From Capitulum mitella (taxonomy: Eukaryota > Arthropoda > Thecostraca > Pollicipedomorpha > Pollicipedidae), in NCBI GenBank assembly GCA_030062745.1, contig CP099854.1, forward strand, positions 8,954,014 through 9,018,013: a stretch of 64,000 nt of DNA, in the 5' to 3' direction. Below are positions 1 through 64,000 of the stretch, in pieces. Every line of letters begins with the position of its first letter. The first letter of the stretch is position 1. Below the pieces are notes generated by a model. The model did not search any database and was not told where the DNA came from. It saw only the letters and a list, made by a program, of their open reading frames with translations. A program made the position numbers and the translations under genes.

Positions 1-463
1 TTATGAGCCAAAATGCATCTCGTCAATATTGTCGATGAATGGCTTGGAACAGACAGAAAATAGCAAAATTGGCTCTAACAATTGCGAATAATGCCAAGAA
101 GTAAGAAAAAATGCATATTTTGGAAATAGACAGACTTCCGCGAATAAAGCTCTCCCATATGTGCAGATTAATAATTCTTGAATCGCTTCAAAACTAAGTT
201 TGGAAAACCATCACAAGAACCGCTAGCATCAAGACACATCACTTTGCAAGGCTCACCTTGTTTTTGTTTCCACGCGTGCTATTACATCATGTAATACCGC
301 TTTGACAGCACGTCATCTCTCAGGAAAATTACGGAAGCCTTCCATTTCGGCAACTAAACTGTGCTGAAAATCGGCGGGGCACTCCATTGCCCTTGAACAA
401 GAGCACTGAAAGCAATCCAGCTCTTGTCACTGGCCAACTGGAGGGCTCGTTGTCAAACGAGGT
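1..463. other. Non-coding flank, nothing recognised
   Basis: Mixed-composition sequence with no convincing coding frame, RNA gene or transposon end. A minus-strand frame running in from the minisatellite (about 613 to 329) could read an acidic three-copy peptide repeat, but I see no splice or promoter support for it. Confidence 0.4.
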
Positions 464-590
464 GTGGTCATCGTCGGCGGATGTTTGGGTGGCGTCAATG
501 GGGGGGGGGGGGTCGTCGGTGGATGTTTGGGTGACGTCGATGGGGGGATCTTCGGTGGATGCTTGGGTGATGACGTCGATGGGGGAGGGA
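464..590. repeat. G-rich minisatellite, three units of about 30-36 bp
   Basis: Three imperfect copies of a unit shaped GTCGGTGGATGTTTGGGTG-ACGTCGATGGGGG follow one another, differing in the length of the G run and by a small GAT insertion. Each unit has a CRE-like ACGTC or GCGTC core. The block ends eight bases before a TATA box, so it may act as upstream promoter sequence of the small gene at 1713. The minus strand reads it as repeats like PPIDVTQTSTDD, probably a by-product. Confidence 0.75.
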
Positions 591-631
591 GCGCAGATAT
601 AAAAAACGAACACCGGCGGCTGCCGCGGTCA
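565..631 (+). promoter_or_regulatory. Predicted core promoter of the 58-residue protein gene
   Basis: TATAAAA starts at 598. A possible initiator with its A at 631 lies 33 bases downstream. TGATGACG, a CRE/ATF-like motif, is at 568-575; the same octamer occurs upstream of the TATA box of the paralogue (58312-58319). This is inferred from motif spacing; the start site has not been observed. Confidence 0.5.
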
Positions 632-683
632 AAGCGAGGACAGCGCACACCTCGGATACAACCCTTGCAACCGCCCAGACATC
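631..683 (+). other. Predicted non-coding exon 1 of the 58-residue protein gene
   Basis: About 53 nt between the predicted start site and a good donor, ATC|GTGAGT, with GT at 684-685. It would splice over 1,026 nt to the acceptor TTCCCGCAG ending at 1709, three bases before the ATG. The arrangement copies that of the paralogue at 58391-59146, which is the main reason for believing it. Confidence 0.45.
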
Positions 684-1712
684 GTGAGTATGGACGGGCG
701 CCGAGATTGCATCGCGTACTAGTCGGCCGCCTGACTTTTGTGAATGCACTCTTTTGGCAGCAGCAGGCAGGCGTGTTTATGCCACTGTCGCTGTTCATAT
801 GTCTCACCGGTCACCGTGTCACTGATGCTGTTTTTGTCTTATCTGTGTTTTAGTCGAAAATTTTTCACAGCCGGCTCTTTTCACCGTGCGTGGAATGCCA
901 TTCAAATTATCTTGCTGCAACAGGACATTTGTAAGCTTCATTGTGTGTTATCATCTGCCATGCTACGTTTTCCATTAAAAAATACATTAATCGTAAGGCT
1001 TTGTCGTACCCAGCACTTAAGGCCTTTGGATAGCGGGAACATGCTTTTTAGTGCAGAATTGTTAACCATGTGCATCAGCTAATCTCACGCAAATTTTTAT
1101 TTTGGTGGTACTGTTTGTTGAACCCGATTGTATTCTTGAACATTTTTGGTGGGACTGCTCATGGTGTGTCACAAAGTAAAAAGAAGCCCGGAAGTCCTCA
1201 AACTCTTCTCAGTTTTTCTTTCTCTTCTGCTTCCTCATCTTCATGACTGGCTTCCTCCAATGTCGCGCGGATTAAACCAATCGTGCCCTTCGTCAGAGGC
1301 GCGATGCACGTGAGCTGGTATGTGGGTAGCAGTGGTAATCAGGATTGACTGCCTGCAGTTCGCACAGGGGCGGCCACACGGACCTTCACTGATATCGGCG
1401 CCAGAGAGGTGGCCGCGGCGTAACTGGGTGTGATTGTCGAGAAAGTGTTCCCCCAACATAGAGTTCTAGAATGAGGAGAACGTGGCTGGAGACCCTGGGC
1501 AGGGGATGGAAGGGTGCAGACTCTCACTTTTCACGCATTTTAACATTCCGCCCATGACGGCGACCGGAAGGAGACGGTCCAAAATCCTCCTGAAACCCCC
1601 CAAATAAATTTCTGAAATCTCCAGCCATGACGTAAACGACGGTAACGTCGTGTTGGAAGTCAGCGTCGGACGGGGCTGAAGTAGCTTGACGTTCATCAGC
1701 TTCCCGCAGAAC

Positions 1713-1889
1713 ATGCCGACCGGCAAGGAGATGGGCCAGAAGTTGGCCGACATGGTGAATCCCAAGTCCGAGGGCGACAGCAAGGACGACAAGAAGAACG
1801 ACAAGCAGGACACGGGCACCGGAGACGAGCACGGCAAGGTCCCCGACGCCAGCAAACCCACCCACGCCGGCACGCAGGGCAAGAAGTGA
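1713..1889 (+). CDS. Small hydrophilic protein, 58 aa, paralogue of the gene at 59153
   Basis: I do not recognise a named function. The protein starts MPTGKEMGQKLADM and ends THAGTQGKK; between them is a run rich in K, D, G, S, T and E. There is no Cys, Trp, Phe, Tyr or Ile and no signal peptide or membrane segment, so it is probably soluble and intrinsically disordered. I chose the ATG at 1713 because the paralogue has the same MPTxKEMG start and both lie just after a splice acceptor (TTCCCGCAG, AG ending at 1709). A longer in-frame reading from 1686 would use intron sequence. Unlike the paralogue it lacks clear copies of the DNR-NQ-NPN repeat; a weak VNP trace remains at residues 15-17. By composition it could be a hydrophilin-like stress protein, but that is only inference. 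No AATAAA is obvious downstream. Confidence 0.72.
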   Translation: MPTGKEMGQKLADMVNPKSEGDSKDDKKNDKQDTGTGDEHGKVPDASKPTHAGTQGKK

Positions 1890-2085
1890 GCGGCCAGCGC
1901 GTTCTGCCGGCCCCAGCCGCCGCCTGCCGCAGCAGGCGACCACCGCACGCAGCCACATCTGTCTTGTCATGCGCCGCACGCGCCCTCTGCCCTGTTCGAG
2001 TTCGCCGCCTGGCTCTAACGATTTGATTTCGGCGCCGAAAGAAGCGTTGTGTTTTCGTTCGCTAAAGTGGCGGAAATTTCGCTGA

Positions 2086-2148
2086 ACGATCGCAAAGCGA
2101 TATGATTTTCGGGAGTGTTTGGTGTTAAAATATGCGGGATGTTAATCG
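2086..2148 (+). other. 3' UTR block shared with the paralogue
   Basis: About 60 nt resemble the segment near 59492-59551 in the same order: GATCGCAAA, an AT-rich stretch, AGTGTTTGGTG or AGTGTTCGGTG, then a block ending GGATGTTAATC or GAATGTTAATC. It lies about 200-260 nt after the stop codon in both genes. This supports descent from one ancestral transcript and suggests a retained 3' UTR element. Confidence 0.55.
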
Positions 2149-2336
2149 TTGAAGCCATTATTTGTGTGCATGTTCATTTAAGCAGTACAGATGACTTGTA
2201 ACTGAAAAATTGAAGTCTTTTTCCATTGAATTCCAGCACGGCGAGAAATCTGCCATGTGTTCCATCACATCTTACGACGACAAAATCATATGGTATATCA
2301 CATCTTCAGATACAGGCATCTCAGATTACATTTGAT

Positions 2337-2396
2337 CAAGATCACCATACTATATCACGCCTGATCACGACTACGATTAGAAGTATGGTGATCTTG
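2337..2396. repeat. Perfect 15-bp inverted repeat (hairpin)
   Basis: CAAGATCACCATACT at 2337-2351 is answered by its exact reverse complement at 2382-2396, leaving a 30-nt loop. It lies about 450 nt past the stop codon of the small gene. It could be a transcript hairpin or the relic of a small foldback element. Confidence 0.8.
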
Positions 2397-3575
2397 CCTT
2401 ATAAGAACCCCTTCGACCTATTCTAGGCATTTTGGGGGTCGTGCGATCTGTGCCAGCTGATTCAGCGGCGCATTCCGGACAAATAGGCTGGCAGAGGAAA
2501 CAGAACCAACATGCAAGGACGCGAGGCCGGACAGGTGACTCCTGGCTGATTGGCTCGGTAATCGGTCAGAGCTCCGCCGACCGGTTCTGGTCACTGCAGA
2601 GCCATGGTGCGATCATATCGTCATGGGAGAGAGGACGGAGGTACTTGTTACTTGTTACTTGGTACTTGTTTTCCACCCGGAGAGCGGGATCTGATGCAGG
2701 CGCGGCTCGGATATCACGAGGACCGGACATCCGGTCCGTGAAGTGCCGTGATGTCTCGGCTGTTCCTCTCTGAGTGGGCCGTCTGGCGGACAGGGGTGTA
2801 GGAGCGCCACGAAAAGTTGGGGAGACGATTCGTCCAGGGGCGCAGCCTTCAAAAAGGGGGAAGGCGCCGATCTCGAGTAGGGGCGCCACCAAGTTAGAAT
2901 GAAACTGGTGGTTGAGTTATATATTTACGGATTGAAAGAGGCATATACTAACATATTTTTATATTTAGATACATGCATGTGGATATGAGCGGTGCTGAGG
3001 ACCTTGAAGGGGCGAGGCACGTTTTGCTTGCTTTCGCATGACATTGTTCGATTTCAGACTTTTGGCGTTAATTTTTCCACCGCCTGATTTGTCGATACTG
3101 GCTCGCACCTGCAAATGACTTTGTTGCCATCCTGCAGTCTGTGCGAACCGTGCACATCCGCGGTCATCATGTTCAGCCTGGAAATTCACCCTTCTAGCAC
3201 AGTCACGACTTTAAATGTTCTGATTCTGGGGATGTGATGAGAAGTCCTCACAAGTGAGAACAAGACAAGACATTCTGGGATTGCCCATATCCTCAAGCTT
3301 CTCCTCCACCCTGACTTGCTGCTGAAGCTGCTCCTCAAGCTGCCAGATCTGTCCGTCTTTCTCCATGCACTCGTTCTCCAGAACGCCCAACCTTTTCTCT
3401 TTCTCTTCATTATTATTACATATTATCTGCTCAAACTCGATTCCAGTGCTGTTATCATTTGGGAACTACCCTGCTCGATCAGCTGCTTTAGAGCATCCGG
3501 CGTGGTCGAGTACATTCGCACGGGCTGCGGCGGTGACGTGGCGTCGGGCTGCACCGCCTCGGGCGGCGGCCAGTC

Positions 3576-3606
3576 ATGTCAGGTCAGGTCAGGTCAGGCC
3601 AGGTCA
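3576..3606. repeat. (AGGTC)n pentanucleotide repeat
   Basis: Overlapping GTCAGGTCAGGTCAGG units create successive AGGTCA half-sites. A short similar run recurs at 9040-9052, close to the start of the tandem-unit region. Confidence 0.8.
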
Positions 3607-3964
3607 AGTTAGGAGTCTCGGCCGGCCGCTGGCCACCTGGCCCTCCTTGCCTCGGCTCTATGCACCATTTCGGTTACCGAGCTTACGCCCGCCGAATGCA
3701 CCAGTCGAACCTTCAGAACCGGACGCCTGGCAAGCAGTGAACACAGACTCGTCTCAGCTTTCAGTGACTATAGTGAGATTCAGAGTTGATCTTTCTATTC
3801 CAGCCTGGCTACAAAGCGCGAAAATACCAGTCACCTTGCGATAATCCCGACACCGCGTCACAATAATGGAAAAACGTCGCGATTTTGAGAAAACGATGCT
3901 CGGCACTTGAAATCCTTCCTTTGGGCGTCCTTTTGCGAGCTACGGTCAGCTAAAAAAAACTGCT

Positions 3965-3993
3965 AAAAAAAACAAAACAAAACAAAACAAAAC
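3965..3993. repeat. (AAAAC)n microsatellite
   Basis: Five or more AAAAC units preceded by an A run; ordinary simple repeat. Confidence 0.9.
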
Positions 3994-5499
3994 AGTAAGC
4001 AGACATCGCACCACCTCCCAGAACATCGTGACGTCAGTAACGGACTTCTTCCGAGCGGCGGTTTTTTCGCGCAAAGAGACTGACGCGGCCGGTCGCCATG
4101 GCGACGCGGCGACAGTTTCAAACACGTCCCGCTGTCATGGCGCCCGGGTCATGGCGATCAATAGCCGCTGGCGACTCGCGGAAGTCGTGGCTGTTAAATT
4201 TGTAGAATCTGTCCCGGCCTTCCTGCTGAGTAAAAAGACCACCGTCGGCGGGAGTCGCCGCCAACCCAGCGGTGGCGAACGGTCCGCCATAAATTATCTA
4301 CCGGCAGAGAGAGAAGACGAGGGGGGGGGGGCGCTGCGGACAGGAGCGTGACCAACAGGGCACGAGAGTGGGCTGGAGGGCTGAAGATTCTGACGAGTTC
4401 TTCAGCATCCGAAACTTTTGTGAGTGACGAATTCCACCGCATTTGCACTTTTCAGCAAGTTTTCCTTGTGCCTGCGCACTGCCACTTTGTCAGCCTTGTT
4501 GACTCCGGATTAAAGGACCCAGTATGGGGAGAAATCGTGGTGAAACAGTCCACGAAAAATCACCCAGTAGTCTTCCACGAACCTCCTCTTTCACTGCTGG
4601 CAGCGCGGGACAAAGCACTGTAATGGATTATGTAACGCTAACAAACACAGGGCGGAAGAGAAATTTTCGTTCTGGACCAACATGCATGTCAACGTACGAC
4701 TGAACCAGGCGACGACATTTTACTCAGAAACGATATGAGGCCTTCACCAGTGCCAAGAAAGAACCTTTATGTAAGCCATTTGTGGTAGTTGGCACTTCTT
4801 GTATTATGCAGCGCTGTGAACGTTACTTGGTTTGGAATGTCTTTCAAGTGAGAGACGGTAGCCATTGTTGTCGGAATTTTCAGTGGAGACCAGCTCTTAA
4901 CTGATTCTTTCCAGTCAACACACAAAAACTCCATGTCAGTGGTTTCAGAAGACAATTGTCACCTCAGGGCTTCTAAAAGTAGAAAATGCGATGTTCACGG
5001 GTCGCTGAAAACCGTCTTGGCGTTCCGGTTCCACGTTGCCGCATACCGGGACTGGGTGCTGAATGCTTCTACATGTACACCATAGCAACAGAATATTTTT
5101 ACGCGGTATGACAATGCATATTTGCGACTTTTCAGTGGTAGACAATTGAACAAGTGGGCAACATAGAACCCAAAAAAGGGCACCTCAGAAGCGTGGAAAG
5201 CGCATTTTTTTGTAAAACAGGCTTGGGCTTGCTTTGCAAACGCTCCTCATATATTCCACCCATTCCGACGTCATTATAACATGCACCTTCTTCAGTCGTA
5301 TTGTCCTATGCAGTAGCGCAACTAGATGGGGCCCGGAGCGCGTGCCCCTCCCGAAATGTTTGGAGGATAGGTGTGAATAGCTATGTATGTGCGTAGTGCA
5401 CCTAAAATCCATCTATTGAATGGCTGTTACAGATTTGCGTCATGAGCACACAAATGTTAAGCTGTACCAGGAGCTTGTGCCTTGCGCCACCTGGACCCA

Positions 5500-5665
5500 G
5501 CGTACGTGTCAGGGGCCCGGCGACCGTGCTGGGTGCCCGGCGTTTGTTCCCAGGTCGCTGCGGCCGTGGCGCTAGGAGTGGAGATTTCGGGCCAGGACTC
5601 AGGACTGCCGTGTTCGTTTCAGGGGTTCGGCGTCTGTGCCAGGGACCCAGCGTTTGAAGCGCTAG
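5500..5665. repeat. Degenerate GC-rich minisatellite
   Basis: Imperfect units resembling GGTGCCCGGCGTTTGTTCC recur: GGGGCCCGGCGACCGTGCT, the unit just given, GGGGTTCGGCGTCTGTGCC and GGGACCCAGCGTTTGAAG. Decayed tandem repeat with no coding signal. Confidence 0.5.
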
Positions 5666-6169
5666 GGTTCTGGTGTTTCTGACGAGCGTCGTTGTCCGTT
5701 CCGTTGACCGAACTTTCGTGATGTTTGGAGACCGCGTCCGCCCCGGCGGACAGGTGCAGCAGTACCTGGCCGCCTGATGTCTGTGCTAAGGCAGGCCCAC
5801 CTGGAGTTCTGACTGTTTTCAAGGGTCGGAAATAGCAATGCTTAGGAGTCCCCAAGAACTGAAAACAAGCATATCGATATGTGCGCGTATCACTTATTAT
5901 TCTGTTCTATTCTCTTCTGAACGTAAAAATGCACCACGTGTATCGCTTATTATTCTTTTCTATTCTCTTCTGAAAGTAAAAATGCACCTTTTCTGTGCAA
6001 ATGCATCTTTAAAACGAGCATATGGCCCAAAGCACAGAGCATATATGCAAAGCATATTGCCATCCACAGAGGCAGACGAGTTTGACTCTACAACGCTGAC
6101 ACCAGACGTTATCCGTTCCTTTCCTGATCTCGTGAACAACCCGAGGACCTTGTCTGAGGACGCTTCCAG

Positions 6170-6810
6170 AAGACATCAGAAGGACATTTGCTGCGAAAGA
6201 AATACCTTGAGATGTGAAAGGGGCGCTTTGACTTGCTATAGGACATGTTAAGCTACCAAGAGCACACCCTAAGTTGTCCTAGGTCCGCTTTTGGACGTCT
6301 TAAGCTTAGGCCCCATGAGCTTCCACAACAGGACGCGGAGATTTCAGAGAAGCTTTAAGCCTCCATAACGGCACTCCAATTTCCAAATCCAGGTTACGGG
6401 CAATTTAGCCTCCTGCCAGCGGCGTGCCTTGAACCCTTCGAGGGCACTCCAAGCTCCCAAAGGGCCACTTTAAGCCACCAAAGGGCAACGTGGTATGTGA
6501 GAGGGGCGCTTTAATCTGCTAGAAGGAATTCTAAGCAGCCATCCTGAACTGCCTGATGTCGCCGCTTAGCACCCAAAAAACATCGCCCCAAAAAAATCTG
6601 GGACGCCCAAAGATTCCATAAGGTCACTCCAAATTGCCAATGCGGCATGTAGCCAGATGGTTACCGAAAACCTCCACATGGGCACTCTGAGGTGGACTAG
6701 GGGCACTTTGGTCTGCCATCGGGACACATGGATCCGCCAGGGGAGCATCTTAAACTGTATGAGGGCATTTGGACTTTTGACAGACGGGCACTGTAAGGTG
6801 CCCGTTCTCT
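6170..6810. repeat. Highly degenerate 20-22 bp tandem minisatellite
   Basis: Read in steps of about 20-22 bases, most of this stretch resolves into units of the form GGGCACTTTAAGCTGCCAAA. Examples are GGGGCGCTTTGACTTGCTAT, GGGCACTCCAAGCTCCCAAA, GGGCCACTTTAAGCCACCAA, GGGGCACTTTGGTCTGCCAT and GGGCATTTGGACTTTTGACA. Units differ at many positions, so the array is old. Frames open through it are by-products. Confidence 0.65.
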
Positions 6811-7790
6811 CCGGATGCCTGAGGGGCGATCAGGATTGTTGGTGTTCCCAACGAACCGGCCATTCCGGCCAGCGGCATCGCAGCACGGGCACGGCTCAGT
6901 GGGGGGTCGTCCCGCCAGGCCGATACCTTCCGGCGCGGTGGATCTCGTGTCGGCCGTCAGGAGCGCCACTGACTCCGCCGACAGCGCCCTTCGCCGCGTG
7001 GTCTGGCCACGGCTGGGTCAGGTTCGGCGCCTTCCGGCGCGTCGGACCTTGGGGCCGGATTCGGCGTCTTCCGGTGCGGCGGCCCCCGCCGGCCGCGTTT
7101 CCCGCAAAAAATGATCCGGCGCCCATGTGTGTGGCCAGCCGGCCGGCACTGTGACGAGCCGACCGGCAGGCGACGCCGGGTGGGAGGGTCACCGGTGTGG
7201 GATCCCTTTCTCGTCGCCTGTGCGCTCAGATAGCGTCGTTGGAAGCCTGCGTCTTTGTCGCCGTACGAGACGTGCAGGTGGCAGCTGGCGACGCAACAAT
7301 TTAGGACCAGATTGTTGCGTCGACAAGGGTATCTTTCCCTGCCAGAGAGGCACCACGATCATTAAACTGCCTTTTTCTCGCTGTCCCCAATGAATTAAAA
7401 ATTGATGGGGCTAGGGAGACACCTCGGCACCTCTAAATGTTCAGAATAAAATGTCCTGGCTTGGGCCCTCTAAATGAAAAGGAAACTCCGCCTCTGGTTA
7501 AGGCGCTTCGTCACGCAGGGTGAGGTGCGAAAGTCACGAGCGAACGATGTTGACAACGCTTGTTTCACATCCAGTAAATACCTCGATAAAAATTCTTAAT
7601 CCCAGGAGGCACTTTTGTCTGAATGACACGGGCCGAGGTCCACTCGGCAAGATACCCGCCATCTAATATATAAAAGAACCGTTGTATATCAGGTAGGTAG
7701 TGCTCGTTTAGCTATGGCACACAACATTTATTCCAGATGTTGTATCTTGGTGTCAACAGGGCTTTTCTCACGATGACTAGCAGCCGTATC
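6811..7790. other. GC-rich then unremarkable sequence, no gene recognised
   Basis: Between about 6860 and 7180 the sequence is GC-rich, with three spaced copies of CTTCCGGCG or CTTCCGGTG. Frames open there on both strands reflect composition. The remainder holds nothing I can name. Confidence 0.35.
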
Positions 7791-7948
7791 CAGGCACGTA
7801 GCCAGAGTTTTCCTCAGAGGGGCCAAATGCCAAATTTTGTCATATACCACTGGTATATGACGAATCTTATAGGAAAAAGCAGGACTTTTACGTAACTGAC
7901 CTCATTTTTAACCCACAGGAATACATATAATGTTTGTTTTTGCAATAT

Positions 7949-8008
<60 letters not shown>

Positions 8009-8109
8009 GATCAGTATTACGTACTCGTGCGAAATCGCCATATATCTAGTGTGGACCGTTTCGCACAAGGGGGCCATCGCCCCATGGCCCTCCTTTGGCT
8101 ACGTCCCTG
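7791..8109. mobile_element. hAT-type MITE with intact 8-bp target duplication
   Basis: The element begins CAGGCACGTAGCCA and ends with the reverse complement of CAGGGACGTAGCCA. It is flanked on both sides by GCCGTATC (7783-7790 and 8110-8117), an exact 8-bp target-site duplication. CAGG ends plus an 8-bp duplication are characteristic of the hAT superfamily. At 319 bp with no coding frame it is non-autonomous. A (TA)n tract fills 7959-8004. A diverged copy in the opposite orientation is at 53963-54224. Confidence 0.88.
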
Positions 8110-9064
8110 GCCGTATCCAGGTAACACGACGAAGGAAGGCCTTCCGAAATTCGCAGTGTCTTCATCATCGCCACGGCCTATGAGCCATTGCTACGTTGTC
8201 AACAATCACGGCATTTTTTTAGAAAAACTCAGCGTAACAGTGAACGCACGCTGTCCTGCCGTTTACGGAGGGACGTCGGCACGAGGCTGTCTGCCAACCA
8301 TGCATGACGGGCGAAATCGTTATCGAACGTTGGACAGTAGCGCCAGCATAGCCGTAGTATTAAGCTTAGTTACATCTTTCGAATAATAGGTGTCGGTAGC
8401 ATCGCAAACAGAGTTGGATGACAGAAACGTCCGCGCCGCCTTACTTCGGGGTTCTTCACTCGCCAAGCACGCCTGTCAAAAGAATCAGCGGAAGAGCCGA
8501 ATGACAGCTTAGAATCTTCCTTCTAGCAGGATGCATTGAAAATGAGCATAGTGTGTTACTAGAGTGGTAACATATCCCTCTATCCAATGTAGGGGAGGGT
8601 GGGCAGTATTTCAATCCCAAAGGGCTTTGCGGTGTTGAATCATAAACCCACAACCGCCAGGAGGGGTGTCGTCCTTTGCTCTACGGACGGTTTTCTGGGG
8701 GGGGGGCGTTTACTTGGGGGGCGGGGTGATGTGACCCTGTCCTGTCCTGTCCTGTCTATCGTTCTCTAAGTTAGTAAAATGAAGCAAATGTCCTTTGGAA
8801 AAATTCACCCTCTCATCCTCGGAAACCCCAGTCCTTGTCTTCAAAACCATTCTTTCTGATGCAGTTTAGTGCCAATAAAACCTACTTCTTTCGTTCATAG
8901 CTCTGGAGCTTTGAAATGACTAGAATTGGTCGAAAAAGCTCTTTTTACAACCAAACAAAGCCCCCAGAAGCCCATTTAAGTTGAGACAAACTGGCATCAT
9001 TTCTTTTTCTCATGAAATTCAACCGACCCGTCAGGTCGGCCTCAGGTCAGGTCAGTCAGTCGGC
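8110..9064. other. Intergenic sequence with a (CCTGT)n run
   Basis: No gene recognised. A G run near 8697-8707 and four CCTGT units at 8736-8755 are the only distinct structures. Confidence 0.4.
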
Positions 9065-12000
9065 AAAGTTTGGCACAGGCAGTGCCGGTGGAAAACTTTG
9101 CCACAAGCTTGGCGAACAGCAACAGCGCTCGGTTGGCGCCGCCCGCCAGCGCCCGGCGTTGCCGATCCAGCCGACGAAGCCCAGCGCGCCCGTCAGTCTA
9201 ACGTATATCGCGTGATAGACATTGCACTACGACAATATTAGTGTCGATTGTTATGCGTCTTTCTTTCCAACTTTGACGCGACGCTCGTAATAGCCATTTT
9301 AACGACAGAGGGTGTTTTACTGTCAATACAACACATCACACTGTTGTGATGGATTACTAAGTGCCTGGTGCGATTAGATGCAGAATTATTTCATTACGTT
9401 ACAGCCACAATTCTGATTTGGTTCCTTGTTGAAGTTCAGGTATGCGTTCATCAGATCCATGTCTAGCCAGTTCTTTACACTCGCCTCCATTCGCTATTTG
9501 CCCACCTTCGATAGTAAGAGGATGGGACAGGGGCTCCGCCAAGTCATTTTGAGTCATGGGGGGTTATAGCAAAGATGGCCCCATAAACTCATTTAGAAAA
9601 TTAGAAAAGTACGTAGTTTCGGCTAAAACTCATTGGATTTGTATTTTGCAGGTACCAGGTTATTTTGTTTAATAGCCTTTTGGTAAAGATGCATTGTAAC
9701 TTCTCTTTTGCATGAAAATCATACCATGCGTACAGGGGACTTAATATAGATATATGCCAAATATGGAGTCATTTTGGACCAGCTGAATACCTTACATGTC
9801 CACGCTTACCTGTTCTACACCTACTGCAGCACCTGTTTACATGTACTGCCCAACCTCTCCTACATATTCGACCTACTTTTTGCCATTACACCTATTCCTG
9901 TCCTTACGTTGAAATTTTCCGGTACGGGGAAACGGCGAGGGTTTGACTGCCAAGCCAAGTTTACTGCAGTTCTGTGCAACACTGGTTACACTATCGCCTC
10001 TTGTGGTGCCACTGTCACAGGTAACGGTTATTGAATGGAGTTGTGGTGCCAACTCGCAGATTACCTGCCCCCTTGGTTCCGTCACTGCCTTCCTGTTCCA
10101 TCTCTAGCAAACGATATAAAAATAAGAACTCAAGTTTCCGTATTTTCCGGCATTTTAATTTACTTCTGCTCGGTAACATGCAAAATACGAATACGTTCTC
10201 ATTCAAGACACCTTATCCATCCCGATTCCTCATTCAAGACACCTTATCCTTATATCCATCCTGGTCCCGAAGCCCTTCCACAGGCGCTAGCATGCAGGGC
10301 TCCATGCGAAGTCGTGCCTCGGATTGCACCATTTTTGTATATCAGCATGCAAATATACATTCGGCAATTACCGGGGTATAATCTCCCCCAATCAGATGGT
10401 TGGAAGGGACGCATCCCCGCCCCCTTGTGGCGGGGCCCATGGGATGGGGGCACGGCCCCCTTCCCTAGCCATTTCTAAATCTTACCTAATGGATAACCAA
10501 ACGAAAGGGAGCGTGTAGCTCGGCCTTTCAGCCATACAAACGACAATAACCCATTTGGCCCTTATAGTTCAAATGTCAACCCTCGCCGAAGGGGAGGGAT
10601 TTTCACTCCCACCGATGACGAGGGGTGATGGCAAGCCTTCCCTCGCCATTTGACCCCTAATTGAGATAGCGCCTTGGGACAGGAGACAATCGATAACTGT
10701 GTGCCCAAGAAATCCAACGGTACCCAGGCGGACTCAGACAAATCAAACAGAGGACCCCCAGGTCAGATCATACTTTACGCTTGGGAATTACAGACTGATT
10801 TTCCGGAATCAGAAGGCACACATTGACGCACAGCGACAGAACGACACACAAAGCGATACCAAATAGGTCTAAAATCGCCCATTTTATCACATTTAGTGCC
10901 AAAAAGTAGTATAGGAACGTTCTAAGGTCAAAAAAGATCATCTTCTGCCATCGACTTCGTTTGACCTTTAAAGAGTCACTGGCTTATCTGAAGTGACCTG
11001 GTCACATGTGGACTACCATTCTGAATCGATTTCATGCCCGTCATCTGCCGTTTATACATAAGTATTGCTCTAAACCAGTAAAAAAACGATATGTGGTGCA
11101 AAACAGGCTTTGCAAATCTTTAGTAATGACATCTTAACTCGGTGCTCCTGAGATGACATAAGGTCACCTTTTACAAAACACGTGCAAGTAATTTAACGTC
11201 AGCTATGCCAAATTTCATGGCGCTTTCGTGCGCCGTTTTGCAGCAATCCCTGAAACATTGCTGTAAGAGCGATATTTCCCGCGTCCGTTTCCAGCGTCCC
11301 CGTCAGCCGGTGTGAGAACGTGCGACACGAAATACAATCGACAGCGTCGTCACATAGCCCAGTCATCAACCACCCTGGGACACTGCTTGGGGGTGACATG
11401 AAACCTCTTATCCGGCGAGGGTTAATTTTACAGGCGGACTCATCGGAGGTCACGTCAATGTATTTCAGGTTCCATTTGATCCTATGAGACCCAATCTACA
11501 GCACGTTTTTAATGGACCCAGAACGACATCTGGCAATCAATATCGACTCAAGCCACTGTTAAAAAAAAAATAAAAATTAAAATTTAATTAAAATAAAAGG
11601 ATTAATTAAAAAAAAAAAAAATAAATTACTTTTTTTTTTTATTTTAACCCAAGATGACCGTCACCCAAGTAAGGACTGCTGTGCGAAAGCCACTGATACC
11701 ACGTTATGTTCTTTAAGGTTTAGGAGGATTGAGTTGCGTAGAATACTGACAATGTTTTTTAAGCGACGCGGACCCCCTCTGCAACATTATTTCGCCACGG
11801 CATGGCCGTGAGAAAGATGTCATGGAGCACTGACCTGTCACTAAAGGCCCACACTAAAGGCCTTCAGTGGGCGAATTTACCCGTTACACACCCGTTACCC
11901 AAGGGTAAGCCCGCGGATACGGATACAGCGATGCAAAATAACACGGGTAACGGTTGAGTAACAGGTACGCAGCTAACTTTTCGCGGCTTAAACTAAGGGT

Positions 12001-12638
12001 AGAAAATAAAAATTGTAGACTAAACAGAAAATATTGTTTTTTTAGAACCATTCGCACTGACAAATTCATTTGCATGCAGCTGCTGTATAATAATGGTAAT
12101 TTTGTAAACTACTGTACTAATGCTATAATAGCAATGCATCATTTACCAAGTATTTTTTATCAAGAAAACTAAGCCTGCCGCTTATGAATCTACGAACCTG
12201 AAGGTTTCAGTCTTCTTCATCTTCGTCTGTGGCCATTTAGGCTTTGACAGAGTCAAATGTGCTGGATGAGCTCATCTGTTTTTCGATATATGAGGAGACA
12301 TACTATGGCAACACCCACAGGAAAATGTCCTGCAAAATGATTGCGTTTATAAAAAGTTTACCATGTCCTACATATCAAGAAATATGCTCTTATGCCCCTT
12401 AACCCTCGCCCGTATAAAATAATGAGGACGTCTGGTGCTGCGACCCCCCGGCTATTTTCCCATCGTGGGTCCCAGAGCGCCGCGGAAAAAGCCAGTGTGT
12501 CGCGCATGACGAGATCTCGCGACTGGCTTTCCATTTTAAGGTCTCGGATCAACTGGAGGCATTTTTCGACTTTAGGCACAGATTAACACCAAAGAATAAG
12601 TAATGATGAAAGGAAACGGATATCACAGTGTTTGTCGA
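9065..12638 (+). repeat. Tandem unit A (most diverged copy)
   Basis: Homology to the later units begins near GGCAAAGTTTGGC and runs through the GC-rich block (9100-9200), the GTTTTACTGTCAATAC landmark (about 9313), and then from 10740 to the end. Between about 9730 and 10735 it has roughly 1 kb with no counterpart in other units, where they carry a (TA)n tract. Either this is an insertion or the others lost it. At 11561-11646 it has an AT-only tract where others have ordinary sequence. No supported gene. Confidence 0.7.
9730..10735. other. About 1 kb found only in tandem unit A
   Basis: It replaces the (TA)n region of the other units. I found no terminal repeats or coding region. A 19-bp sequence, CATTCAAGACACCTTATCC, is directly repeated at 10200 and 10231. 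Confidence 0.45.
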
Positions 12639-13874
12639 TCAATTATTCGATTATGAGTCCATTTGTACCCCACATGATTGTGTTTTAACAATGGAGTCCA
12701 ATCCAGGTTATGCTAGGTCAGTACTTGTCAAATGGGGTCGTCGGCTTAAATGCGTTCTTGGAGCCGCAGAAACATTCTTTTTTTGTAAATAACACTAGAT
12801 GCTGAAGTCAAATGTAACATATGAATTAACCAAAACCATTGCTGAATGGCACACAAATGCCATCTTAGACCGCCCAAGGTTATTTTATGCTAATCACCTA
12901 GAATGATCTCGGATTAACTGGTGACTTTCGAAGTGTTCGAAGTGTTTGCAGTCTTTTTGGGTTGACATCCACCACAGAATCTAATTTCGGGTATGCCGCA
13001 GTATTCTAGACTCGTCATCCTGCGGCCGGCGCCGCTCCGCCCTTCGAAACAAATCTTTGTATTACCCTTTGTACAAATTTGTTCCCTTTGTTCCGACGCA
13101 TTGCGGCCCGACGCACAAAGCGCAGGCTTCACTGCATTCCACCCTTCGCTGATGAAATAAAAGATACCTTGCGCCAAACTTCTATCGCTCGCGGCGCCGG
13201 TGGAAATCTTCGCCATAAGTTTGGCGAACAGCCGCAGCGCTCGGGCAGCGCCGCCCGCCAGCGCCCGGCGACAGCCGACTCAGCCGACGACGCCCGGCGG
13301 GCCGGTCTGTCCAACGCCATATCGCGTCATAGACACTACACTACAACACTATTAGTGTCGTTTGTAACACGTATTTCTATTTAACTTTGACGCGACGCTC
13401 GTAATAGCCATTTTAACGACAGAGAGTGTTTTACTGTCAATACAACACAACACACTGTAGTGATGGATTGTTAAGTGTTTGGTACGATGAGATGCAGAAT
13501 TATTTGATTGCGCTACAGCCACAGTTCCGATCTGGTTCTCTGCTAAAGTTCAGTTATGCGTTCACCAGATGCATGTTTGACCAGTACTTAACACTCGCCT
13601 GCATTCGCTGTTTGGCCACCTTCGATAGTAGCAAGGGCTCCACCACGTCATTTTGATTGGGGGTTATAGCAAACATGGCCTCAGAAGCCAATCTAGAAAA
13701 CTACGAAAGTGTAGAATTTCGGTTACACTCATTGGATTTGTATTGCTACAGGTACTAGGTCGTTTTTTTTACAGTACTGCATGCATAGAATACGCTTATA
13801 TTTTGACAAACATGCAATGTAATTTCCCTTCTAGATGAAAATCATTCAGTGCGGTCGAGGGTCGGGATTTGATA

Positions 13875-13920
<46 letters not shown>

Positions 13921-14901
13921 CATACCTCGATTTGTGCCTCGACTCTGTGAGATCAACCAGTGTACTCCTAGGTCAGATCAGACTTCAAGCTGGGGGACTA
14001 TATATCATCAATTTCCATTTCTTAAATCAATTTTCCGGAGTTGAAAAAGACACATTTGGGACCAAATATTCATAAAATCGTCTGTTTATCACATTTAGTG
14101 CCAAGAATTAGTAAAGGAACGATCTAAGGTCAAAAAGGATCATATTCGGCCATTTACCTCGTTTGATCTTCAGAAGGCCATTGGCTTATCTAAACTGACC
14201 TGTTCGAAAGTGGACTAACATTCTGAATCGAATTCATGCCTGTCATCTGTCGTTTATGCACCTATTCCCTTAAAAAAAGTAAAAAAAAAACATTTGGTGC
14301 AAAAATGGCTCTGCAAGTCTTCATTAATGACATCATAGCTCAGTGACCTGATATGACAGAGGATCGCCTTTTACAAAACATTTGCAAGTAATTTAACGTC
14401 AGCTATGCCGAATTTCACGGCGCTGTCGTGCGCCGTTTTGCCGTAATCACGGAAACATCGCTGTGAGAGCTATATCTGGCCGTTCCCGCGTCAACCGGCA
14501 TGAGAAGGTGTGACAAAAAATACAGTCGAAAGCGTCGTTAGATAGCCCTATAACCAGTCATCCCAGGGCATTGCTGGGGGGTGGTATGAAATCCCTTGTC
14601 CGGCGAGGCTTAATCTGACAGGTGGACTCATCGGAGGTCACGTCAGTGTATTTCAGTCTCCGTTCGAACCTATGAGGCCTAATCTACAGAACGTTTTTAA
14701 GGGACCCAGAACGACATCTGGCAATTAATATCGACTCAAGCCACTGCTGGTGTACAAATCAGCATTACCAATTATATAAGGACAAATGGATCGATTAAAG
14801 ATCAAAAAGACTGATGACCTCAGTTCATAATCTGGACCCAAGATGACCGTCACCCAAGTAAGGACTGCTGTGCAAAGGCTACTGATACCATGCCATCTTC
14901 T

Positions 14902-16120
14902 TTAACCCTATTCCCGGCAGGGGGGAGGGCGGAATCCGCCCCCCTCGGGTTTTTTGCTTGCCGATTCCAGGCTTTTTAACGCAGCTTCACGAAACTTGCT
15001 GACTTTTCCTAGCTATTCTTTCTACGCGCCGTGACCAAATTTCGAAATTCTATTTTGCTCAGGGGCGGAGCCAGGCAACGTTTTCGGGAGGCACCTCATG
15101 CCATTTTTGGCCATGTTGAGGGTAAAAGGAAAATCTCTGCCAAAAACAGAGTTTTTAAGATAAAACTTAAAACTTTATACGAATGTATAGCTAAATAGTT
15201 GGGCAATGTGCATATGTAATTTTGTTTATCTGAGGTCACTTTACAAGGTCAGGTCAAGGTCAAAAGTTAAAACATGTTTTTTTGCAATAATTTCGGCGCC
15301 ACTTTTTCAAATGCCAAACCCGAAATATTTATGACGTAGAACGGCACCCTCTACTTGTGTATCAAGTTTCAGCTTGATATCAGGCTGGGTCACGGAGCTA
15401 TGAAGTAAAATGTCAGTGCGCGTACCCTCTATCGCAATAGCCATAAAATGAAATTTTCGAAATAGAGTGAATTTAAATGATTGAAAACGTTTACAAATAA
15501 TACTAAATACACACGAGATCATTCCAAGTGACCCCAAGGTCACTGGAGGTCATTTAAGGTCAAAGGTCACAAGTTGATCTGAAGAACGTATGACCATAAT
15601 AGTTTCCCCTTTTTCATGTCCCTGGCACCGCCTATGCTAACATTATACCAACATTGCAATACGATTTGTACTTCTTTGGCATAGCATGACTAGCAGAAGC
15701 CAAAAAAGTGTTTGTGCCTTTTTTGTTCATTCAGCTGTTGGAAAATTAATCCTCCTATTTTTTAAACCCTGCGAACGCCCATGAATTTTCTCAAAATTTC
15801 AGATTTGCGGACCCATGGTAAAAGCCCGATCCATAATCTCTCGGTTCATGCCAGTTTCATTGAAATCGGTCCATAAACGACGGAGTTATAAGAGGTCCAA
15901 AAGCACCCCCCATTTTGACATTTCTGCCCCCCTGTATTCACAAATTTCAAAATTTTGAAAATTTCTTCTTATAAAAATCCACTTCACGTCATGGCAAATC
16001 GATTGCCATTTGTTGCGATGTAATCGCATGTGTAGTTCTCGAGATCTCAGGGGGGGCCAAATCCGCCACTCCCCCGCCGGGAATCGACCATACCGTCTAG
16101 CCCTCCGGGAATAGGGTTAA
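14902..16120. mobile_element. Family 1 TTAA element, full length, 1,219 bp
   Basis: Ends are TTAACCCTATTCCCGG and CCGGGAATAGGGTTAA, perfect 16-bp inverted termini that include the TTAA target. Unit C has the uninterrupted site CTTGTTTAAGACTTAG at the matching place (23750-23763), so insertion at TTAA is shown directly. CCCT-type termini and TTAA duplication fit the piggyBac superfamily. There is no transposase frame, so it is non-autonomous. Inside are eight AGGTCA half-sites between 15233 and 15569. They include TCAAGGTCA (15254-15262), CCAAGGTCA (15534-15542) and a DR1 pair at 15557-15569. Confidence 0.88.
15233..15569 (+). promoter_or_regulatory. Cluster of AGGTCA nuclear-receptor half-sites
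   Basis: AGGTCA occurs at 15233, 15246, 15251, 15257, 15537, 15547, 15557 and 15564. Two sites match YCAAGGYCR, the monomer consensus known for FTZ-F1/SF-1 and ERR. The last two form AGGTCA-A-AGGTCA, a DR1 arrangement typical of HNF4/RXR-type dimers. The cluster also lies at the same place in the copies at 16440-17363 and 62306-63523. Binding is not shown. Confidence 0.55.
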
Positions 16121-16439
16121 GACTTAGTAGGACTGAGTTGTGTAAAATACTAACAATGTTTTTTATCCGATGAGGACCACCGGGGTAACGTTATTTCCCC
16201 GGCATGCCTGTGGAAAAGATGCCATAGGGTATCGACCTGTCACTAGAGGCTTTCAACGGATGGGTTTACCAGTTATCCGCCCGTTGCCCACGGGTAGGCC
16301 CGCGGATACGTATACAGTCATGCAAAATAACACGGGTAACGGGTGGGTAACAGGTACGCAGCTAACTTCTCGCGGCTTAAACTACGGATCTAAAATAAAA
16401 ATTGTAGGCTAAACGGAAATATCGTATTTTTTTAAGAAT

Positions 16440-17363
16440 ATATATATATATACACAATGTGCAGATGCAATTTTATTTATCTGAGGTAACTTTACAAGGT
16501 CAGGTCAAGCTAAAATCAAAACTTGGTTTTATTGCAATAATTTCGGAGCTGTTTTTTTTTTAAATGACAAACCCGGAATATATATAGGACGTATAATGCT
16601 ACCCTTTACCTGTGTATTAAGGTTCAGTTTGATATCTGGTCGGGTCACGGAGCTATGACCTAAAATGTCAGTGTTCGTACCCTATATCGCAATAGCCATT
16701 AAATGAAATTTTTGAAATAGAGGGAATTCGAATGATTGAAAACGTTTACAGATAATATTAAATGCACACGAGATCATTACAAGTGACCCCAAGGTCACTG
16801 GAGGTCATGTAAGGTCAAAGGTCACAAGTTGATCTGAGAAACGTGTGACCATGACAGTTCCCCTTTTTCATGTCCTTGGCACCGCCTATGCTAACATCAT
16901 ACAAACATTTTAATGCGATTTGTACTTCTTTAGTATAACATGACTAGCAGAAGACAAAAAAGGTTTTTGCGTCTTTTGTTCATTCATTTGTTAGAAAACT
17001 AATCCTCCTATTTTTTAAACCCTGTGAACGCCCATGAATTTTCTCAAAATCTCATATTTGCGGACCCGTGGTAAAAGCCCTATCCATAATCTCTCGATTC
17101 ATGCCAGTTTCATTGAAATCGGCCGATAAACAGTGGAGTTATAAGAAGTCCAAAAGTACCCCTTTTGACATTTTTGCCCCCTTTATCCACAAATTTCAAA
17201 ATTTTAAAAATTTCGTCTTATAAACATGTAGTTCACGTCACGGCAAATCGATTGCCGTTTGTTCCGATGAAATCGGACAATTAGTTCTCGAGATCTCAGG
17301 GGGGACCGAACCCCCCCTGCCGGGAATCGACCATACCGTCTAGCCCTCCGGGAATAGGGTTAA
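16440..17363. mobile_element. Family 1 element, left end missing
   Basis: It aligns with the interior and right end of the 14902 copy from about AATGTGCAGATGCAATTTT onward and ends in the intact terminus CCGGGAATAGGGTTAA. The left end is lost beside a short TA tract. The DR1 pair is kept at 16812-16824. Its final TTAA (17360-17363) is also the first TTAA of the next element. Confidence 0.78.
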
Positions 17364-18584
17364 CCCGCGCACGACCGTCGGTCCGTCCCGAACACCGTCG
17401 ACTGGGGGGGGGCAGTTGACTGCCCCCCCCTCTAACTCACGAACGGTTGGTCGCACGATAAAAATAAGCATACCGTTGGAAAGCCCGTCACGAGTAGAGC
17501 TCGAAACTGGTCTCATTTTTAGTTTTAGATAATATATAAGCCAATTTACGCCCTATATATGTTTTCTCATCGCCGACTGCATGAGACCGAGAAATGGCCT
17601 GAATCTCAAGGGCTGTGACTAATAACGCATAGGTAAAGGCACCAGCGCATAAGTAAATGTCCGCGGATGCCGATACACGTCTAATTTCCCCAGATTTGTT
17701 CAATATATACGCCGAAACATTTAGTTAAAGACACCGTAATTCTCCCGTCAGGCGTCACTGTGCGCCGCTGCCGTATGCGGTACCAAATTGACGGGAACTA
17801 ATTTTAGCGTTCCTTTATTTTCGCGAAAAAAGACAATCTATGTAAATTTTATTGATCTTTGTGGTTCTTGTGATGGTTTCTCATGCTTAAATTTTGGAAG
17901 AATTGATTAGTTGTCAATCTACAAAGTTGGCGGAGCTTTATTCGCGAGAGCCTGTTTATTTGCAAAATATGCTACTTTTTCGAAGTTTTTGAGCTTCCTG
18001 GTATTACTTACATCTGTGCAAGCTAGTTCTGCCATTTTCTACCCATTCTGAGTAATTTATCGTCGATTTTGACGGTGGTACATTTTGGCCCACTTCAGTT
18101 ATTCGTGACCTGACCTCAGGTCAATGGCTGGAAGTCACTGATACTTTGCCCAATGACGGTAACTAGATGTCTGCTTCACTCCACACTAAAAATGTGATAA
18201 AATATTCCGTCAATTTCAGAAAAAACGGCGATATGTCTTAAAAATGGGATTGACCTTAGGTCAATGACCCGGAAAATTCCGAAAAATCCGAGATAGCAGA
18301 TTTGTTGCATCTATCACGATCACCAATCCATGAAAGTATTATCTAGATATCTTGTTTTGCGAAAAAGTTAGAGGGAGCTAAACTTTTTTGGACATAGGTC
18401 TGTTTGACCTGGTCTAGGTCAGGCACCTGACCTGACCTGAGGTCAAAATTTTGACACGAGACGTAAAATTGATGGAGCAAAAGGTACACAAAGTTTTGTG
18501 ACTCTGTGTTTGTTGGTTCTCTCGCAATCCCAGAAAAACCTCAGGGGGGGCAGTCAACTGCCCCCCCAGTCGGGGACGGGTTAA
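17360..18584. mobile_element. Family 2 TTAA element, 1,225 bp
   Basis: It begins TTAACCCGCGCACGACC and ends CGGGGACGGGTTAA. Near each end lies the self-complementary block GGGGCAGTTGACTGCCCC or its variant GGGGCAGTCAACTGCCCC. Termini and target fit another piggyBac-like non-autonomous family. It has three everted pairs TGACCTnAGGTCA (18111, 18251, 18433) and one palindrome AGGTCAATGACCC (18258-18270) that fits RGKTCANTGAMCY, the ecdysone-receptor consensus. A minus-strand frame at 17703-17488 of about 71 residues reappears in the composite elements, but I judge it non-coding. Confidence 0.8.
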
Positions 18585-18587
18585 GCT

Positions 18588-20831
18588 CAGGCTCCACTGC
18601 GCGCTTTTTCGTTTTGCGATTTTCCGCTTTTACCTTTTTGCATCACGATTTCCCACTTTTGCGCTTTTGAGGCTTGCGTTTTTCCGCTTTTGTGATGAGA
18701 TTTTTCGTTTTTTCATCTTTGCGTGCTTTTGAGTTTGTCTTCGTGGACGTGGACGGCCTAGCGTAACTGGGTCTAAACTGAGGTCTCATCGGTTCAGTAA
18801 CGGATAGGTGTTTTTTAAAGATGGACCCAGCTTTTGAAGGGCCCGCGCCTCTTGCGCCTGCTGCTGCTGTGGCGGCTTCGGCAGCGCAACCAGAGATCCT
18901 GCTGGGTGCGTCCGATACTCCTGCGTCGCGACCAGTGTGGGAAGAAAATCCCCCTTATTATCAATGCAACCAATAAAGCAAGAAAGCTCGGACGAACGGC
19001 ATTCGAAAGCTCCAAACAAATCACGATGAAATTACTCAAGCAAGATTTGAACCCAGGTCACCGTTTGATCTCCAGAGGCAGGGGTTTCGATTTCTGTAAA
19101 TGATTGGGGGGGGGGGGCCGAGCCGAGGGCCCGACAACCTAACCTTCCCCCATAATGTGGGTTTCTCAACGGATTTAGCTCACTTTATTTTGACTAACGG
19201 AAATTTCTAGGTTTTTTGTTACCACTTATCAAATAAAAAATCACATTCATCCCCATGTATGAATGTGATTTATGTATATATATATATATAAATATATATA
19301 TACGTATACATATATATATATACATATAGGCAAAAGATAGAAAGATAGATATATTGGAGTATAAAATGTCATGCATTTATGTGGGAAACCTGGACTAACT
19401 AGGTGTTTTGCAAGCGTCTGTGGCCAGCAGGGACGGATCCAGCAGCTCCATTTGGGGGGCAAACCAGTTTCCTGAGTCTACATGGTAGGTCAGCATAGCT
19501 GTTGACCGGGAGAAGGTGGCTGGCCGTGTGTTTTCGGAACATACTTCAGCGGCCGTAACATACCCCATACTCCCAATAGCATCCCATACCCCATTCAGCG
19601 GCCGGGTATGAATAGCAAACCATCAGCCGGGGGGGAGGGGGTGGGCAACTTCAAACCCTGGTTGAGTAGGAATACCCATGCCTTTTGGTGTGGGAGAAGG
19701 GGGCAGTGATCACTTTGGAGTACAAAATTTTTCTTGAAGTATAAATTTGTTGGTGCTCCTTGACACCAGAAAACGACGGTTTTTCCAACACTGCCTCTGC
19801 TCGATCTTGGACAGGTTTGAGGGCACCCCATACCTACATCTCGCTGACATGTACGCCGCAGGTTGGATGTGTAGCAAGAGGAACTGCTATCCATGCTGGA
19901 CAGGAGCTGGGAAGTCTAGTGATAACAAAATCATTCATGTGATGCTTTTTCATTAACAGAACTGGTGTAACATGTGCTTTACCCTTATCCATTCAGGAAA
20001 ATGACCTACTGACTCAGGAGTGGACCCAAAATGTTGGTTTATGTTGGTTGGGGGGGGGGCAATCCCAACAAGTTACACTGGTTTTTAAAAAACTTGTTGG
20101 ATTTCGCTCCATGTCACCTCCCAGACTGTTTTAAGACAAGCTTTTCTTTGCCCATCTTGGCGGCCTTGTTCCCCTCCCCCTTTGGATCCGCCAGTGTGCC
20201 TAACTTCCTGCAAGTGTTGTCTGTCCTTCATATAAATGTTTCCATTCTAGGTAAGCACACATGCAAATGAGAGGTGCCAAGGTCCCTGAATAATGAATAC
20301 ACACATGTAGCTACCATCACTGCTATGATCAACATGTCTCTCGAGCTTACCTTGACTTTCCTCCATTCTAATGGCTCCCTCCTCTCCCGGTACTTGTCCA
20401 TCTTCTCCCTCCATCTCCGCATAACAAGCCAGCTTACAAACCCTGAATGTTTCATGCCAAGGCCGGCTACACTTGGCAACCGCGCTCCTGTCATCAAAAT
20501 AAACTCAAAGTAAAAGTATCTTCAGAGCGATAAATCACAGAGCGATCGACGCGATTGTGATGGAAAACCGCAATAAAGTTTAAATATTCAAACATTGTTG
20601 CGATTCCCCGTTTTTCGATTTTTCGTTTTTCGTCTCGAATTTCCGCTTTTTCAATTCGTTTTTACGATTTCTCGTCCTGAATTTGCGTTTTTCCATCTCG
20701 GTGTTGCATAGTGGAGCCGGCCCCGTGTATTCCTATGGACCTGACATTTTCCGGTGACGGAAAAGCGCAAAACTGAGATGAAAAATCGCAAAATCGAAGT
20801 GGAAAATTGGAAAACCGCGCAGTGGAGCCTG
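18588..20831. mobile_element. Foldback-like element with CAGGCTCCACTGCGCG termini
   Basis: CAGGCTCCACTGCGCG at 18588 is matched by its reverse complement ending at 20831. Inside each end is low-complexity sequence made of TTTTCG-like units (18604-18720 and 20596-20690) that extends the terminal complementarity. No target duplication is visible. The interior holds a (TA)n tract (19275-19327), a nested candidate element (19428-20203) and no supported gene. Confidence 0.6.
19428..20203. mobile_element. Possible nested hAT-like element
   Basis: The left edge CAGGGACGGATCCAG resembles the reverse complement of the right edge TTTGGATCCGCCAGTG. The flanks GTGGCCAG and TGCCTAAC do not form a clear 8-bp duplication, so the call is tentative. 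The contents include several long G runs and no transposase. Confidence 0.35.
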
Positions 20832-22698
20832 GCAGTTACACTACGGATCAAAAATAAAAGTTGTAGTCTAAGGGGAAATATTGCCTTTTTTAAGGATCAT
20901 TTCCCTCACAGAATCACTTGCATGCAGTTGATGTATACTGCCAATTTTGTAGTCTACTGTAGTAATACAATAATAGCAATATATCCTTAACCAAGTCTTT
21001 TTAATCAAGAAGACTAGGCCTGCCGCTTATGAATCTACGAACTTGCAGGTTCCAGTCTTCTTCATCTTCTTCTGTGGCCATTTAGACATTGACATAGACA
21101 AATGTGCTGGATGAGCTCATCTGTTTTTCGATGTATGATGAGACATACTATGGCAACACCCACAGGAAAACAGTCATGCAAAATGATTGCGTTTATAAAA
21201 AGTTTACCATGTCCTACATATCAAGAATAATGCTGTTATGCCCCTTAACCCTCGCCCGTATAAAATAATGAGGACGTCTGGTGCTGCGACCCCCCGGCTA
21301 TTTTCCCATAGTGGGTCCCAGAGCGCCGCGGAAAAAGCCAGTGTGTCGCGCATGACGAGATCTCGCGACTGGTATCCCATTTTAAGGTCTCGGATCATCG
21401 GGAGGTATTTTTCAGCTTTAGGCACAGATTAACACCAAAGAATAAGTAATGATGAAAGGAAACGGATATCACAGTGTTTGTCGGTCAGTTATTCAATTAT
21501 GAGTCCATCTGTACCCCACATGATTGTGTTTCAACAATGGAATCCAATCCAGGTCATGCTAGGTCAGTCCTTGTCAAATGGGGTCGCCGGCTTAAATGCG
21601 TTCTTGGAGCCGCAGAAACATTTTTTTTTGTAAATAATAATATATGCTGAAGTCAAATGTAACATATGAATTAACCAAAACCATTGCTGAATGGCACACA
21701 AATGCCATCTTAGACCGCCCAAGGTTATTTTATGCTAATCACCTAGAATGATCTCGGATTAACCAAAACTGGTGACTTCGAAGTGTTTGCAGTCTTTTTG
21801 GGTTCCCATCCACCACAGAATCTAATTTCGGGTATGCCGCAATATTCTAGACTCGTCATCCTGCGGCCAGCGCCGCTCCGCCCGTCGAAACAAAGCTTTG
21901 TATTACCCTTTGTTCCGACGCATTGCGGCCCGATGCACAAAGCGCAGGCTTCACTGCATTCCACCCTTCGCTGATGAAATAAAAGATACCTTGCGCCAAA
22001 CTTCTGTCGCTCGCAGTGCCGGTTGAACTCTTCGCCACAAGTTTGGCGAACAGCAGCAGCGCTCGGCCGGCGCCGCCCGCCAGCGCCCGGCGACAGCCGA
22101 CTCAGCCGACGACGCCCGGCGGGCCGGTCTGTCCAACGCATATCGCGTCATAGACATTACACTACAACACTATTAGTGTCGTTTGTAACACGTATTTCTA
22201 TTTAACTTTGACGCGACGCTCGTAATAGCCATTTTAACGACAGAGAGTGTTTTACTGTCAATACAACACAACACACTGTAGTGATGGATTGTTAAGTGTT
22301 TGGTACGATGAGATGCAGAATTATTTGATTGCGCTACAGCCACAATTCCGATCTGGTTCTCTGCTAAAGTTCAATTATGCGTTTACCAGATGCATGTTTG
22401 GCCAATACTTAACACTCGCCTGCATTCGCTGTTTGGCCACCTTCGATAGTAAGCGGGGGTGGGCAGGGGCTCCACCACGCCATTTTGATTGAGGGTTATA
22501 GCACAGATGGCCTCAGAAGCCAATCTAGCAAACTACGGAAGTGCAGAATTTCGGTTACACTCATCGGATTTGTATTTTTACAGGTGCTAAGTTGTTTTTT
22601 TTAGAGTATTGCATGGATAGAATGCGCTTATATTTTGACGAACATGCAATGTAGCTTCCCTTTTGGATGAAAATCATTCAATGCGGTCGAGGGTCGGG

Positions 22699-22765
<67 letters not shown>

Positions 22766-24189
22766 GTATGTATCAGCATACCTCGATTCGTACCTCGACT
22801 CCGTGAGGTCACAAGTTTATTCCTAGATCAGGTGAGACTTCATGCTGGGGTACTATATATCATCAATTTCCATTTCTTAAATTAGTTTTCCTGACTTGAA
22901 AAAGACACATTTGGTATCAAATATGCTTAAAATTGTCTGTTTATCACATTTAGTGCCAAGAATTTGTAAAGGAACGATCTAAGGTCAAAAAGGATCATAT
23001 TCGGCCATTTACCTCGTTTGACCTTCAGAAGGCCATTGGCTTATCTAAACTGACCTGTTCCCAAGTGGACTTATATTCTGAATCGAATTCTTGCCCGTCA
23101 TCTGTCGTTTATGCATACCTATTGATAAGTAAAAAAAAAAAACATTTGGTGCAAAAATGGCTCTGCAAGTCTTCATTAATGAGATCATGGCTCAGTGACC
23201 CCATATGACATAGGGTCGCCTTTTATAAAACATTTGCAAGTAATTTAATGTCAGCTATGCCAAATTTGACGGCGCTGTCGTGCGCCGTTTTGCCGTAATC
23301 CCTGAAACATTGCTGTGAGAGCGATATTTCGCCGTCCCCGCGTCAACCGGCGTGAGACGGTGCGACCAAAAATACAGCCGACAGCGTCGTTAGATAGCCC
23401 TATAGCCGATCACTCTGGGGCATTGCTGGGGGTGGTATGAAACCCCTTGTCCGGCGAGAATTAATACTGTAGGCGAACTCATCGGAGGTCACGTCAGTGT
23501 TTTTCAGTTTCCATTCGATCCTATGAGACCCAATATACAGAACGTTTTTAATGGACCCAGAACGACATCTTTCAATCAATATCGACTCAAGCCACTGTTG
23601 GTGTACAAATCAGCATTATCGATTACATCAGGACAAATGGATCGATCAAAGATAAAAAAGAATGATGACCTCAGTTCATAATTTGAACCCAAGATGACCG
23701 TCACACAATTAAGGGCTGCTGTGCAAAGGCTACTGATACCATGCCATCTTGTTTAAGACTTAGTAGGACTGAGTTGTGTAAAATACTAACAATGTTTTTT
23801 ATCCGATGAGGACCACCGGGGCAACGTTATTTCCCCACGGCATGCCCGTGGAAAAGACGTCATAGGGCATCGACCTGTCACTAGAGGCTTTCAACGGATG
23901 GATTTACCCGTTATCCGCCCGTTACCCACGGGTAGGCCCGCGGATACGCATACAGTCATGCAAAATAACACGGGTAACGGGTGGGTAACAGGTACGCAGC
24001 TAACTTCTCGCGGCTTAAACTACGGATCAAAAATAAAAATTGTAGGCTAAACGGAAATATTGTATTTTTGTTTAAGAACCATTCCCTCACAGAATCACTT
24101 GCACGCAGCTGATGTATACTGCCAATTTTGTAGTCTACTGTAGTAATACTATAATAGCAATATGTCACTGACCAAGTCTTTTTAATCAA
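20832..24189 (+). repeat. Tandem unit C with the tail of its predecessor
   Basis: The tail of a unit resumes at 20835 (CTACGGATCAAAAATAAAAG) after the transposon cluster. A new unit starts at 21485 and runs to 24189, where it stops abruptly at the edge of segment D1. (TA)n lies at 22701-22759. The empty TTAA site, CTTGTTTAAGACTTAG, is at 23750. The last 700 bp share diagnostic variants with unit 5 (GAGACCCAATATACAG, CAAAGGCTACTGATACCATG) and not with units 1-4. Confidence 0.78.
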
Positions 24190-24299
24190 GAAGTTTATTA
24201 TTAAATTTAGTTGGTTAGTTTAGTTCATTATTAAGTTTATTATTAAATGCCGTCGCCATACGGGTTAAAAAATTAACGCACACAGATTTGGATAAGTAG

Positions 24300-25046
24300 G
24301 TCTCACTAGTTCGTATTTCTTGGAGTTATTAGTCAATATGGTTTGCCGTGCTGATTTTGGAAAGATTCAGGATGTGCAATCTATACAGTTGGTGAGGCTT
24401 TATTCAGACAAGCTCGTTCCTTAGCCAAACATGCGATTTTAATAAACGTTTTGAACTCATGGATATCATTAGCCACTTCGAGAGCGAGTTCTGTCATTTT
24501 CTGTTCTTTCCAAGTCATTCGTCGCGGATTTCGACGGCGGTACATTTTTGCTCCCTATAGTCATTGGTGACCTTACCCCTAGCCAGTAATGGGTGCTCAA
24601 TGACTGGAGGTCAATTATACTTGGCTAAATAACAATCGATGTTAGTTCCCATCACCCTAAACCCAAAATGCCCGAAAAAGTGAGTTTCTGACAACATGGC
24701 GGTATGTCTTAAAACTGGGCTTCATCGTAGGTCCATGGCCCGGCCGCTCCCGAAAAATCCAAGATAACAGATTTGTTGCGGCTCTCAAGGCCCCTAATTC
24801 CAGGGAGTTTTGTTTGGATATCTTGTGTTTGTAGCTACGAGGAGGGAGCTAAGTTTTTTCGGACATAGGTTTCTTTGACTTGTCGCAGGTCACAGACTTC
24901 ATCTGACTTGAACTCGAAATTTACACCCAAGGCGTAAAAAGACCAATGAAAGGGCATTCAAAATTTCGTGCTGCTGCGTTTTTCGTCTTCTCGCATGGAC
25001 GAAAAAACCTTTGGGTGGTGGTCACTCCCTGAGCCCTGCAGGATGA
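24300..25046. mobile_element. Diverged relative of family 2 (interior only)
   Basis: The order of motifs follows the interior of the 17360 element: a TTGGTGAGGCTTTATTC block, GCGAGTTCTGTCATTTTCT, TTTCGACGGCGGTACATTTT, then a GACGAAAAAACC block near the end. Clear TTAA termini are missing. The same relic is in D2. Confidence 0.55.
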
Positions 25047-26030
25047 GAATTAATTTATGGCTTTGGAAAACGACGTTACAATGCTGTCACTAGATGCTAA
25101 GTAAGAAACGTAGCGGTCGTGTTGGACGACGTGTCGCAAGTTGGCGTGACCATGAGTTGTGACTGTGAGTTGAAACAGCACAAGAAGAGCCAAATCTGCG
25201 TAAATACTACGATAGCATTGCTAGCGTCTAACCCTCATTATCATCAGTCTAGACATAACACCATATCCGAAAGCTACAAAATTCCACCAGGTTACTTTAG
25301 GATGGCTTTTCCTGTTCTTATCGCATGACACCAGATACATTTAACAGTGATTTTTAGTCTCATACCAGGTTCAAAGCTTCTACTTCTAGATTTGAATAAT
25401 TGCTTGCGCGATTGCCTGGGGTACCTTAACCCTATTCCCGTACTTTTGACGCTAGCACACATTTCCGTATGGGGGTAGTTGGATGGTAGCATTCCCCCCC
25501 CCCCCAAGATCTCAATGACGGTTAACGGTCTCAGTAACAGTAACGGTTCCGTCGTTTTCAACGGAATGTCACCGCTGTCAATCTTTTTCACAGTGCGCTC
25601 GACAGCGACGAGCACGGCGTACTCCGTCGAATGTTTTGGCCTGCAGGCTTACTGAGACAAACTAAGTGGGTGACATTCCTGGAGATACACAGACAGTTCA
25701 CTGCAGGCCGCTTGTTCCTGAGTTCTGGACAAAACACTGAGCATGGAAATAGGCCTGTTATTTGAGGGGGTGAAAGATCTCCAGATATCAAAATCGAAAC
25801 GACACACGCGACTTTTCATTGCTCCGGGAATACTTAAGTCTTACTCAAATATTCCTTTCTTATTCTTATTATATTCTTATTATATTCCTACTTAAGTATA
25901 CTTAAGTCAATACTTAAGTCACAAGTGACAAATTTATGAGTCGCAAAAGGTGAGGCCCAATGGCTACACGGAGAACATTCTCGTACAGCTGCAAGCGAGA
26001 CGTCGTGAAGGCCCACGGCACACGAAGAGG

Positions 26031-26606
26031 TCACGCATCTGATACAGGCGAGCAGTTCAGAGAGCGTGGCTGACGTGACGGTGCAACGGCCACGGTCGGC
26101 GGTCGAGGGCACTTCTGTCCGCTGGTGATGTGGTCGCGAAGACTGGCAGCTACGCGGGAGCCGCCGGAGGCAGAGTAGCGATTGAAGCTGTCAGCCGCCG
26201 CCTCTGCATTCGCGGGGCTCACTGTCGATGCACTTTCAGGCGGTGTCGCGCTCGACGTGAACTTTCGAAAGGTCGGCCGGAAACCGCGCCGGCCGCCGGC
26301 CGCCGTCTCATCGCACAAGAAGTCGCATCCGGGCGCGAATACGGTTAAACTGCGGCACTGCATAGCTTCCACTCGTGACACAAGATCCCTGAAAAACACT
26401 CCGGTTTTTGGTATGATGTTGCGTTGCTTCTTTCCAGTGCATGCCATAGCACACCCGCGCCCGGTCACCCGTGGCCGTCGCCTCGAGTCGCCCAGCGCTG
26501 TAATCGCGTCACGACATGTTTCCGGAGGCCACTGTTTACCCACGTGCAGCCATGGCCGGCGGCGGTGCCGGGCGGGACTCTGAGGGGAACCCCTGACAGC
26601 CATCAT
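26031..26606 (-). CDS. Hypothetical 191-aa frame in a GC-rich island (doubtful)
   Basis: A frame open for 191 codons, starting with two ATGs, lies in GC-rich sequence and stays open in the D2 copy (48727-49302). I recognise no domain. It is rich in Arg, Ser, Pro and Ala with no membrane segment. The few differences between the two copies all seem to change the amino acid (Gly/Asp, Thr/Ala, Gly/Ala, Ala/Ser twice, Val/Ala), which argues against purifying selection. Other frames on the opposite strand are equally open. Likely a by-product of GC-rich sequence, or part of a CpG-island promoter and first exon. Confidence 0.2.
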   Translation of the reverse strand: MMAVRGSPQSPARHRRRPWLHVGKQWPPETCRDAITALGDSRRRPRVTGRGCAMACTGKKQRNIIPKTGVFFRDLVSRVEAMQCRSLTVFAPGCDFLCDETAAGGRRGFRPTFRKFTSSATPPESASTVSPANAEAAADSFNRYSASGGSRVAASLRDHITSGQKCPRPPTVAVAPSRQPRSLNCSPVSDA

Positions 26607-26635
26607 GGCTGCAGACCCCCCGCGCTCCGCTCTGC

Positions 26636-26661
26636 CCCGCCCCGCCCCGCCCCGCCCCGCC
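26636..26661. promoter_or_regulatory. Tandem GC boxes (CCCCG)n
   Basis: Five consecutive CCCCGCC steps form overlapping Sp1-type GC boxes inside a GC-rich island of roughly 26040-26860, repeated in D2 at 49332-49357. An AATAAA follows at 26904. This could mark a promoter, but no transcript can be assigned. Confidence 0.4.
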
Positions 26662-27640
26662 AGGCATCACGGCAGCGGGGGCCCACACCTTCCTCGCCGT
26701 CAGACACTCCAGCTGCAGACAGACCGCCACGCCACTATCGCGATAACTGCCGCCGGCCGAGCCGCTGGCCGAGCGACGCGGCAGCTCGGCTCTGGGTCCA
26801 GCATGGGCAGATCCACGATTTCGTCAAAGGGGGCAGGGGACAAATGGTGAACGCGGTGCCCCATCTCGGTCGTTCCCTCCCCATTTTCTGTTGCTGAAAT
26901 GTGAATAAACGTCGATCTGCTCGGGTTCAGTAGCAATGTTTGATGGAATTTTGCGTTTCTTTCTATATAAAGTAACAAAAAAGTTTCATGCGCGTCACCT
27001 TATCTGAAAGAGTTTTACGTTTTGTTCCCCTACAAAGTGGCCGAAACATGAAAACAACGACGGGATTTCAGGTGGCTGCGTCCGTCCCTCTCTTTGAAAT
27101 GTGTCTGCAAATGTTTGAAATGTGTGACCTTTGATGACTTTGACCCTTATTGACCCTGGCTTTGGTCTTGGTACATCCATCACTTACGTCCGACGTCGCG
27201 TGATTGTGTTCAAGCGGTAATGTTGGGTACAACGCTAGTCATTTCACAAAGTTCCAATTTGTCAGCGACAACCGTCGTTTTCGTTATGTTTGCCTGACTT
27301 CAAATGCTGGAAATTTCAATCATTGTCGGCTGATTTTCAATTTTTCTGCGTCAATCGACAAGTTCTTCAGTTGCCATAAACGTCACAAAGTGGCAGCAAC
27401 CAGCTCTAACCCGTTCCCGAGATACTCAAGAAAAACAGGCGGGGGGCACAAAAAGACACCCTTTCCGTGCGCGTGTTGGGAAGATTCCCTCTCCGTGCGT
27501 ATTTTCACTCATGGGTGCCGAGTAAACGGATATTCACTCACGAACCAATGGTCACGAAGACCATTTTACAAAAAACAAAAAAAAACATAGATAAATAGCC
27601 CAGTGTCAGCAGAACAACGAACAATGACACACTTATTCGC

Positions 27641-28200
27641 TTAACCCTATTCCCGGAGGGCTACACGGTATGGCCGATTCCCGGCGCGGGGGGGTGGATT
27701 CGAGCCCCCTGAAACCTCGAGAACTACACATCCGATTTTACTGCAACAGGCGGCAATTGATTTGCGATGACGTAAACTACGCTTTTAAAAAAGGAGCTTT
27801 CAAAATTTTGGCGCGAGAATTGCCGTGTCTTTAACTCAACGTCTCGGCGTATATATTCAACAGATCTGGGAAATTAGACGTGTTTCGACATCCGCGGACC
27901 TTTATTTGTGCGCTGGTGCCTTTACCTATGCGTTATTAGTCACAGCCCTTGAGATTCAGGCCATTTCTCGGTCTCATGCAGTCGGCTATGAGAAAACATA
28001 TATAGGGCGTAAATTGCTTACATATCATCTAAAACTAAAAAATGAGACCAGTTTCGAGTTCTACTGGTCACAAGCTTTCCAACGGTATGCTTATTTTTGT
28101 CGTGCGACCAACCGTTCGTGAGTTAGAAAGGGGGCGGCCAACTGCCCCCCCCCCCCAGTCGCGCATGTTCGAAACCGACCGACGGTCGTGCGCGGGTTAA
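27641..28200. mobile_element. Composite TTAA element: family 1 end joined to family 2 end
   Basis: The left terminus, TTAACCCTATTCCCGGAGGG, is the family 1 right end read outward. About 170 bp in, near CAAAATTTTGG, the sequence switches to family 2 (GTGTCTTTAACTCAACG onward, reverse orientation) and finishes with the family 2 terminus GGTCGTGCGCGGGTTAA. Both outer ends keep TTAA. The same 560-bp structure is in D2 at 50337-50895, so it predates that duplication. A plus-strand frame of up to 98 codons (27825-28121) mirrors the frame in the 17360 element. Confidence 0.75.
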
Positions 28201-29480
28201 GACAGCTGAAGCATGCATGACGTGAAACGGTCATTCATTACGGAAACTGAACCCGTCACCGCCTGGGGGTGTCAAATAGAGCACCCCCCACAGTTTTTTG
28301 TGAGTAGCATCTGAACCAGTAAAGACAGCCCAACCAAACTTTCAATAGCTATTATTCAATCAGTTCTACACATTTCGACACCAAAACCATTGTAATGCTA
28401 GGTGAGGTCATAGAGATATGACGTCATAAATGAACCCTTGCATGCATGTTTTCAGCTCTTCGGGCGGTGACGCGAACATGCTTGGTTTTTTTATAATATT
28501 CTCGAATACATTGTATAGACTATCTGGATTTATATTAGACATGGTCCCCGAAAGGATATGCAACCGTGGCACGTCAACATTAAAGGTCATGGTAGGTCAC
28601 ATGCATGATGACAGTTGGACTGATTTGCATTGAGGGTGATGAAAGTGGTTGCCGCTGACCTTCTCCGTCGTTCAAGCCAGACAAGCAAATACCCTTCAAC
28701 AAAGCTCGCTAAATGCAACGTGAGGTCATGTCAGGTCACGTCATAGGCTGATGTCAAAACCAAAGAAATACATAGTTGTCTGTGGAAAACTGTTCAGTGG
28801 TAGCAACGAAGCACTATTGTTCCTAGTCACAAAAGGAAAAATGACTTCATGACCTGACCTGGCTTTACCTTGACCCGATAAGAAGCACAAAGAGTAAATT
28901 TCATTGACAGGAGATGTCGTTTCAGTTCTGTACTTACGCGGTTAACAATCTCAGCGAGTAATGGTTGCTCTTTGTCAGGAAGAGTAATGCAACTTTATCT
29001 AACCTAGCCTATAATGACCTTGACTGGATGAAAAACAGGTAATGCGAAAGTGATCATCAGAAGGTTTCACGTCTGTTCTTTTCGTCAAACAGCTGTGAGT
29101 TAGTATCAATCTTTAGCATGTGAAGTAAAACCAGTATTTCACCTGACCTAGGCTGACCTCGACCGGACACTTTTTTACACTTTGGCATACGTATGATGTA
29201 GAAGATTGTGACATTTCGTTTGGTACCCAGTTGAAGGCTCTTAGACCAGTGTTGCCGATGATATGGTGTACAGACCGGAGTCAATTTTTCTGACGTCATG
29301 CGTTTTGCGTGCCGTGTAACGTCACCAGTCACGTGACCAGGGCTAACATAGTATTTTGTGAATCGCAAGACTCAGGGCTATCGACTGGTGGTAGACCGAT
29401 TCAGGTCTGACAACTAGATCCTGAGATAACAGGAGGGGAGGATGCCCTTTCTGACAGCCCCAGTCGGTCACAGTTGTAAA
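28201..29480. repeat. Diverged GGTCA-rich repeat, transposon-like
   Basis: It contains ACCCGTCACCGCCTGGGGG near the left edge, a GAGATATGACGTCATAAATG block, and many AGGTCA/TGACCT half-sites. The same motif order appears at 55466-56020, where the left end is TTAACCCGCGACATC. I read both as old members of a third TTAA-associated family. A 103-codon minus-strand frame (29368-29057), identical in D2, has no recognisable domain. Confidence 0.45.
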
Positions 29481-29937
29481 AACATGCCGGGCGGTGCCAG
29501 GTTATTATACGGCGTTATCTATCTACCGACCTTGCACCGATGAAGTGTTAGCTAAGATCTGGTAAGCGCGCAGGGAAAACTTATAAGAATAGCTAGCGTG
29601 TTGCGGCCGGCTGCACATCACTACGAGTCAGTGAGAAGAAAACATATAGGATACGAACATTAGAGGGAGAAGGCCGAGTTTTAGTCATCAAGCAGACAAA
29701 GTTAAGTCGTGCTCCCCGGCCTGGCCCTGCCTTAGCGAATTCCGAGGACTAACAACCGACACGCTGCGAGATTCTCGTCGAGAAAGTTCGCAGCCCCGAA
29801 ACTGCACCAGGCGAACGAAGCTGCCAAATGGGCCGCGGTGCGGCGGGCTGCTTTCCCGAGATTCAATGCTGATCGGATGAACAAAGCTGAAAAGCGTGAA
29901 GACTCCCTATTGTCGAGCTGACCAGACGTCAAGCTGA

Positions 29938-30133
29938 TGACGAGTGAGGGCGACGCGGATGCCGGAGCGACATCGACGTCTCGACTGGTCGCAACTAAGG
30001 CCCCCGGGCGATGTCGTCCAAGACAGCCAGCGATACAAAGCCTCCGGGCCTCGGGACACTGGCCGACCTCGGCTGCATGCCGCCGGCGAACGAGGACGAT
30101 TCGACGCAGTTCAGCTTCCTCTCCAGACGCTAG
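29938..30133 (+). other. Short open frame near the end of D1, frame-shifted relative to D2
   Basis: In D1 a 40-codon frame starts at 30011 (MSSKTASDTKPPGLGTL) and ends ANEDDSTQFSFLSRR before a TAG. In D2 the same tail is instead in frame with an earlier ATG (MTSEGDADAG, 52635), because ACACTGG reads ACACTCGG there. Either one copy has an assembly error or neither is coding. No homologue recognised. Confidence 0.2.
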
Positions 30134-30235
30134 TGTTTAGTCTCGGGCTGCAGCGGCCGGAGGCGGGACTCTGAAGGGAAGTTCCTGCTCTACCGAAACG
30201 ATCTGCGGCACTGCCGCACCGCTGCAGACGATGCA

Positions 30236-30735
30236 NNNNNNNNNNNNNNNNNNNNNNNNNNNNNNNNNNNNNNNNNNNNNNNNNNNNNNNNNNNNNNNNN
30301 NNNNNNNNNNNNNNNNNNNNNNNNNNNNNNNNNNNNNNNNNNNNNNNNNNNNNNNNNNNNNNNNNNNNNNNNNNNNNNNNNNNNNNNNNNNNNNNNNNNN
30401 NNNNNNNNNNNNNNNNNNNNNNNNNNNNNNNNNNNNNNNNNNNNNNNNNNNNNNNNNNNNNNNNNNNNNNNNNNNNNNNNNNNNNNNNNNNNNNNNNNNN
30501 NNNNNNNNNNNNNNNNNNNNNNNNNNNNNNNNNNNNNNNNNNNNNNNNNNNNNNNNNNNNNNNNNNNNNNNNNNNNNNNNNNNNNNNNNNNNNNNNNNNN
30601 NNNNNNNNNNNNNNNNNNNNNNNNNNNNNNNNNNNNNNNNNNNNNNNNNNNNNNNNNNNNNNNNNNNNNNNNNNNNNNNNNNNNNNNNNNNNNNNNNNNN
30701 NNNNNNNNNNNNNNNNNNNNNNNNNNNNNNNNNNN
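30236..30735. other. Assembly gap, 500 N
   Basis: Exactly 500 Ns, so probably a placeholder of unknown true size. It separates D1 from the cadherin fragment. Frames that run through it are artefacts. Confidence 0.98.
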
Positions 30736-30882
30736 GGTTCGACTGAAGGCCTCGAGTGACAAGGCCATAGCTGATATAGCTTTGTAAGAATCTTCGGACA
30801 GAAACATACATCCACCATGTGGCAGAAGGCGCGTGACCTGCGGACGACAGCACCAACGGACGCCACTGCCTGCGGCACTCAC

Positions 30883-31066
30883 TTCGGCGACGATGGTGAA
30901 GCGGTAGGTCTTCTTCACGGCGAGTCCAGCTGCCTCTTCAGCTTCAGCTGGGCGGTGTAGGTGGCGGGACCGTCTCTCGCGTGCTGCGCGGCGGTCAGGC
31001 TGAATGTGTCGTCCTTGTCGATCAGGCGGAATTTCAGCTTGTTGTTGTTGAGGTCCGGATCCGCGT
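30883..31066 (-). pseudogene. Cadherin ectodomain exon, one-base frameshift
   Basis: Read on the minus strand, an acceptor CTTTTCCACAG ends at 31067. The exon continues to the donor GAA|GTGAGT (GT at 30882-30881), giving 184 nt. It encodes DADPDLNNNKLKFRLID and later TYTAQLKLKRQLD, then in another frame KKTYRFTIVAE. This is the pattern of a cadherin repeat: calcium-binding D-x-D and N-N early, L-D near the centre, and the Y-x-F-x-I-x-A-E strand next to the repeat boundary. Cadherins are membrane proteins for calcium-dependent adhesion. A single base is missing around 30922-30926; without it a TGA follows at 30917-30915. The frameshift may be real decay or a sequencing error beside the gap. 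No other cadherin exon is visible in the window. Confidence 0.72.
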
Positions 31067-31154
31067 CTGTGGAAAAGCGACCGGATTCCGTTTTTTTTTC
31101 GGCGGCGATTTTGGCTATCGTGGCCGTCTAGCGTAGCGAGGTCGCGCCCCGAGG

Positions 31155-32367
31155 TCAATTATTCGATTATGAGTCCATCTGTACCCCACATGATTGTGTT
31201 TCAACAATGGAGTCCAATCCAGGTCATGCTAGGTCAGTCCTTGTCAAATGGGGTCGTCGGCTCAAATGCGTTCTTGGAGCCGCAGAAACATTCTTTTTTT
31301 GTAAATAATAATAGACGCTGAAGTCAAATGTAACATATGAATTAACCAAAACCATTGCTGAATGGCACACAAATGCCATCTTAGACCACCCAAGGTTATC
31401 TTAAGCCAATCACCTAGAATGATCTCGGATTAACCAAAAACTGGTGACTTCGAAGTGTTTGCAGTCTTTTTGGGTTGACATCCAACACAGAATCTAATTT
31501 CGGGTATGCCGCAATATTCCAGACTCGTCACCCCTTCGCCGCTCCGCCCGTCGAAACAAAAACGCTTTGTATTACCCCTTTGTTCCGACGCATGGCGGCC
31601 CGACGCCCAAAGCGCAGGCTTCACTGCATTCCATCCTTCGCTGATGAAATAAAAGATACCTTGCGCCAAACTTCTATCGCTCGCGGCGCCGGTGGAACTC
31701 TTCGCCACAAGTCTGGCGAACAGCCGCAGCGCTCGGACGGCGCCGCCCGCCAGCGCCCGGCGGCAGCCGACTCAGCCGACGACGCCCGGCGGGCCGGTCT
31801 GTCCAACGCATATCGCGTCATAGACACTACACTACAACACTATTAGTGCCGTTTGTAGCACGTCTTTCTTTTTAACTTTGATGCGACGCTCGCCATAACC
31901 ATTTTAAAGACAGAGAATGTTTTACTGTCAATACAACACAACACACTGTTGTGATGGATTGTTAAGTGTTTGGCACGATGAGATGCAGAATTATTTGATT
32001 GCGCTACAGCCACAATTCCGATCTGGTTCTCTGCTAAAGTTCAATTATGCGTTCACCAGATGCATGTTTGGCCAATACTTAACACTCACCTGCATTCGCT
32101 GTTTGGCCACCTTTCGATAGTAAGCGGGGTTGGGCAGGGGCTCCACCACGCCATTTTGATTGAGGGTTATAGCACAGATGGCCTCAGAAGCCAATCTAAC
32201 AAACTACAGAAGTGCGGAATTTCGGTTACACTCATCGGATTTGTATTTTTACAGGTGCTAGGTTGTTTTTTACAGTATTGCATGGATAGAATGCGCTTGT
32301 ATTTTGACGAACATGCAATGTAGCTTCCCTTTTGGATGAAAATCATTTAATGCGGTCGAGGGTCGGG

Positions 32368-32410
<43 letters not shown>

Positions 32411-32711
32411 CATACCTCGATTCGACTCCACCACGTCATTTTGATTGGGGGTTATAGCACAGATTGTCTCAGAAGCCAATCTACAAAACTGCAAAAGTGC
32501 AGAATTTCGGTTACACTCATTGGATTTGTATTTTTACAGGTGTTAGGTCGTTTTTTACAGTATTGCATGGATAGAATGCGCTTATATTTTGACAAACCTG
32601 CAATGTAATTTCCCTTTTGGATGAAAATCATTCAGTGTGGGTGTAGGTCGGGATTTGATATCTATATATCTAATAACACATAGATATACATATATACATA
32701 TACATACATAC

Positions 32712-32758
<47 letters not shown>

Positions 32759-34671
32759 AGCATACCTCGATTCATACCTCGACTCCGTGAGATCAACGAG
32801 TGAACTCCTAGGTCAGGTCAGATTTTATTCTGTGGGACTATATATCATCAATTTCCATTTTTTAAACCAATTTGCGGAGTTGAAAAAGACACATTTGGTA
32901 CCAAATATGCCTAAAATCGTCCTTATTTATCACATTTAGTGCCAAGAATTAATAAAGGAACGATCTGAGGTCAAAAAGTATCATATTCGGCCATTTATCT
33001 CGTTTGACCTTCAGAAGGCCACGGGCTTATCTAAACTGACCTGTTCGCAAAAGGACTAACATTCTGAATCGAATTCATGCCCGTCATCTGTCGTTCATGC
33101 ATACCTATTCCCTTAAAGACGTAAAAAAAGACATTTGGTGCAAAAATGACTCTGCAAGTCTTCATTAATGACATCATAGCTCAGTGACCTGATATGACAT
33201 AGGGTCGCCGTTTACAAAGCATTTGCAAGTAATTTAACGTCAGCTATGCCAAATTCCACAGCGCTGTCGTGCGCCGTTTTGCAGTAGTCCCGGAAACAGT
33301 GCTGTGAGAGCGATATTTCGCCGTCCCCGCGTCAACCGGTGTGAGACGGTGCGACCAAAAATACAGCCGACAGCGTCGTCAGATAGCCCTATAACCGATC
33401 ACCCTGGGGCATTGCTGGGGGTGATATGAAACCCCTTGTCCGGCGAGGCTTAATCTGACAGGCGGACTCATCGGAGGTCACGTCAACGTATTTCAGTTTC
33501 CGTTCGATCCTATGAGGACCAATCCACCGAACGTTTTTAAGGGACCGAAGACGACATCCGGCAATAAATCGACTCAAGCCACTGTTGGTATACAGATCAG
33601 CATTACCGATTACATCAGAACAAATGGATCCATTTAAGCTCAAAAAGATTGATGACCTCAGTTCATAACTTGGACCCAGGATGACCGGGACCCAATTAAG
33701 GACTGCTGTGAGAAAGCCACTGATACCACGTTGCGTTATTTAACTGTAATAATATTGTAGGATTGAATTGCGTAGAATACTGACAATGTTGTTTATGCGA
33801 CGAGGACCACCGCTGCAACGTTATTTCTCCACGGCATGCCCGTGAGAAAGACATCATAGAGCACCGACCTGTCACTGAAGGCCCACACTAGAGGCCTTCA
33901 GTGGGTGAACTTACCCGTTACACACCCGTTACCCAAGGATAAGCCCGCGGATGCGGATACAGCTATGCAAAATAACACGGGTAACGGGTGGGAAACAGGT
34001 ACGCAGCTAACTTTTCGCGGCTTAACTACGGATCAAAAATAAAAATTGCGGGCTAAACGGAAATATTGTATTTTTTTAACAAACACTCCCCTCACAGAAT
34101 TACTTGGATGCAGCTGATGTATACTGTGAATTTTGTAGTCTACTGTAGTAATACTATAATAGCAATATATCATTTACCAAGTCTTTTTAATCAAGAAGAC
34201 TAGGCCTGCCGCTTTTGAATTTACGAACCTGCAGGTTCCAGTCTTCTTCATTTTCGTCTGTGGCCATTTAGGCTTTGACAGAGTCAAATGTGCTCGATGA
34301 GCTCATATGTTTTTCGATGTATGAAGAGACATATTATGGCAACACCTACAGGAAAACAGTCATGCAAAATGATTGCAATAATAAAAACTTCATTTTGTAC
34401 CACATATCAAGAGGTATGTTTTTATGCCCCTTTATCCTCGCCTGTATAAAATAATGAGGACGTCTGGTGCTGCGACCCACCGGCTATTTTCCCGTCGTGG
34501 GTCCCAGAGCGCCACGGAGAAAGCCAGTGTGTTGCGCATGACGAGATCTCGCGGCTGGTTTTCCATTTTAAGGTCTCGGGTCAACGGGAGGCATTTTTCG
34601 ACTTTAGGCACAAATTAACACCAAAAGAATAGGTAATGATGAAAGGAAATGGATATCACAGTGTTTGCCAA
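31155..34671 (+). repeat. Tandem unit 1, with internal duplication
   Basis: The array restarts abruptly at TCAATTATTCGATTATGAG. Period to the next unit is 3,517 bp, about 300 more than its neighbours, because about 300 bp with the (TA)n tract is repeated inside (about 32140-32415 and 32425-32760). The two TA tracts are at 32371-32407 and 32714-32755. Post-TA sequence is of the subtype shared by units 1-4 (GTGAGAAAGCCACTGATA). Confidence 0.82.
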
Positions 34672-35899
34672 TCAATAATGAGTTCATCTGTACCCCACAT
34701 GATTGTGTTTTAACAATGGAGTCCGATCCAGGCCATGCTAGGTCAGTTCTTGTCAAATGGGGTCGTCGGCTTAAATGCGTTCTTAGAGCCGCAGAAACAT
34801 TCTGTTTTCTAAATAATAATAGACGGGGAATTCAAATGTAACATATGAATTAACCAACACCATTGCTGAATGGCACACAAATGCCATCTTAGACCACCCG
34901 AGGTTACCTTAAGCCAGTCAGCTAGAATGATCTCGGATTAACCAAAACTGATGACTTCGAAGTGTTTACAGTGTTTTTGGGTTGACATCCAACACAGAAT
35001 CTAATTTCGGGTATGCCGCAGTATTCCAGACTCGTCATCCTTCGCCGCTCCGCCCGTCAAAACAAAGCTTACGCTTTGTATTACCCTTTATACAAATTTG
35101 TTCCCTTTGTTCCGACGCATGGCGGCCCGACGCACAAAGCACAGGCTTCACTGCATTCCATCCTTCGCTGATGAAATAAAAGATACCTTGCGCCAAACTT
35201 CTATCGCTCGCGGCGCCGGTGGAACACTTCGCCACAAGTCTGGCGAACAGCCGCAGCGCTCGGACGGCGCCGCCCGCCAGCGCCCGGCGGCAGCCGACTC
35301 AGCCGACGACGCCCGGCGGGCCGGTCTGTCCAACGCATATCGCGTCATAGACTACAACACTCAACGTCACTACAACACTATTAGTGTGCTTTGTAACACG
35401 TATTTCTCTTTAACTTTGACGCGACGCTCAAATTTTAACGACAGAGAGTGTTTTACTGTCAATACAACACAACACACTGTTGTGATGGATTGTTACGTGT
35501 TTGGTACGATGAGATGCAGAATTATTTGATTGCGCTACAGCCACAATTCCGATCTGGTTCTCTGCTAAAGTTCAATTATGCGTTCACCAGATGCATGTTT
35601 GGCCAATACTTAACACTCGCCTGCATTCGCTGTTTGGCACTTTCGATAGTAAGCGGGGGTGGGCAGGGGCTCCACCACGCCATTTTGATTGAGGGTTATA
35701 GCACAGATGGCCTCAGAAGCCAATCTAACAAACTACAGAAGTGCAGAATTTCGGTTACACTCATCGGATTTGTATTTTTACAGGTGCTAGGTTGTTTTTT
35801 GCAGTATTGCATGGATATAATGCGCTTGTATTTTGACGAACATGCAATGTAGCTTCCCTTTTGGATGAAAATCATTTAATGCGGTCGACGGTCGGGACT

Positions 35900-35973
<74 letters not shown>

Positions 35974-37889
35974 CATACCTCGATTCGTACCTCGACTCCG
36001 TCAGGTCACCAGTTTACTCCTAGGTCAGATCAGACTTCAAGCTGGGGGGACTATATATCATCAATTTCCATTTCTGAAATAAATTTTCCTGACTTGAAAA
36101 AGACACATTTGGGACCAAATATGCTTAAAATCGTCTCTTTATCACATTTAGTGCCAAGAATTTGTAAAGGAACGATCTAAGGTCAAAAAGGATCATATTC
36201 GGCCATTTACCTCGTTTGACCTTCAGAAGGCCATTGGCTTATCTAAACTGACCTGTTCCCAAGTGGACTAATATTCTGAATCGAATTCTTGCCCGTCATC
36301 TGTCGTTTATGCATACCTATTGAGAAGTAAAAAAAAAAAAAACATTTGGTGCAAAAATGGCTCTGCAAGTCTTCATTAATGAGATCATGGCTCAGTGACC
36401 TGATATGACATAGGGTCGCCTTTTACAAAACATTTGCAAGTAATTTAATGTCAGCTATGCCAAATTTGACGGCGCTGTCGTGCGCCGTTTTGCCGTAATC
36501 CCTGAAACATTGCTGTGAGAGCGATATTTCGCCGTCCCCGCGTCAACCGGCGTGAGACGGTCCGACAAAAAATACAGCCGACAGCGTCGTTAGATAGCCC
36601 TATAGCCGATCACCCTGGGGCATTGCTAGGGGTGATATGAAACCCCTTGTTCGGCGAGGGTTAATCTTACAGGCGAACTCATCGGAGGTCACGTCAGTGT
36701 ATTTCAGTTTCCGTTCGATCCTATGAGGACCAATGCACAGAACGTTTTTAAGGGACCGAAGACGACATCCGGCAATAAATCGACTCAAGCCACTGTTGGT
36801 ATACAGATCAGTATTACCGATTACATCAGAACAAATGGATCCATTTAAGCTCAAAAAGATTGATGACCTCAGTCCATAACTTGGACCCAAGATGACCGGG
36901 ACCCAATTAAGGACTGCTGTGAGAAAGCCACTGATATCACGTTACGTTATTTAACTGTAATAATATTGTAGGACTGAGTTGCGTAGAATACCGACAATGT
37001 TTTTTATCCGACGGGGACCACCGCTGCAACGTTATTTCTCCACGGCATGCCCGTGAGAAAGACGTCATAGAGCACCGACCTGTCACTGAAGGCCCACACT
37101 AGAGGCCTTCAGTGGGTGAATTTACCCGTTACACACCCGTTACCCAAGGATAAGCCCGCGGATACGGATACAGCCATGCAAAATAACACGTGTAACGGGT
37201 GGGAAACAGGTACGCAGCTACCTTTTCACGGCTTAAACTACGGATCAAAAATACAAATTGCTGGCTAAACGAAAATATTGCATTGTTTTAAGAACCACTC
37301 CCCTCACAGAATCACTTGGATGCAGCTGATGTATACTGCCAATTTTGCAGTCTACTGTAGTAATACTATAATAACAAAATATCATTTACCAAGTCTTTTC
37401 AATCAAGAAGACTAGGCCTGCCGCTTTTGAATTTACGAACCTGCAGGTTCCAGTCTTCTTCATTTTCGTCTGTGGCAATTTAGGGTTTGACAGAGTCAAA
37501 TGTGCTCGATGAGTTCATATGTTTTTCGATGTATGAAGAGACATATTATGGCAACACCTACAGGAAAACAGTCCTGCAAAATGATTGGAATAATAAAAAC
37601 TTCATGGTGTACCACATATCAAGAGGTATGTTTTTATGCCCCTTTATCCTCGCCCGTGTAAAATAATGAGGACGTGCGTGGAGGCTGCGACCCCCCCCCC
37701 CGCTATTTTCCCATCGTGGGTCCCAGAGCGCCGCGGAAAAAGCCAGTGTGTTGCGCATGACGAGATCTCGCGACTGGTATCGCATGTTAAGGTCTCGGAT
37801 CAACGGGAGGTATTTTTCAGCTTTAGGCACAGATTAACACCAAAGAATAAGTAATGATGAAAGGAAACGGATATCACAGTGTTTGTCGA
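34672..37889 (+). repeat. Tandem unit 2 (3,218 bp)
   Basis: Complete unit, nearly identical to unit 3 over most of its length. Both share a one-base shortening (TTTGGCACTTTCGATAG) that lengthens a plus-strand frame to 134 codons, which shows how unit sequence opens and closes frames without selection. (TA)n at 35900-35970 is among the longest in the array. Confidence 0.88.
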
Positions 37890-39126
37890 TCAATTATTCG
37901 ATTATGAGTCCATCTGTACCCCACATGATTGTGTTTTAACAATGGAATCCAATCCAGGTCATGCTAGGTCAGTTCTTGTCAAATGGGGTCGTCGGCTTAA
38001 ATGCGTTCTTGGAGCCGCAGAAACATTTTTTTTTCTAAATAATAATAGACGCTGAATTCAAATGTAACATATGAATTAACCAACACCGTTGCTGAATGGC
38101 ACACAAATGCCATCTTAGACCACCCAAGGTTATCTCAAGCCAGTCAACTAGAATGATCTCGGATTAACCAAAAACTGATGACTTCGAAGTGTTTACAGTG
38201 TTTTTGGGTTGACTTCCAACACAGAATCTAATTTCGGGTATGCCGCAGTTTTCCAGACTCGTCATCCTTCGCCGTTCCGCCCGTCAAAACAAAGCTTACG
38301 CTTTGTATTACCCTTTGTACAAATTTGTTCCCTTTGTTCCGACGCATGGCGGCCCGACGCACAAAGCACAGGCTTCACTGCATTCCATCCTTCGCTGATG
38401 AAATAAAAGATACCTTGCGCCAAACTTCTATCGCTCGCGGCGCCGGTGGAACACTTCGCCACAAGTCTGGCGAACAGCCGCAGCGCTCGGACGGCGCCGC
38501 CCGCCAGCGCCCGGCGGCAGCCGACTCAGCCGACGACGCCCGGCGGGCCGGTCTGTCCAACGCATATCGCGTCATAGACTACAACACTCAACGTCACTAC
38601 AACACTATTAGTGTGCTTTGTAACACGTATTTCTCTTTAACTTTGACGCGACGCTCAAATTTTAACGACAGAGAGTGTTTTACTGTCAATGCAACACAAC
38701 ACACTGTTGTGATGGATTGTTACGTGTTTGGTACGATGAGATGCAGAATTATTTGATTGCGCTACAGCCACAATTCCGATCTGGTTCTCTGCTAAAGTTC
38801 AATTATGCGTTCACCAGATGCATGTTTGGCCAATACTTAACACTCGCCTGCATTCGCTGTTTGGCACTTTCGATAGTAAGCGGGGGTGGGCAGGGGCTCC
38901 ACCACGCCATTTTGATTGAGGGTTATAGCACAGATGGCCTCAGAAGCCAATCTAACAAACTACAGAAGTGCAGAATTTCGGTTACACTCATCGGATTTGT
39001 ATTTTTACAGGTGCTAGGTTGTTTTTTGCAGTATTGCATGGATATAATGCGCTTGTATTTTGACGAACATGCAATGTAGCTTCCCTTTTGGATGAAAATC
39101 ATTTAATGCGGTCGACGGTCGGGACT

Positions 39127-39177
<51 letters not shown>

Positions 39178-41104
39178 ATATATATATCAGCATACCTCGA
39201 TTCGTACCTCGACTCCGTCAGGTCACCAGTTTACTCCTAGGTCAGATCAGACTTCAAGCTGGGGGACTATATATCATCAATTTCCATTTCTGAAATAAAT
39301 TTTCCTGACTTGAAAAAGACACATTTGGGACCAAATATGCTTAAAATCGTCTCTTTATCACATTTAGTGCCAAGAATTTGTAAAGGAACGATCTAAGGTC
39401 AAAAAGGATCATATTCGGCCATTTACCTCGTTTGACCTTCAGAAGGCCATTGGCTTATCTAAACTGACCTGTTCCCAAGTGGACTAATATTCTGAATCGA
39501 ATTCTTGCCCGTCATCTGTCGTTTATGCATACCTATTGAGAAGTAAAAAAAAAAAAAAACATTTGGTGCAAAAATGGCTCTGCAAGTCTTCATTAATGAG
39601 ATCATGGCTCAGTGACCTGATATGACATAGGGTCGCCTTTTACAAAACATTTGCAAGTAATTTAATGTCAGCTATGCCAAATTTGACGGCGCTGTCGTGC
39701 GCCGTTTTGCCGTAATCCCTGAAACATTGCTGTGAGAGCGATATTTCGCCGTCCCCGCGTCAACCGGCGTGAGACGGTGCGACAAAAAATACAGCCGACA
39801 GCGTCGTTAGATAGCCCTATAGCCGATCACCCTGGGGCATTGCTAGGGGTGATATGAAACCCCTTGTTCGGCGAGGGTTAATCTTACAGGCGAACTCATC
39901 GGAGGTCACGTCAGTGTATTTCAGTTTCCGTTCGATCCTATGAGGACCAATGCACAGAACGTTTTTAAGGGACCGAAGACGACATCCGGCAATAAATCGA
40001 CTCAAGCCACTGTTGGTATACAGATCAGTATTACCGATTACATCAGAACAAATGGATCCATTTAAGCTCAAAAAGATTGATGACCTCAGTCCATAACTTG
40101 GACCCAAGATGACCGGGACCCAATTAAGGACTGCTGTGAGAAAGCCACTGATATCACGTTACGTTATTTAACTGTAATAATATTGTAGGACTGAGTTGCG
40201 TAGAATACCGACAATGTTTTTTATCCGACGGGGACCACCGCTGCAACGTTATTTCTCCACGGCATGCCCGTGAGAAAGACGTCATAGAGCACCGACCTGT
40301 CACTGAAGGCCCACACTAGAGGCCTTCAGTGGGTGAATTTACCCGTTACACACCCGTTACCCAAGGATAAGCCCGCGGATACGGATACAGCCATGCAAAA
40401 TAACACGTGTAACGGGTGGGAAACAGGTACGCAGCTACCTTTTCACGGCTTAAACTACGGATCAAAAATACAAATTGCTGGCTAAACGAAAATATTGCAT
40501 TGTTTTTAAGAACCACTCCCCTCACAGAATCACTTGGATGCAGCTGATGTATACTGCCAATTTTGTAGTCTACTGTAGTAATACTATAATAACAAAATAT
40601 CATTTACCAAGTCTTTTCAATCAAGAAGACTAGGCCTGCCGCTTTTGAATTTACGAACCTGCAGGTTCCAGTCTTCTTCATTTTCGTCTGTGGCAATTTA
40701 GGGTTTGACAGAGTCAAATGTGCTCGATGAGTTCATATGTTTTTCGATGTATGAAGAGACATATTATGGCAACACCTACAGGAAAACAGTCCTGCAAAAT
40801 GATTGGAATAATAAAAACTTCATGGTGTACCACATATCAAGAGGTATGTTTTTATGCCCCTTTATCCTCGCCCGTGTAAAATAATGAGGACGTGCGTGGA
40901 GGCTGCGACCCCCCCCCGCTATTTTCCCATCGTGGGTCCCAGAGCGCCGCGGAAAAAGCCAGTGTGTTGCGCATGACGAGATCTCGCGACTGGTATCGCA
41001 TGTTAAGGTCTCGGATCTCGGGAGGCATTTTTCAGCTTTAGGCACAAATTAATACCAAAGAATAAGTAATGATGAAAGGAAACGAATATCACAGTGTTTG
41101 TCGA
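37890..41104 (+). repeat. Tandem unit 3 (3,215 bp)
   Basis: Near-identical sister of unit 2, including the 96-codon minus-strand frame (40107-39817) without a residue change. The differences seen are in homopolymers, the TA tract (39125-39187, with an internal CTA) and scattered bases. This is the youngest duplication step in the array. Confidence 0.88.
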
Positions 41105-42337
41105 TCAATTATTCGATTATAAGTCCATCTGTACCCCACATGATTGTGTTTTAACAATGGAGTCCGATCCAGGTCATGCTAGGTCAGTCCTTGTCAAATG
41201 GGGTCGTCGGCTTAAATGCGTTCTTGGAGCCGCAGAAACATTTTTTTGTAAATAATAATAGATGCTGAAGTCAAATGTAACATATGAATTAACCAACACC
41301 ATTGCTGAATGGCACACAAATGCCATCTTAGACCACCCAAGGTCATCTTAAGCCAGTCAGCTAGAATGATCTCGCATTAACCAAAACTGGTGACTTCGAA
41401 GTGTTTACAGTGTTTTGGGGTTGACATCCAACACAGAGTCTAATTTCGGGTATGCTGCAGTGTTCCAGACTCGTCATCCTGCGGTCGGCGCCGCTACGCC
41501 CGTCGAAACAAAGCTTACGCTTTGTATTACCCTTTGTACAAATTTGTTCCCTTTGTTCCGACGCATTGCGGCCCGACGCACAAAGCACAGGCTTCACTGC
41601 ATTCCACCCTTCGCTGATGAAATAAAAGATACCTCGCGTTAAATTTCTATCGTTCACAGTGCCGGTGGAACTCTTCGCCACAAGTTTGGCGAACAGCCGC
41701 AGCGCTCGGGCGGCGCCGCCCGCCAGCGCCCGGCGGTTGCCGACTCAGCCGACAACGCCCGGTGGCCCGGTCTGTCCAACGCATATCGCGTCATAGACAA
41801 TACACTACAACACTATTAGTGTCGTTTGTAACACGTATTTCCCTTTAATTTTGACGCGACGCTCGTAATAGCCATTTTAACGACAGAGTGTTTCACTGTC
41901 AATACAACATAGCACACTGTTGTGATGGATTGTTACGTGTTTGGTACGATGAGATGCAGAATTATTTGATTGCGCTACAGCCACAATTCCGATCTGGTTC
42001 TCTGCTAATGTTCAATTATGCGTTCACCAGATGCATGTTTGGCCAATACTTAACACTCGCCTGCATTCGCTGTTTGGTCACCTTCGATAGTAAGCGGGGG
42101 TGGGCAGGGGCTCCACCACGCCATTTTGATTGAGGGTTATAGCACAGATGGCCTCAGAAGCCAATCTAACAAACTACAGAAGTGCGGAATTTCGGTTACA
42201 CTCATCGGATTTGTATTTTTACAGGTGCTAGGTTGTTTTTTGCAGTATTGCATGGATAGAATGCGCTTGTATTTTGACGAACATGCAATGTAGCTTCCCT
42301 TTTGGATGAAAATCATTTAATGCGGTCGACGGTCGGG

Positions 42338-42376
<39 letters not shown>

Positions 42377-44274
42377 CATACCTCGATTCGTACCTCGACT
42401 CCGTCAGGTCACCAGTTTACTCCTAGGTCAGATCAGACTTCAAGCTGGGGGACTATATATCATCAATTTCCATTTCTTAAATTAATTTTCCTGACTTGAA
42501 AAAGACACATTTGGGACCAAATATGCTTAAAATCGTCTCTTTATCACATTTAGTGCCAAAAATTTGTAAAGGTACGATCTAAGGTCAAAAAGGATCATAT
42601 TCGGCCATTTACCTCGTTTGACCTTCAGAAGGCCTTATCTAAACTGACCTGTTCCCAAGTGGACTTATATTCTGAATCGAATTCTTGCCCGTCATCTATC
42701 GTTTATGCATACCTATTCAGAAGTAAAAAGAAACATTTGGTGCAAAAATGTCTCTGCAAGTCTTCATTAATGAGATCATGGCTCAGTGACCTGATATGAC
42801 ATAGGGTCGCCTTTTACAAAACATTTGCAAGTAATTTAATGTCAGCTATGCCAAATTTGACGGCGCTGTCGTGCGCCGTTTTGCCGTAATCCGTGAAACA
42901 TTGCTGTGAGAGCGATATTTCGCCGTCCCCGCGTCAACCGGCGTGAGACGGTGCGACAAAAAATACAGCCGACAGCGTCGTTAGATAGCCCTACAACCAA
43001 TCACCCTGGGGCATTTCTGGGGGTAGTATGAAACCCCTTGTCCGGCGAGGGTTAATCTTACAGGCGAACTCATCGGAGGTCACGTCAACGTATTTCAGTT
43101 TCCGTTCGATCCTATGAGGACCAATGCACAGAACGTTTTTAAGGGACCGAAGACGACATCCGGCAATAAATCGACTCAAGCCACTGTTGGTATACAGATC
43201 AGCATTACCGATTACATCAGAACAAATGGATCCATTTAAGCTCAAAAAGATTGATGACCTCAGTCCATAACTTGGACCCAAGATGACCGGGACCCAATTA
43301 AGGACTGCTGTGAGAAAGCCACTGATACCACGTTACGTTATTTAACTGTAATAATATTGTAGGATTGAATTGCGTAGAATACTGACAATGTTGTTTATCC
43401 GACGGGGACCACCGGGGCAACGTTATTTCTCCACGGCATGCCCGTGAGAAAGACGTCATAGAGCACCGACCTGTCACTGAAGGCCCACACTAGAGGCCTT
43501 CAGTGGGTGAATTTACCCGTTACACACCCGTTACCCAAGGATAAGCCCGCGGATACGGATACAGCCATGCAAAATAACACGTGTAACGGGTGGGAAACAG
43601 GTACGCAACTACCTTTTCGCGGCTTAAACTACGGATCAAAAATAAAAATTGCGGGCTAAACGGAAATACTGTATTTTTTTAAGAACCACTCCCCTCACAG
43701 AATCACTTGGATGCAGCTGATGTATACTGCCAATTTTGTAGTCTACTGTAGTAATACTATAACAATATATCATTTACCAAGTCTTTTTAATCAAGAAGAC
43801 TAGGCCTGCCGCTTTTGAATTTACGAACCTGCAGGTTCCAGTCTTCTTCATTTTCGTCCGTGGCCATTTAGGCTTTGACAGAGTCAAATGTGCTCGATGA
43901 GCTCATATGTTTTTCGATGTATGAAGAGACATATTAGGGCAACACCTACAGGAAAACAGTCATGCAAAATGATTGCAATAATAAAAACTTCATGGTGTAC
44001 CACATATCAAGAGGTATGTTTTTATGCCCCTTTATTCTCGCCCGTATAAAATAATGAGGACGTGCGTGGAGGCTGCGACCCCCCCCGCTATTTTCCCATC
44101 GTGGGTTCCAGAGCGCGGCGGAAAAACCCAGTGTGTCGCGCATGACGAGATCTCGCGACTGGTATCCCATTTTAAGGTCTCGGATCAACGGGAGGCATTT
44201 TTCGACTTTAGGCACAAATTAACACCAAGGAGTAGGTAATGATGAAAGGAAACGGATATCACAGTGATTGTCAA
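41105..44274 (+). repeat. Tandem unit 4 (3,170 bp)
   Basis: Complete unit with the shortest TA tract (about 42341-42373). It has the GTGAGAAAGCCACTGATA subtype after the AGGTCA-rich part. Its GC-rich block (41660-41780) carries variants shared with unit 5 (GCGGTTGCCGACTCAGCC), suggesting exchange between neighbours. Confidence 0.85.
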
Positions 44275-45495
44275 TCAATAATGAGTTCATCTGTACCCCA
44301 CATGACTGTGTTTTAACAATGGAGTCCGATCCAGGTCATGCTAGGTCAGTCCTTGTCAAATGGGGTCGTCGGCTTAAATGCGTTCTTGGAGCCGCAGAAA
44401 CATTTTTTTTCTAAATAATAATAGACGCTGAATTCAAATGTAACATATGAATTAACCAACAGCGTTGCTGAATGGCACACAAATGCCATCTTAGACCACC
44501 CAAGGTTATCTTAAGCCAGTCAGCTAGAATGATCTCGGATTAAGCAAAACTGATGACTTCGAAGTGTTTACAGTGTTTTTGGGTTGACATCCAACACAGA
44601 ATCTAATTTCGGGTATGCCGCAGTATTCCAGACTCGTCATCCTTCGCCGCTCCGCCCGTCAAAACAAAGCTTACGCTTTGTTTTACCCTTTGTACAAATT
44701 TGTTCCCTTTGTTCCGACGCATTGCGGCCCGACGCACAAAGCACAGGCTTCACTGCATTCCACCCTTCGCTGATGAAATAAAAGATACCTCGCGTTAAAT
44801 TTCTATCGCTCACAGTGCCCGGTGGAACTCTTCGCCACAAGTTTGGCGAACAGCCGCAGCGCTCGGGCGGCGTCGCCCGCCAGCGCCCGGCGGTTGCCGA
44901 CTCAGCCGACAACGCCCGGTGGCCCGGTCTGTCCAACGCATATCGCGTCATAGACAATACACTACAACACTATTAGTGCCGTTTGTAGCACGTCTTTATT
45001 TTTAACTTTGATGCGGCGATCGTCATAGCCATTTTAAAGACAGAGAATGTTTTACTGTCAATACAACATAACACATTGTTGTGATGGATTGTTAAGTGTT
45101 TGGTACGATGAGATGCAGAATTATTTGATTGCGCTACAGCCACAATTCCGATCCGGTTCTCTGCTAAAGTTCAATTATGCGTTCACCAGATGCATATTTG
45201 GCCAATACTTAACACTCGCCTGCATTCGCTGTTTGGCCACCTTCGATAGTAAGCGGGGTGGGTAGGGGCTCCACCACGTCATTTTGATTGAGGGTTATAG
45301 CACCGATGGCCTCAGAAGCCAATCTAGCAAACTACAGAAGTGCAGAAATTCGGTTACACTCATCGGATTTGTATTTTTACAGGTGCTAGGTTGTTTTTTA
45401 CAGTATTGCATGGATAGAATGCGCTTATATTTTGACGAACATGCAATGTAGCTTCCCTTTTGGATGAAAATCATTTAATGCGGTCGAAGGTCGGG

Positions 45496-45550
<55 letters not shown>

Positions 45551-46973
45551 CAGCATACCTAGATTCGTACCTCGACTCCGTGAGGTCACCAGTTTACTCC
45601 TAGGGTCAGGTCAGACTTCATGCTGGGGGACTATATATCATCAATTTCCATTTCTTAAATTAATTTTCCGGAGTTGAAAAAGACACATTTGGGACCAAAT
45701 ATGCTTAAAATCGTCCCTTTATCACATTTAGTGCCAAGAATTTGCAAAGGAACGATCTAAGGTCAAAAAGGATCATATTCGGCCATTTACCTCGTTTGAC
45801 CTTCAGAAGGCCATTGGCTTATCTAAACTGACCTGCTCCCAAATGGACTAATATTCTGAATCGAATTCTTGCCCGTCATCTGTCGTTTATGCATACCTAT
45901 TCAGAAGTAAAAAAAAAAAACATTTGGTGCAAAAATGGCTCTGCAAATCTTCATTAATGAGATCATGACTCAGTGACCTGATATGACATAGGGTCGCCTT
46001 TTACAAAACATTTGCAAGTAATTTAACGTCAGCTATGCCAAATTTCACGGCGCTGTCGTGCGCCGTTTTGTCGTAATTCCGGAAACATTGCTGTGAGAGC
46101 GATATTTCGCCGTCCCCGCGTCAACCGGTGTGAGAAGGTGCGATAAAAAATACAGCCGACAGCGTCGTTAGATAGCCCTACAACCAATCACCCTGGGGCA
46201 TTGCTGGGGGGTGGTATGAAACCCCTTGTCCGGCGAGAGTTAACACTACAGGCGAACTCATCGGAGGTCACGTCAGTGTATTTCAGTTTCCATTCGATCC
46301 TATGAGACCCAATATACAGAACGTTTTTAATGGACCCAGAACGACATCTTGCAACCAGTATCGACTCAAGCCACTGTTGGTGTACAAATCAGCATTACCG
46401 ATTACATCAGGACAAATGGATCGATTAAAGATAAAAAAGAATGATGACCTCAGTTCATAATTTGAACCCAAGATGACCGTCACGCAATTAAGGACTGCTG
46501 TGCAAAGGCTACTGATACCATGCCATCTTGTTTAAGATTTAGTAGGACTGAGCTGTGTAAAATACTAACAATGTCTTTTATCCGATGAGGACCACCGGAG
46601 GCAACGTTATTTACCCACGACATGCCCGTGGAAAAGACGTCATAGGGCATCGACCTGTCACTAGAGGCTTTCAACCGATGGATTTACCCGTTATCCGCCC
46701 GTTACCCACGGGTAGCCCCGCGGATACGCATGCAGTCATGTAAAATAACACGGGTAACGGGTGGGTAACAGGTACGCAGCTAACTTCTCGCGGCTTAAAC
46801 TACGGATCAAAAATAAAACTTGTAGGCTAAACGGAAATATTGTATTTTTTTTAAGAACCATTCCTCCTCACAGAATCGCTTGCATGCAGCTAATGTATAC
46901 TGCCAATTTTGTTGTCTACTGTAGTAATACTATAATAGCAATATATCACTGACCAAGTCTTTTTAATCAAGAG
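44275..46973 (+). repeat. Tandem unit 5, truncated at segment D2
   Basis: About 2.7 kb. The first half resembles unit 4. The second half (from about 46240) switches to variants of unit C: GAGACCCAATATACAG, GCAAAGGCTACTGATACC and AGTAGGACTGAG. It stops at TTTTTAATCAAGAG, exactly where unit C meets D1. (TA)n at 45501-45545. Confidence 0.83.
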
Positions 46974-48726
46974 GTTTATTATTAAATTTAGTTAGTTAGT
47001 TTAGTTTATTATTAAGTTTATTATTAAATGCCGTCGTCAGACGGGTTAAAAAATTGACGCACACAGATTTGGATAAGTAGGCCTCACTAGTTTGTATTTC
47101 TTGGAGTTATTAGGCAATATGGTTTGCCGTACTGATTTTGGAAAGATTTAGGATGTGCAGTCTATACAGTTGGTGAGGCTTTATTCAGACAAGCTCGTTC
47201 CTTAGCCAAACATGCGATTTTAATAAACGTTTTGAACTCATGGATATCATTAGCCAGTTTGAGAGCGAGTTCTATCATTTTCTGTCCTTTCCAAGTCATT
47301 CGTCGCAGATTTTGACGCCGGTACATTTTTGCTCCCTATAGTCATTGGTGACATTACCCCTAGCCAGTGATGGGTGCTCAATAACTGGGGGTCAGTTATA
47401 CTTGGCTAAATAACAATCGATGTTAGTTCCCATCACCTTAAACCCACAATGTCCGAAAAAATGAGTTTCTGACAACATGGCGATGTGTCTTAAAAATGGG
47501 CTTCATCGTAGGTCCATGGCCCGGCCGCTCCCGAAAAATCCAAGATAACAGATTTGTTGCGGCTCTCAAGATCCCTAATTCCAGGAAGTTTTGTTTGGAT
47601 ATCTTGTGTTTGTAGCTACGAGGAGGGGGCTAAGCTTTTTCGGACGTAGGTTGCTTTGACTTGTCGCAGGTCACAGACTTCATCTGACTTGAACTCGAAA
47701 TTTACACCCAAGGCGTAAAAAGACCAATGAAAGGGCATTCAAAATTTCGTGCTGCTGCGTTTTTCGTCTTCTCGCATAGACGAAAAAACCTTTGGGTGGT
47801 GGTCATTCCCTGAGCCCTGCAGGATGAGAATTAATTTATGGCTTTGGAAAACGACGTTACAATGCTGTCACTAGATGCTAAGTAAGAAACGTAGAGGTCG
47901 TGTTGGACGACGTGTCGCAAGTTGGCGTGATCATGAGTTGTGAGTTGAAACAGCACAAGAAGAGCCAAATCTGCGTAAATACTACGATAGCATTGTTAGC
48001 GTCTAACCCTCATTATCATCAGTCTAGACATAACACCATATCCGAAAGCTACAAAATTCCACCAGGTTACTTTAGGATGGCTTTTCCTGTTCTTATCGCA
48101 TGACACCAGATACATTTAACAGTGATTTTTAGTCTCATACCAGGTTCAAAGCTTCTACTTCTAGATTTGAATAATTGCTTGCGCGATTGCCTGGGGTACC
48201 TTAACCCTATTCCCGTACTTTTGACGCTAGCACACATTTCCGTATGGGGGTGGGTGGGTGGTAGCATTCCCCCCCCCCCCCAAGATCTCAATGACGGTTA
48301 ACGGTCTCAGTAACAGTAACGGTTCCGTCGTTTTCAACGGAATGTCACCGCCGTCAATCTTTTTCACAGTGCGCTCGACAGCGACGAGCACGGCGTACTC
48401 CGTCGAGTGTTTTGGCCTGCAGGCTTACTGAGAAAAGTTGAGCAGGTCACATTCTTGGAGATGCACACACAGTTGACTGCAGGCCGCTTGTTTCTGAGTT
48501 CTGGACAAAACACTGAGTATGGAAATAGGCCTGTTATTGGAGGGGGTGAAGGATCTCCAGATATCAAAATCGGAACGACGCACGCGACTTTTTATTGCTC
48601 CGGGAATACTTAAGTCACAAGTGACAAATTTATGAGTCGCAAAAGGTGAGGCCCAATGGCTACACGGATAACATTCTCGTACAGCTGCAAGCGAGACGTC
48701 GTGAAGGCCCACGGCACACGAAGAGG

Positions 48727-49302
48727 TCACGCATCTGATGCAGGCGAGCAGTTCAGAGAGCGTGGCTGACGTGACGGTGAAACGGCCACGGTCGGCGGTC
48801 GAGGGCACTTCTGTCCGCTGGTGATGTGGTCGCGAAGACTGGCAGATACGCGGGAGCCGGCGGAGGCAGAGTAGCGATTGAAGCTGTCAGCCGCCGCCTC
48901 TGCATTCGCGGGGCTCACTGTCGATGCACTTTCGGGCGGTGCCGCGCTCGACGTGAACTTTCGAAAGGTCGGCCGGAAACCGCGCCGGTCGCCGGCCGCC
49001 GTCTCATCGCACAAGAAGTCGCATCCGGGCGCGAATACGGTTAAACTGCGGCACTGCATAGCTTCCACTCGTGACACAAGATCCCTGAAAAACACTCCGG
49101 TTTTTGGTATGATGTTGCGTTGCTTCTTTCCAGTGCATGCCATAGCACACCCGCGCCCGGTCACCCGTGGCCGTCGCCTCGAGTCGCCCAGCGCTGTAAT
49201 CGCGTCACGACATGTTTCCGGAGGCCACTGTTTACCCACGTGCAGCCATGGCCGGCGGCGGTGCCGGGCGGGACTCTGAGGGGAACCCCTGACAGCCATC
49301 AT
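48727..49302 (-). CDS. Hypothetical 191-aa frame, D2 copy (doubtful)
   Basis: Counterpart of the frame at 26031-26606, same length, with roughly six amino-acid replacements and no recognisable domain. Conservation here reflects the recent duplication and says little about function. Kept only because both copies stay open. Confidence 0.18.
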   Translation of the reverse strand: MMAVRGSPQSPARHRRRPWLHVGKQWPPETCRDAITALGDSRRRPRVTGRGCAMACTGKKQRNIIPKTGVFFRDLVSRVEAMQCRSLTVFAPGCDFLCDETAAGDRRGFRPTFRKFTSSAAPPESASTVSPANAEAAADSFNRYSASAGSRVSASLRDHITSGQKCPRPPTVAVSPSRQPRSLNCSPASDA

Positions 49303-50336
49303 GGCTGCAGACCCCCCGCGCTCCGCTCTGCCCCGCCCCGCCCCGCCCCGCCCCGCCAGGCATCACGGCAGCGGGGGCCCACACCTTCCTCGCCGTCAGA
49401 CACTCCAGCTGCAGACAGACCGCCACGCCACTATCGCGATAACTGCCGCCGGCCGAGCCGCTGGCCGAGCGACGCGGCAGCTCGGCTCTGGGTCCAGCAT
49501 GGGCAGATCCACGATTTCGTCAAAGGGGGCAGGGGACAAATGGTGAACGCGGTGCCCCATCTCGGTCGTTCCCTCCCCATTTTCTGTTGCTGAAATGTGA
49601 ATAAACGTCGATCTGCTCGGGTTCAGTAGCAATGTTTGATGGAATTTTGCGTTTCTTTCTATATAAAGTAACAAAAAAGTTTCATGCGCGTCACCTTATC
49701 TGAAAGAGTTTTACGTTTTGTTCCCCTACAAAGTGGCCGAAACATGAAAACAACGACGGGATTTCAGGTGGCTGCGTCCCTCCCTCTCTTTGAAATGTGT
49801 CTGCAAATGTTTGAAATGTGTGACCTTTGATGACTTTGACCCTTATTGACCCTGGCTTTGGTCTTGGTACATCCATCACTTACGTCCGACGTCGCGTGAT
49901 TGTGTTCAAGCGGTAATGTTGGGTACAACGTTAGTCATTTCACAAAGTTCCAATTTGTCAGCGACAACCGTCGTTTTCGTTATGTTTGCCTGACTTCAAA
50001 TGCTGGAAATTTCAATCATTGTCGGCTGATTTTCAATTTTTCTGCGTCAATCGACAAGTTCTTCAGTTGCCATAAACGTCACAAAGTGGCAGCAACCAGC
50101 TCTAACCCGTTCCCGAGATACTCAAGAAAAACAGGCGGGGGGCACAAAAAGACACCCTTTCCGTGCGCGTGTTGGGAAGATTCCCTCTCCGTGCGTATTT
50201 TCACTCATGGGTGCCGAGTAAACGGATATTCACTCACGAACCAATGGTCACGATGACCATTTTACAAAAAACAAAAAAAAACATAGATAAATAGCCCAGT
50301 GTCAGCAGAACAACGAACAATGACACACTTATTCGC

Positions 50337-50895
50337 TTAACCCTATTCCCGGAGGGCTACACGGTATGGCCGATTCCCGGCGCGGGGGGGGGGTGGATTC
50401 GAACCCCCTGAAATCTCGAGAACTACACATCCGATTTTACTGCAACAGGCGGCAATTGATTTGCGATGACGTAAACTACGCTTTTAAAAAAGGAACTTTC
50501 AAAATTTTGGCGCGAGAATTGCCGTGTCTTTAACTCAACGTTTCGGCGTATATATTGAACAGATCTGAGAAATTAGACGTGTTTCGACATCCGCGGACCT
50601 TTATTTGTGCGCTGGTGCCTTTACCTATGCGTTATTAGTCACAGCCCTTGAGATTCAGGCCATTTCTCGGTCTCATGCAGTCGGCTATGAGAAAACATAT
50701 ATAGGGCGTAAATTGCTTACATATCATCTAAAACTAAAAAATGAGACCAGCTTCGAGCTCTACTGGTCACAAGCTTTCCAACGGTATGCTTATTTTTGTC
50801 GTGCGACCAACCGTTCGTGAGTTAGAAAGGGGGCGGCCAACTGCCCCCCCCAGTCGCGCATTTTCGAAACCGACCGACGGTCGTGCGCGGGTTAA
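50337..50895. mobile_element. Composite TTAA element, D2 copy
   Basis: Same family 1/family 2 composite as at 27641, with the same internal switch point and TTAA at both outer edges. The G run near the left end and the C run near the right end differ in length from D1. Confidence 0.75.
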
Positions 50896-52932
50896 GACAG
50901 TTGAAGCATGCATGACGTGAAACGGTCATTCATTACGGAAACTGAACCCGTCACCGCCTGGGGGTGTCAAATAGAGCACCCCCCACAGTTTTTCGTGAGA
51001 AGCTTCTGAACCAGTAAAGACAGCCCAACCAAACTTTCAATGGCTATTATTCAATCAGTTCTACACATTTCGACACCAAAACCATTGTAATGCTAGGTGA
51101 GGTCACAGAGATATGACGTCATAAATGAACCCTTGCATGCATGTTTTCAGCTCTTCGGGCGGTGACGCGAACATGCTTGGTTTTTTTATAATATTCTCGA
51201 ATATATTGTATCGACTATCTGGATTTATATTAGACATGGTCCCCGAAAGGATATGCAACCGTGACACGTCAACATTAAAGGTCATGGTAGGTCACATGCA
51301 TGATGACAATTGGACTGATTTGCATTGAGGGTGATGAAAGTGGTTGCCGCTGACCTTCCCCGTCGTTCAAGCCAGACAAGCAAATACCCTTCAACAAAGC
51401 TCGCTAAATGCAACGTGAGGTCATGTCAGGTCACGTCATAGGCTGATGTCAAAACCAAAGAAATACATAGTTGTCTGTGGAAGACTGTTCAGTGGTAGCA
51501 ACGAAGCACTATTGTTCCTAGTCACAAAAGGAAAAATGACTTCATGACCTGACCTGGCTTTACCTTGACCCGATAAGAAGCACAAAGAGTAAATTTCATT
51601 GACAGGAGATGTCGTTTCAGTTCTGTACTTACGCGGTTAACAATCTCAGCGAGTAATGGTTGCTCTTTGTCAGGAAGAGTAATGCAACTTTATCTAACCT
51701 AGCCTATAATGACCTTGACTGGATGAAAAACAGGTAATGCGAAAGTGATCATCAGAAGGTTTCACGTCTGTTCTTTTCGTCAAACAGCTGTGAGTTAGTA
51801 TCAATCTTTAGCATGTGAAGTAAAACCAGTATTTCACCTGACCTAGGCTGACCTCGACCGGACACTTTTTTACACTTTGGCATACGTATGATGTAGAAGA
51901 TTGTGACATTTCGTTTGGTACCCAGTTGAAGGCTCTTAGACCAGTGTTGCCGATGATATGGTGTACAGACCGGAGTCAATTTTTCTGACGTCATGCGTTT
52001 TGCGTGCCGTGTAACGTCACCAGTCACGTGACCAGGGCTAACATAGTATTTTGTGAATCGCAAGACTCAGGGCTATCGACTGGTGGTAGACCGATTCAGG
52101 TCTGACAACTAGATCCTGAGATAACAGGAGGGGAGGATGCCCTTTCTGACAGCCCCAGTCGGTCACAGTTGTAAAAACATGCCGGGCGGTGCCAGGTTAT
52201 TATACGGCGTTATCTATCTACCGACCTTGCACCGATGAAGTGTTAGCTAAGATCTGGTAAGCGCGCAGGGAAAACTTATAAGAATAGCTAGCGTGTTGCG
52301 GCCGGCTGCACATCACTACGAGTCAGTGAGAAGAAAACAGATAGGATACGAACATTAGAGGGAGAAGGCCGAGTTTTAGTCATCTAGCAGACAAAGTTAA
52401 GTCGTGCTCCCCGGCCTGGCCCTGCCTTAGCGAATTCCGAGGACTAACAACCGACACGCTGCGAGATTCTCGTCGAGAAAGTTCGCAGCCCCGAAACTGC
52501 ACCAGGCGAACGAAGCTGCCAAATGGGCCGCGGTGCGGCGGGCTGCTTTCCCGAGATTCAATGCTGATCGGATGAACAAAGCTGAAAAGCGTGAAGACTC
52601 CCTATTGTCGAGCTGACCAGACGTCAAGCTGATGACGAGTGAGGGCGACGCGGATGCCGGAGCGACATCGACGTCTCGACTGGTCGCAACTAAGGCCCCC
52701 GGGCGATGTCGTCCAAGACAGCCAGCGATACAAAGCCTCCGGGCCTCGGGACACTCGGCCGACCTCGGCTGCATGCCGCCGGCGAACGAGGACGATTCGA
52801 CGCAGTTCAGCTTCCTCTCCAGACGCTAGTGTTTAGTCTCGGGCTGCAGCGGCCGGAGGCGGGACTCTTGAAGGGAAGTTCCTGCTCTACCGAAACGATC
52901 TGCGGCACTGCCGCACCGCTGCAGACGATGCA

Positions 52933-53962
52933 CAATGCAGACCCCTCCCCTTCCCCTCCCCTGGCGGCCGGCGACTGACCCCTCTGACCCCGACCGGCGC
53001 CCGCGGGTGAAATGCGCAGCGCCGGGACCGTGGCGGCGGCGGTGGCGGCCTAGCGGTCCGACCCGCGCTGGCACCAGCTATCCGGAACTTCGCCCCGGCC
53101 TCAGGACCAGAGCAGCATGCGCGAGCTGTTGTGGCTTTGGCTTGAGCATGTGCATATCGGCGTGTCCAGGCTATCGTGTAAACTAAACTAAAGGCTATCG
53201 TGTCCGCCCCGGCTTTTTCAACAGAGGGTTTTTGTATAATTTTTTTCGGTAGAGTTTGCTAAGAAACATACGAAAGGCATTGGCGTAGCCAGAGGAGTTA
53301 CAGGCAGGCGCGCAGCCAAAAGAAAAAAAAACAAAAGAAAAAAAGACGGGAGGCTAGGAATTTTTGGAGCCTTCCTCAGGTTATGACGCGTTTTAATGCG
53401 GTCATGGTAACAGATGAACAATGAAAATTTGCAGTTTTCTCGCCGTAAATTTCCGAAAGGCTGGCAGGTATGCCAGCCTGGTCTAAATTCCGGCACCTGG
53501 GTCAGACCTGATTCGGGAGGCATTGTCCCCCTGGCTGCGCTACGGCTTGCAGGGATGCTTTTCGCAACCCTGGCATTTGTCGTCTTGTTCATGCACGCAC
53601 ATTTATTGAAAAGCGAGACCAGTTGAGTGAGATAAAAGGTTAATAGACTTATTTCTCCAGAAAATTTGCAATAATTTACACTCAGTATTCATCGCACGTT
53701 GGCGCAACTACTGTAACAGCAGCCAAGCCTTCTCTTGCAATTCTAGACAGCAAGCTGTCGCTGAAATTCGTCTCACTGGATATTGCCTGAGACACGTACC
53801 AACGAGTGCCTGTTGCGCTGCTGACGTCACTCACGAACGCTGACAGCGCGGACAGAGCCCAGTATGCGGCTCGTGACCTTGGCACGTCGCGGGCATCTTT
53901 TCCACGACACGTACCATTTCCGGCCCTTCCAGGGCCGTCGTTTTCAGGCAGACTCTCTAGCT
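52933..53962. other. Unique sequence after D2, no gene recognised
   Basis: It begins GC-rich (CCCTCCCC and GGCGGCGGTGGCGG tracts to about 53050), then mixed sequence with an A-rich tract (53319-53345). No gene or transposon end is supported. Confidence 0.4.
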
Positions 53963-54224
53963 CAGGGACGTAGCCAAGAGGAAGGATGGGGCCATGCCCC
54001 CCGAGCCAAGCGGTCTACACTAGGTATATAGCGATTTCGCAGGAATACGTAGTAGAGATCGTATATACGTTCCAAAGCAAATATTGTATGTTTTCCTCTG
54101 CGTTAAAGAGAGGTAAACTATTTAAAATTCCTACATCTCCATACAAATTTAGTGATGTATTCGGTGGCATATGACAAATTTGACATTTGACCCCTCCCTG
54201 AGGAAAATCCTGGCTACGCGCCTG
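53963..54224. mobile_element. hAT-type MITE, second copy, inverted and diverged
   Basis: It begins CAGGGACGTAGCCA and ends TGGCTACGCGCCTG, the termini of the 7791 element in reverse order. Interior matches include GGGGCCATG, the GCGATTTCGC block and TGACAAATTTGACATTTG. The flanks CTCTAGCT and CCCCAGAG agree at only four of eight positions, so the target duplication has decayed. 262 bp, non-coding. Confidence 0.72.
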
Positions 54225-55465
54225 CCCCAGAGTTGAACTCTGAGGCAGATTCGTCGTCAGCCGCCGCAGGAGCAGCCCGCTGATGGCGCGGCGGTCTGTG
54301 CAGGAAGAGCCGGACGCTGAAGATCTACTCCAGCGGTGGGCAGGTCGGCAGGTCGGCAGTCCGACCGTTCAGAGCTCACAGGCGCACTTTGCGCTCCTGT
54401 GTGACCTCCGACCATACGCAGTATTTTGGCAAAAGAACAAGAACGTGCTCGAAGTACATTGATTTTGGCCCGTATTTGCGAAATAGTATGTCTCTGCCGA
54501 TTTTTCCTTCAAATATTTTCAAAATGCTTTAAGATTTCAAACATTTAGTTCCAGTGCATGAGTAGGAATATGTCTGGCTGCACTCTGGCAACAAAATGAT
54601 CATAGTAATGTCTAAATTCAGCCTGCCCTTTTCCAATGAAGCATGGATTGCACTATTCATCCTTCGAATAGTCTAATTTCAACATAAATTTAATTTAGCG
54701 GCAGAAGAAATTGCACTGGTGAACGATGTTCACTGGCCAGGGCTGTGACTATGACTATTTGGTCAAGGCTGTAATTTTGGAAAATGTTTCAAGATGATTG
54801 AAAACCAATTCATGACAGTTTTCGCAATATCTGAAAAGGATGTTATTTTCCTAATGCAATGTTTCTGTCAAGCCTTGCAAGACCATTTAAAGGAATGTGT
54901 GTGTTGGCAAAACCATAAAACATTCCAGAGCCATAAAACTGCTTAATCTTCACCTGAATGTCATAACCAATCACAAGGAAAAAACCTGCTGGCCATGGCT
55001 TAACAATATGGAGTGGATAGGAGGCCCTGCACCCCTAGTATTCAGAAAATTAAAATTGGCCTTATGACGACACTGCAAAGAAACGGCCTGTAATTATGTG
55101 TGGACCTTCCAACCGTTACTTGAAATCTCTAGTCATGCTGATAGCCTCACCTGCAGGAAATGCAAAACATGCAATGGGTCTTCCTCCTGTCTCGCCCCAA
55201 ACATTGTGTTGGCAACCTGGGCACTGCCTACACAAATCCAGCATTTGCTCCCGAATAAGTCACAAAAACAATGTTATCTGTTCAACTAAGAAATATTATC
55301 GTCCTATTCGCCATCTTTTCGTCACTAAAGCAACTGAGGCGCCTATGTAAGTCTCCCAAATGGTACATCATGATTCATTATATCATATTCATTCACGGTC
55401 AGGTAAAATGTCTTCCTAAGCACTGGCGGTAGTACAATCACATGTCTTTGCTTTCTGTGCTTGAC
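54225..55465. other. Intergenic sequence, no gene recognised
   Basis: AT-rich, with no open frame of convincing composition and no repeat family that recurs in this window, apart from a tandem GGTCGGCA pair near 54344. Confidence 0.4.
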
Positions 55466-56330
55466 TTAACCCGCGACATCAAGGGGGGGGGGGGCGAATC
55501 CGACCCACCGTCTCCGTATTTTCCCAATACAATCTGAACCACTTGACGTGGCACAGCCAACTGTTCTTCACATTCTGGCAGCAAAACGAAGTTTGGGTCA
55601 GATAAGGTCACGAAATTATGACGTCATTACGAAACCTCTGCACGTCGTTTTCCGAGTTCAGCCGAGGATGAAATCTTAGCTTGCAGCGCGTTGCCAAAAT
55701 AAACTGTGACTTTTGTCCGTCTTAAGTGACTGAAAACGACAACCAAGGAATACGCGTATTATAACGCTGCTGGAAAAAAAGGCTTGAAAGGTAACCTGGA
55801 TCCTACGTGACCTCCTGAATGGGACATTGCTATTTATACATTACTACTAGTCTTAAGAATGAAACCACACGAAGAATGTAGGTGCTTTTCTCACGAAAAG
55901 CTTCTACCATGTTGATGTCTGAGCTCCCAGAACCCGAGGAATGGCAAACGAAAAACCGGAGGGGGCAGATTCTGCCTCTCCCTGCGAAGGGTAGGGCTAA
56001 GGGGCCTAAAACGAACCTTAACAATAATGAAGTATTCTAAGTTCTGTACACAAGCAAATCAGCGTTTTCGATTACACCATGATCCATCAGAGTTCGACGT
56101 AATGTCAAAATTGTCAGTGATGTCGCTTTAGGATTTTGACTTCAAATGACCTTGGCCCAAGAAGAAATACGGTGAGGAAGACACTGACAAGGTGGGTCGA
56201 CAACTAGGTCGTCATATTTAGTAAGACTGAGAAAGAGCAATGAAGATGAACCGATGAAGACCGTACTGATATCGTGACTTCTCCATGGTATTCTCTCAGG
56301 AAAGAGATGGTCAGTGATCTGTCAAGATAA
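55466..56330. mobile_element. Old TTAA-associated repeat related to the 28201 repeat and the tandem unit
   Basis: The left edge is TTAACCCGCGACATC followed by a long G run. The interior has GGTCACGAAATTATGACGTCAT, matching the D1 repeat order. A G-rich/C-rich self-complementary block (GGGGGCAGATTCTGCC) comes just before TTAA at 56018. From about 56040 to 56330 the motif order instead follows the tandem unit (ACAAGCAAATCAGCG, TTTAGTAAGACTGAG, AGAGATGGTCAGTGATCTGTC). Confidence 0.45.
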
Positions 56331-56546
56331 TGGCCTAAAAATTCAGGCTTTGCACAAAACGTTCAAAACTCGACTATGCAATGTTTCAGAGCGATCGAAA
56401 AAGACGTTGTGGGACAGCTTACAAAAAAGTCAGGCGTTTGCCCCACTCTCCCCCCCCCGAACAAATGCGAGTTCATTTACACGAGAAACGCAGCCGTTTC
56501 CTCCTTTTAGATTTATCATCCGTTCTTTTTATACCATTTTGATTAC

Positions 56547-56728
56547 CTTGCAGTGTTTTCTGCTTTCTGAGTCGTGCCTTCTTCAGGGCGGCCATGTTTT
56601 CTTCAGCTTTTGTCAGAATCTGAGCAATATCGTCAGTTTTGCCGACAACGTTCATTTGAATTTCGATTGATTCTAAGTCGTGCCGATTGTAACACGCAAG
56701 CCTGACGTCAAAAATGTCCACGAAGTTG
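56547..56728 (-). CDS. Possible internal coding exon, product unknown
   Basis: A minus-strand frame has the residue mix of a real soluble protein: NFVDIFDVRLACYNRHDLES, then KTDDIAQILTKAEENMAAL followed by KKARLRKQK, a predicted amphipathic helix with a basic end. A possible acceptor (TATTACTAG) precedes it at 56729, and a weak donor, CAAG|GTAATC, follows at 56546-56545. Without that donor the frame runs on to a lysine-rich tail and a stop at 56473. A family 1 transposon lies 18 bp upstream of the predicted exon start, in the intron near the branch point. I do not recognise the protein. A chance frame cannot be excluded, but composition favours coding. Confidence 0.38.
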
Positions 56729-56746
56729 CTAGTAATACAGCAGTAT

Positions 56747-58016
56747 TTAACGCTATTCCCGGAGGACTAGACGGTATGGCCGATTTCTGACAAGAAAGTA
56801 TGGCGGATTCGCCCCCCCCCCCACCTGAAATCCCGAAAACCAAACATCGAATTTGATCGGAACAAACGGCAATCGGTTTGTCTTGACGTAAACTAAATGT
56901 TCCTAGAAACAGGTTTTGCGAATTTTGAAACGGGTGGATACAGGGGGAAAAACGTCAAAATATGGCATTTTTGGACTTTTTATAACTCTTTTGCTCTTTG
57001 GCCGATTTTGATCAAATTGGCGTGAGTCGAGAGATTACGGATGTTTCTTTTACGATTGGTCCATACATTTGAAATTTTGGGAGAATTCATAGGCATTGAC
57101 AGGGTTTTAAGAAGGATTAGTTTTTCAAAAACTGAATTAACAAAAAAGTTGAAAGCACTTTTTAGCTTTCACTAGTCATGTCATGCTCAAGAAGTACAAA
57201 TCGTGTTACATTGTTCGTATAATGTTGGCATATGCGGTTGCAGGGACATGAAAAGGGTGAGGGACTGTCATGGTCACATGGCCATCAGTTTCACTTTCGA
57301 CCTTTGACCGTAAATGAGCTCCAATGACCTTGGAATCACTTGGAAAAATCTTGTGTGCATTTCATATTGTTTGAAAGCGTTTCCAATCATTTGAATTTAC
57401 TTTATTTCTAAATTCCATTTCACGCCTGTTGTGATATAGGGTACGCGCACTGACATTTTACGTCATAGCTCCATGACTCGACCTGATATCACGCTGAAAC
57501 TTGATACACAAGTAAAGGGCACCATTCTACGTGAGGTATAATCATAAGTAAGTAAGTAGAGCTACATAAGTAGAGGGTATCTTTATACGTCATATATATT
57601 CCGGGTTTGGCATTTAAAAAATGGCGCCAAAATTATTATTATGAAACGAAACTTTGATATTTGACCTTGACATGACCTTGTGAAGTGATATCAAATGATA
57701 AAATTCCATTTGCATGTTTGCACAAGTATTTATCCATACATCATCAAAAACTTTAGGTTCTGTGTAAAAAATGCTATTGTTGCCAGACATTTTGCTTGTC
57801 CCTCAACAGCGTTAAAAATGGCCTGAGGTATCTCCTAAAAATGTTGCCTGGCCCCGCCCCTGAGCAAAACAGAATTACAAAATTTCGCTCCAGTACGGAT
57901 AAAAATAAATAGAAAAATCCACCAAGTTTAGTTAAGTTGCCTAAAAAATCCTGGAATTGGCTACCAAAAAACCCTAGGCGGGGCGGATTCAGTCCTCTTG
58001 CCGGCAATTGAGTTAA
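56747..58016. mobile_element. Family 1 TTAA element, inverted, 1,270 bp
   Basis: It starts TTAACGCTATTCCCGGAGG (right end read first) and ends GCCGGCAATTGAGTTAA. It is diverged along its length: the DR1 pair is degraded to CGACCTTTGACC, and a short GTAAGTAAGTAG-like duplication lies near 57546. The orientation is opposite to the copies at 14902 and 62306. Confidence 0.8.
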
Positions 58017-58265
58017 CATGTATTTCGAATGTTCTCGTGTTGTTGCTATCATTAAATGATCTGTCATTAAATAATTATGTGTATTATATATGTGTTATTA
58101 TACATATTAATGTTATCTAAAGATTTGTTTACTGTATTTAAGAAGAAACAACTGAAAAATACCAGTCTCTGAAGTTAACGCACAACGTCAAACTTCGTCT
58201 CAAGAACATAGCTGTTCACCCGTTAGAGAAGCTTTGGTGCGGTCACCTTCACAGTTCTGCCGTTC

Positions 58266-58391
58266 ATTGGAGGCGAGCTCTTCTCAGTAGCCAATGGGAG
58301 GGCTCCACGGCTGATGACGCATGTGCACTGAGCGCCACCCCCCACCCCCCGGCCTGGGTATATAGACAGATAGCCGACAGCGCCCACCTCA
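58266..58391 (+). promoter_or_regulatory. Predicted promoter of the 63-residue protein gene
   Basis: TATATA at 58359-58364 is followed by the initiator TCAGTC with its A at 58391, 32 bases from the start of the TATA, as expected of an arthropod core promoter. Upstream are CCAAT at 58291 and its reverse complement ATTGG at 58266. TGATGACG at 58312-58319 is shared with the paralogue promoter. Taken together this is the best promoter in the window. Confidence 0.7.
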
Positions 58392-58447
58392 GTCTTCAGG
58401 CGGAAGAGACTACTGTCTGGAGCTTTATCTCCACTGCCAAGTCAACA
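58391..58447 (+). other. Predicted non-coding exon 1 of the 63-residue protein gene
   Basis: 57 nt from the initiator to a consensus donor, CAACA|GTAAGT (GT at 58448-58449). The 699-nt intron ends at TTTCCAG (59146), six bases before the ATG. The intron contains a tandem duplication of about 125 bp. Confidence 0.65.
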
Positions 58448-59152
58448 GTAAGTACAACCAATTTTGGCAAGCCAAAGTCTGGCATCGTTCTGCGTACCGG
58501 CAGGATGCTGTGCTGTTTTACTGCTATTGTGCCTTTCGTTTCCGCTAGTTACGAGAGAGGTCGTTGACCTGGTGACCATGAGACAAGGACTCTTCAGCGA
58601 GGAGACAACAAACCAAATTGGGCGGCAGGCGGATCCTCGCCACAACTGTTTTCGGAGGCCAATAACCTGGCATCCCCTGAGCACCGAATCATGAATTTTC
58701 ACGAGAATATAAGTCACCTCTTCAAATTCTGTTTATTTTTTTTTGCAATATCTTTCCTTGCGACTTCTTTCTTCCACTGAACTGTTTCGGGAAATGCCGA
58801 AAAATGTTATCAGTATTTTTTATTGCAAGACTCGCGTTGCAAAACCCATAGAATGAACCTAAAAGTAATAATGCGCCAAGCAATAACAAACCAGTCCTCT
58901 CTCATACCCCCAGCCCTACATGGCGCCATATTCCTTTCACGACCCGACGAGCGGTGTGATTTTCTTCGTGAATCACGTGATGCTGTCGAACATTTGTTTC
59001 TGCGCCAAGCAATACCAAAAACCTCGCTCATAACTCCCTCTTTATGCCGTCATGCTGCTTTCGTGACTGAAAGAGCGGTATAATTTTCATTGTGAATCAC
59101 GTTATGCTGTCGAACATTTGTTTAACCGATTTCTGCGTGTTTCCAGTAGACA

Positions 59153-59344
59153 ATGCCGACCGACAAGGAAATGGGCAAGCAGGCGGTGGACAACCGAGCC
59201 AACCAGCTGAATCCCAACCACCCGACCTACCAGAGCGGGGCGAATCGACATACGGGAAACGCCGACACGTTCGGCAAGCCCGCGGCCGACAACCGCTCGA
59301 ACCAAATGAACCCGAACAACCCCAACTACCAGGGAAAGAAGTGA
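59153..59344 (+). CDS. Small repeat protein, 63 aa, with two DNR-NQ-NPN motifs
   Basis: The function is unknown to me. The protein opens MPTDKEMGKQ and has two copies of a 16-17-residue motif: DNRANQLNPNHPTYQSG at residues 13-29 and DNRSNQMNPNNPNYQG at 46-61, 33 residues apart, joined by a polar linker. It ends GKK. It has no Cys, Trp or Ile, no signal peptide and no membrane segment; Asn is very abundant, so it is probably disordered. I recall the D-N-R-x-N-Q-x-N-P-N pattern from uncharacterised small proteins of other eukaryotes, but cannot verify that here. The ATG is the first after the acceptor and matches the paralogue at 1713. Promoter, spliced leader exon and AATAAA at 59587 give a complete gene model. 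Confidence 0.85.
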   Translation: MPTDKEMGKQAVDNRANQLNPNHPTYQSGANRHTGNADTFGKPAADNRSNQMNPNNPNYQGKK

Positions 59345-59586
59345 GTCGACACTGGAGAGACTGTCGACCAGTCGTGGGCACGGCAACAGCAGCTGCACTG
59401 CGTTGCAGTGCGTTGGCTTGCTAGACGTGAGTGTATTAACTGGACTCTTTGCTGTGTCTTCATTGTGGATAAAACTTCGTGGTTGTCTCGCGTGATCGCA
59501 AAATGACAGATTTGTCAGTGTTCGGTGACAAAACATCCAGAATGTTAATCTCTGCTGTGCCTGCTTGTTGAAATGCAGAAATGAGC

Positions 59587-59592
59587 AATAAA
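59587..59592 (+). terminator. Polyadenylation signal AATAAA
   Basis: AATAAA lies 243 nt after the stop codon of the 63-residue protein gene, soon after the 3' UTR block shared with the paralogue. Cleavage would be expected about 15-25 nt further on. Confidence 0.7.
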
Positions 59593-60029
59593 AATCACTC
59601 TCGTCAAAGACATTTTTCTCCTGAACTCGAACTGAGTGAAAACGATGGCTCAATGTCGAAACGAGTAACCAGTTACGCAGGCTAACTACATCATGTCGCC
59701 GTAACAGTGATGGTTCAGGGATCCTACAATGGCGGAGACTGCGATCATCTATTGATATTGACGATACTTAACATCTGGGAACGGGTAATCATGCTACATA
59801 ATATCTGGTCGCGGATGCTAACTCTACCCATTGCCTGATGACGAGGATGGCTTCGAAACTGATGGCGATCGCGTCAAAATGGTGATAGCTTTTACTTTTA
59901 AGTGCAAATAGAGCAGGTAAATATTGGTAACTTAAAGAGTAAATCAAGACATCACACCATGCACGATGAACGCAACACATATCACACATTCGATGGTGTT
60001 AGGAAACTGCAATCCTTTCCTTGTCATGA

Positions 60030-60944
60030 TCCAAATTTCTCGACCGACATACACATTTCCAACATACACAAATCGCATGTGCACAGAATTCTTCCCGGCT
60101 TTTTGGGAAACGAACAGAGTGCGTCCAAGCAATCTCAGCAGGCCCATACAGTCGCAAAGAAAACAAGGTTCGTCTCGGAATTTCTGGAACAATGTTCTAC
60201 GTCATCGTCGAACGCACGTGCCATTTCGACTTTTCGACTTCGACCCACGACAAAGCTTTTATCCCAACAGACTTCGGTGCAGGAAAGCAACTTTTCAAAT
60301 GGATCAGTGATGTTCGTTCACGCAGTGGAGACTTCGTGGTGTCCAATCTCTGGATGTGCTTAGTCAACATTGGAGCTGCCGAGGCACCGTCAAACGAATG
60401 TAAAACTACATCCATGCCTCGGTGCTTCTTACAGTTGACAGTTTCACATAGGTCCGGTAAGCCGTCAATACTTGGGCTGCACGACAGTTATGCGAGCTTC
60501 ACAGTGACGAAATACCGTGACGGCCGACCGGTAATGTTCGGGCCAAGGACGGAAACTGTCGTCAGCTCAGCGGCTTTTGAGTTTCCGCTCCAGGATTGTC
60601 CTCAAGCGAAACCGAGACGCCTTTTCGGCCATAATCCTAGTACTGCTGAGACGTCGCCGTGGGCTACTAGAACCATATCGCCGTGTTTCGCTTGTTTCGG
60701 GAAAACGTCTTGTGTTAGGCATGCCGAACTTTCGAAACCTGTGCCCCAGCATTGTTTGCATCACAATTTCCCCTTTGTGCTTTTCGCAAGAGAACAGGAT
60801 ATTTATCTGTCTGTTTCAGTGTTTTGCATCCCAAAAATCGCAAGCTGCGTCGTACTTATGATACTTTTTGTGGCCATTATCGAGCTGTTGAAAAACACCC
60901 ATGGAAAAATAGGTCTAACATCGAAACGATTGTCGCCAGAATAA
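60030..60944 (+). CDS. Long open frame, product unknown (ATG at 60192, 250 aa)
   Basis: The frame is free of stops from the codon after TGA at 60027 to the stop at 60942, 304 codons, and has its first ATG at 60192. It is the longest stop-free frame outside the gap. The 250-residue reading has many Ser, Cys and Phe and a hydrophobic stretch near the C-terminus (SCVVLMILFVAIIELL). I recognise no domain, and frames on the other strand also look plausible in parts. The first 120 bases are repeated at 63876-64000, where small indels break this frame. It may be a mobile-element fragment, an exon, or chance. Confidence 0.25.
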   Translation, partial: SKFLDRHTHFQHTQIACAQNSSRLFGKRTECVQAISAGPYSRKENKVRLGISGTMFYVIVERTCHFDFSTSTHDKAFIPTDFGAGKQLFKWISDVRSRSGDFVVSNLWMCLVNIGAAEAPSNECKTTSMPRCFLQLTVSHRSGKPSILGLHDSYASFTVTKYRDGRPVMFGPRTETVVSSAAFEFPLQDCPQAKPRRLFGHNPSTAETSPWATRTISPCFACFGKTSCVRHAELSKPVPQHCLHHNFPFVLFAREQDIYLSVSVFCIPKIASCVVLMILFVAIIELLKNTHGKIGLTSKRLSPE

Positions 60945-61880
60945 TAGTCCGGAAGAGAGAGAGTTTGCAAACTAGTGCACTGCGAACATAAACATGTACA
61001 ACTGCAAAAATTTAGCCAAGTTGTAATGTAGGTATCAATGACAACTACATGATTCGTTACCCAGTGGTAAAGAACTTATCAGCCTCCGGGAAGGTTATGG
61101 CCGGACTGGGCCGATCAGTTCGATTTTTTCGCTAGATGAAGCAAGGCTCAATCTGCCTTCGGTCTCGCTAGTATTCATAGCAGTTCGTCACGTCACCAAA
61201 CCTAAACAAGGAAAAGAATCATTATCACCTTTTGCTTGGGCAGTCATTGTTCCATGACGCGTTTAAGGGGACTAAATTCAGAGCAACTGAGAGAAAAGTG
61301 TGTTTTGTATGCACCGATATCGCCCGAAAATGCTGACGGCCGCTGCGGCGGCAGGCCGTATTTCGCACGCTGGCACACGGCAGTGGAAAAATAAGCCCAG
61401 AAAACTCAAACTCCACTCCGAGCATCGTCCTCAGATTTGTCGGCTGATGAATGAAAATACCAGTGATGATTTACGCCAAATTTTGTTCAGTTTCCGCTAG
61501 CGGACCATAAGTCAGAAGGGCGTTTCTAGAAACCTCCCTCCCAGCATTGCCAAGGTTGCTTGGGAGTCCACCAAAGCAACGGATGACCTGGCACTGACTG
61601 TGATATTTTCCCCATCTTTGCGGGGAGGGGGCATTCTCCCTCCCCCCATCTGGAGACTCAGTGGTGTAATTTGGCATTCAAACGACAATCGATGACCTGC
61701 AACATGACACCCCAAATTTTCATCATTTACGGATGACGTTGTAGATCACGCCACAGGTCAGGCCAACAAACTTCATCTGGTGACTATTTGCTGCCACCTT
61801 TAGAAGTATACAATATGGCGAAAATATATGATTCCAATTAACGAACGGCTTTCAGTATACCAGCAGACACTGTATTGTTA
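60945..61880. other. Intergenic sequence, no gene recognised
   Basis: Mixed composition. A G-rich/C-rich self-complementary patch (GGGAGGGGGCATTCTCCCTC near 61622) is the only local structure. No gene or transposon end identified. Confidence 0.4.
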
Positions 61881-61886
61881 TAAACA

Positions 61887-61999
<113 letters not shown>

Positions 62000-62029
62000 T
62001 CACATCAGTAACAGATCAAAAATATTTTA

Positions 62030-62062
62030 GGCTCAACGTTTCGGCCAAGAGTCATGTCAGGA
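62030..62062 (-). ncRNA. Hammerhead-ribozyme-like core (possible Penelope-element relic)
   Basis: The minus strand reads CTGACATGACTCTTGGCC then GAAACGTTGAGCC. This resembles the hammerhead core CTGATGA-stem-GAAAC with one extra base in the first box; the stem II pairing is weak. Hammerhead motifs of this type are known from Penelope-like retroelements and retrozymes, and the AACGTTTCGG string is common in such repeats. The cleavage-site strand was not located, so activity is unlikely to be intact. Confidence 0.3.
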
Positions 62063-62305
62063 GACAACAGTTCTTTTAAGAACAGTTTTCATGACCTGAA
62101 AAATGTGATTTCATGCAATCGTACATGAACATGTTTCACGAATCCAAGCCTCATTTGACGTGATTTTGTGTCTCCAGATTCATAAACGTCGGAAACTAGG
62201 AATATAAGAAAACTCCACCAGGAAAAATCCTCGCACGATTACATGGAATAGTTCAGGAACTACGGAGGTTGAGCTTCATGAATGAAAACAAGGAAATGAA
62301 GCATT

Positions 62306-63523
62306 TTAACCCTATTCCCGGCAGGTGGGCTGAATCTGCCCCCTCCCCCCTCGGGTTTTTTGCTGGCCAATACCAGGCTTTTTAACGCAGCTTTACGAAC
62401 CTTAGTGGCTTTTCATAGCTATTCTTCTTACGCGCCGTGACAAAATTTCAAAATTCTATTTCGCTCAGGGGCGGAGCCAGGCAACGTTTTTGGGAGGCAC
62501 CTCAGGCCATTTTTGGCCATGTTGAGGGTAAAAGGAAAATGTCTGCCAAAAACAGAGTTTTTAAGATAGAGCTTAAAACTTTACATGGATGTATAGCTAA
62601 ATAGCTGGGCAATGTGCAGATGTAATTCTGTACATTTGAGGTCACTTTACAAGGTCAGGTCAAGGTCAAAATTCAAAACGTGTTTTTTGCAATAATTTCG
62701 ACGCCATTTTTTCAAATGCCAAACCCGAAATGTATATGACCTAGAACGGTACCCTCTACTTGTGTATCAAGTTTCAGCTTGATATCAGGCTGGGTCACGA
62801 AGCTATGAAGTAAAATGTCAGTGCGCGTACCCTATATCGCAATAGCCATAAAATGAAATTTTCGAAATAGAGTAAATTTAAATGATTGAAAACGTTTACA
62901 AATAATACTAAATACACACGAGATCATTCCAAGTGACCCCAAGGTCACTAGAGGTCATTTAAGGTCAAAGGTCACAAGTTGATCTGAAGAACGTGTGACC
63001 ATGAAAGTTTCCCTTTTTCATGTCCCTGACACCGCCTATGCTAACATTATACGAGCATTGTGATGCGAGTTGTACTTTTTAGCATACCATGACTAGCAGA
63101 AGCCAAAAAAGTGTTTTTGCGCCTTTTTCTTCATTCAGTTGTTAGAAAACTAATCCTCCTATTTTTGGAACCCTGTGAATGCCCATGAATATTCTGAAAA
63201 ATTCAGCTTTGTGTACCCATGGTAAAAGCCTTATCCATAATCTTTCGATTCATGCCGGTTTCATAGAAATCGGTCCATAGGCAACGGAGTTATAAGAAGC
63301 CAAAAAATACCCACCATTTTGTCGTTTTTGCTCCCTGTATCCACACATTTCAAAATTCTGAAAATTTCTTTTTATAAAAATGTACTTCACGTCATGGCAA
63401 ATCGATTGCCATTTGTTGCGATGTAGTCGGATGTGTAGTTCTCGAGATCTCAGGGTGGGGCCAAATCCGCCACCCCCCGCCGGGAATCGACCATACCGTC
63501 TAGCCCTCCGGGAATAGGGTTAA
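62306..63523. mobile_element. Family 1 TTAA element, full length, 1,218 bp
   Basis: Termini TTAACCCTATTCCCGG and CCGGGAATAGGGTTAA are intact and its length is within one base of the 14902 copy. All interior landmarks are retained, including the overlapping AGGTCA run near 62651 and the DR1 pair at 62962-62974. No transposase frame. Confidence 0.87.
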
Positions 63524-63872
63524 GCCCATCCAGTGTTTCAGGAAACCACCCTTGGCAGACGGTCGTAAAAATTCCTCTTTAGGTCATAAGTAGTTTATTT
63601 CCTTTCGCAAACATGGCATTTTAATGCTTGGCTGGAAACCAAAGAGTCAAATCTAGCTGATAGGCGGGGCAGGCAGCTTATTTCTAATGAATAAATGTAT
63701 TTTTTCCTAAAAAAATAAAAAAACACAATCAACAGTGTTGATACACCGAGTTAGATGTCAAGTCTTAATGTTAGCCTCAAGGCTAACCTAATGTAGCAAT
63801 CGCCCCTCCCCCCACGGTTTTTTCGCCGCCAAAGCCAAATAATTCCAGATGTCAAGCTGAAATGATCCAAAT
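63524..63872. other. AT-rich spacer, no gene recognised
   Basis: A short A-rich stretch (63707-63725) and no recognisable gene or repeat. Confidence 0.4.
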
Positions 63873-63875
63873 GAT

Positions 63876-64000
63876 TGTCATGATCCAAATTTCTCGACCG
63901 ACATACACATTTTCGAGCATACACAAATCGCATGTGCACAAATGACTTACAGGCCTTTTGGAAAACGAACAGAATGCGTCCAAGCAATCTCAGCAAGCCA
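63876..64000. repeat. Second copy of the 60022-60146 repeat, cut by the window end
   Basis: From TTGTCATGATCCAAATTTC to the last base it matches the start of the long open frame region at 60022-60146, with small indels. The orientation is the same. The rest lies beyond the window. Confidence 0.75.

Follow-up and report, generated by a model that had tools for sequence, protein, structure and literature searches.

What are the two tiny, similar open reading frames that lie on the same strand toward opposite ends of this 64,000-nucleotide stretch of DNA (the window), and do they belong to a wider family? A sequence-only reading had proposed that they encode paralogous 58-aa and 63-aa proteins with a common gene layout. 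We confirmed both frames at their coordinates (Table 1) and label them A (P0001, 58 aa) and B (P0002, 63 aa), with A′ and B′ for their inverted copies beyond the window. The answer we favor, with a probability of roughly 0.8, is that B and B′ are members of a family, as yet unnamed, of tiny hydrophilic, disordered proteins built on a short unit, that A and A′ are paralogues without the unit, and that the set reflects inverted duplication of an A-B pair.

The paralogy of A and B held up, with blastn recovering collinear same-strand blocks at the start (1701-1742 and 59141-59182, 81%, E 3e-6), upstream (83% over 30 nt, E 0.002) and in the 3′ UTR (75%, E 1e-4), where a similar block had been described, and with common protein ends and the same layout in both genes. 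The global alignment of P0001 and P0002 scored 79, a value not reached in 5000 shuffles, although with the best shuffle at 77 this test is by itself narrow; local BLASTP aligned the first 13 residues only (8 of 13 identical, E 4e-4). What identifies A and A′ as paralogues of B is their gene structure and alignment alone.

When the genome that contains the window was searched, A and B proved to make up half of a cluster of four genes on a single arthropod chromosome, in the palindromic order B′(-) A′(-) A(+) B(+); the same-strand pair described earlier is one half of this larger set. The genome was recognized as that of an arthropod by at least 150 Chitin_bind_4 places over the cut-off, with 150 of 627 candidates scored. 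Identity between copies is approximately 80%, and the B and B′ segments align in three pieces (61320-59006, 58999-58102 and 56749-55417) at 80-82%. An old inverted duplication of one A-B pair would have produced today's order, and the tract over which B and B′ agree exactly is probably due to gene conversion. Scans of the whole window for tRNAs and Rfam families returned no match.

Table 1. Features of genes A and B in the window
Feature	Position	Strand	Remarks
CCAAT-like upstream block of A	419..448	+	common to B; blastn
Minisatellite between upstream block and TATA of A	472..585	+	contains TGATGACG; mostly missing in A′
A segment	581..3104	+	recurs inverted as A′ at C16:8939391-8941976, 79.8%
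Predicted non-coding exon 1 of A	631..683	+	TATA at 598, donor GTGAGT at 684; putative exon start
Predicted 5′ UTR intron of A	684..1709	+	acceptor AG 3 nt before ATG
Gene A CDS (P0001, 58 aa)	1713..1889	+	divergent paralogue without DNRxNQxNPN repeats
3′ UTR block of A	2088..2147	+	common to B; blastn
B segment	55417..61320	+	recurs inverted as B′ at C16:8907567-8912157
B promoter footprint	58195..58334	+	135/140 identical to B′
CCAAT-like upstream block of B	58276..58305	+	common to A; blastn
Predicted non-coding exon 1 of B	58391..58447	+	TATA at 58359, donor GTAAGT at 58448; putative exon start
Predicted 5′ UTR intron of B	58448..59149	+	acceptor AG 3 nt before ATG, conserved in B′
Gene B CDS (P0002, 63 aa)	59153..59344	+	eukaryotic member of two-unit family
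Unit 1 of B	59189..59230	+	DNRANQLNPNHPTY
Exact identity of B and B′, 174 nt	59255..59428	+	CDS end and 3′ UTR start
Unit 2 of B	59288..59329	+	DNRSNQMNPNNPNY, then QGKK and stop
3′ UTR block of B	59494..59550	+	common to A; blastn
B poly(A) signal AATAAA	59587..59592	+	retained in B′

In each of the four genes a TATA box is still followed after 85-92 nt by a GTRAGT donor, and the acceptor AG still sits 3 nt ahead of the ATG. The TATA and donor layout predicted earlier for A and B is found at the expected places and recurs in A′ and B′ beyond the window; the acceptor before the ATG is also present and conserved, although the AG originally taken for B, three bases before 59148-59149, is lost in B′, leaving 59148-59149 as the conserved one. 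The leader exons are predicted from sequence and from conservation between copies: 631-685 of A is 92.6% identical to A′ with an identical donor, and exon 1 of B is 84.2% identical to B′. The arthropod genes would be expressed from a TATA promoter, their transcripts opening with a short untranslated exon. Next to the well-conserved promoter footprint of B, positions 57990-58190 reach just 65% identity to B′, and AATAAA lies 245 and 247 nt from the stop in the B and B′ copies. The one upstream element proposed as common that we ruled out is TGATGACG. Its count in the window, 5 where 2.28 would be expected, is at chance level (equalled or exceeded in 9 of 100 shuffles), and the stretch checked upstream of A′ lacks it, so it is no shared promoter element of the gene family; its occurrence at A sits in a minisatellite that A′ lacks, and it is retained in B′.

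The repeat of B is DNRxNQxNPNxxxY, in two copies. Scanning the window for the motif gave two matches, both exact and both inside B, and 100 shuffles gave none even with two mismatches allowed. The unit DNRxNQ(L/M)NPN occurs twice in B′ and twice in P0002, a circular result because the prokaryotic set described below was found with that pattern, and is absent from P0001 and, by eye, from A′. Between B and B′ dN/dS is 0.70, a value based on few changes and affected by the conversion tract, and all 8 non-synonymous changes fall within the first 31 codons.

A and A′ appear to be diverged members from which the repeats have gone. Whether the repeats had been lost from one gene or gained by the other had been left undecided; loss in A is now favored over gain, since possession of the repeats is widespread and A′ retains remnants, QMNP and DSRGNP, opposite NQLNP and DNRSNQMNP of B. 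A and A′ would thus have shed the units while keeping the ends, the upstream and 3′ UTR blocks and the leader-exon layout. They could instead be pseudogenes in decay and not functional diverged genes, as the A/A′ dN/dS of 1.14 (purifying selection is not evident), the loss of units from both and a two-unit profile score for P0001 of 1-6 bits, no better than shuffles, would allow. We consider decay unlikely, given that both copies hold open frames of 58-59 aa with start, stop, TATA, donor and acceptor, kept while most of the A/A′ intron diverged by approximately 20%, and that their coding sequences are 86% identical versus 80% across most of the intron.

Repeats of the B type also occur in tiny proteins of bacteria and archaea, including Asgards and genomes of approximately 0.8 Mb. 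The family unit is close to (K/Q)xxxDNR(S/A)NQ(L/M)NPNNxxY, present in one or two copies, rarely three, and often accompanied by a basic end such as -GKK. Motif matches came from 8 viral contigs and at least 114 prokaryotic stretches, mostly in tiny ORFs. With ORF starts set by our own rule, 90 of the 113 distinct ORFs among the matches listed are no longer than 80 aa, and among these 90 two units are present in 54, a C-terminal GKK in 14 and KK in 27; P0002 has the same combination of tiny ORF (63 aa), two units and basic C-terminus (-GKK). Outside the search pattern, again among the matches listed, position -4 is K or Q in 104 of 112, +10 is N in 99 of 113 and +13 is Y in 71 of 111; both units of P0002 fit K or Q, N or H, and Y at these positions, with K, H, Y in the first and K, N, Y in the second. 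A profile of the 54 two-unit prokaryotic and viral-contig proteins scores P0002 at 63 bits (E 5.6e-18) against 11 bits for the best of 2000 shuffles; the core of this profile is circular, since P0002 itself supplied the pattern by which the prokaryotic proteins were collected. When a bacterial member was searched against the whole 477-Mb genome, the four matches up to E 10 were the two units each of B and B′, individually weak (E 0.03-0.9).

Prevalence was sampled in 815 genomes from four groups. At E 0.001, matches were found in 22 of 195 genomes of the Lokiarchaeota phylum (that of member L081), 17 of 195 of the Acholeplasma phylum (L073) and 11 of 196 of the Methanoculleus phylum (L074); of 229 genomes in the Gammaproteobacteria class that was sampled, the query's own was the 1 match. 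The reversed profile matched 0 of 195 genomes in the Lokiarchaeota phylum and 1 of 195 in the Acholeplasma phylum; because that one match reached E 1.9e-4, some of the weaker prevalence matches (E near 1e-5) may be due to chance. For 71 hand-picked prokaryotic pairs, dN/dS was finite in 24 and below 0.5 in 23 of those. Of the 157 flanking ORFs found, 130 were scanned, all of them shorter than 600 aa, and the commonest Pfam family was present in just 4 of the 130, so no conserved partner gene emerged.

None of the libraries searched contains a convincing match. P0001 and P0002 match nothing in Pfam, NCBIfam or PHROGs, nor P0002 anything in the PDB; five prokaryotic members together with P0001 and P0002 gave no Pfam match up to E 10, LEA, SMP and KGG families included, in a scan where HMMER filters discard most matches above about 0.1, and elsewhere the prokaryotic members reached chance level only (NCBIfam E 0.23, PHROGs E 0.26). 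By tblastn, P0002 matched 4 plasmid records, all at E 2 or above, and no phages, and a two-unit bacterial member had no plasmid match. The five plasmid matches of a one-unit member include three annotated as "hypothetical protein" and two without an annotated feature; in this they resemble other uncharacterized small ORFs so labelled, whereas the family as such is ungrouped in Pfam, NCBIfam and PHROGs as searched. In the literature searched, DNRANQ, DNRSNQ, NQLNPNN, NQMNPNN, NQLNPN, NQMNPN, NQHNPNN and RSNSMNPNN do not occur; the five-letter NRSNQ and NRANQ do, in 9 papers whose titles and opening abstract lines appear unrelated. The motif of B points to an unnamed protein family crossing domains of life, which would extend over many bacteria, archaea and the arthropod B and B′, and the suggestion of an undescribed short disordered family is upheld in a broader form than first proposed, with prokaryotic members.

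B may have come into the arthropod lineage from a bacterium such as a marine gammaproteobacterium, gained a promoter and leader intron and then been duplicated, to A and by inversion; this transfer, which we judge somewhat unlikely, agrees with the patchy distribution, the intronless CDS and the finding that, B′ aside, the sequences most identical to P0002 in alignment A3 are gammaproteobacterial (L035, L041 and L055, 59-60%), but identity across about 46 residues has little power and Asgard rows of A3 reach 44-55%. Vertical inheritance of an ancient family from the archaeal ancestor of eukaryotes, with loss in many lines, is rather doubtful, in that the higher frequency in the Lokiarchaeota phylum than in the Gammaproteobacteria is offset by the occurrences in the Acholeplasma and Methanoculleus phyla. 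Convergence of N/P/Q-rich disordered sequences on a similar motif, separately in arthropod and prokaryotes, is improbable: the sequences are short and biased, the units are too short to separate descent fully from convergence, the search pattern fixed the core of the profile, and the bacterial query's E-values in the arthropod genome are weak, yet agreement extends beyond the pattern (each unit has the K at -4 and the Y at +13), the two-unit plan and -GKK end are in common, 63 bits stand against a shuffle maximum of 11, and the reversed profile found 0 and 1 of 195.

The predicted disorder was borne out, with all four arthropod proteins on the disordered side of the charge-hydropathy line, as were 70 of 193 control ORFs; an AlphaFold2 model of B had low confidence (mean pLDDT 57, pTM 0.19). 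All four also fall within the hydrophilin rule (GRAVY -1.68 to -1.81, Gly 7.9-15.3%), a purely compositional and loose one that 9 of the 193 control ORFs pass as well. As worded in PMC7448490, this rule asks for glycine above 6% and a hydrophilicity index above 1. A stress-related role, suggested earlier from composition, is speculative and agrees with this loose rule. In being small, very hydrophilic, glycine-rich to that degree and predicted disordered, A, B, A′ and B′ resemble hydrophilins or LEA-like proteins; the family differs in its conserved specific motif and in that P0001, P0002 and the five prokaryotic members scanned have no Pfam match, LEA families included, and among the matches listed 36 of the 90 small prokaryotic and viral-contig members fall within both rules. 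From sequence features, our best guess at function, a tentative one, is a hydrophilin-like protectant with a conserved linear motif. The unit would act as a linear motif in a small soluble disordered protein, with two copies for avidity, and the protein may shield cell components as hydrophilins do or dock on a widely conserved partner.

Small proteins tend to escape annotation. It is a speculative idea, and one we doubt, that a motif of approximately 18 residues defines a universal overlooked family of tiny disordered proteins shared by bacteria, archaea and eukaryotes, binding or protecting something common to all cells; if so, the arthropod would hold an expanded and partly re-purposed motif protein in a palindromic cluster, and the motif would have been retained even in some bacteria with genomes of approximately 0.8 Mb. 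The motif is specific and constrained in most measurable close prokaryotic pairs, occurs in an animal, in Asgard archaea and in bacteria whose genomes are very small, and is missing from the profile libraries searched; it offers a handle on a possibly general function. The four-copy inverted cluster is a natural experiment, with the motif lost (A) beside the motif retained (B).

Four archaeal members (L013, L095, L108 and L122) carry a further C-terminal stretch of the SGRWSQRMDAKSASRIQSHADK type. Although the two of these four that were tested (L013 and L122, with starts we chose) have no Pfam match, the stretch resembles what we take to be the plant seed maturation protein (SMP) motif.

Both members of the tiny gene pair proposed by the sequence-only reading of the window, P0001 (A) and P0002 (B), are present as open reading frames, and their proposed paralogy was borne out by collinear blastn blocks at the start codon, in the 3′ UTR and upstream of the TATA box, which carry the homology along the gene beyond the protein ends. 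Weak matches were also obtained in exon 1 (E 0.8) and near the stop codon (E 0.23). The global alignment of the two proteins scored 79, which none of 5000 shuffles reached, although the margin is narrow given a best shuffle of 77, and the local BLASTP match covers residues 1-13 only (E 4e-4).

Coordinates of the A and B reading frames and of their second copies
Feature	Position	Strand	Length
A ORF	window 1713-1889	+	58 aa
B ORF	window 59153-59344	+	63 aa
A′	C16:8940630-8940809	-	
B′	C16:8909609-8909797	-	

Searching the whole genome (477,042,490 bases, 16 contigs), in which the window occupies C16:8954014-9018013, with A and B, we found one further copy of each on the same chromosome, A′ (85% to A at the DNA level) and B′ (89% to B at the protein level), while all remaining matches had E-values of 0.4 or worse. 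The chromosomal order is B′(-), A′(-), A(+), B(+). The blocks surrounding A (581-3104) and B (55417-61320, in three pieces) recur inverted at 80-82% identity, indicating that an old duplication in inverted orientation left the A and B pair as one of its two arms. The earlier picture of a same-strand pair enclosing a repeat-filled interval holds for the pair and the repeats, but the pair is one half of a four-gene set; much of the interval consists of repeats that are alike within the window and between the two arms.

The layout of TATA box, predicted non-coding exon, GTRAGT donor and acceptor recurs in all four genes, with the TATA 85-92 nt before the donor and the acceptor AG exactly 3 nt before the ATG in each; exon 1 would span ~55-60 nt, provided that transcription begins about 30 nt downstream of the TATA. 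Between A and A′, identity is 92.6% in predicted exon 1, 96% in the first 100 nt of the intron and 80% in the rest of it. A minisatellite (472-585) lying upstream of the A TATA, between it and a CCAAT-like block, is mostly missing in A′. Promoter identity for B and B′ is 93% over 58195-58334 (135/140) and 65% further up, with 84% in predicted exon 1 and 83% in the intron. The two also share an exact 174-nt run from the end of the coding sequence into the 3′ UTR; with background identity at 0.77, where gaps score as mismatches, the expected number of such runs is ~7e-18. This is most simply read as gene conversion, and for that reason the few differences in the second half of B cannot on their own be taken to show that the protein is constrained.

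Recast as a DNA pattern, the unit DNRxNQxNPN of B matched the window twice, both times inside B, and with up to two mismatches it had no match in 100 shuffles of the window. Further matches came from 8 viral contigs and, among bacterial and archaeal contigs, from at least 114 stretches. The matches listed lie mostly in tiny ORFs: among their 113 distinct ORFs, with start codons chosen by our own rule, 90 do not exceed 80 aa and 67 do not exceed 60 aa. By record title and hand count, 25 of the 114 listed loci are archaeal, seven of them Asgard, to which we assign the Prometheoarchaeum, Heimdallarchaeota, Lokiarchaeota and Sigynarchaeum loci. Typical members from a Bacillales MAG (L018, MAKGNGVSSNTHTQQQRDHYANQHNPNNSAHKANNDNRSNQLNPNNSNYRGKK) and Lokiarchaeota (L081, MGKNRSSNDDRSDSKNPNNSSSKASRDNRSNQMNPNNPRYQGKKK) have the two-unit plan and the ending of B. 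Two units occur, by a rule of our own, in 54 of the 90 small ORFs among the matches listed; the others have one, in some cases with a longer tail or domain added. In ten proteins of roughly 180-280 aa (L012, L020, L025, L029, L039, L052, L053, L084, L088, L107), by record title mostly from Betaproteobacteria and Pseudomonas, the unit lies close to the N-terminus in a start of the type MSSKSDRDNRSNQLNPNNDAYxSSRG, often followed by an acidic run. Four archaeal loci (L013, L095, L108, L122) have an additional C-terminal stretch of the SGRWSQRMDAKSASRIQSHADK type, and five others (L021, L022, L047, L087, L112) combine one unit with an acidic tail near SRGxDxRPDDWEDR, a second family architecture.

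Because members were chosen by a B-derived pattern, only features outside it carry weight. Among the matches listed, 104 of 112 ORFs have K or Q four residues ahead of the unit (-4), 99 of 113 have N directly after it and 71 of 111 have Y at +13; B shows the K and the Y in both of its units. A profile of the 54 two-unit proteins, with the window sequence left out, gave B 63 bits (best of 2000 shuffles, 11 bits), and gave A 1-2 bits (5.5 when all 90 went into the profile), within the range of the shuffles. The bacterial member L055 alone, searched against the whole arthropod genome to E 10, had four matches, one for every unit of B and B′, all weak (E 0.03-0.9). A family alignment of 20 prokaryotic rows plus B and B′ matched, at E 0.001 and with the centre genome itself included in every count, 22 of 195 genomes in the phylum of L081, 11 of 196 in that of L074 (Methanoculleus), 17 of 195 in that of L073 (Acholeplasma) and 1 of 229 in the class of L041 (Shewanella). 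Reversed, it matched 0 of 195 genomes in the Lokiarchaeota phylum and one of 195 (E 1.9e-4) in the Acholeplasma phylum.

Among 71 hand-picked prokaryotic pairs, dN/dS was finite in 24 (range 0 to 0.78; 23 below 0.5) and undefined in one (dS zero), and synonymous sites were saturated in 46, where dN was 0.09-0.33. Most small prokaryotic ORFs of the family are therefore coding genes under constraint. Comparing unit 1 with unit 2 of B over 20 codons gave 7.5 synonymous against 6.5 non-synonymous changes (ratio 0.13). B against B′ gave 0.70 from few changes (3 synonymous, 8 non-synonymous), and A against A′ no sign of constraint (1.14).

Aligned, A′ and B′ share a start MPxGKxxGQKxAD, QMNP in A′ where B′ has QLNP, TGxADxxGK, DSRGNP (A′) for DNRSNQMNP (B′), then QGKK. 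On this alignment, A and A′ look to have come from a B-type protein by losing the core of each unit and turning Asp/Lys-rich. Of the two directions previously left open, loss in A appears more likely than gain in B, as the unit is the form common to prokaryotes.

The suggestion of an undescribed family of short disordered proteins agrees with our searches, in which A and B had no match in Pfam, NCBIfam or PHROGs and B none in the PDB; of the prokaryotic members tested, none matched Pfam, and NCBIfam and PHROGs gave chance-level hits only. No paper with the longer motif strings was found, subscription papers and eukaryotic protein databases lying outside the search, so the family may already have a name elsewhere. 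In composition, all four arthropod proteins and 90 of 90 small prokaryotic or viral-contig members are markedly hydrophilic and plot in the disordered region of the charge-hydropathy plane, an index weak by itself since 70 of 193 control ORFs of the window also fall there. AlphaFold2 with the family alignment gave a mean pLDDT of 57 and pTM of 0.19. The hydrophilin rule, glycine above 6% and a hydrophilicity index above 1 as given in PMC7448490, takes in A, B, A′ and B′. It also takes in 9 of 193 control ORFs, however, and among the 90 members it applies to only 36. No recurring gene neighbour was seen around the prokaryotic members, which leaves no hint from partner genes. Our best guess is a small soluble protein that would act in protection or docking, with the unit as its functional motif.

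Within the window, 25909-30235 and 48605-52932 are 4.3-kb direct copies (99% identity) belonging to a longer near-copy in which 20836-25840 pairs with 43624-48616 at 93%. A 500-N gap (30236-30735) begins exactly where the first of the 4.3-kb copies stops, so that an assembly problem is possible. A repeat array occupies 32687-46972, its copies offset by ~3.2 kb and roughly 86-94% identical; related sequence also occurs at 10858-14905 and 20836-24193.
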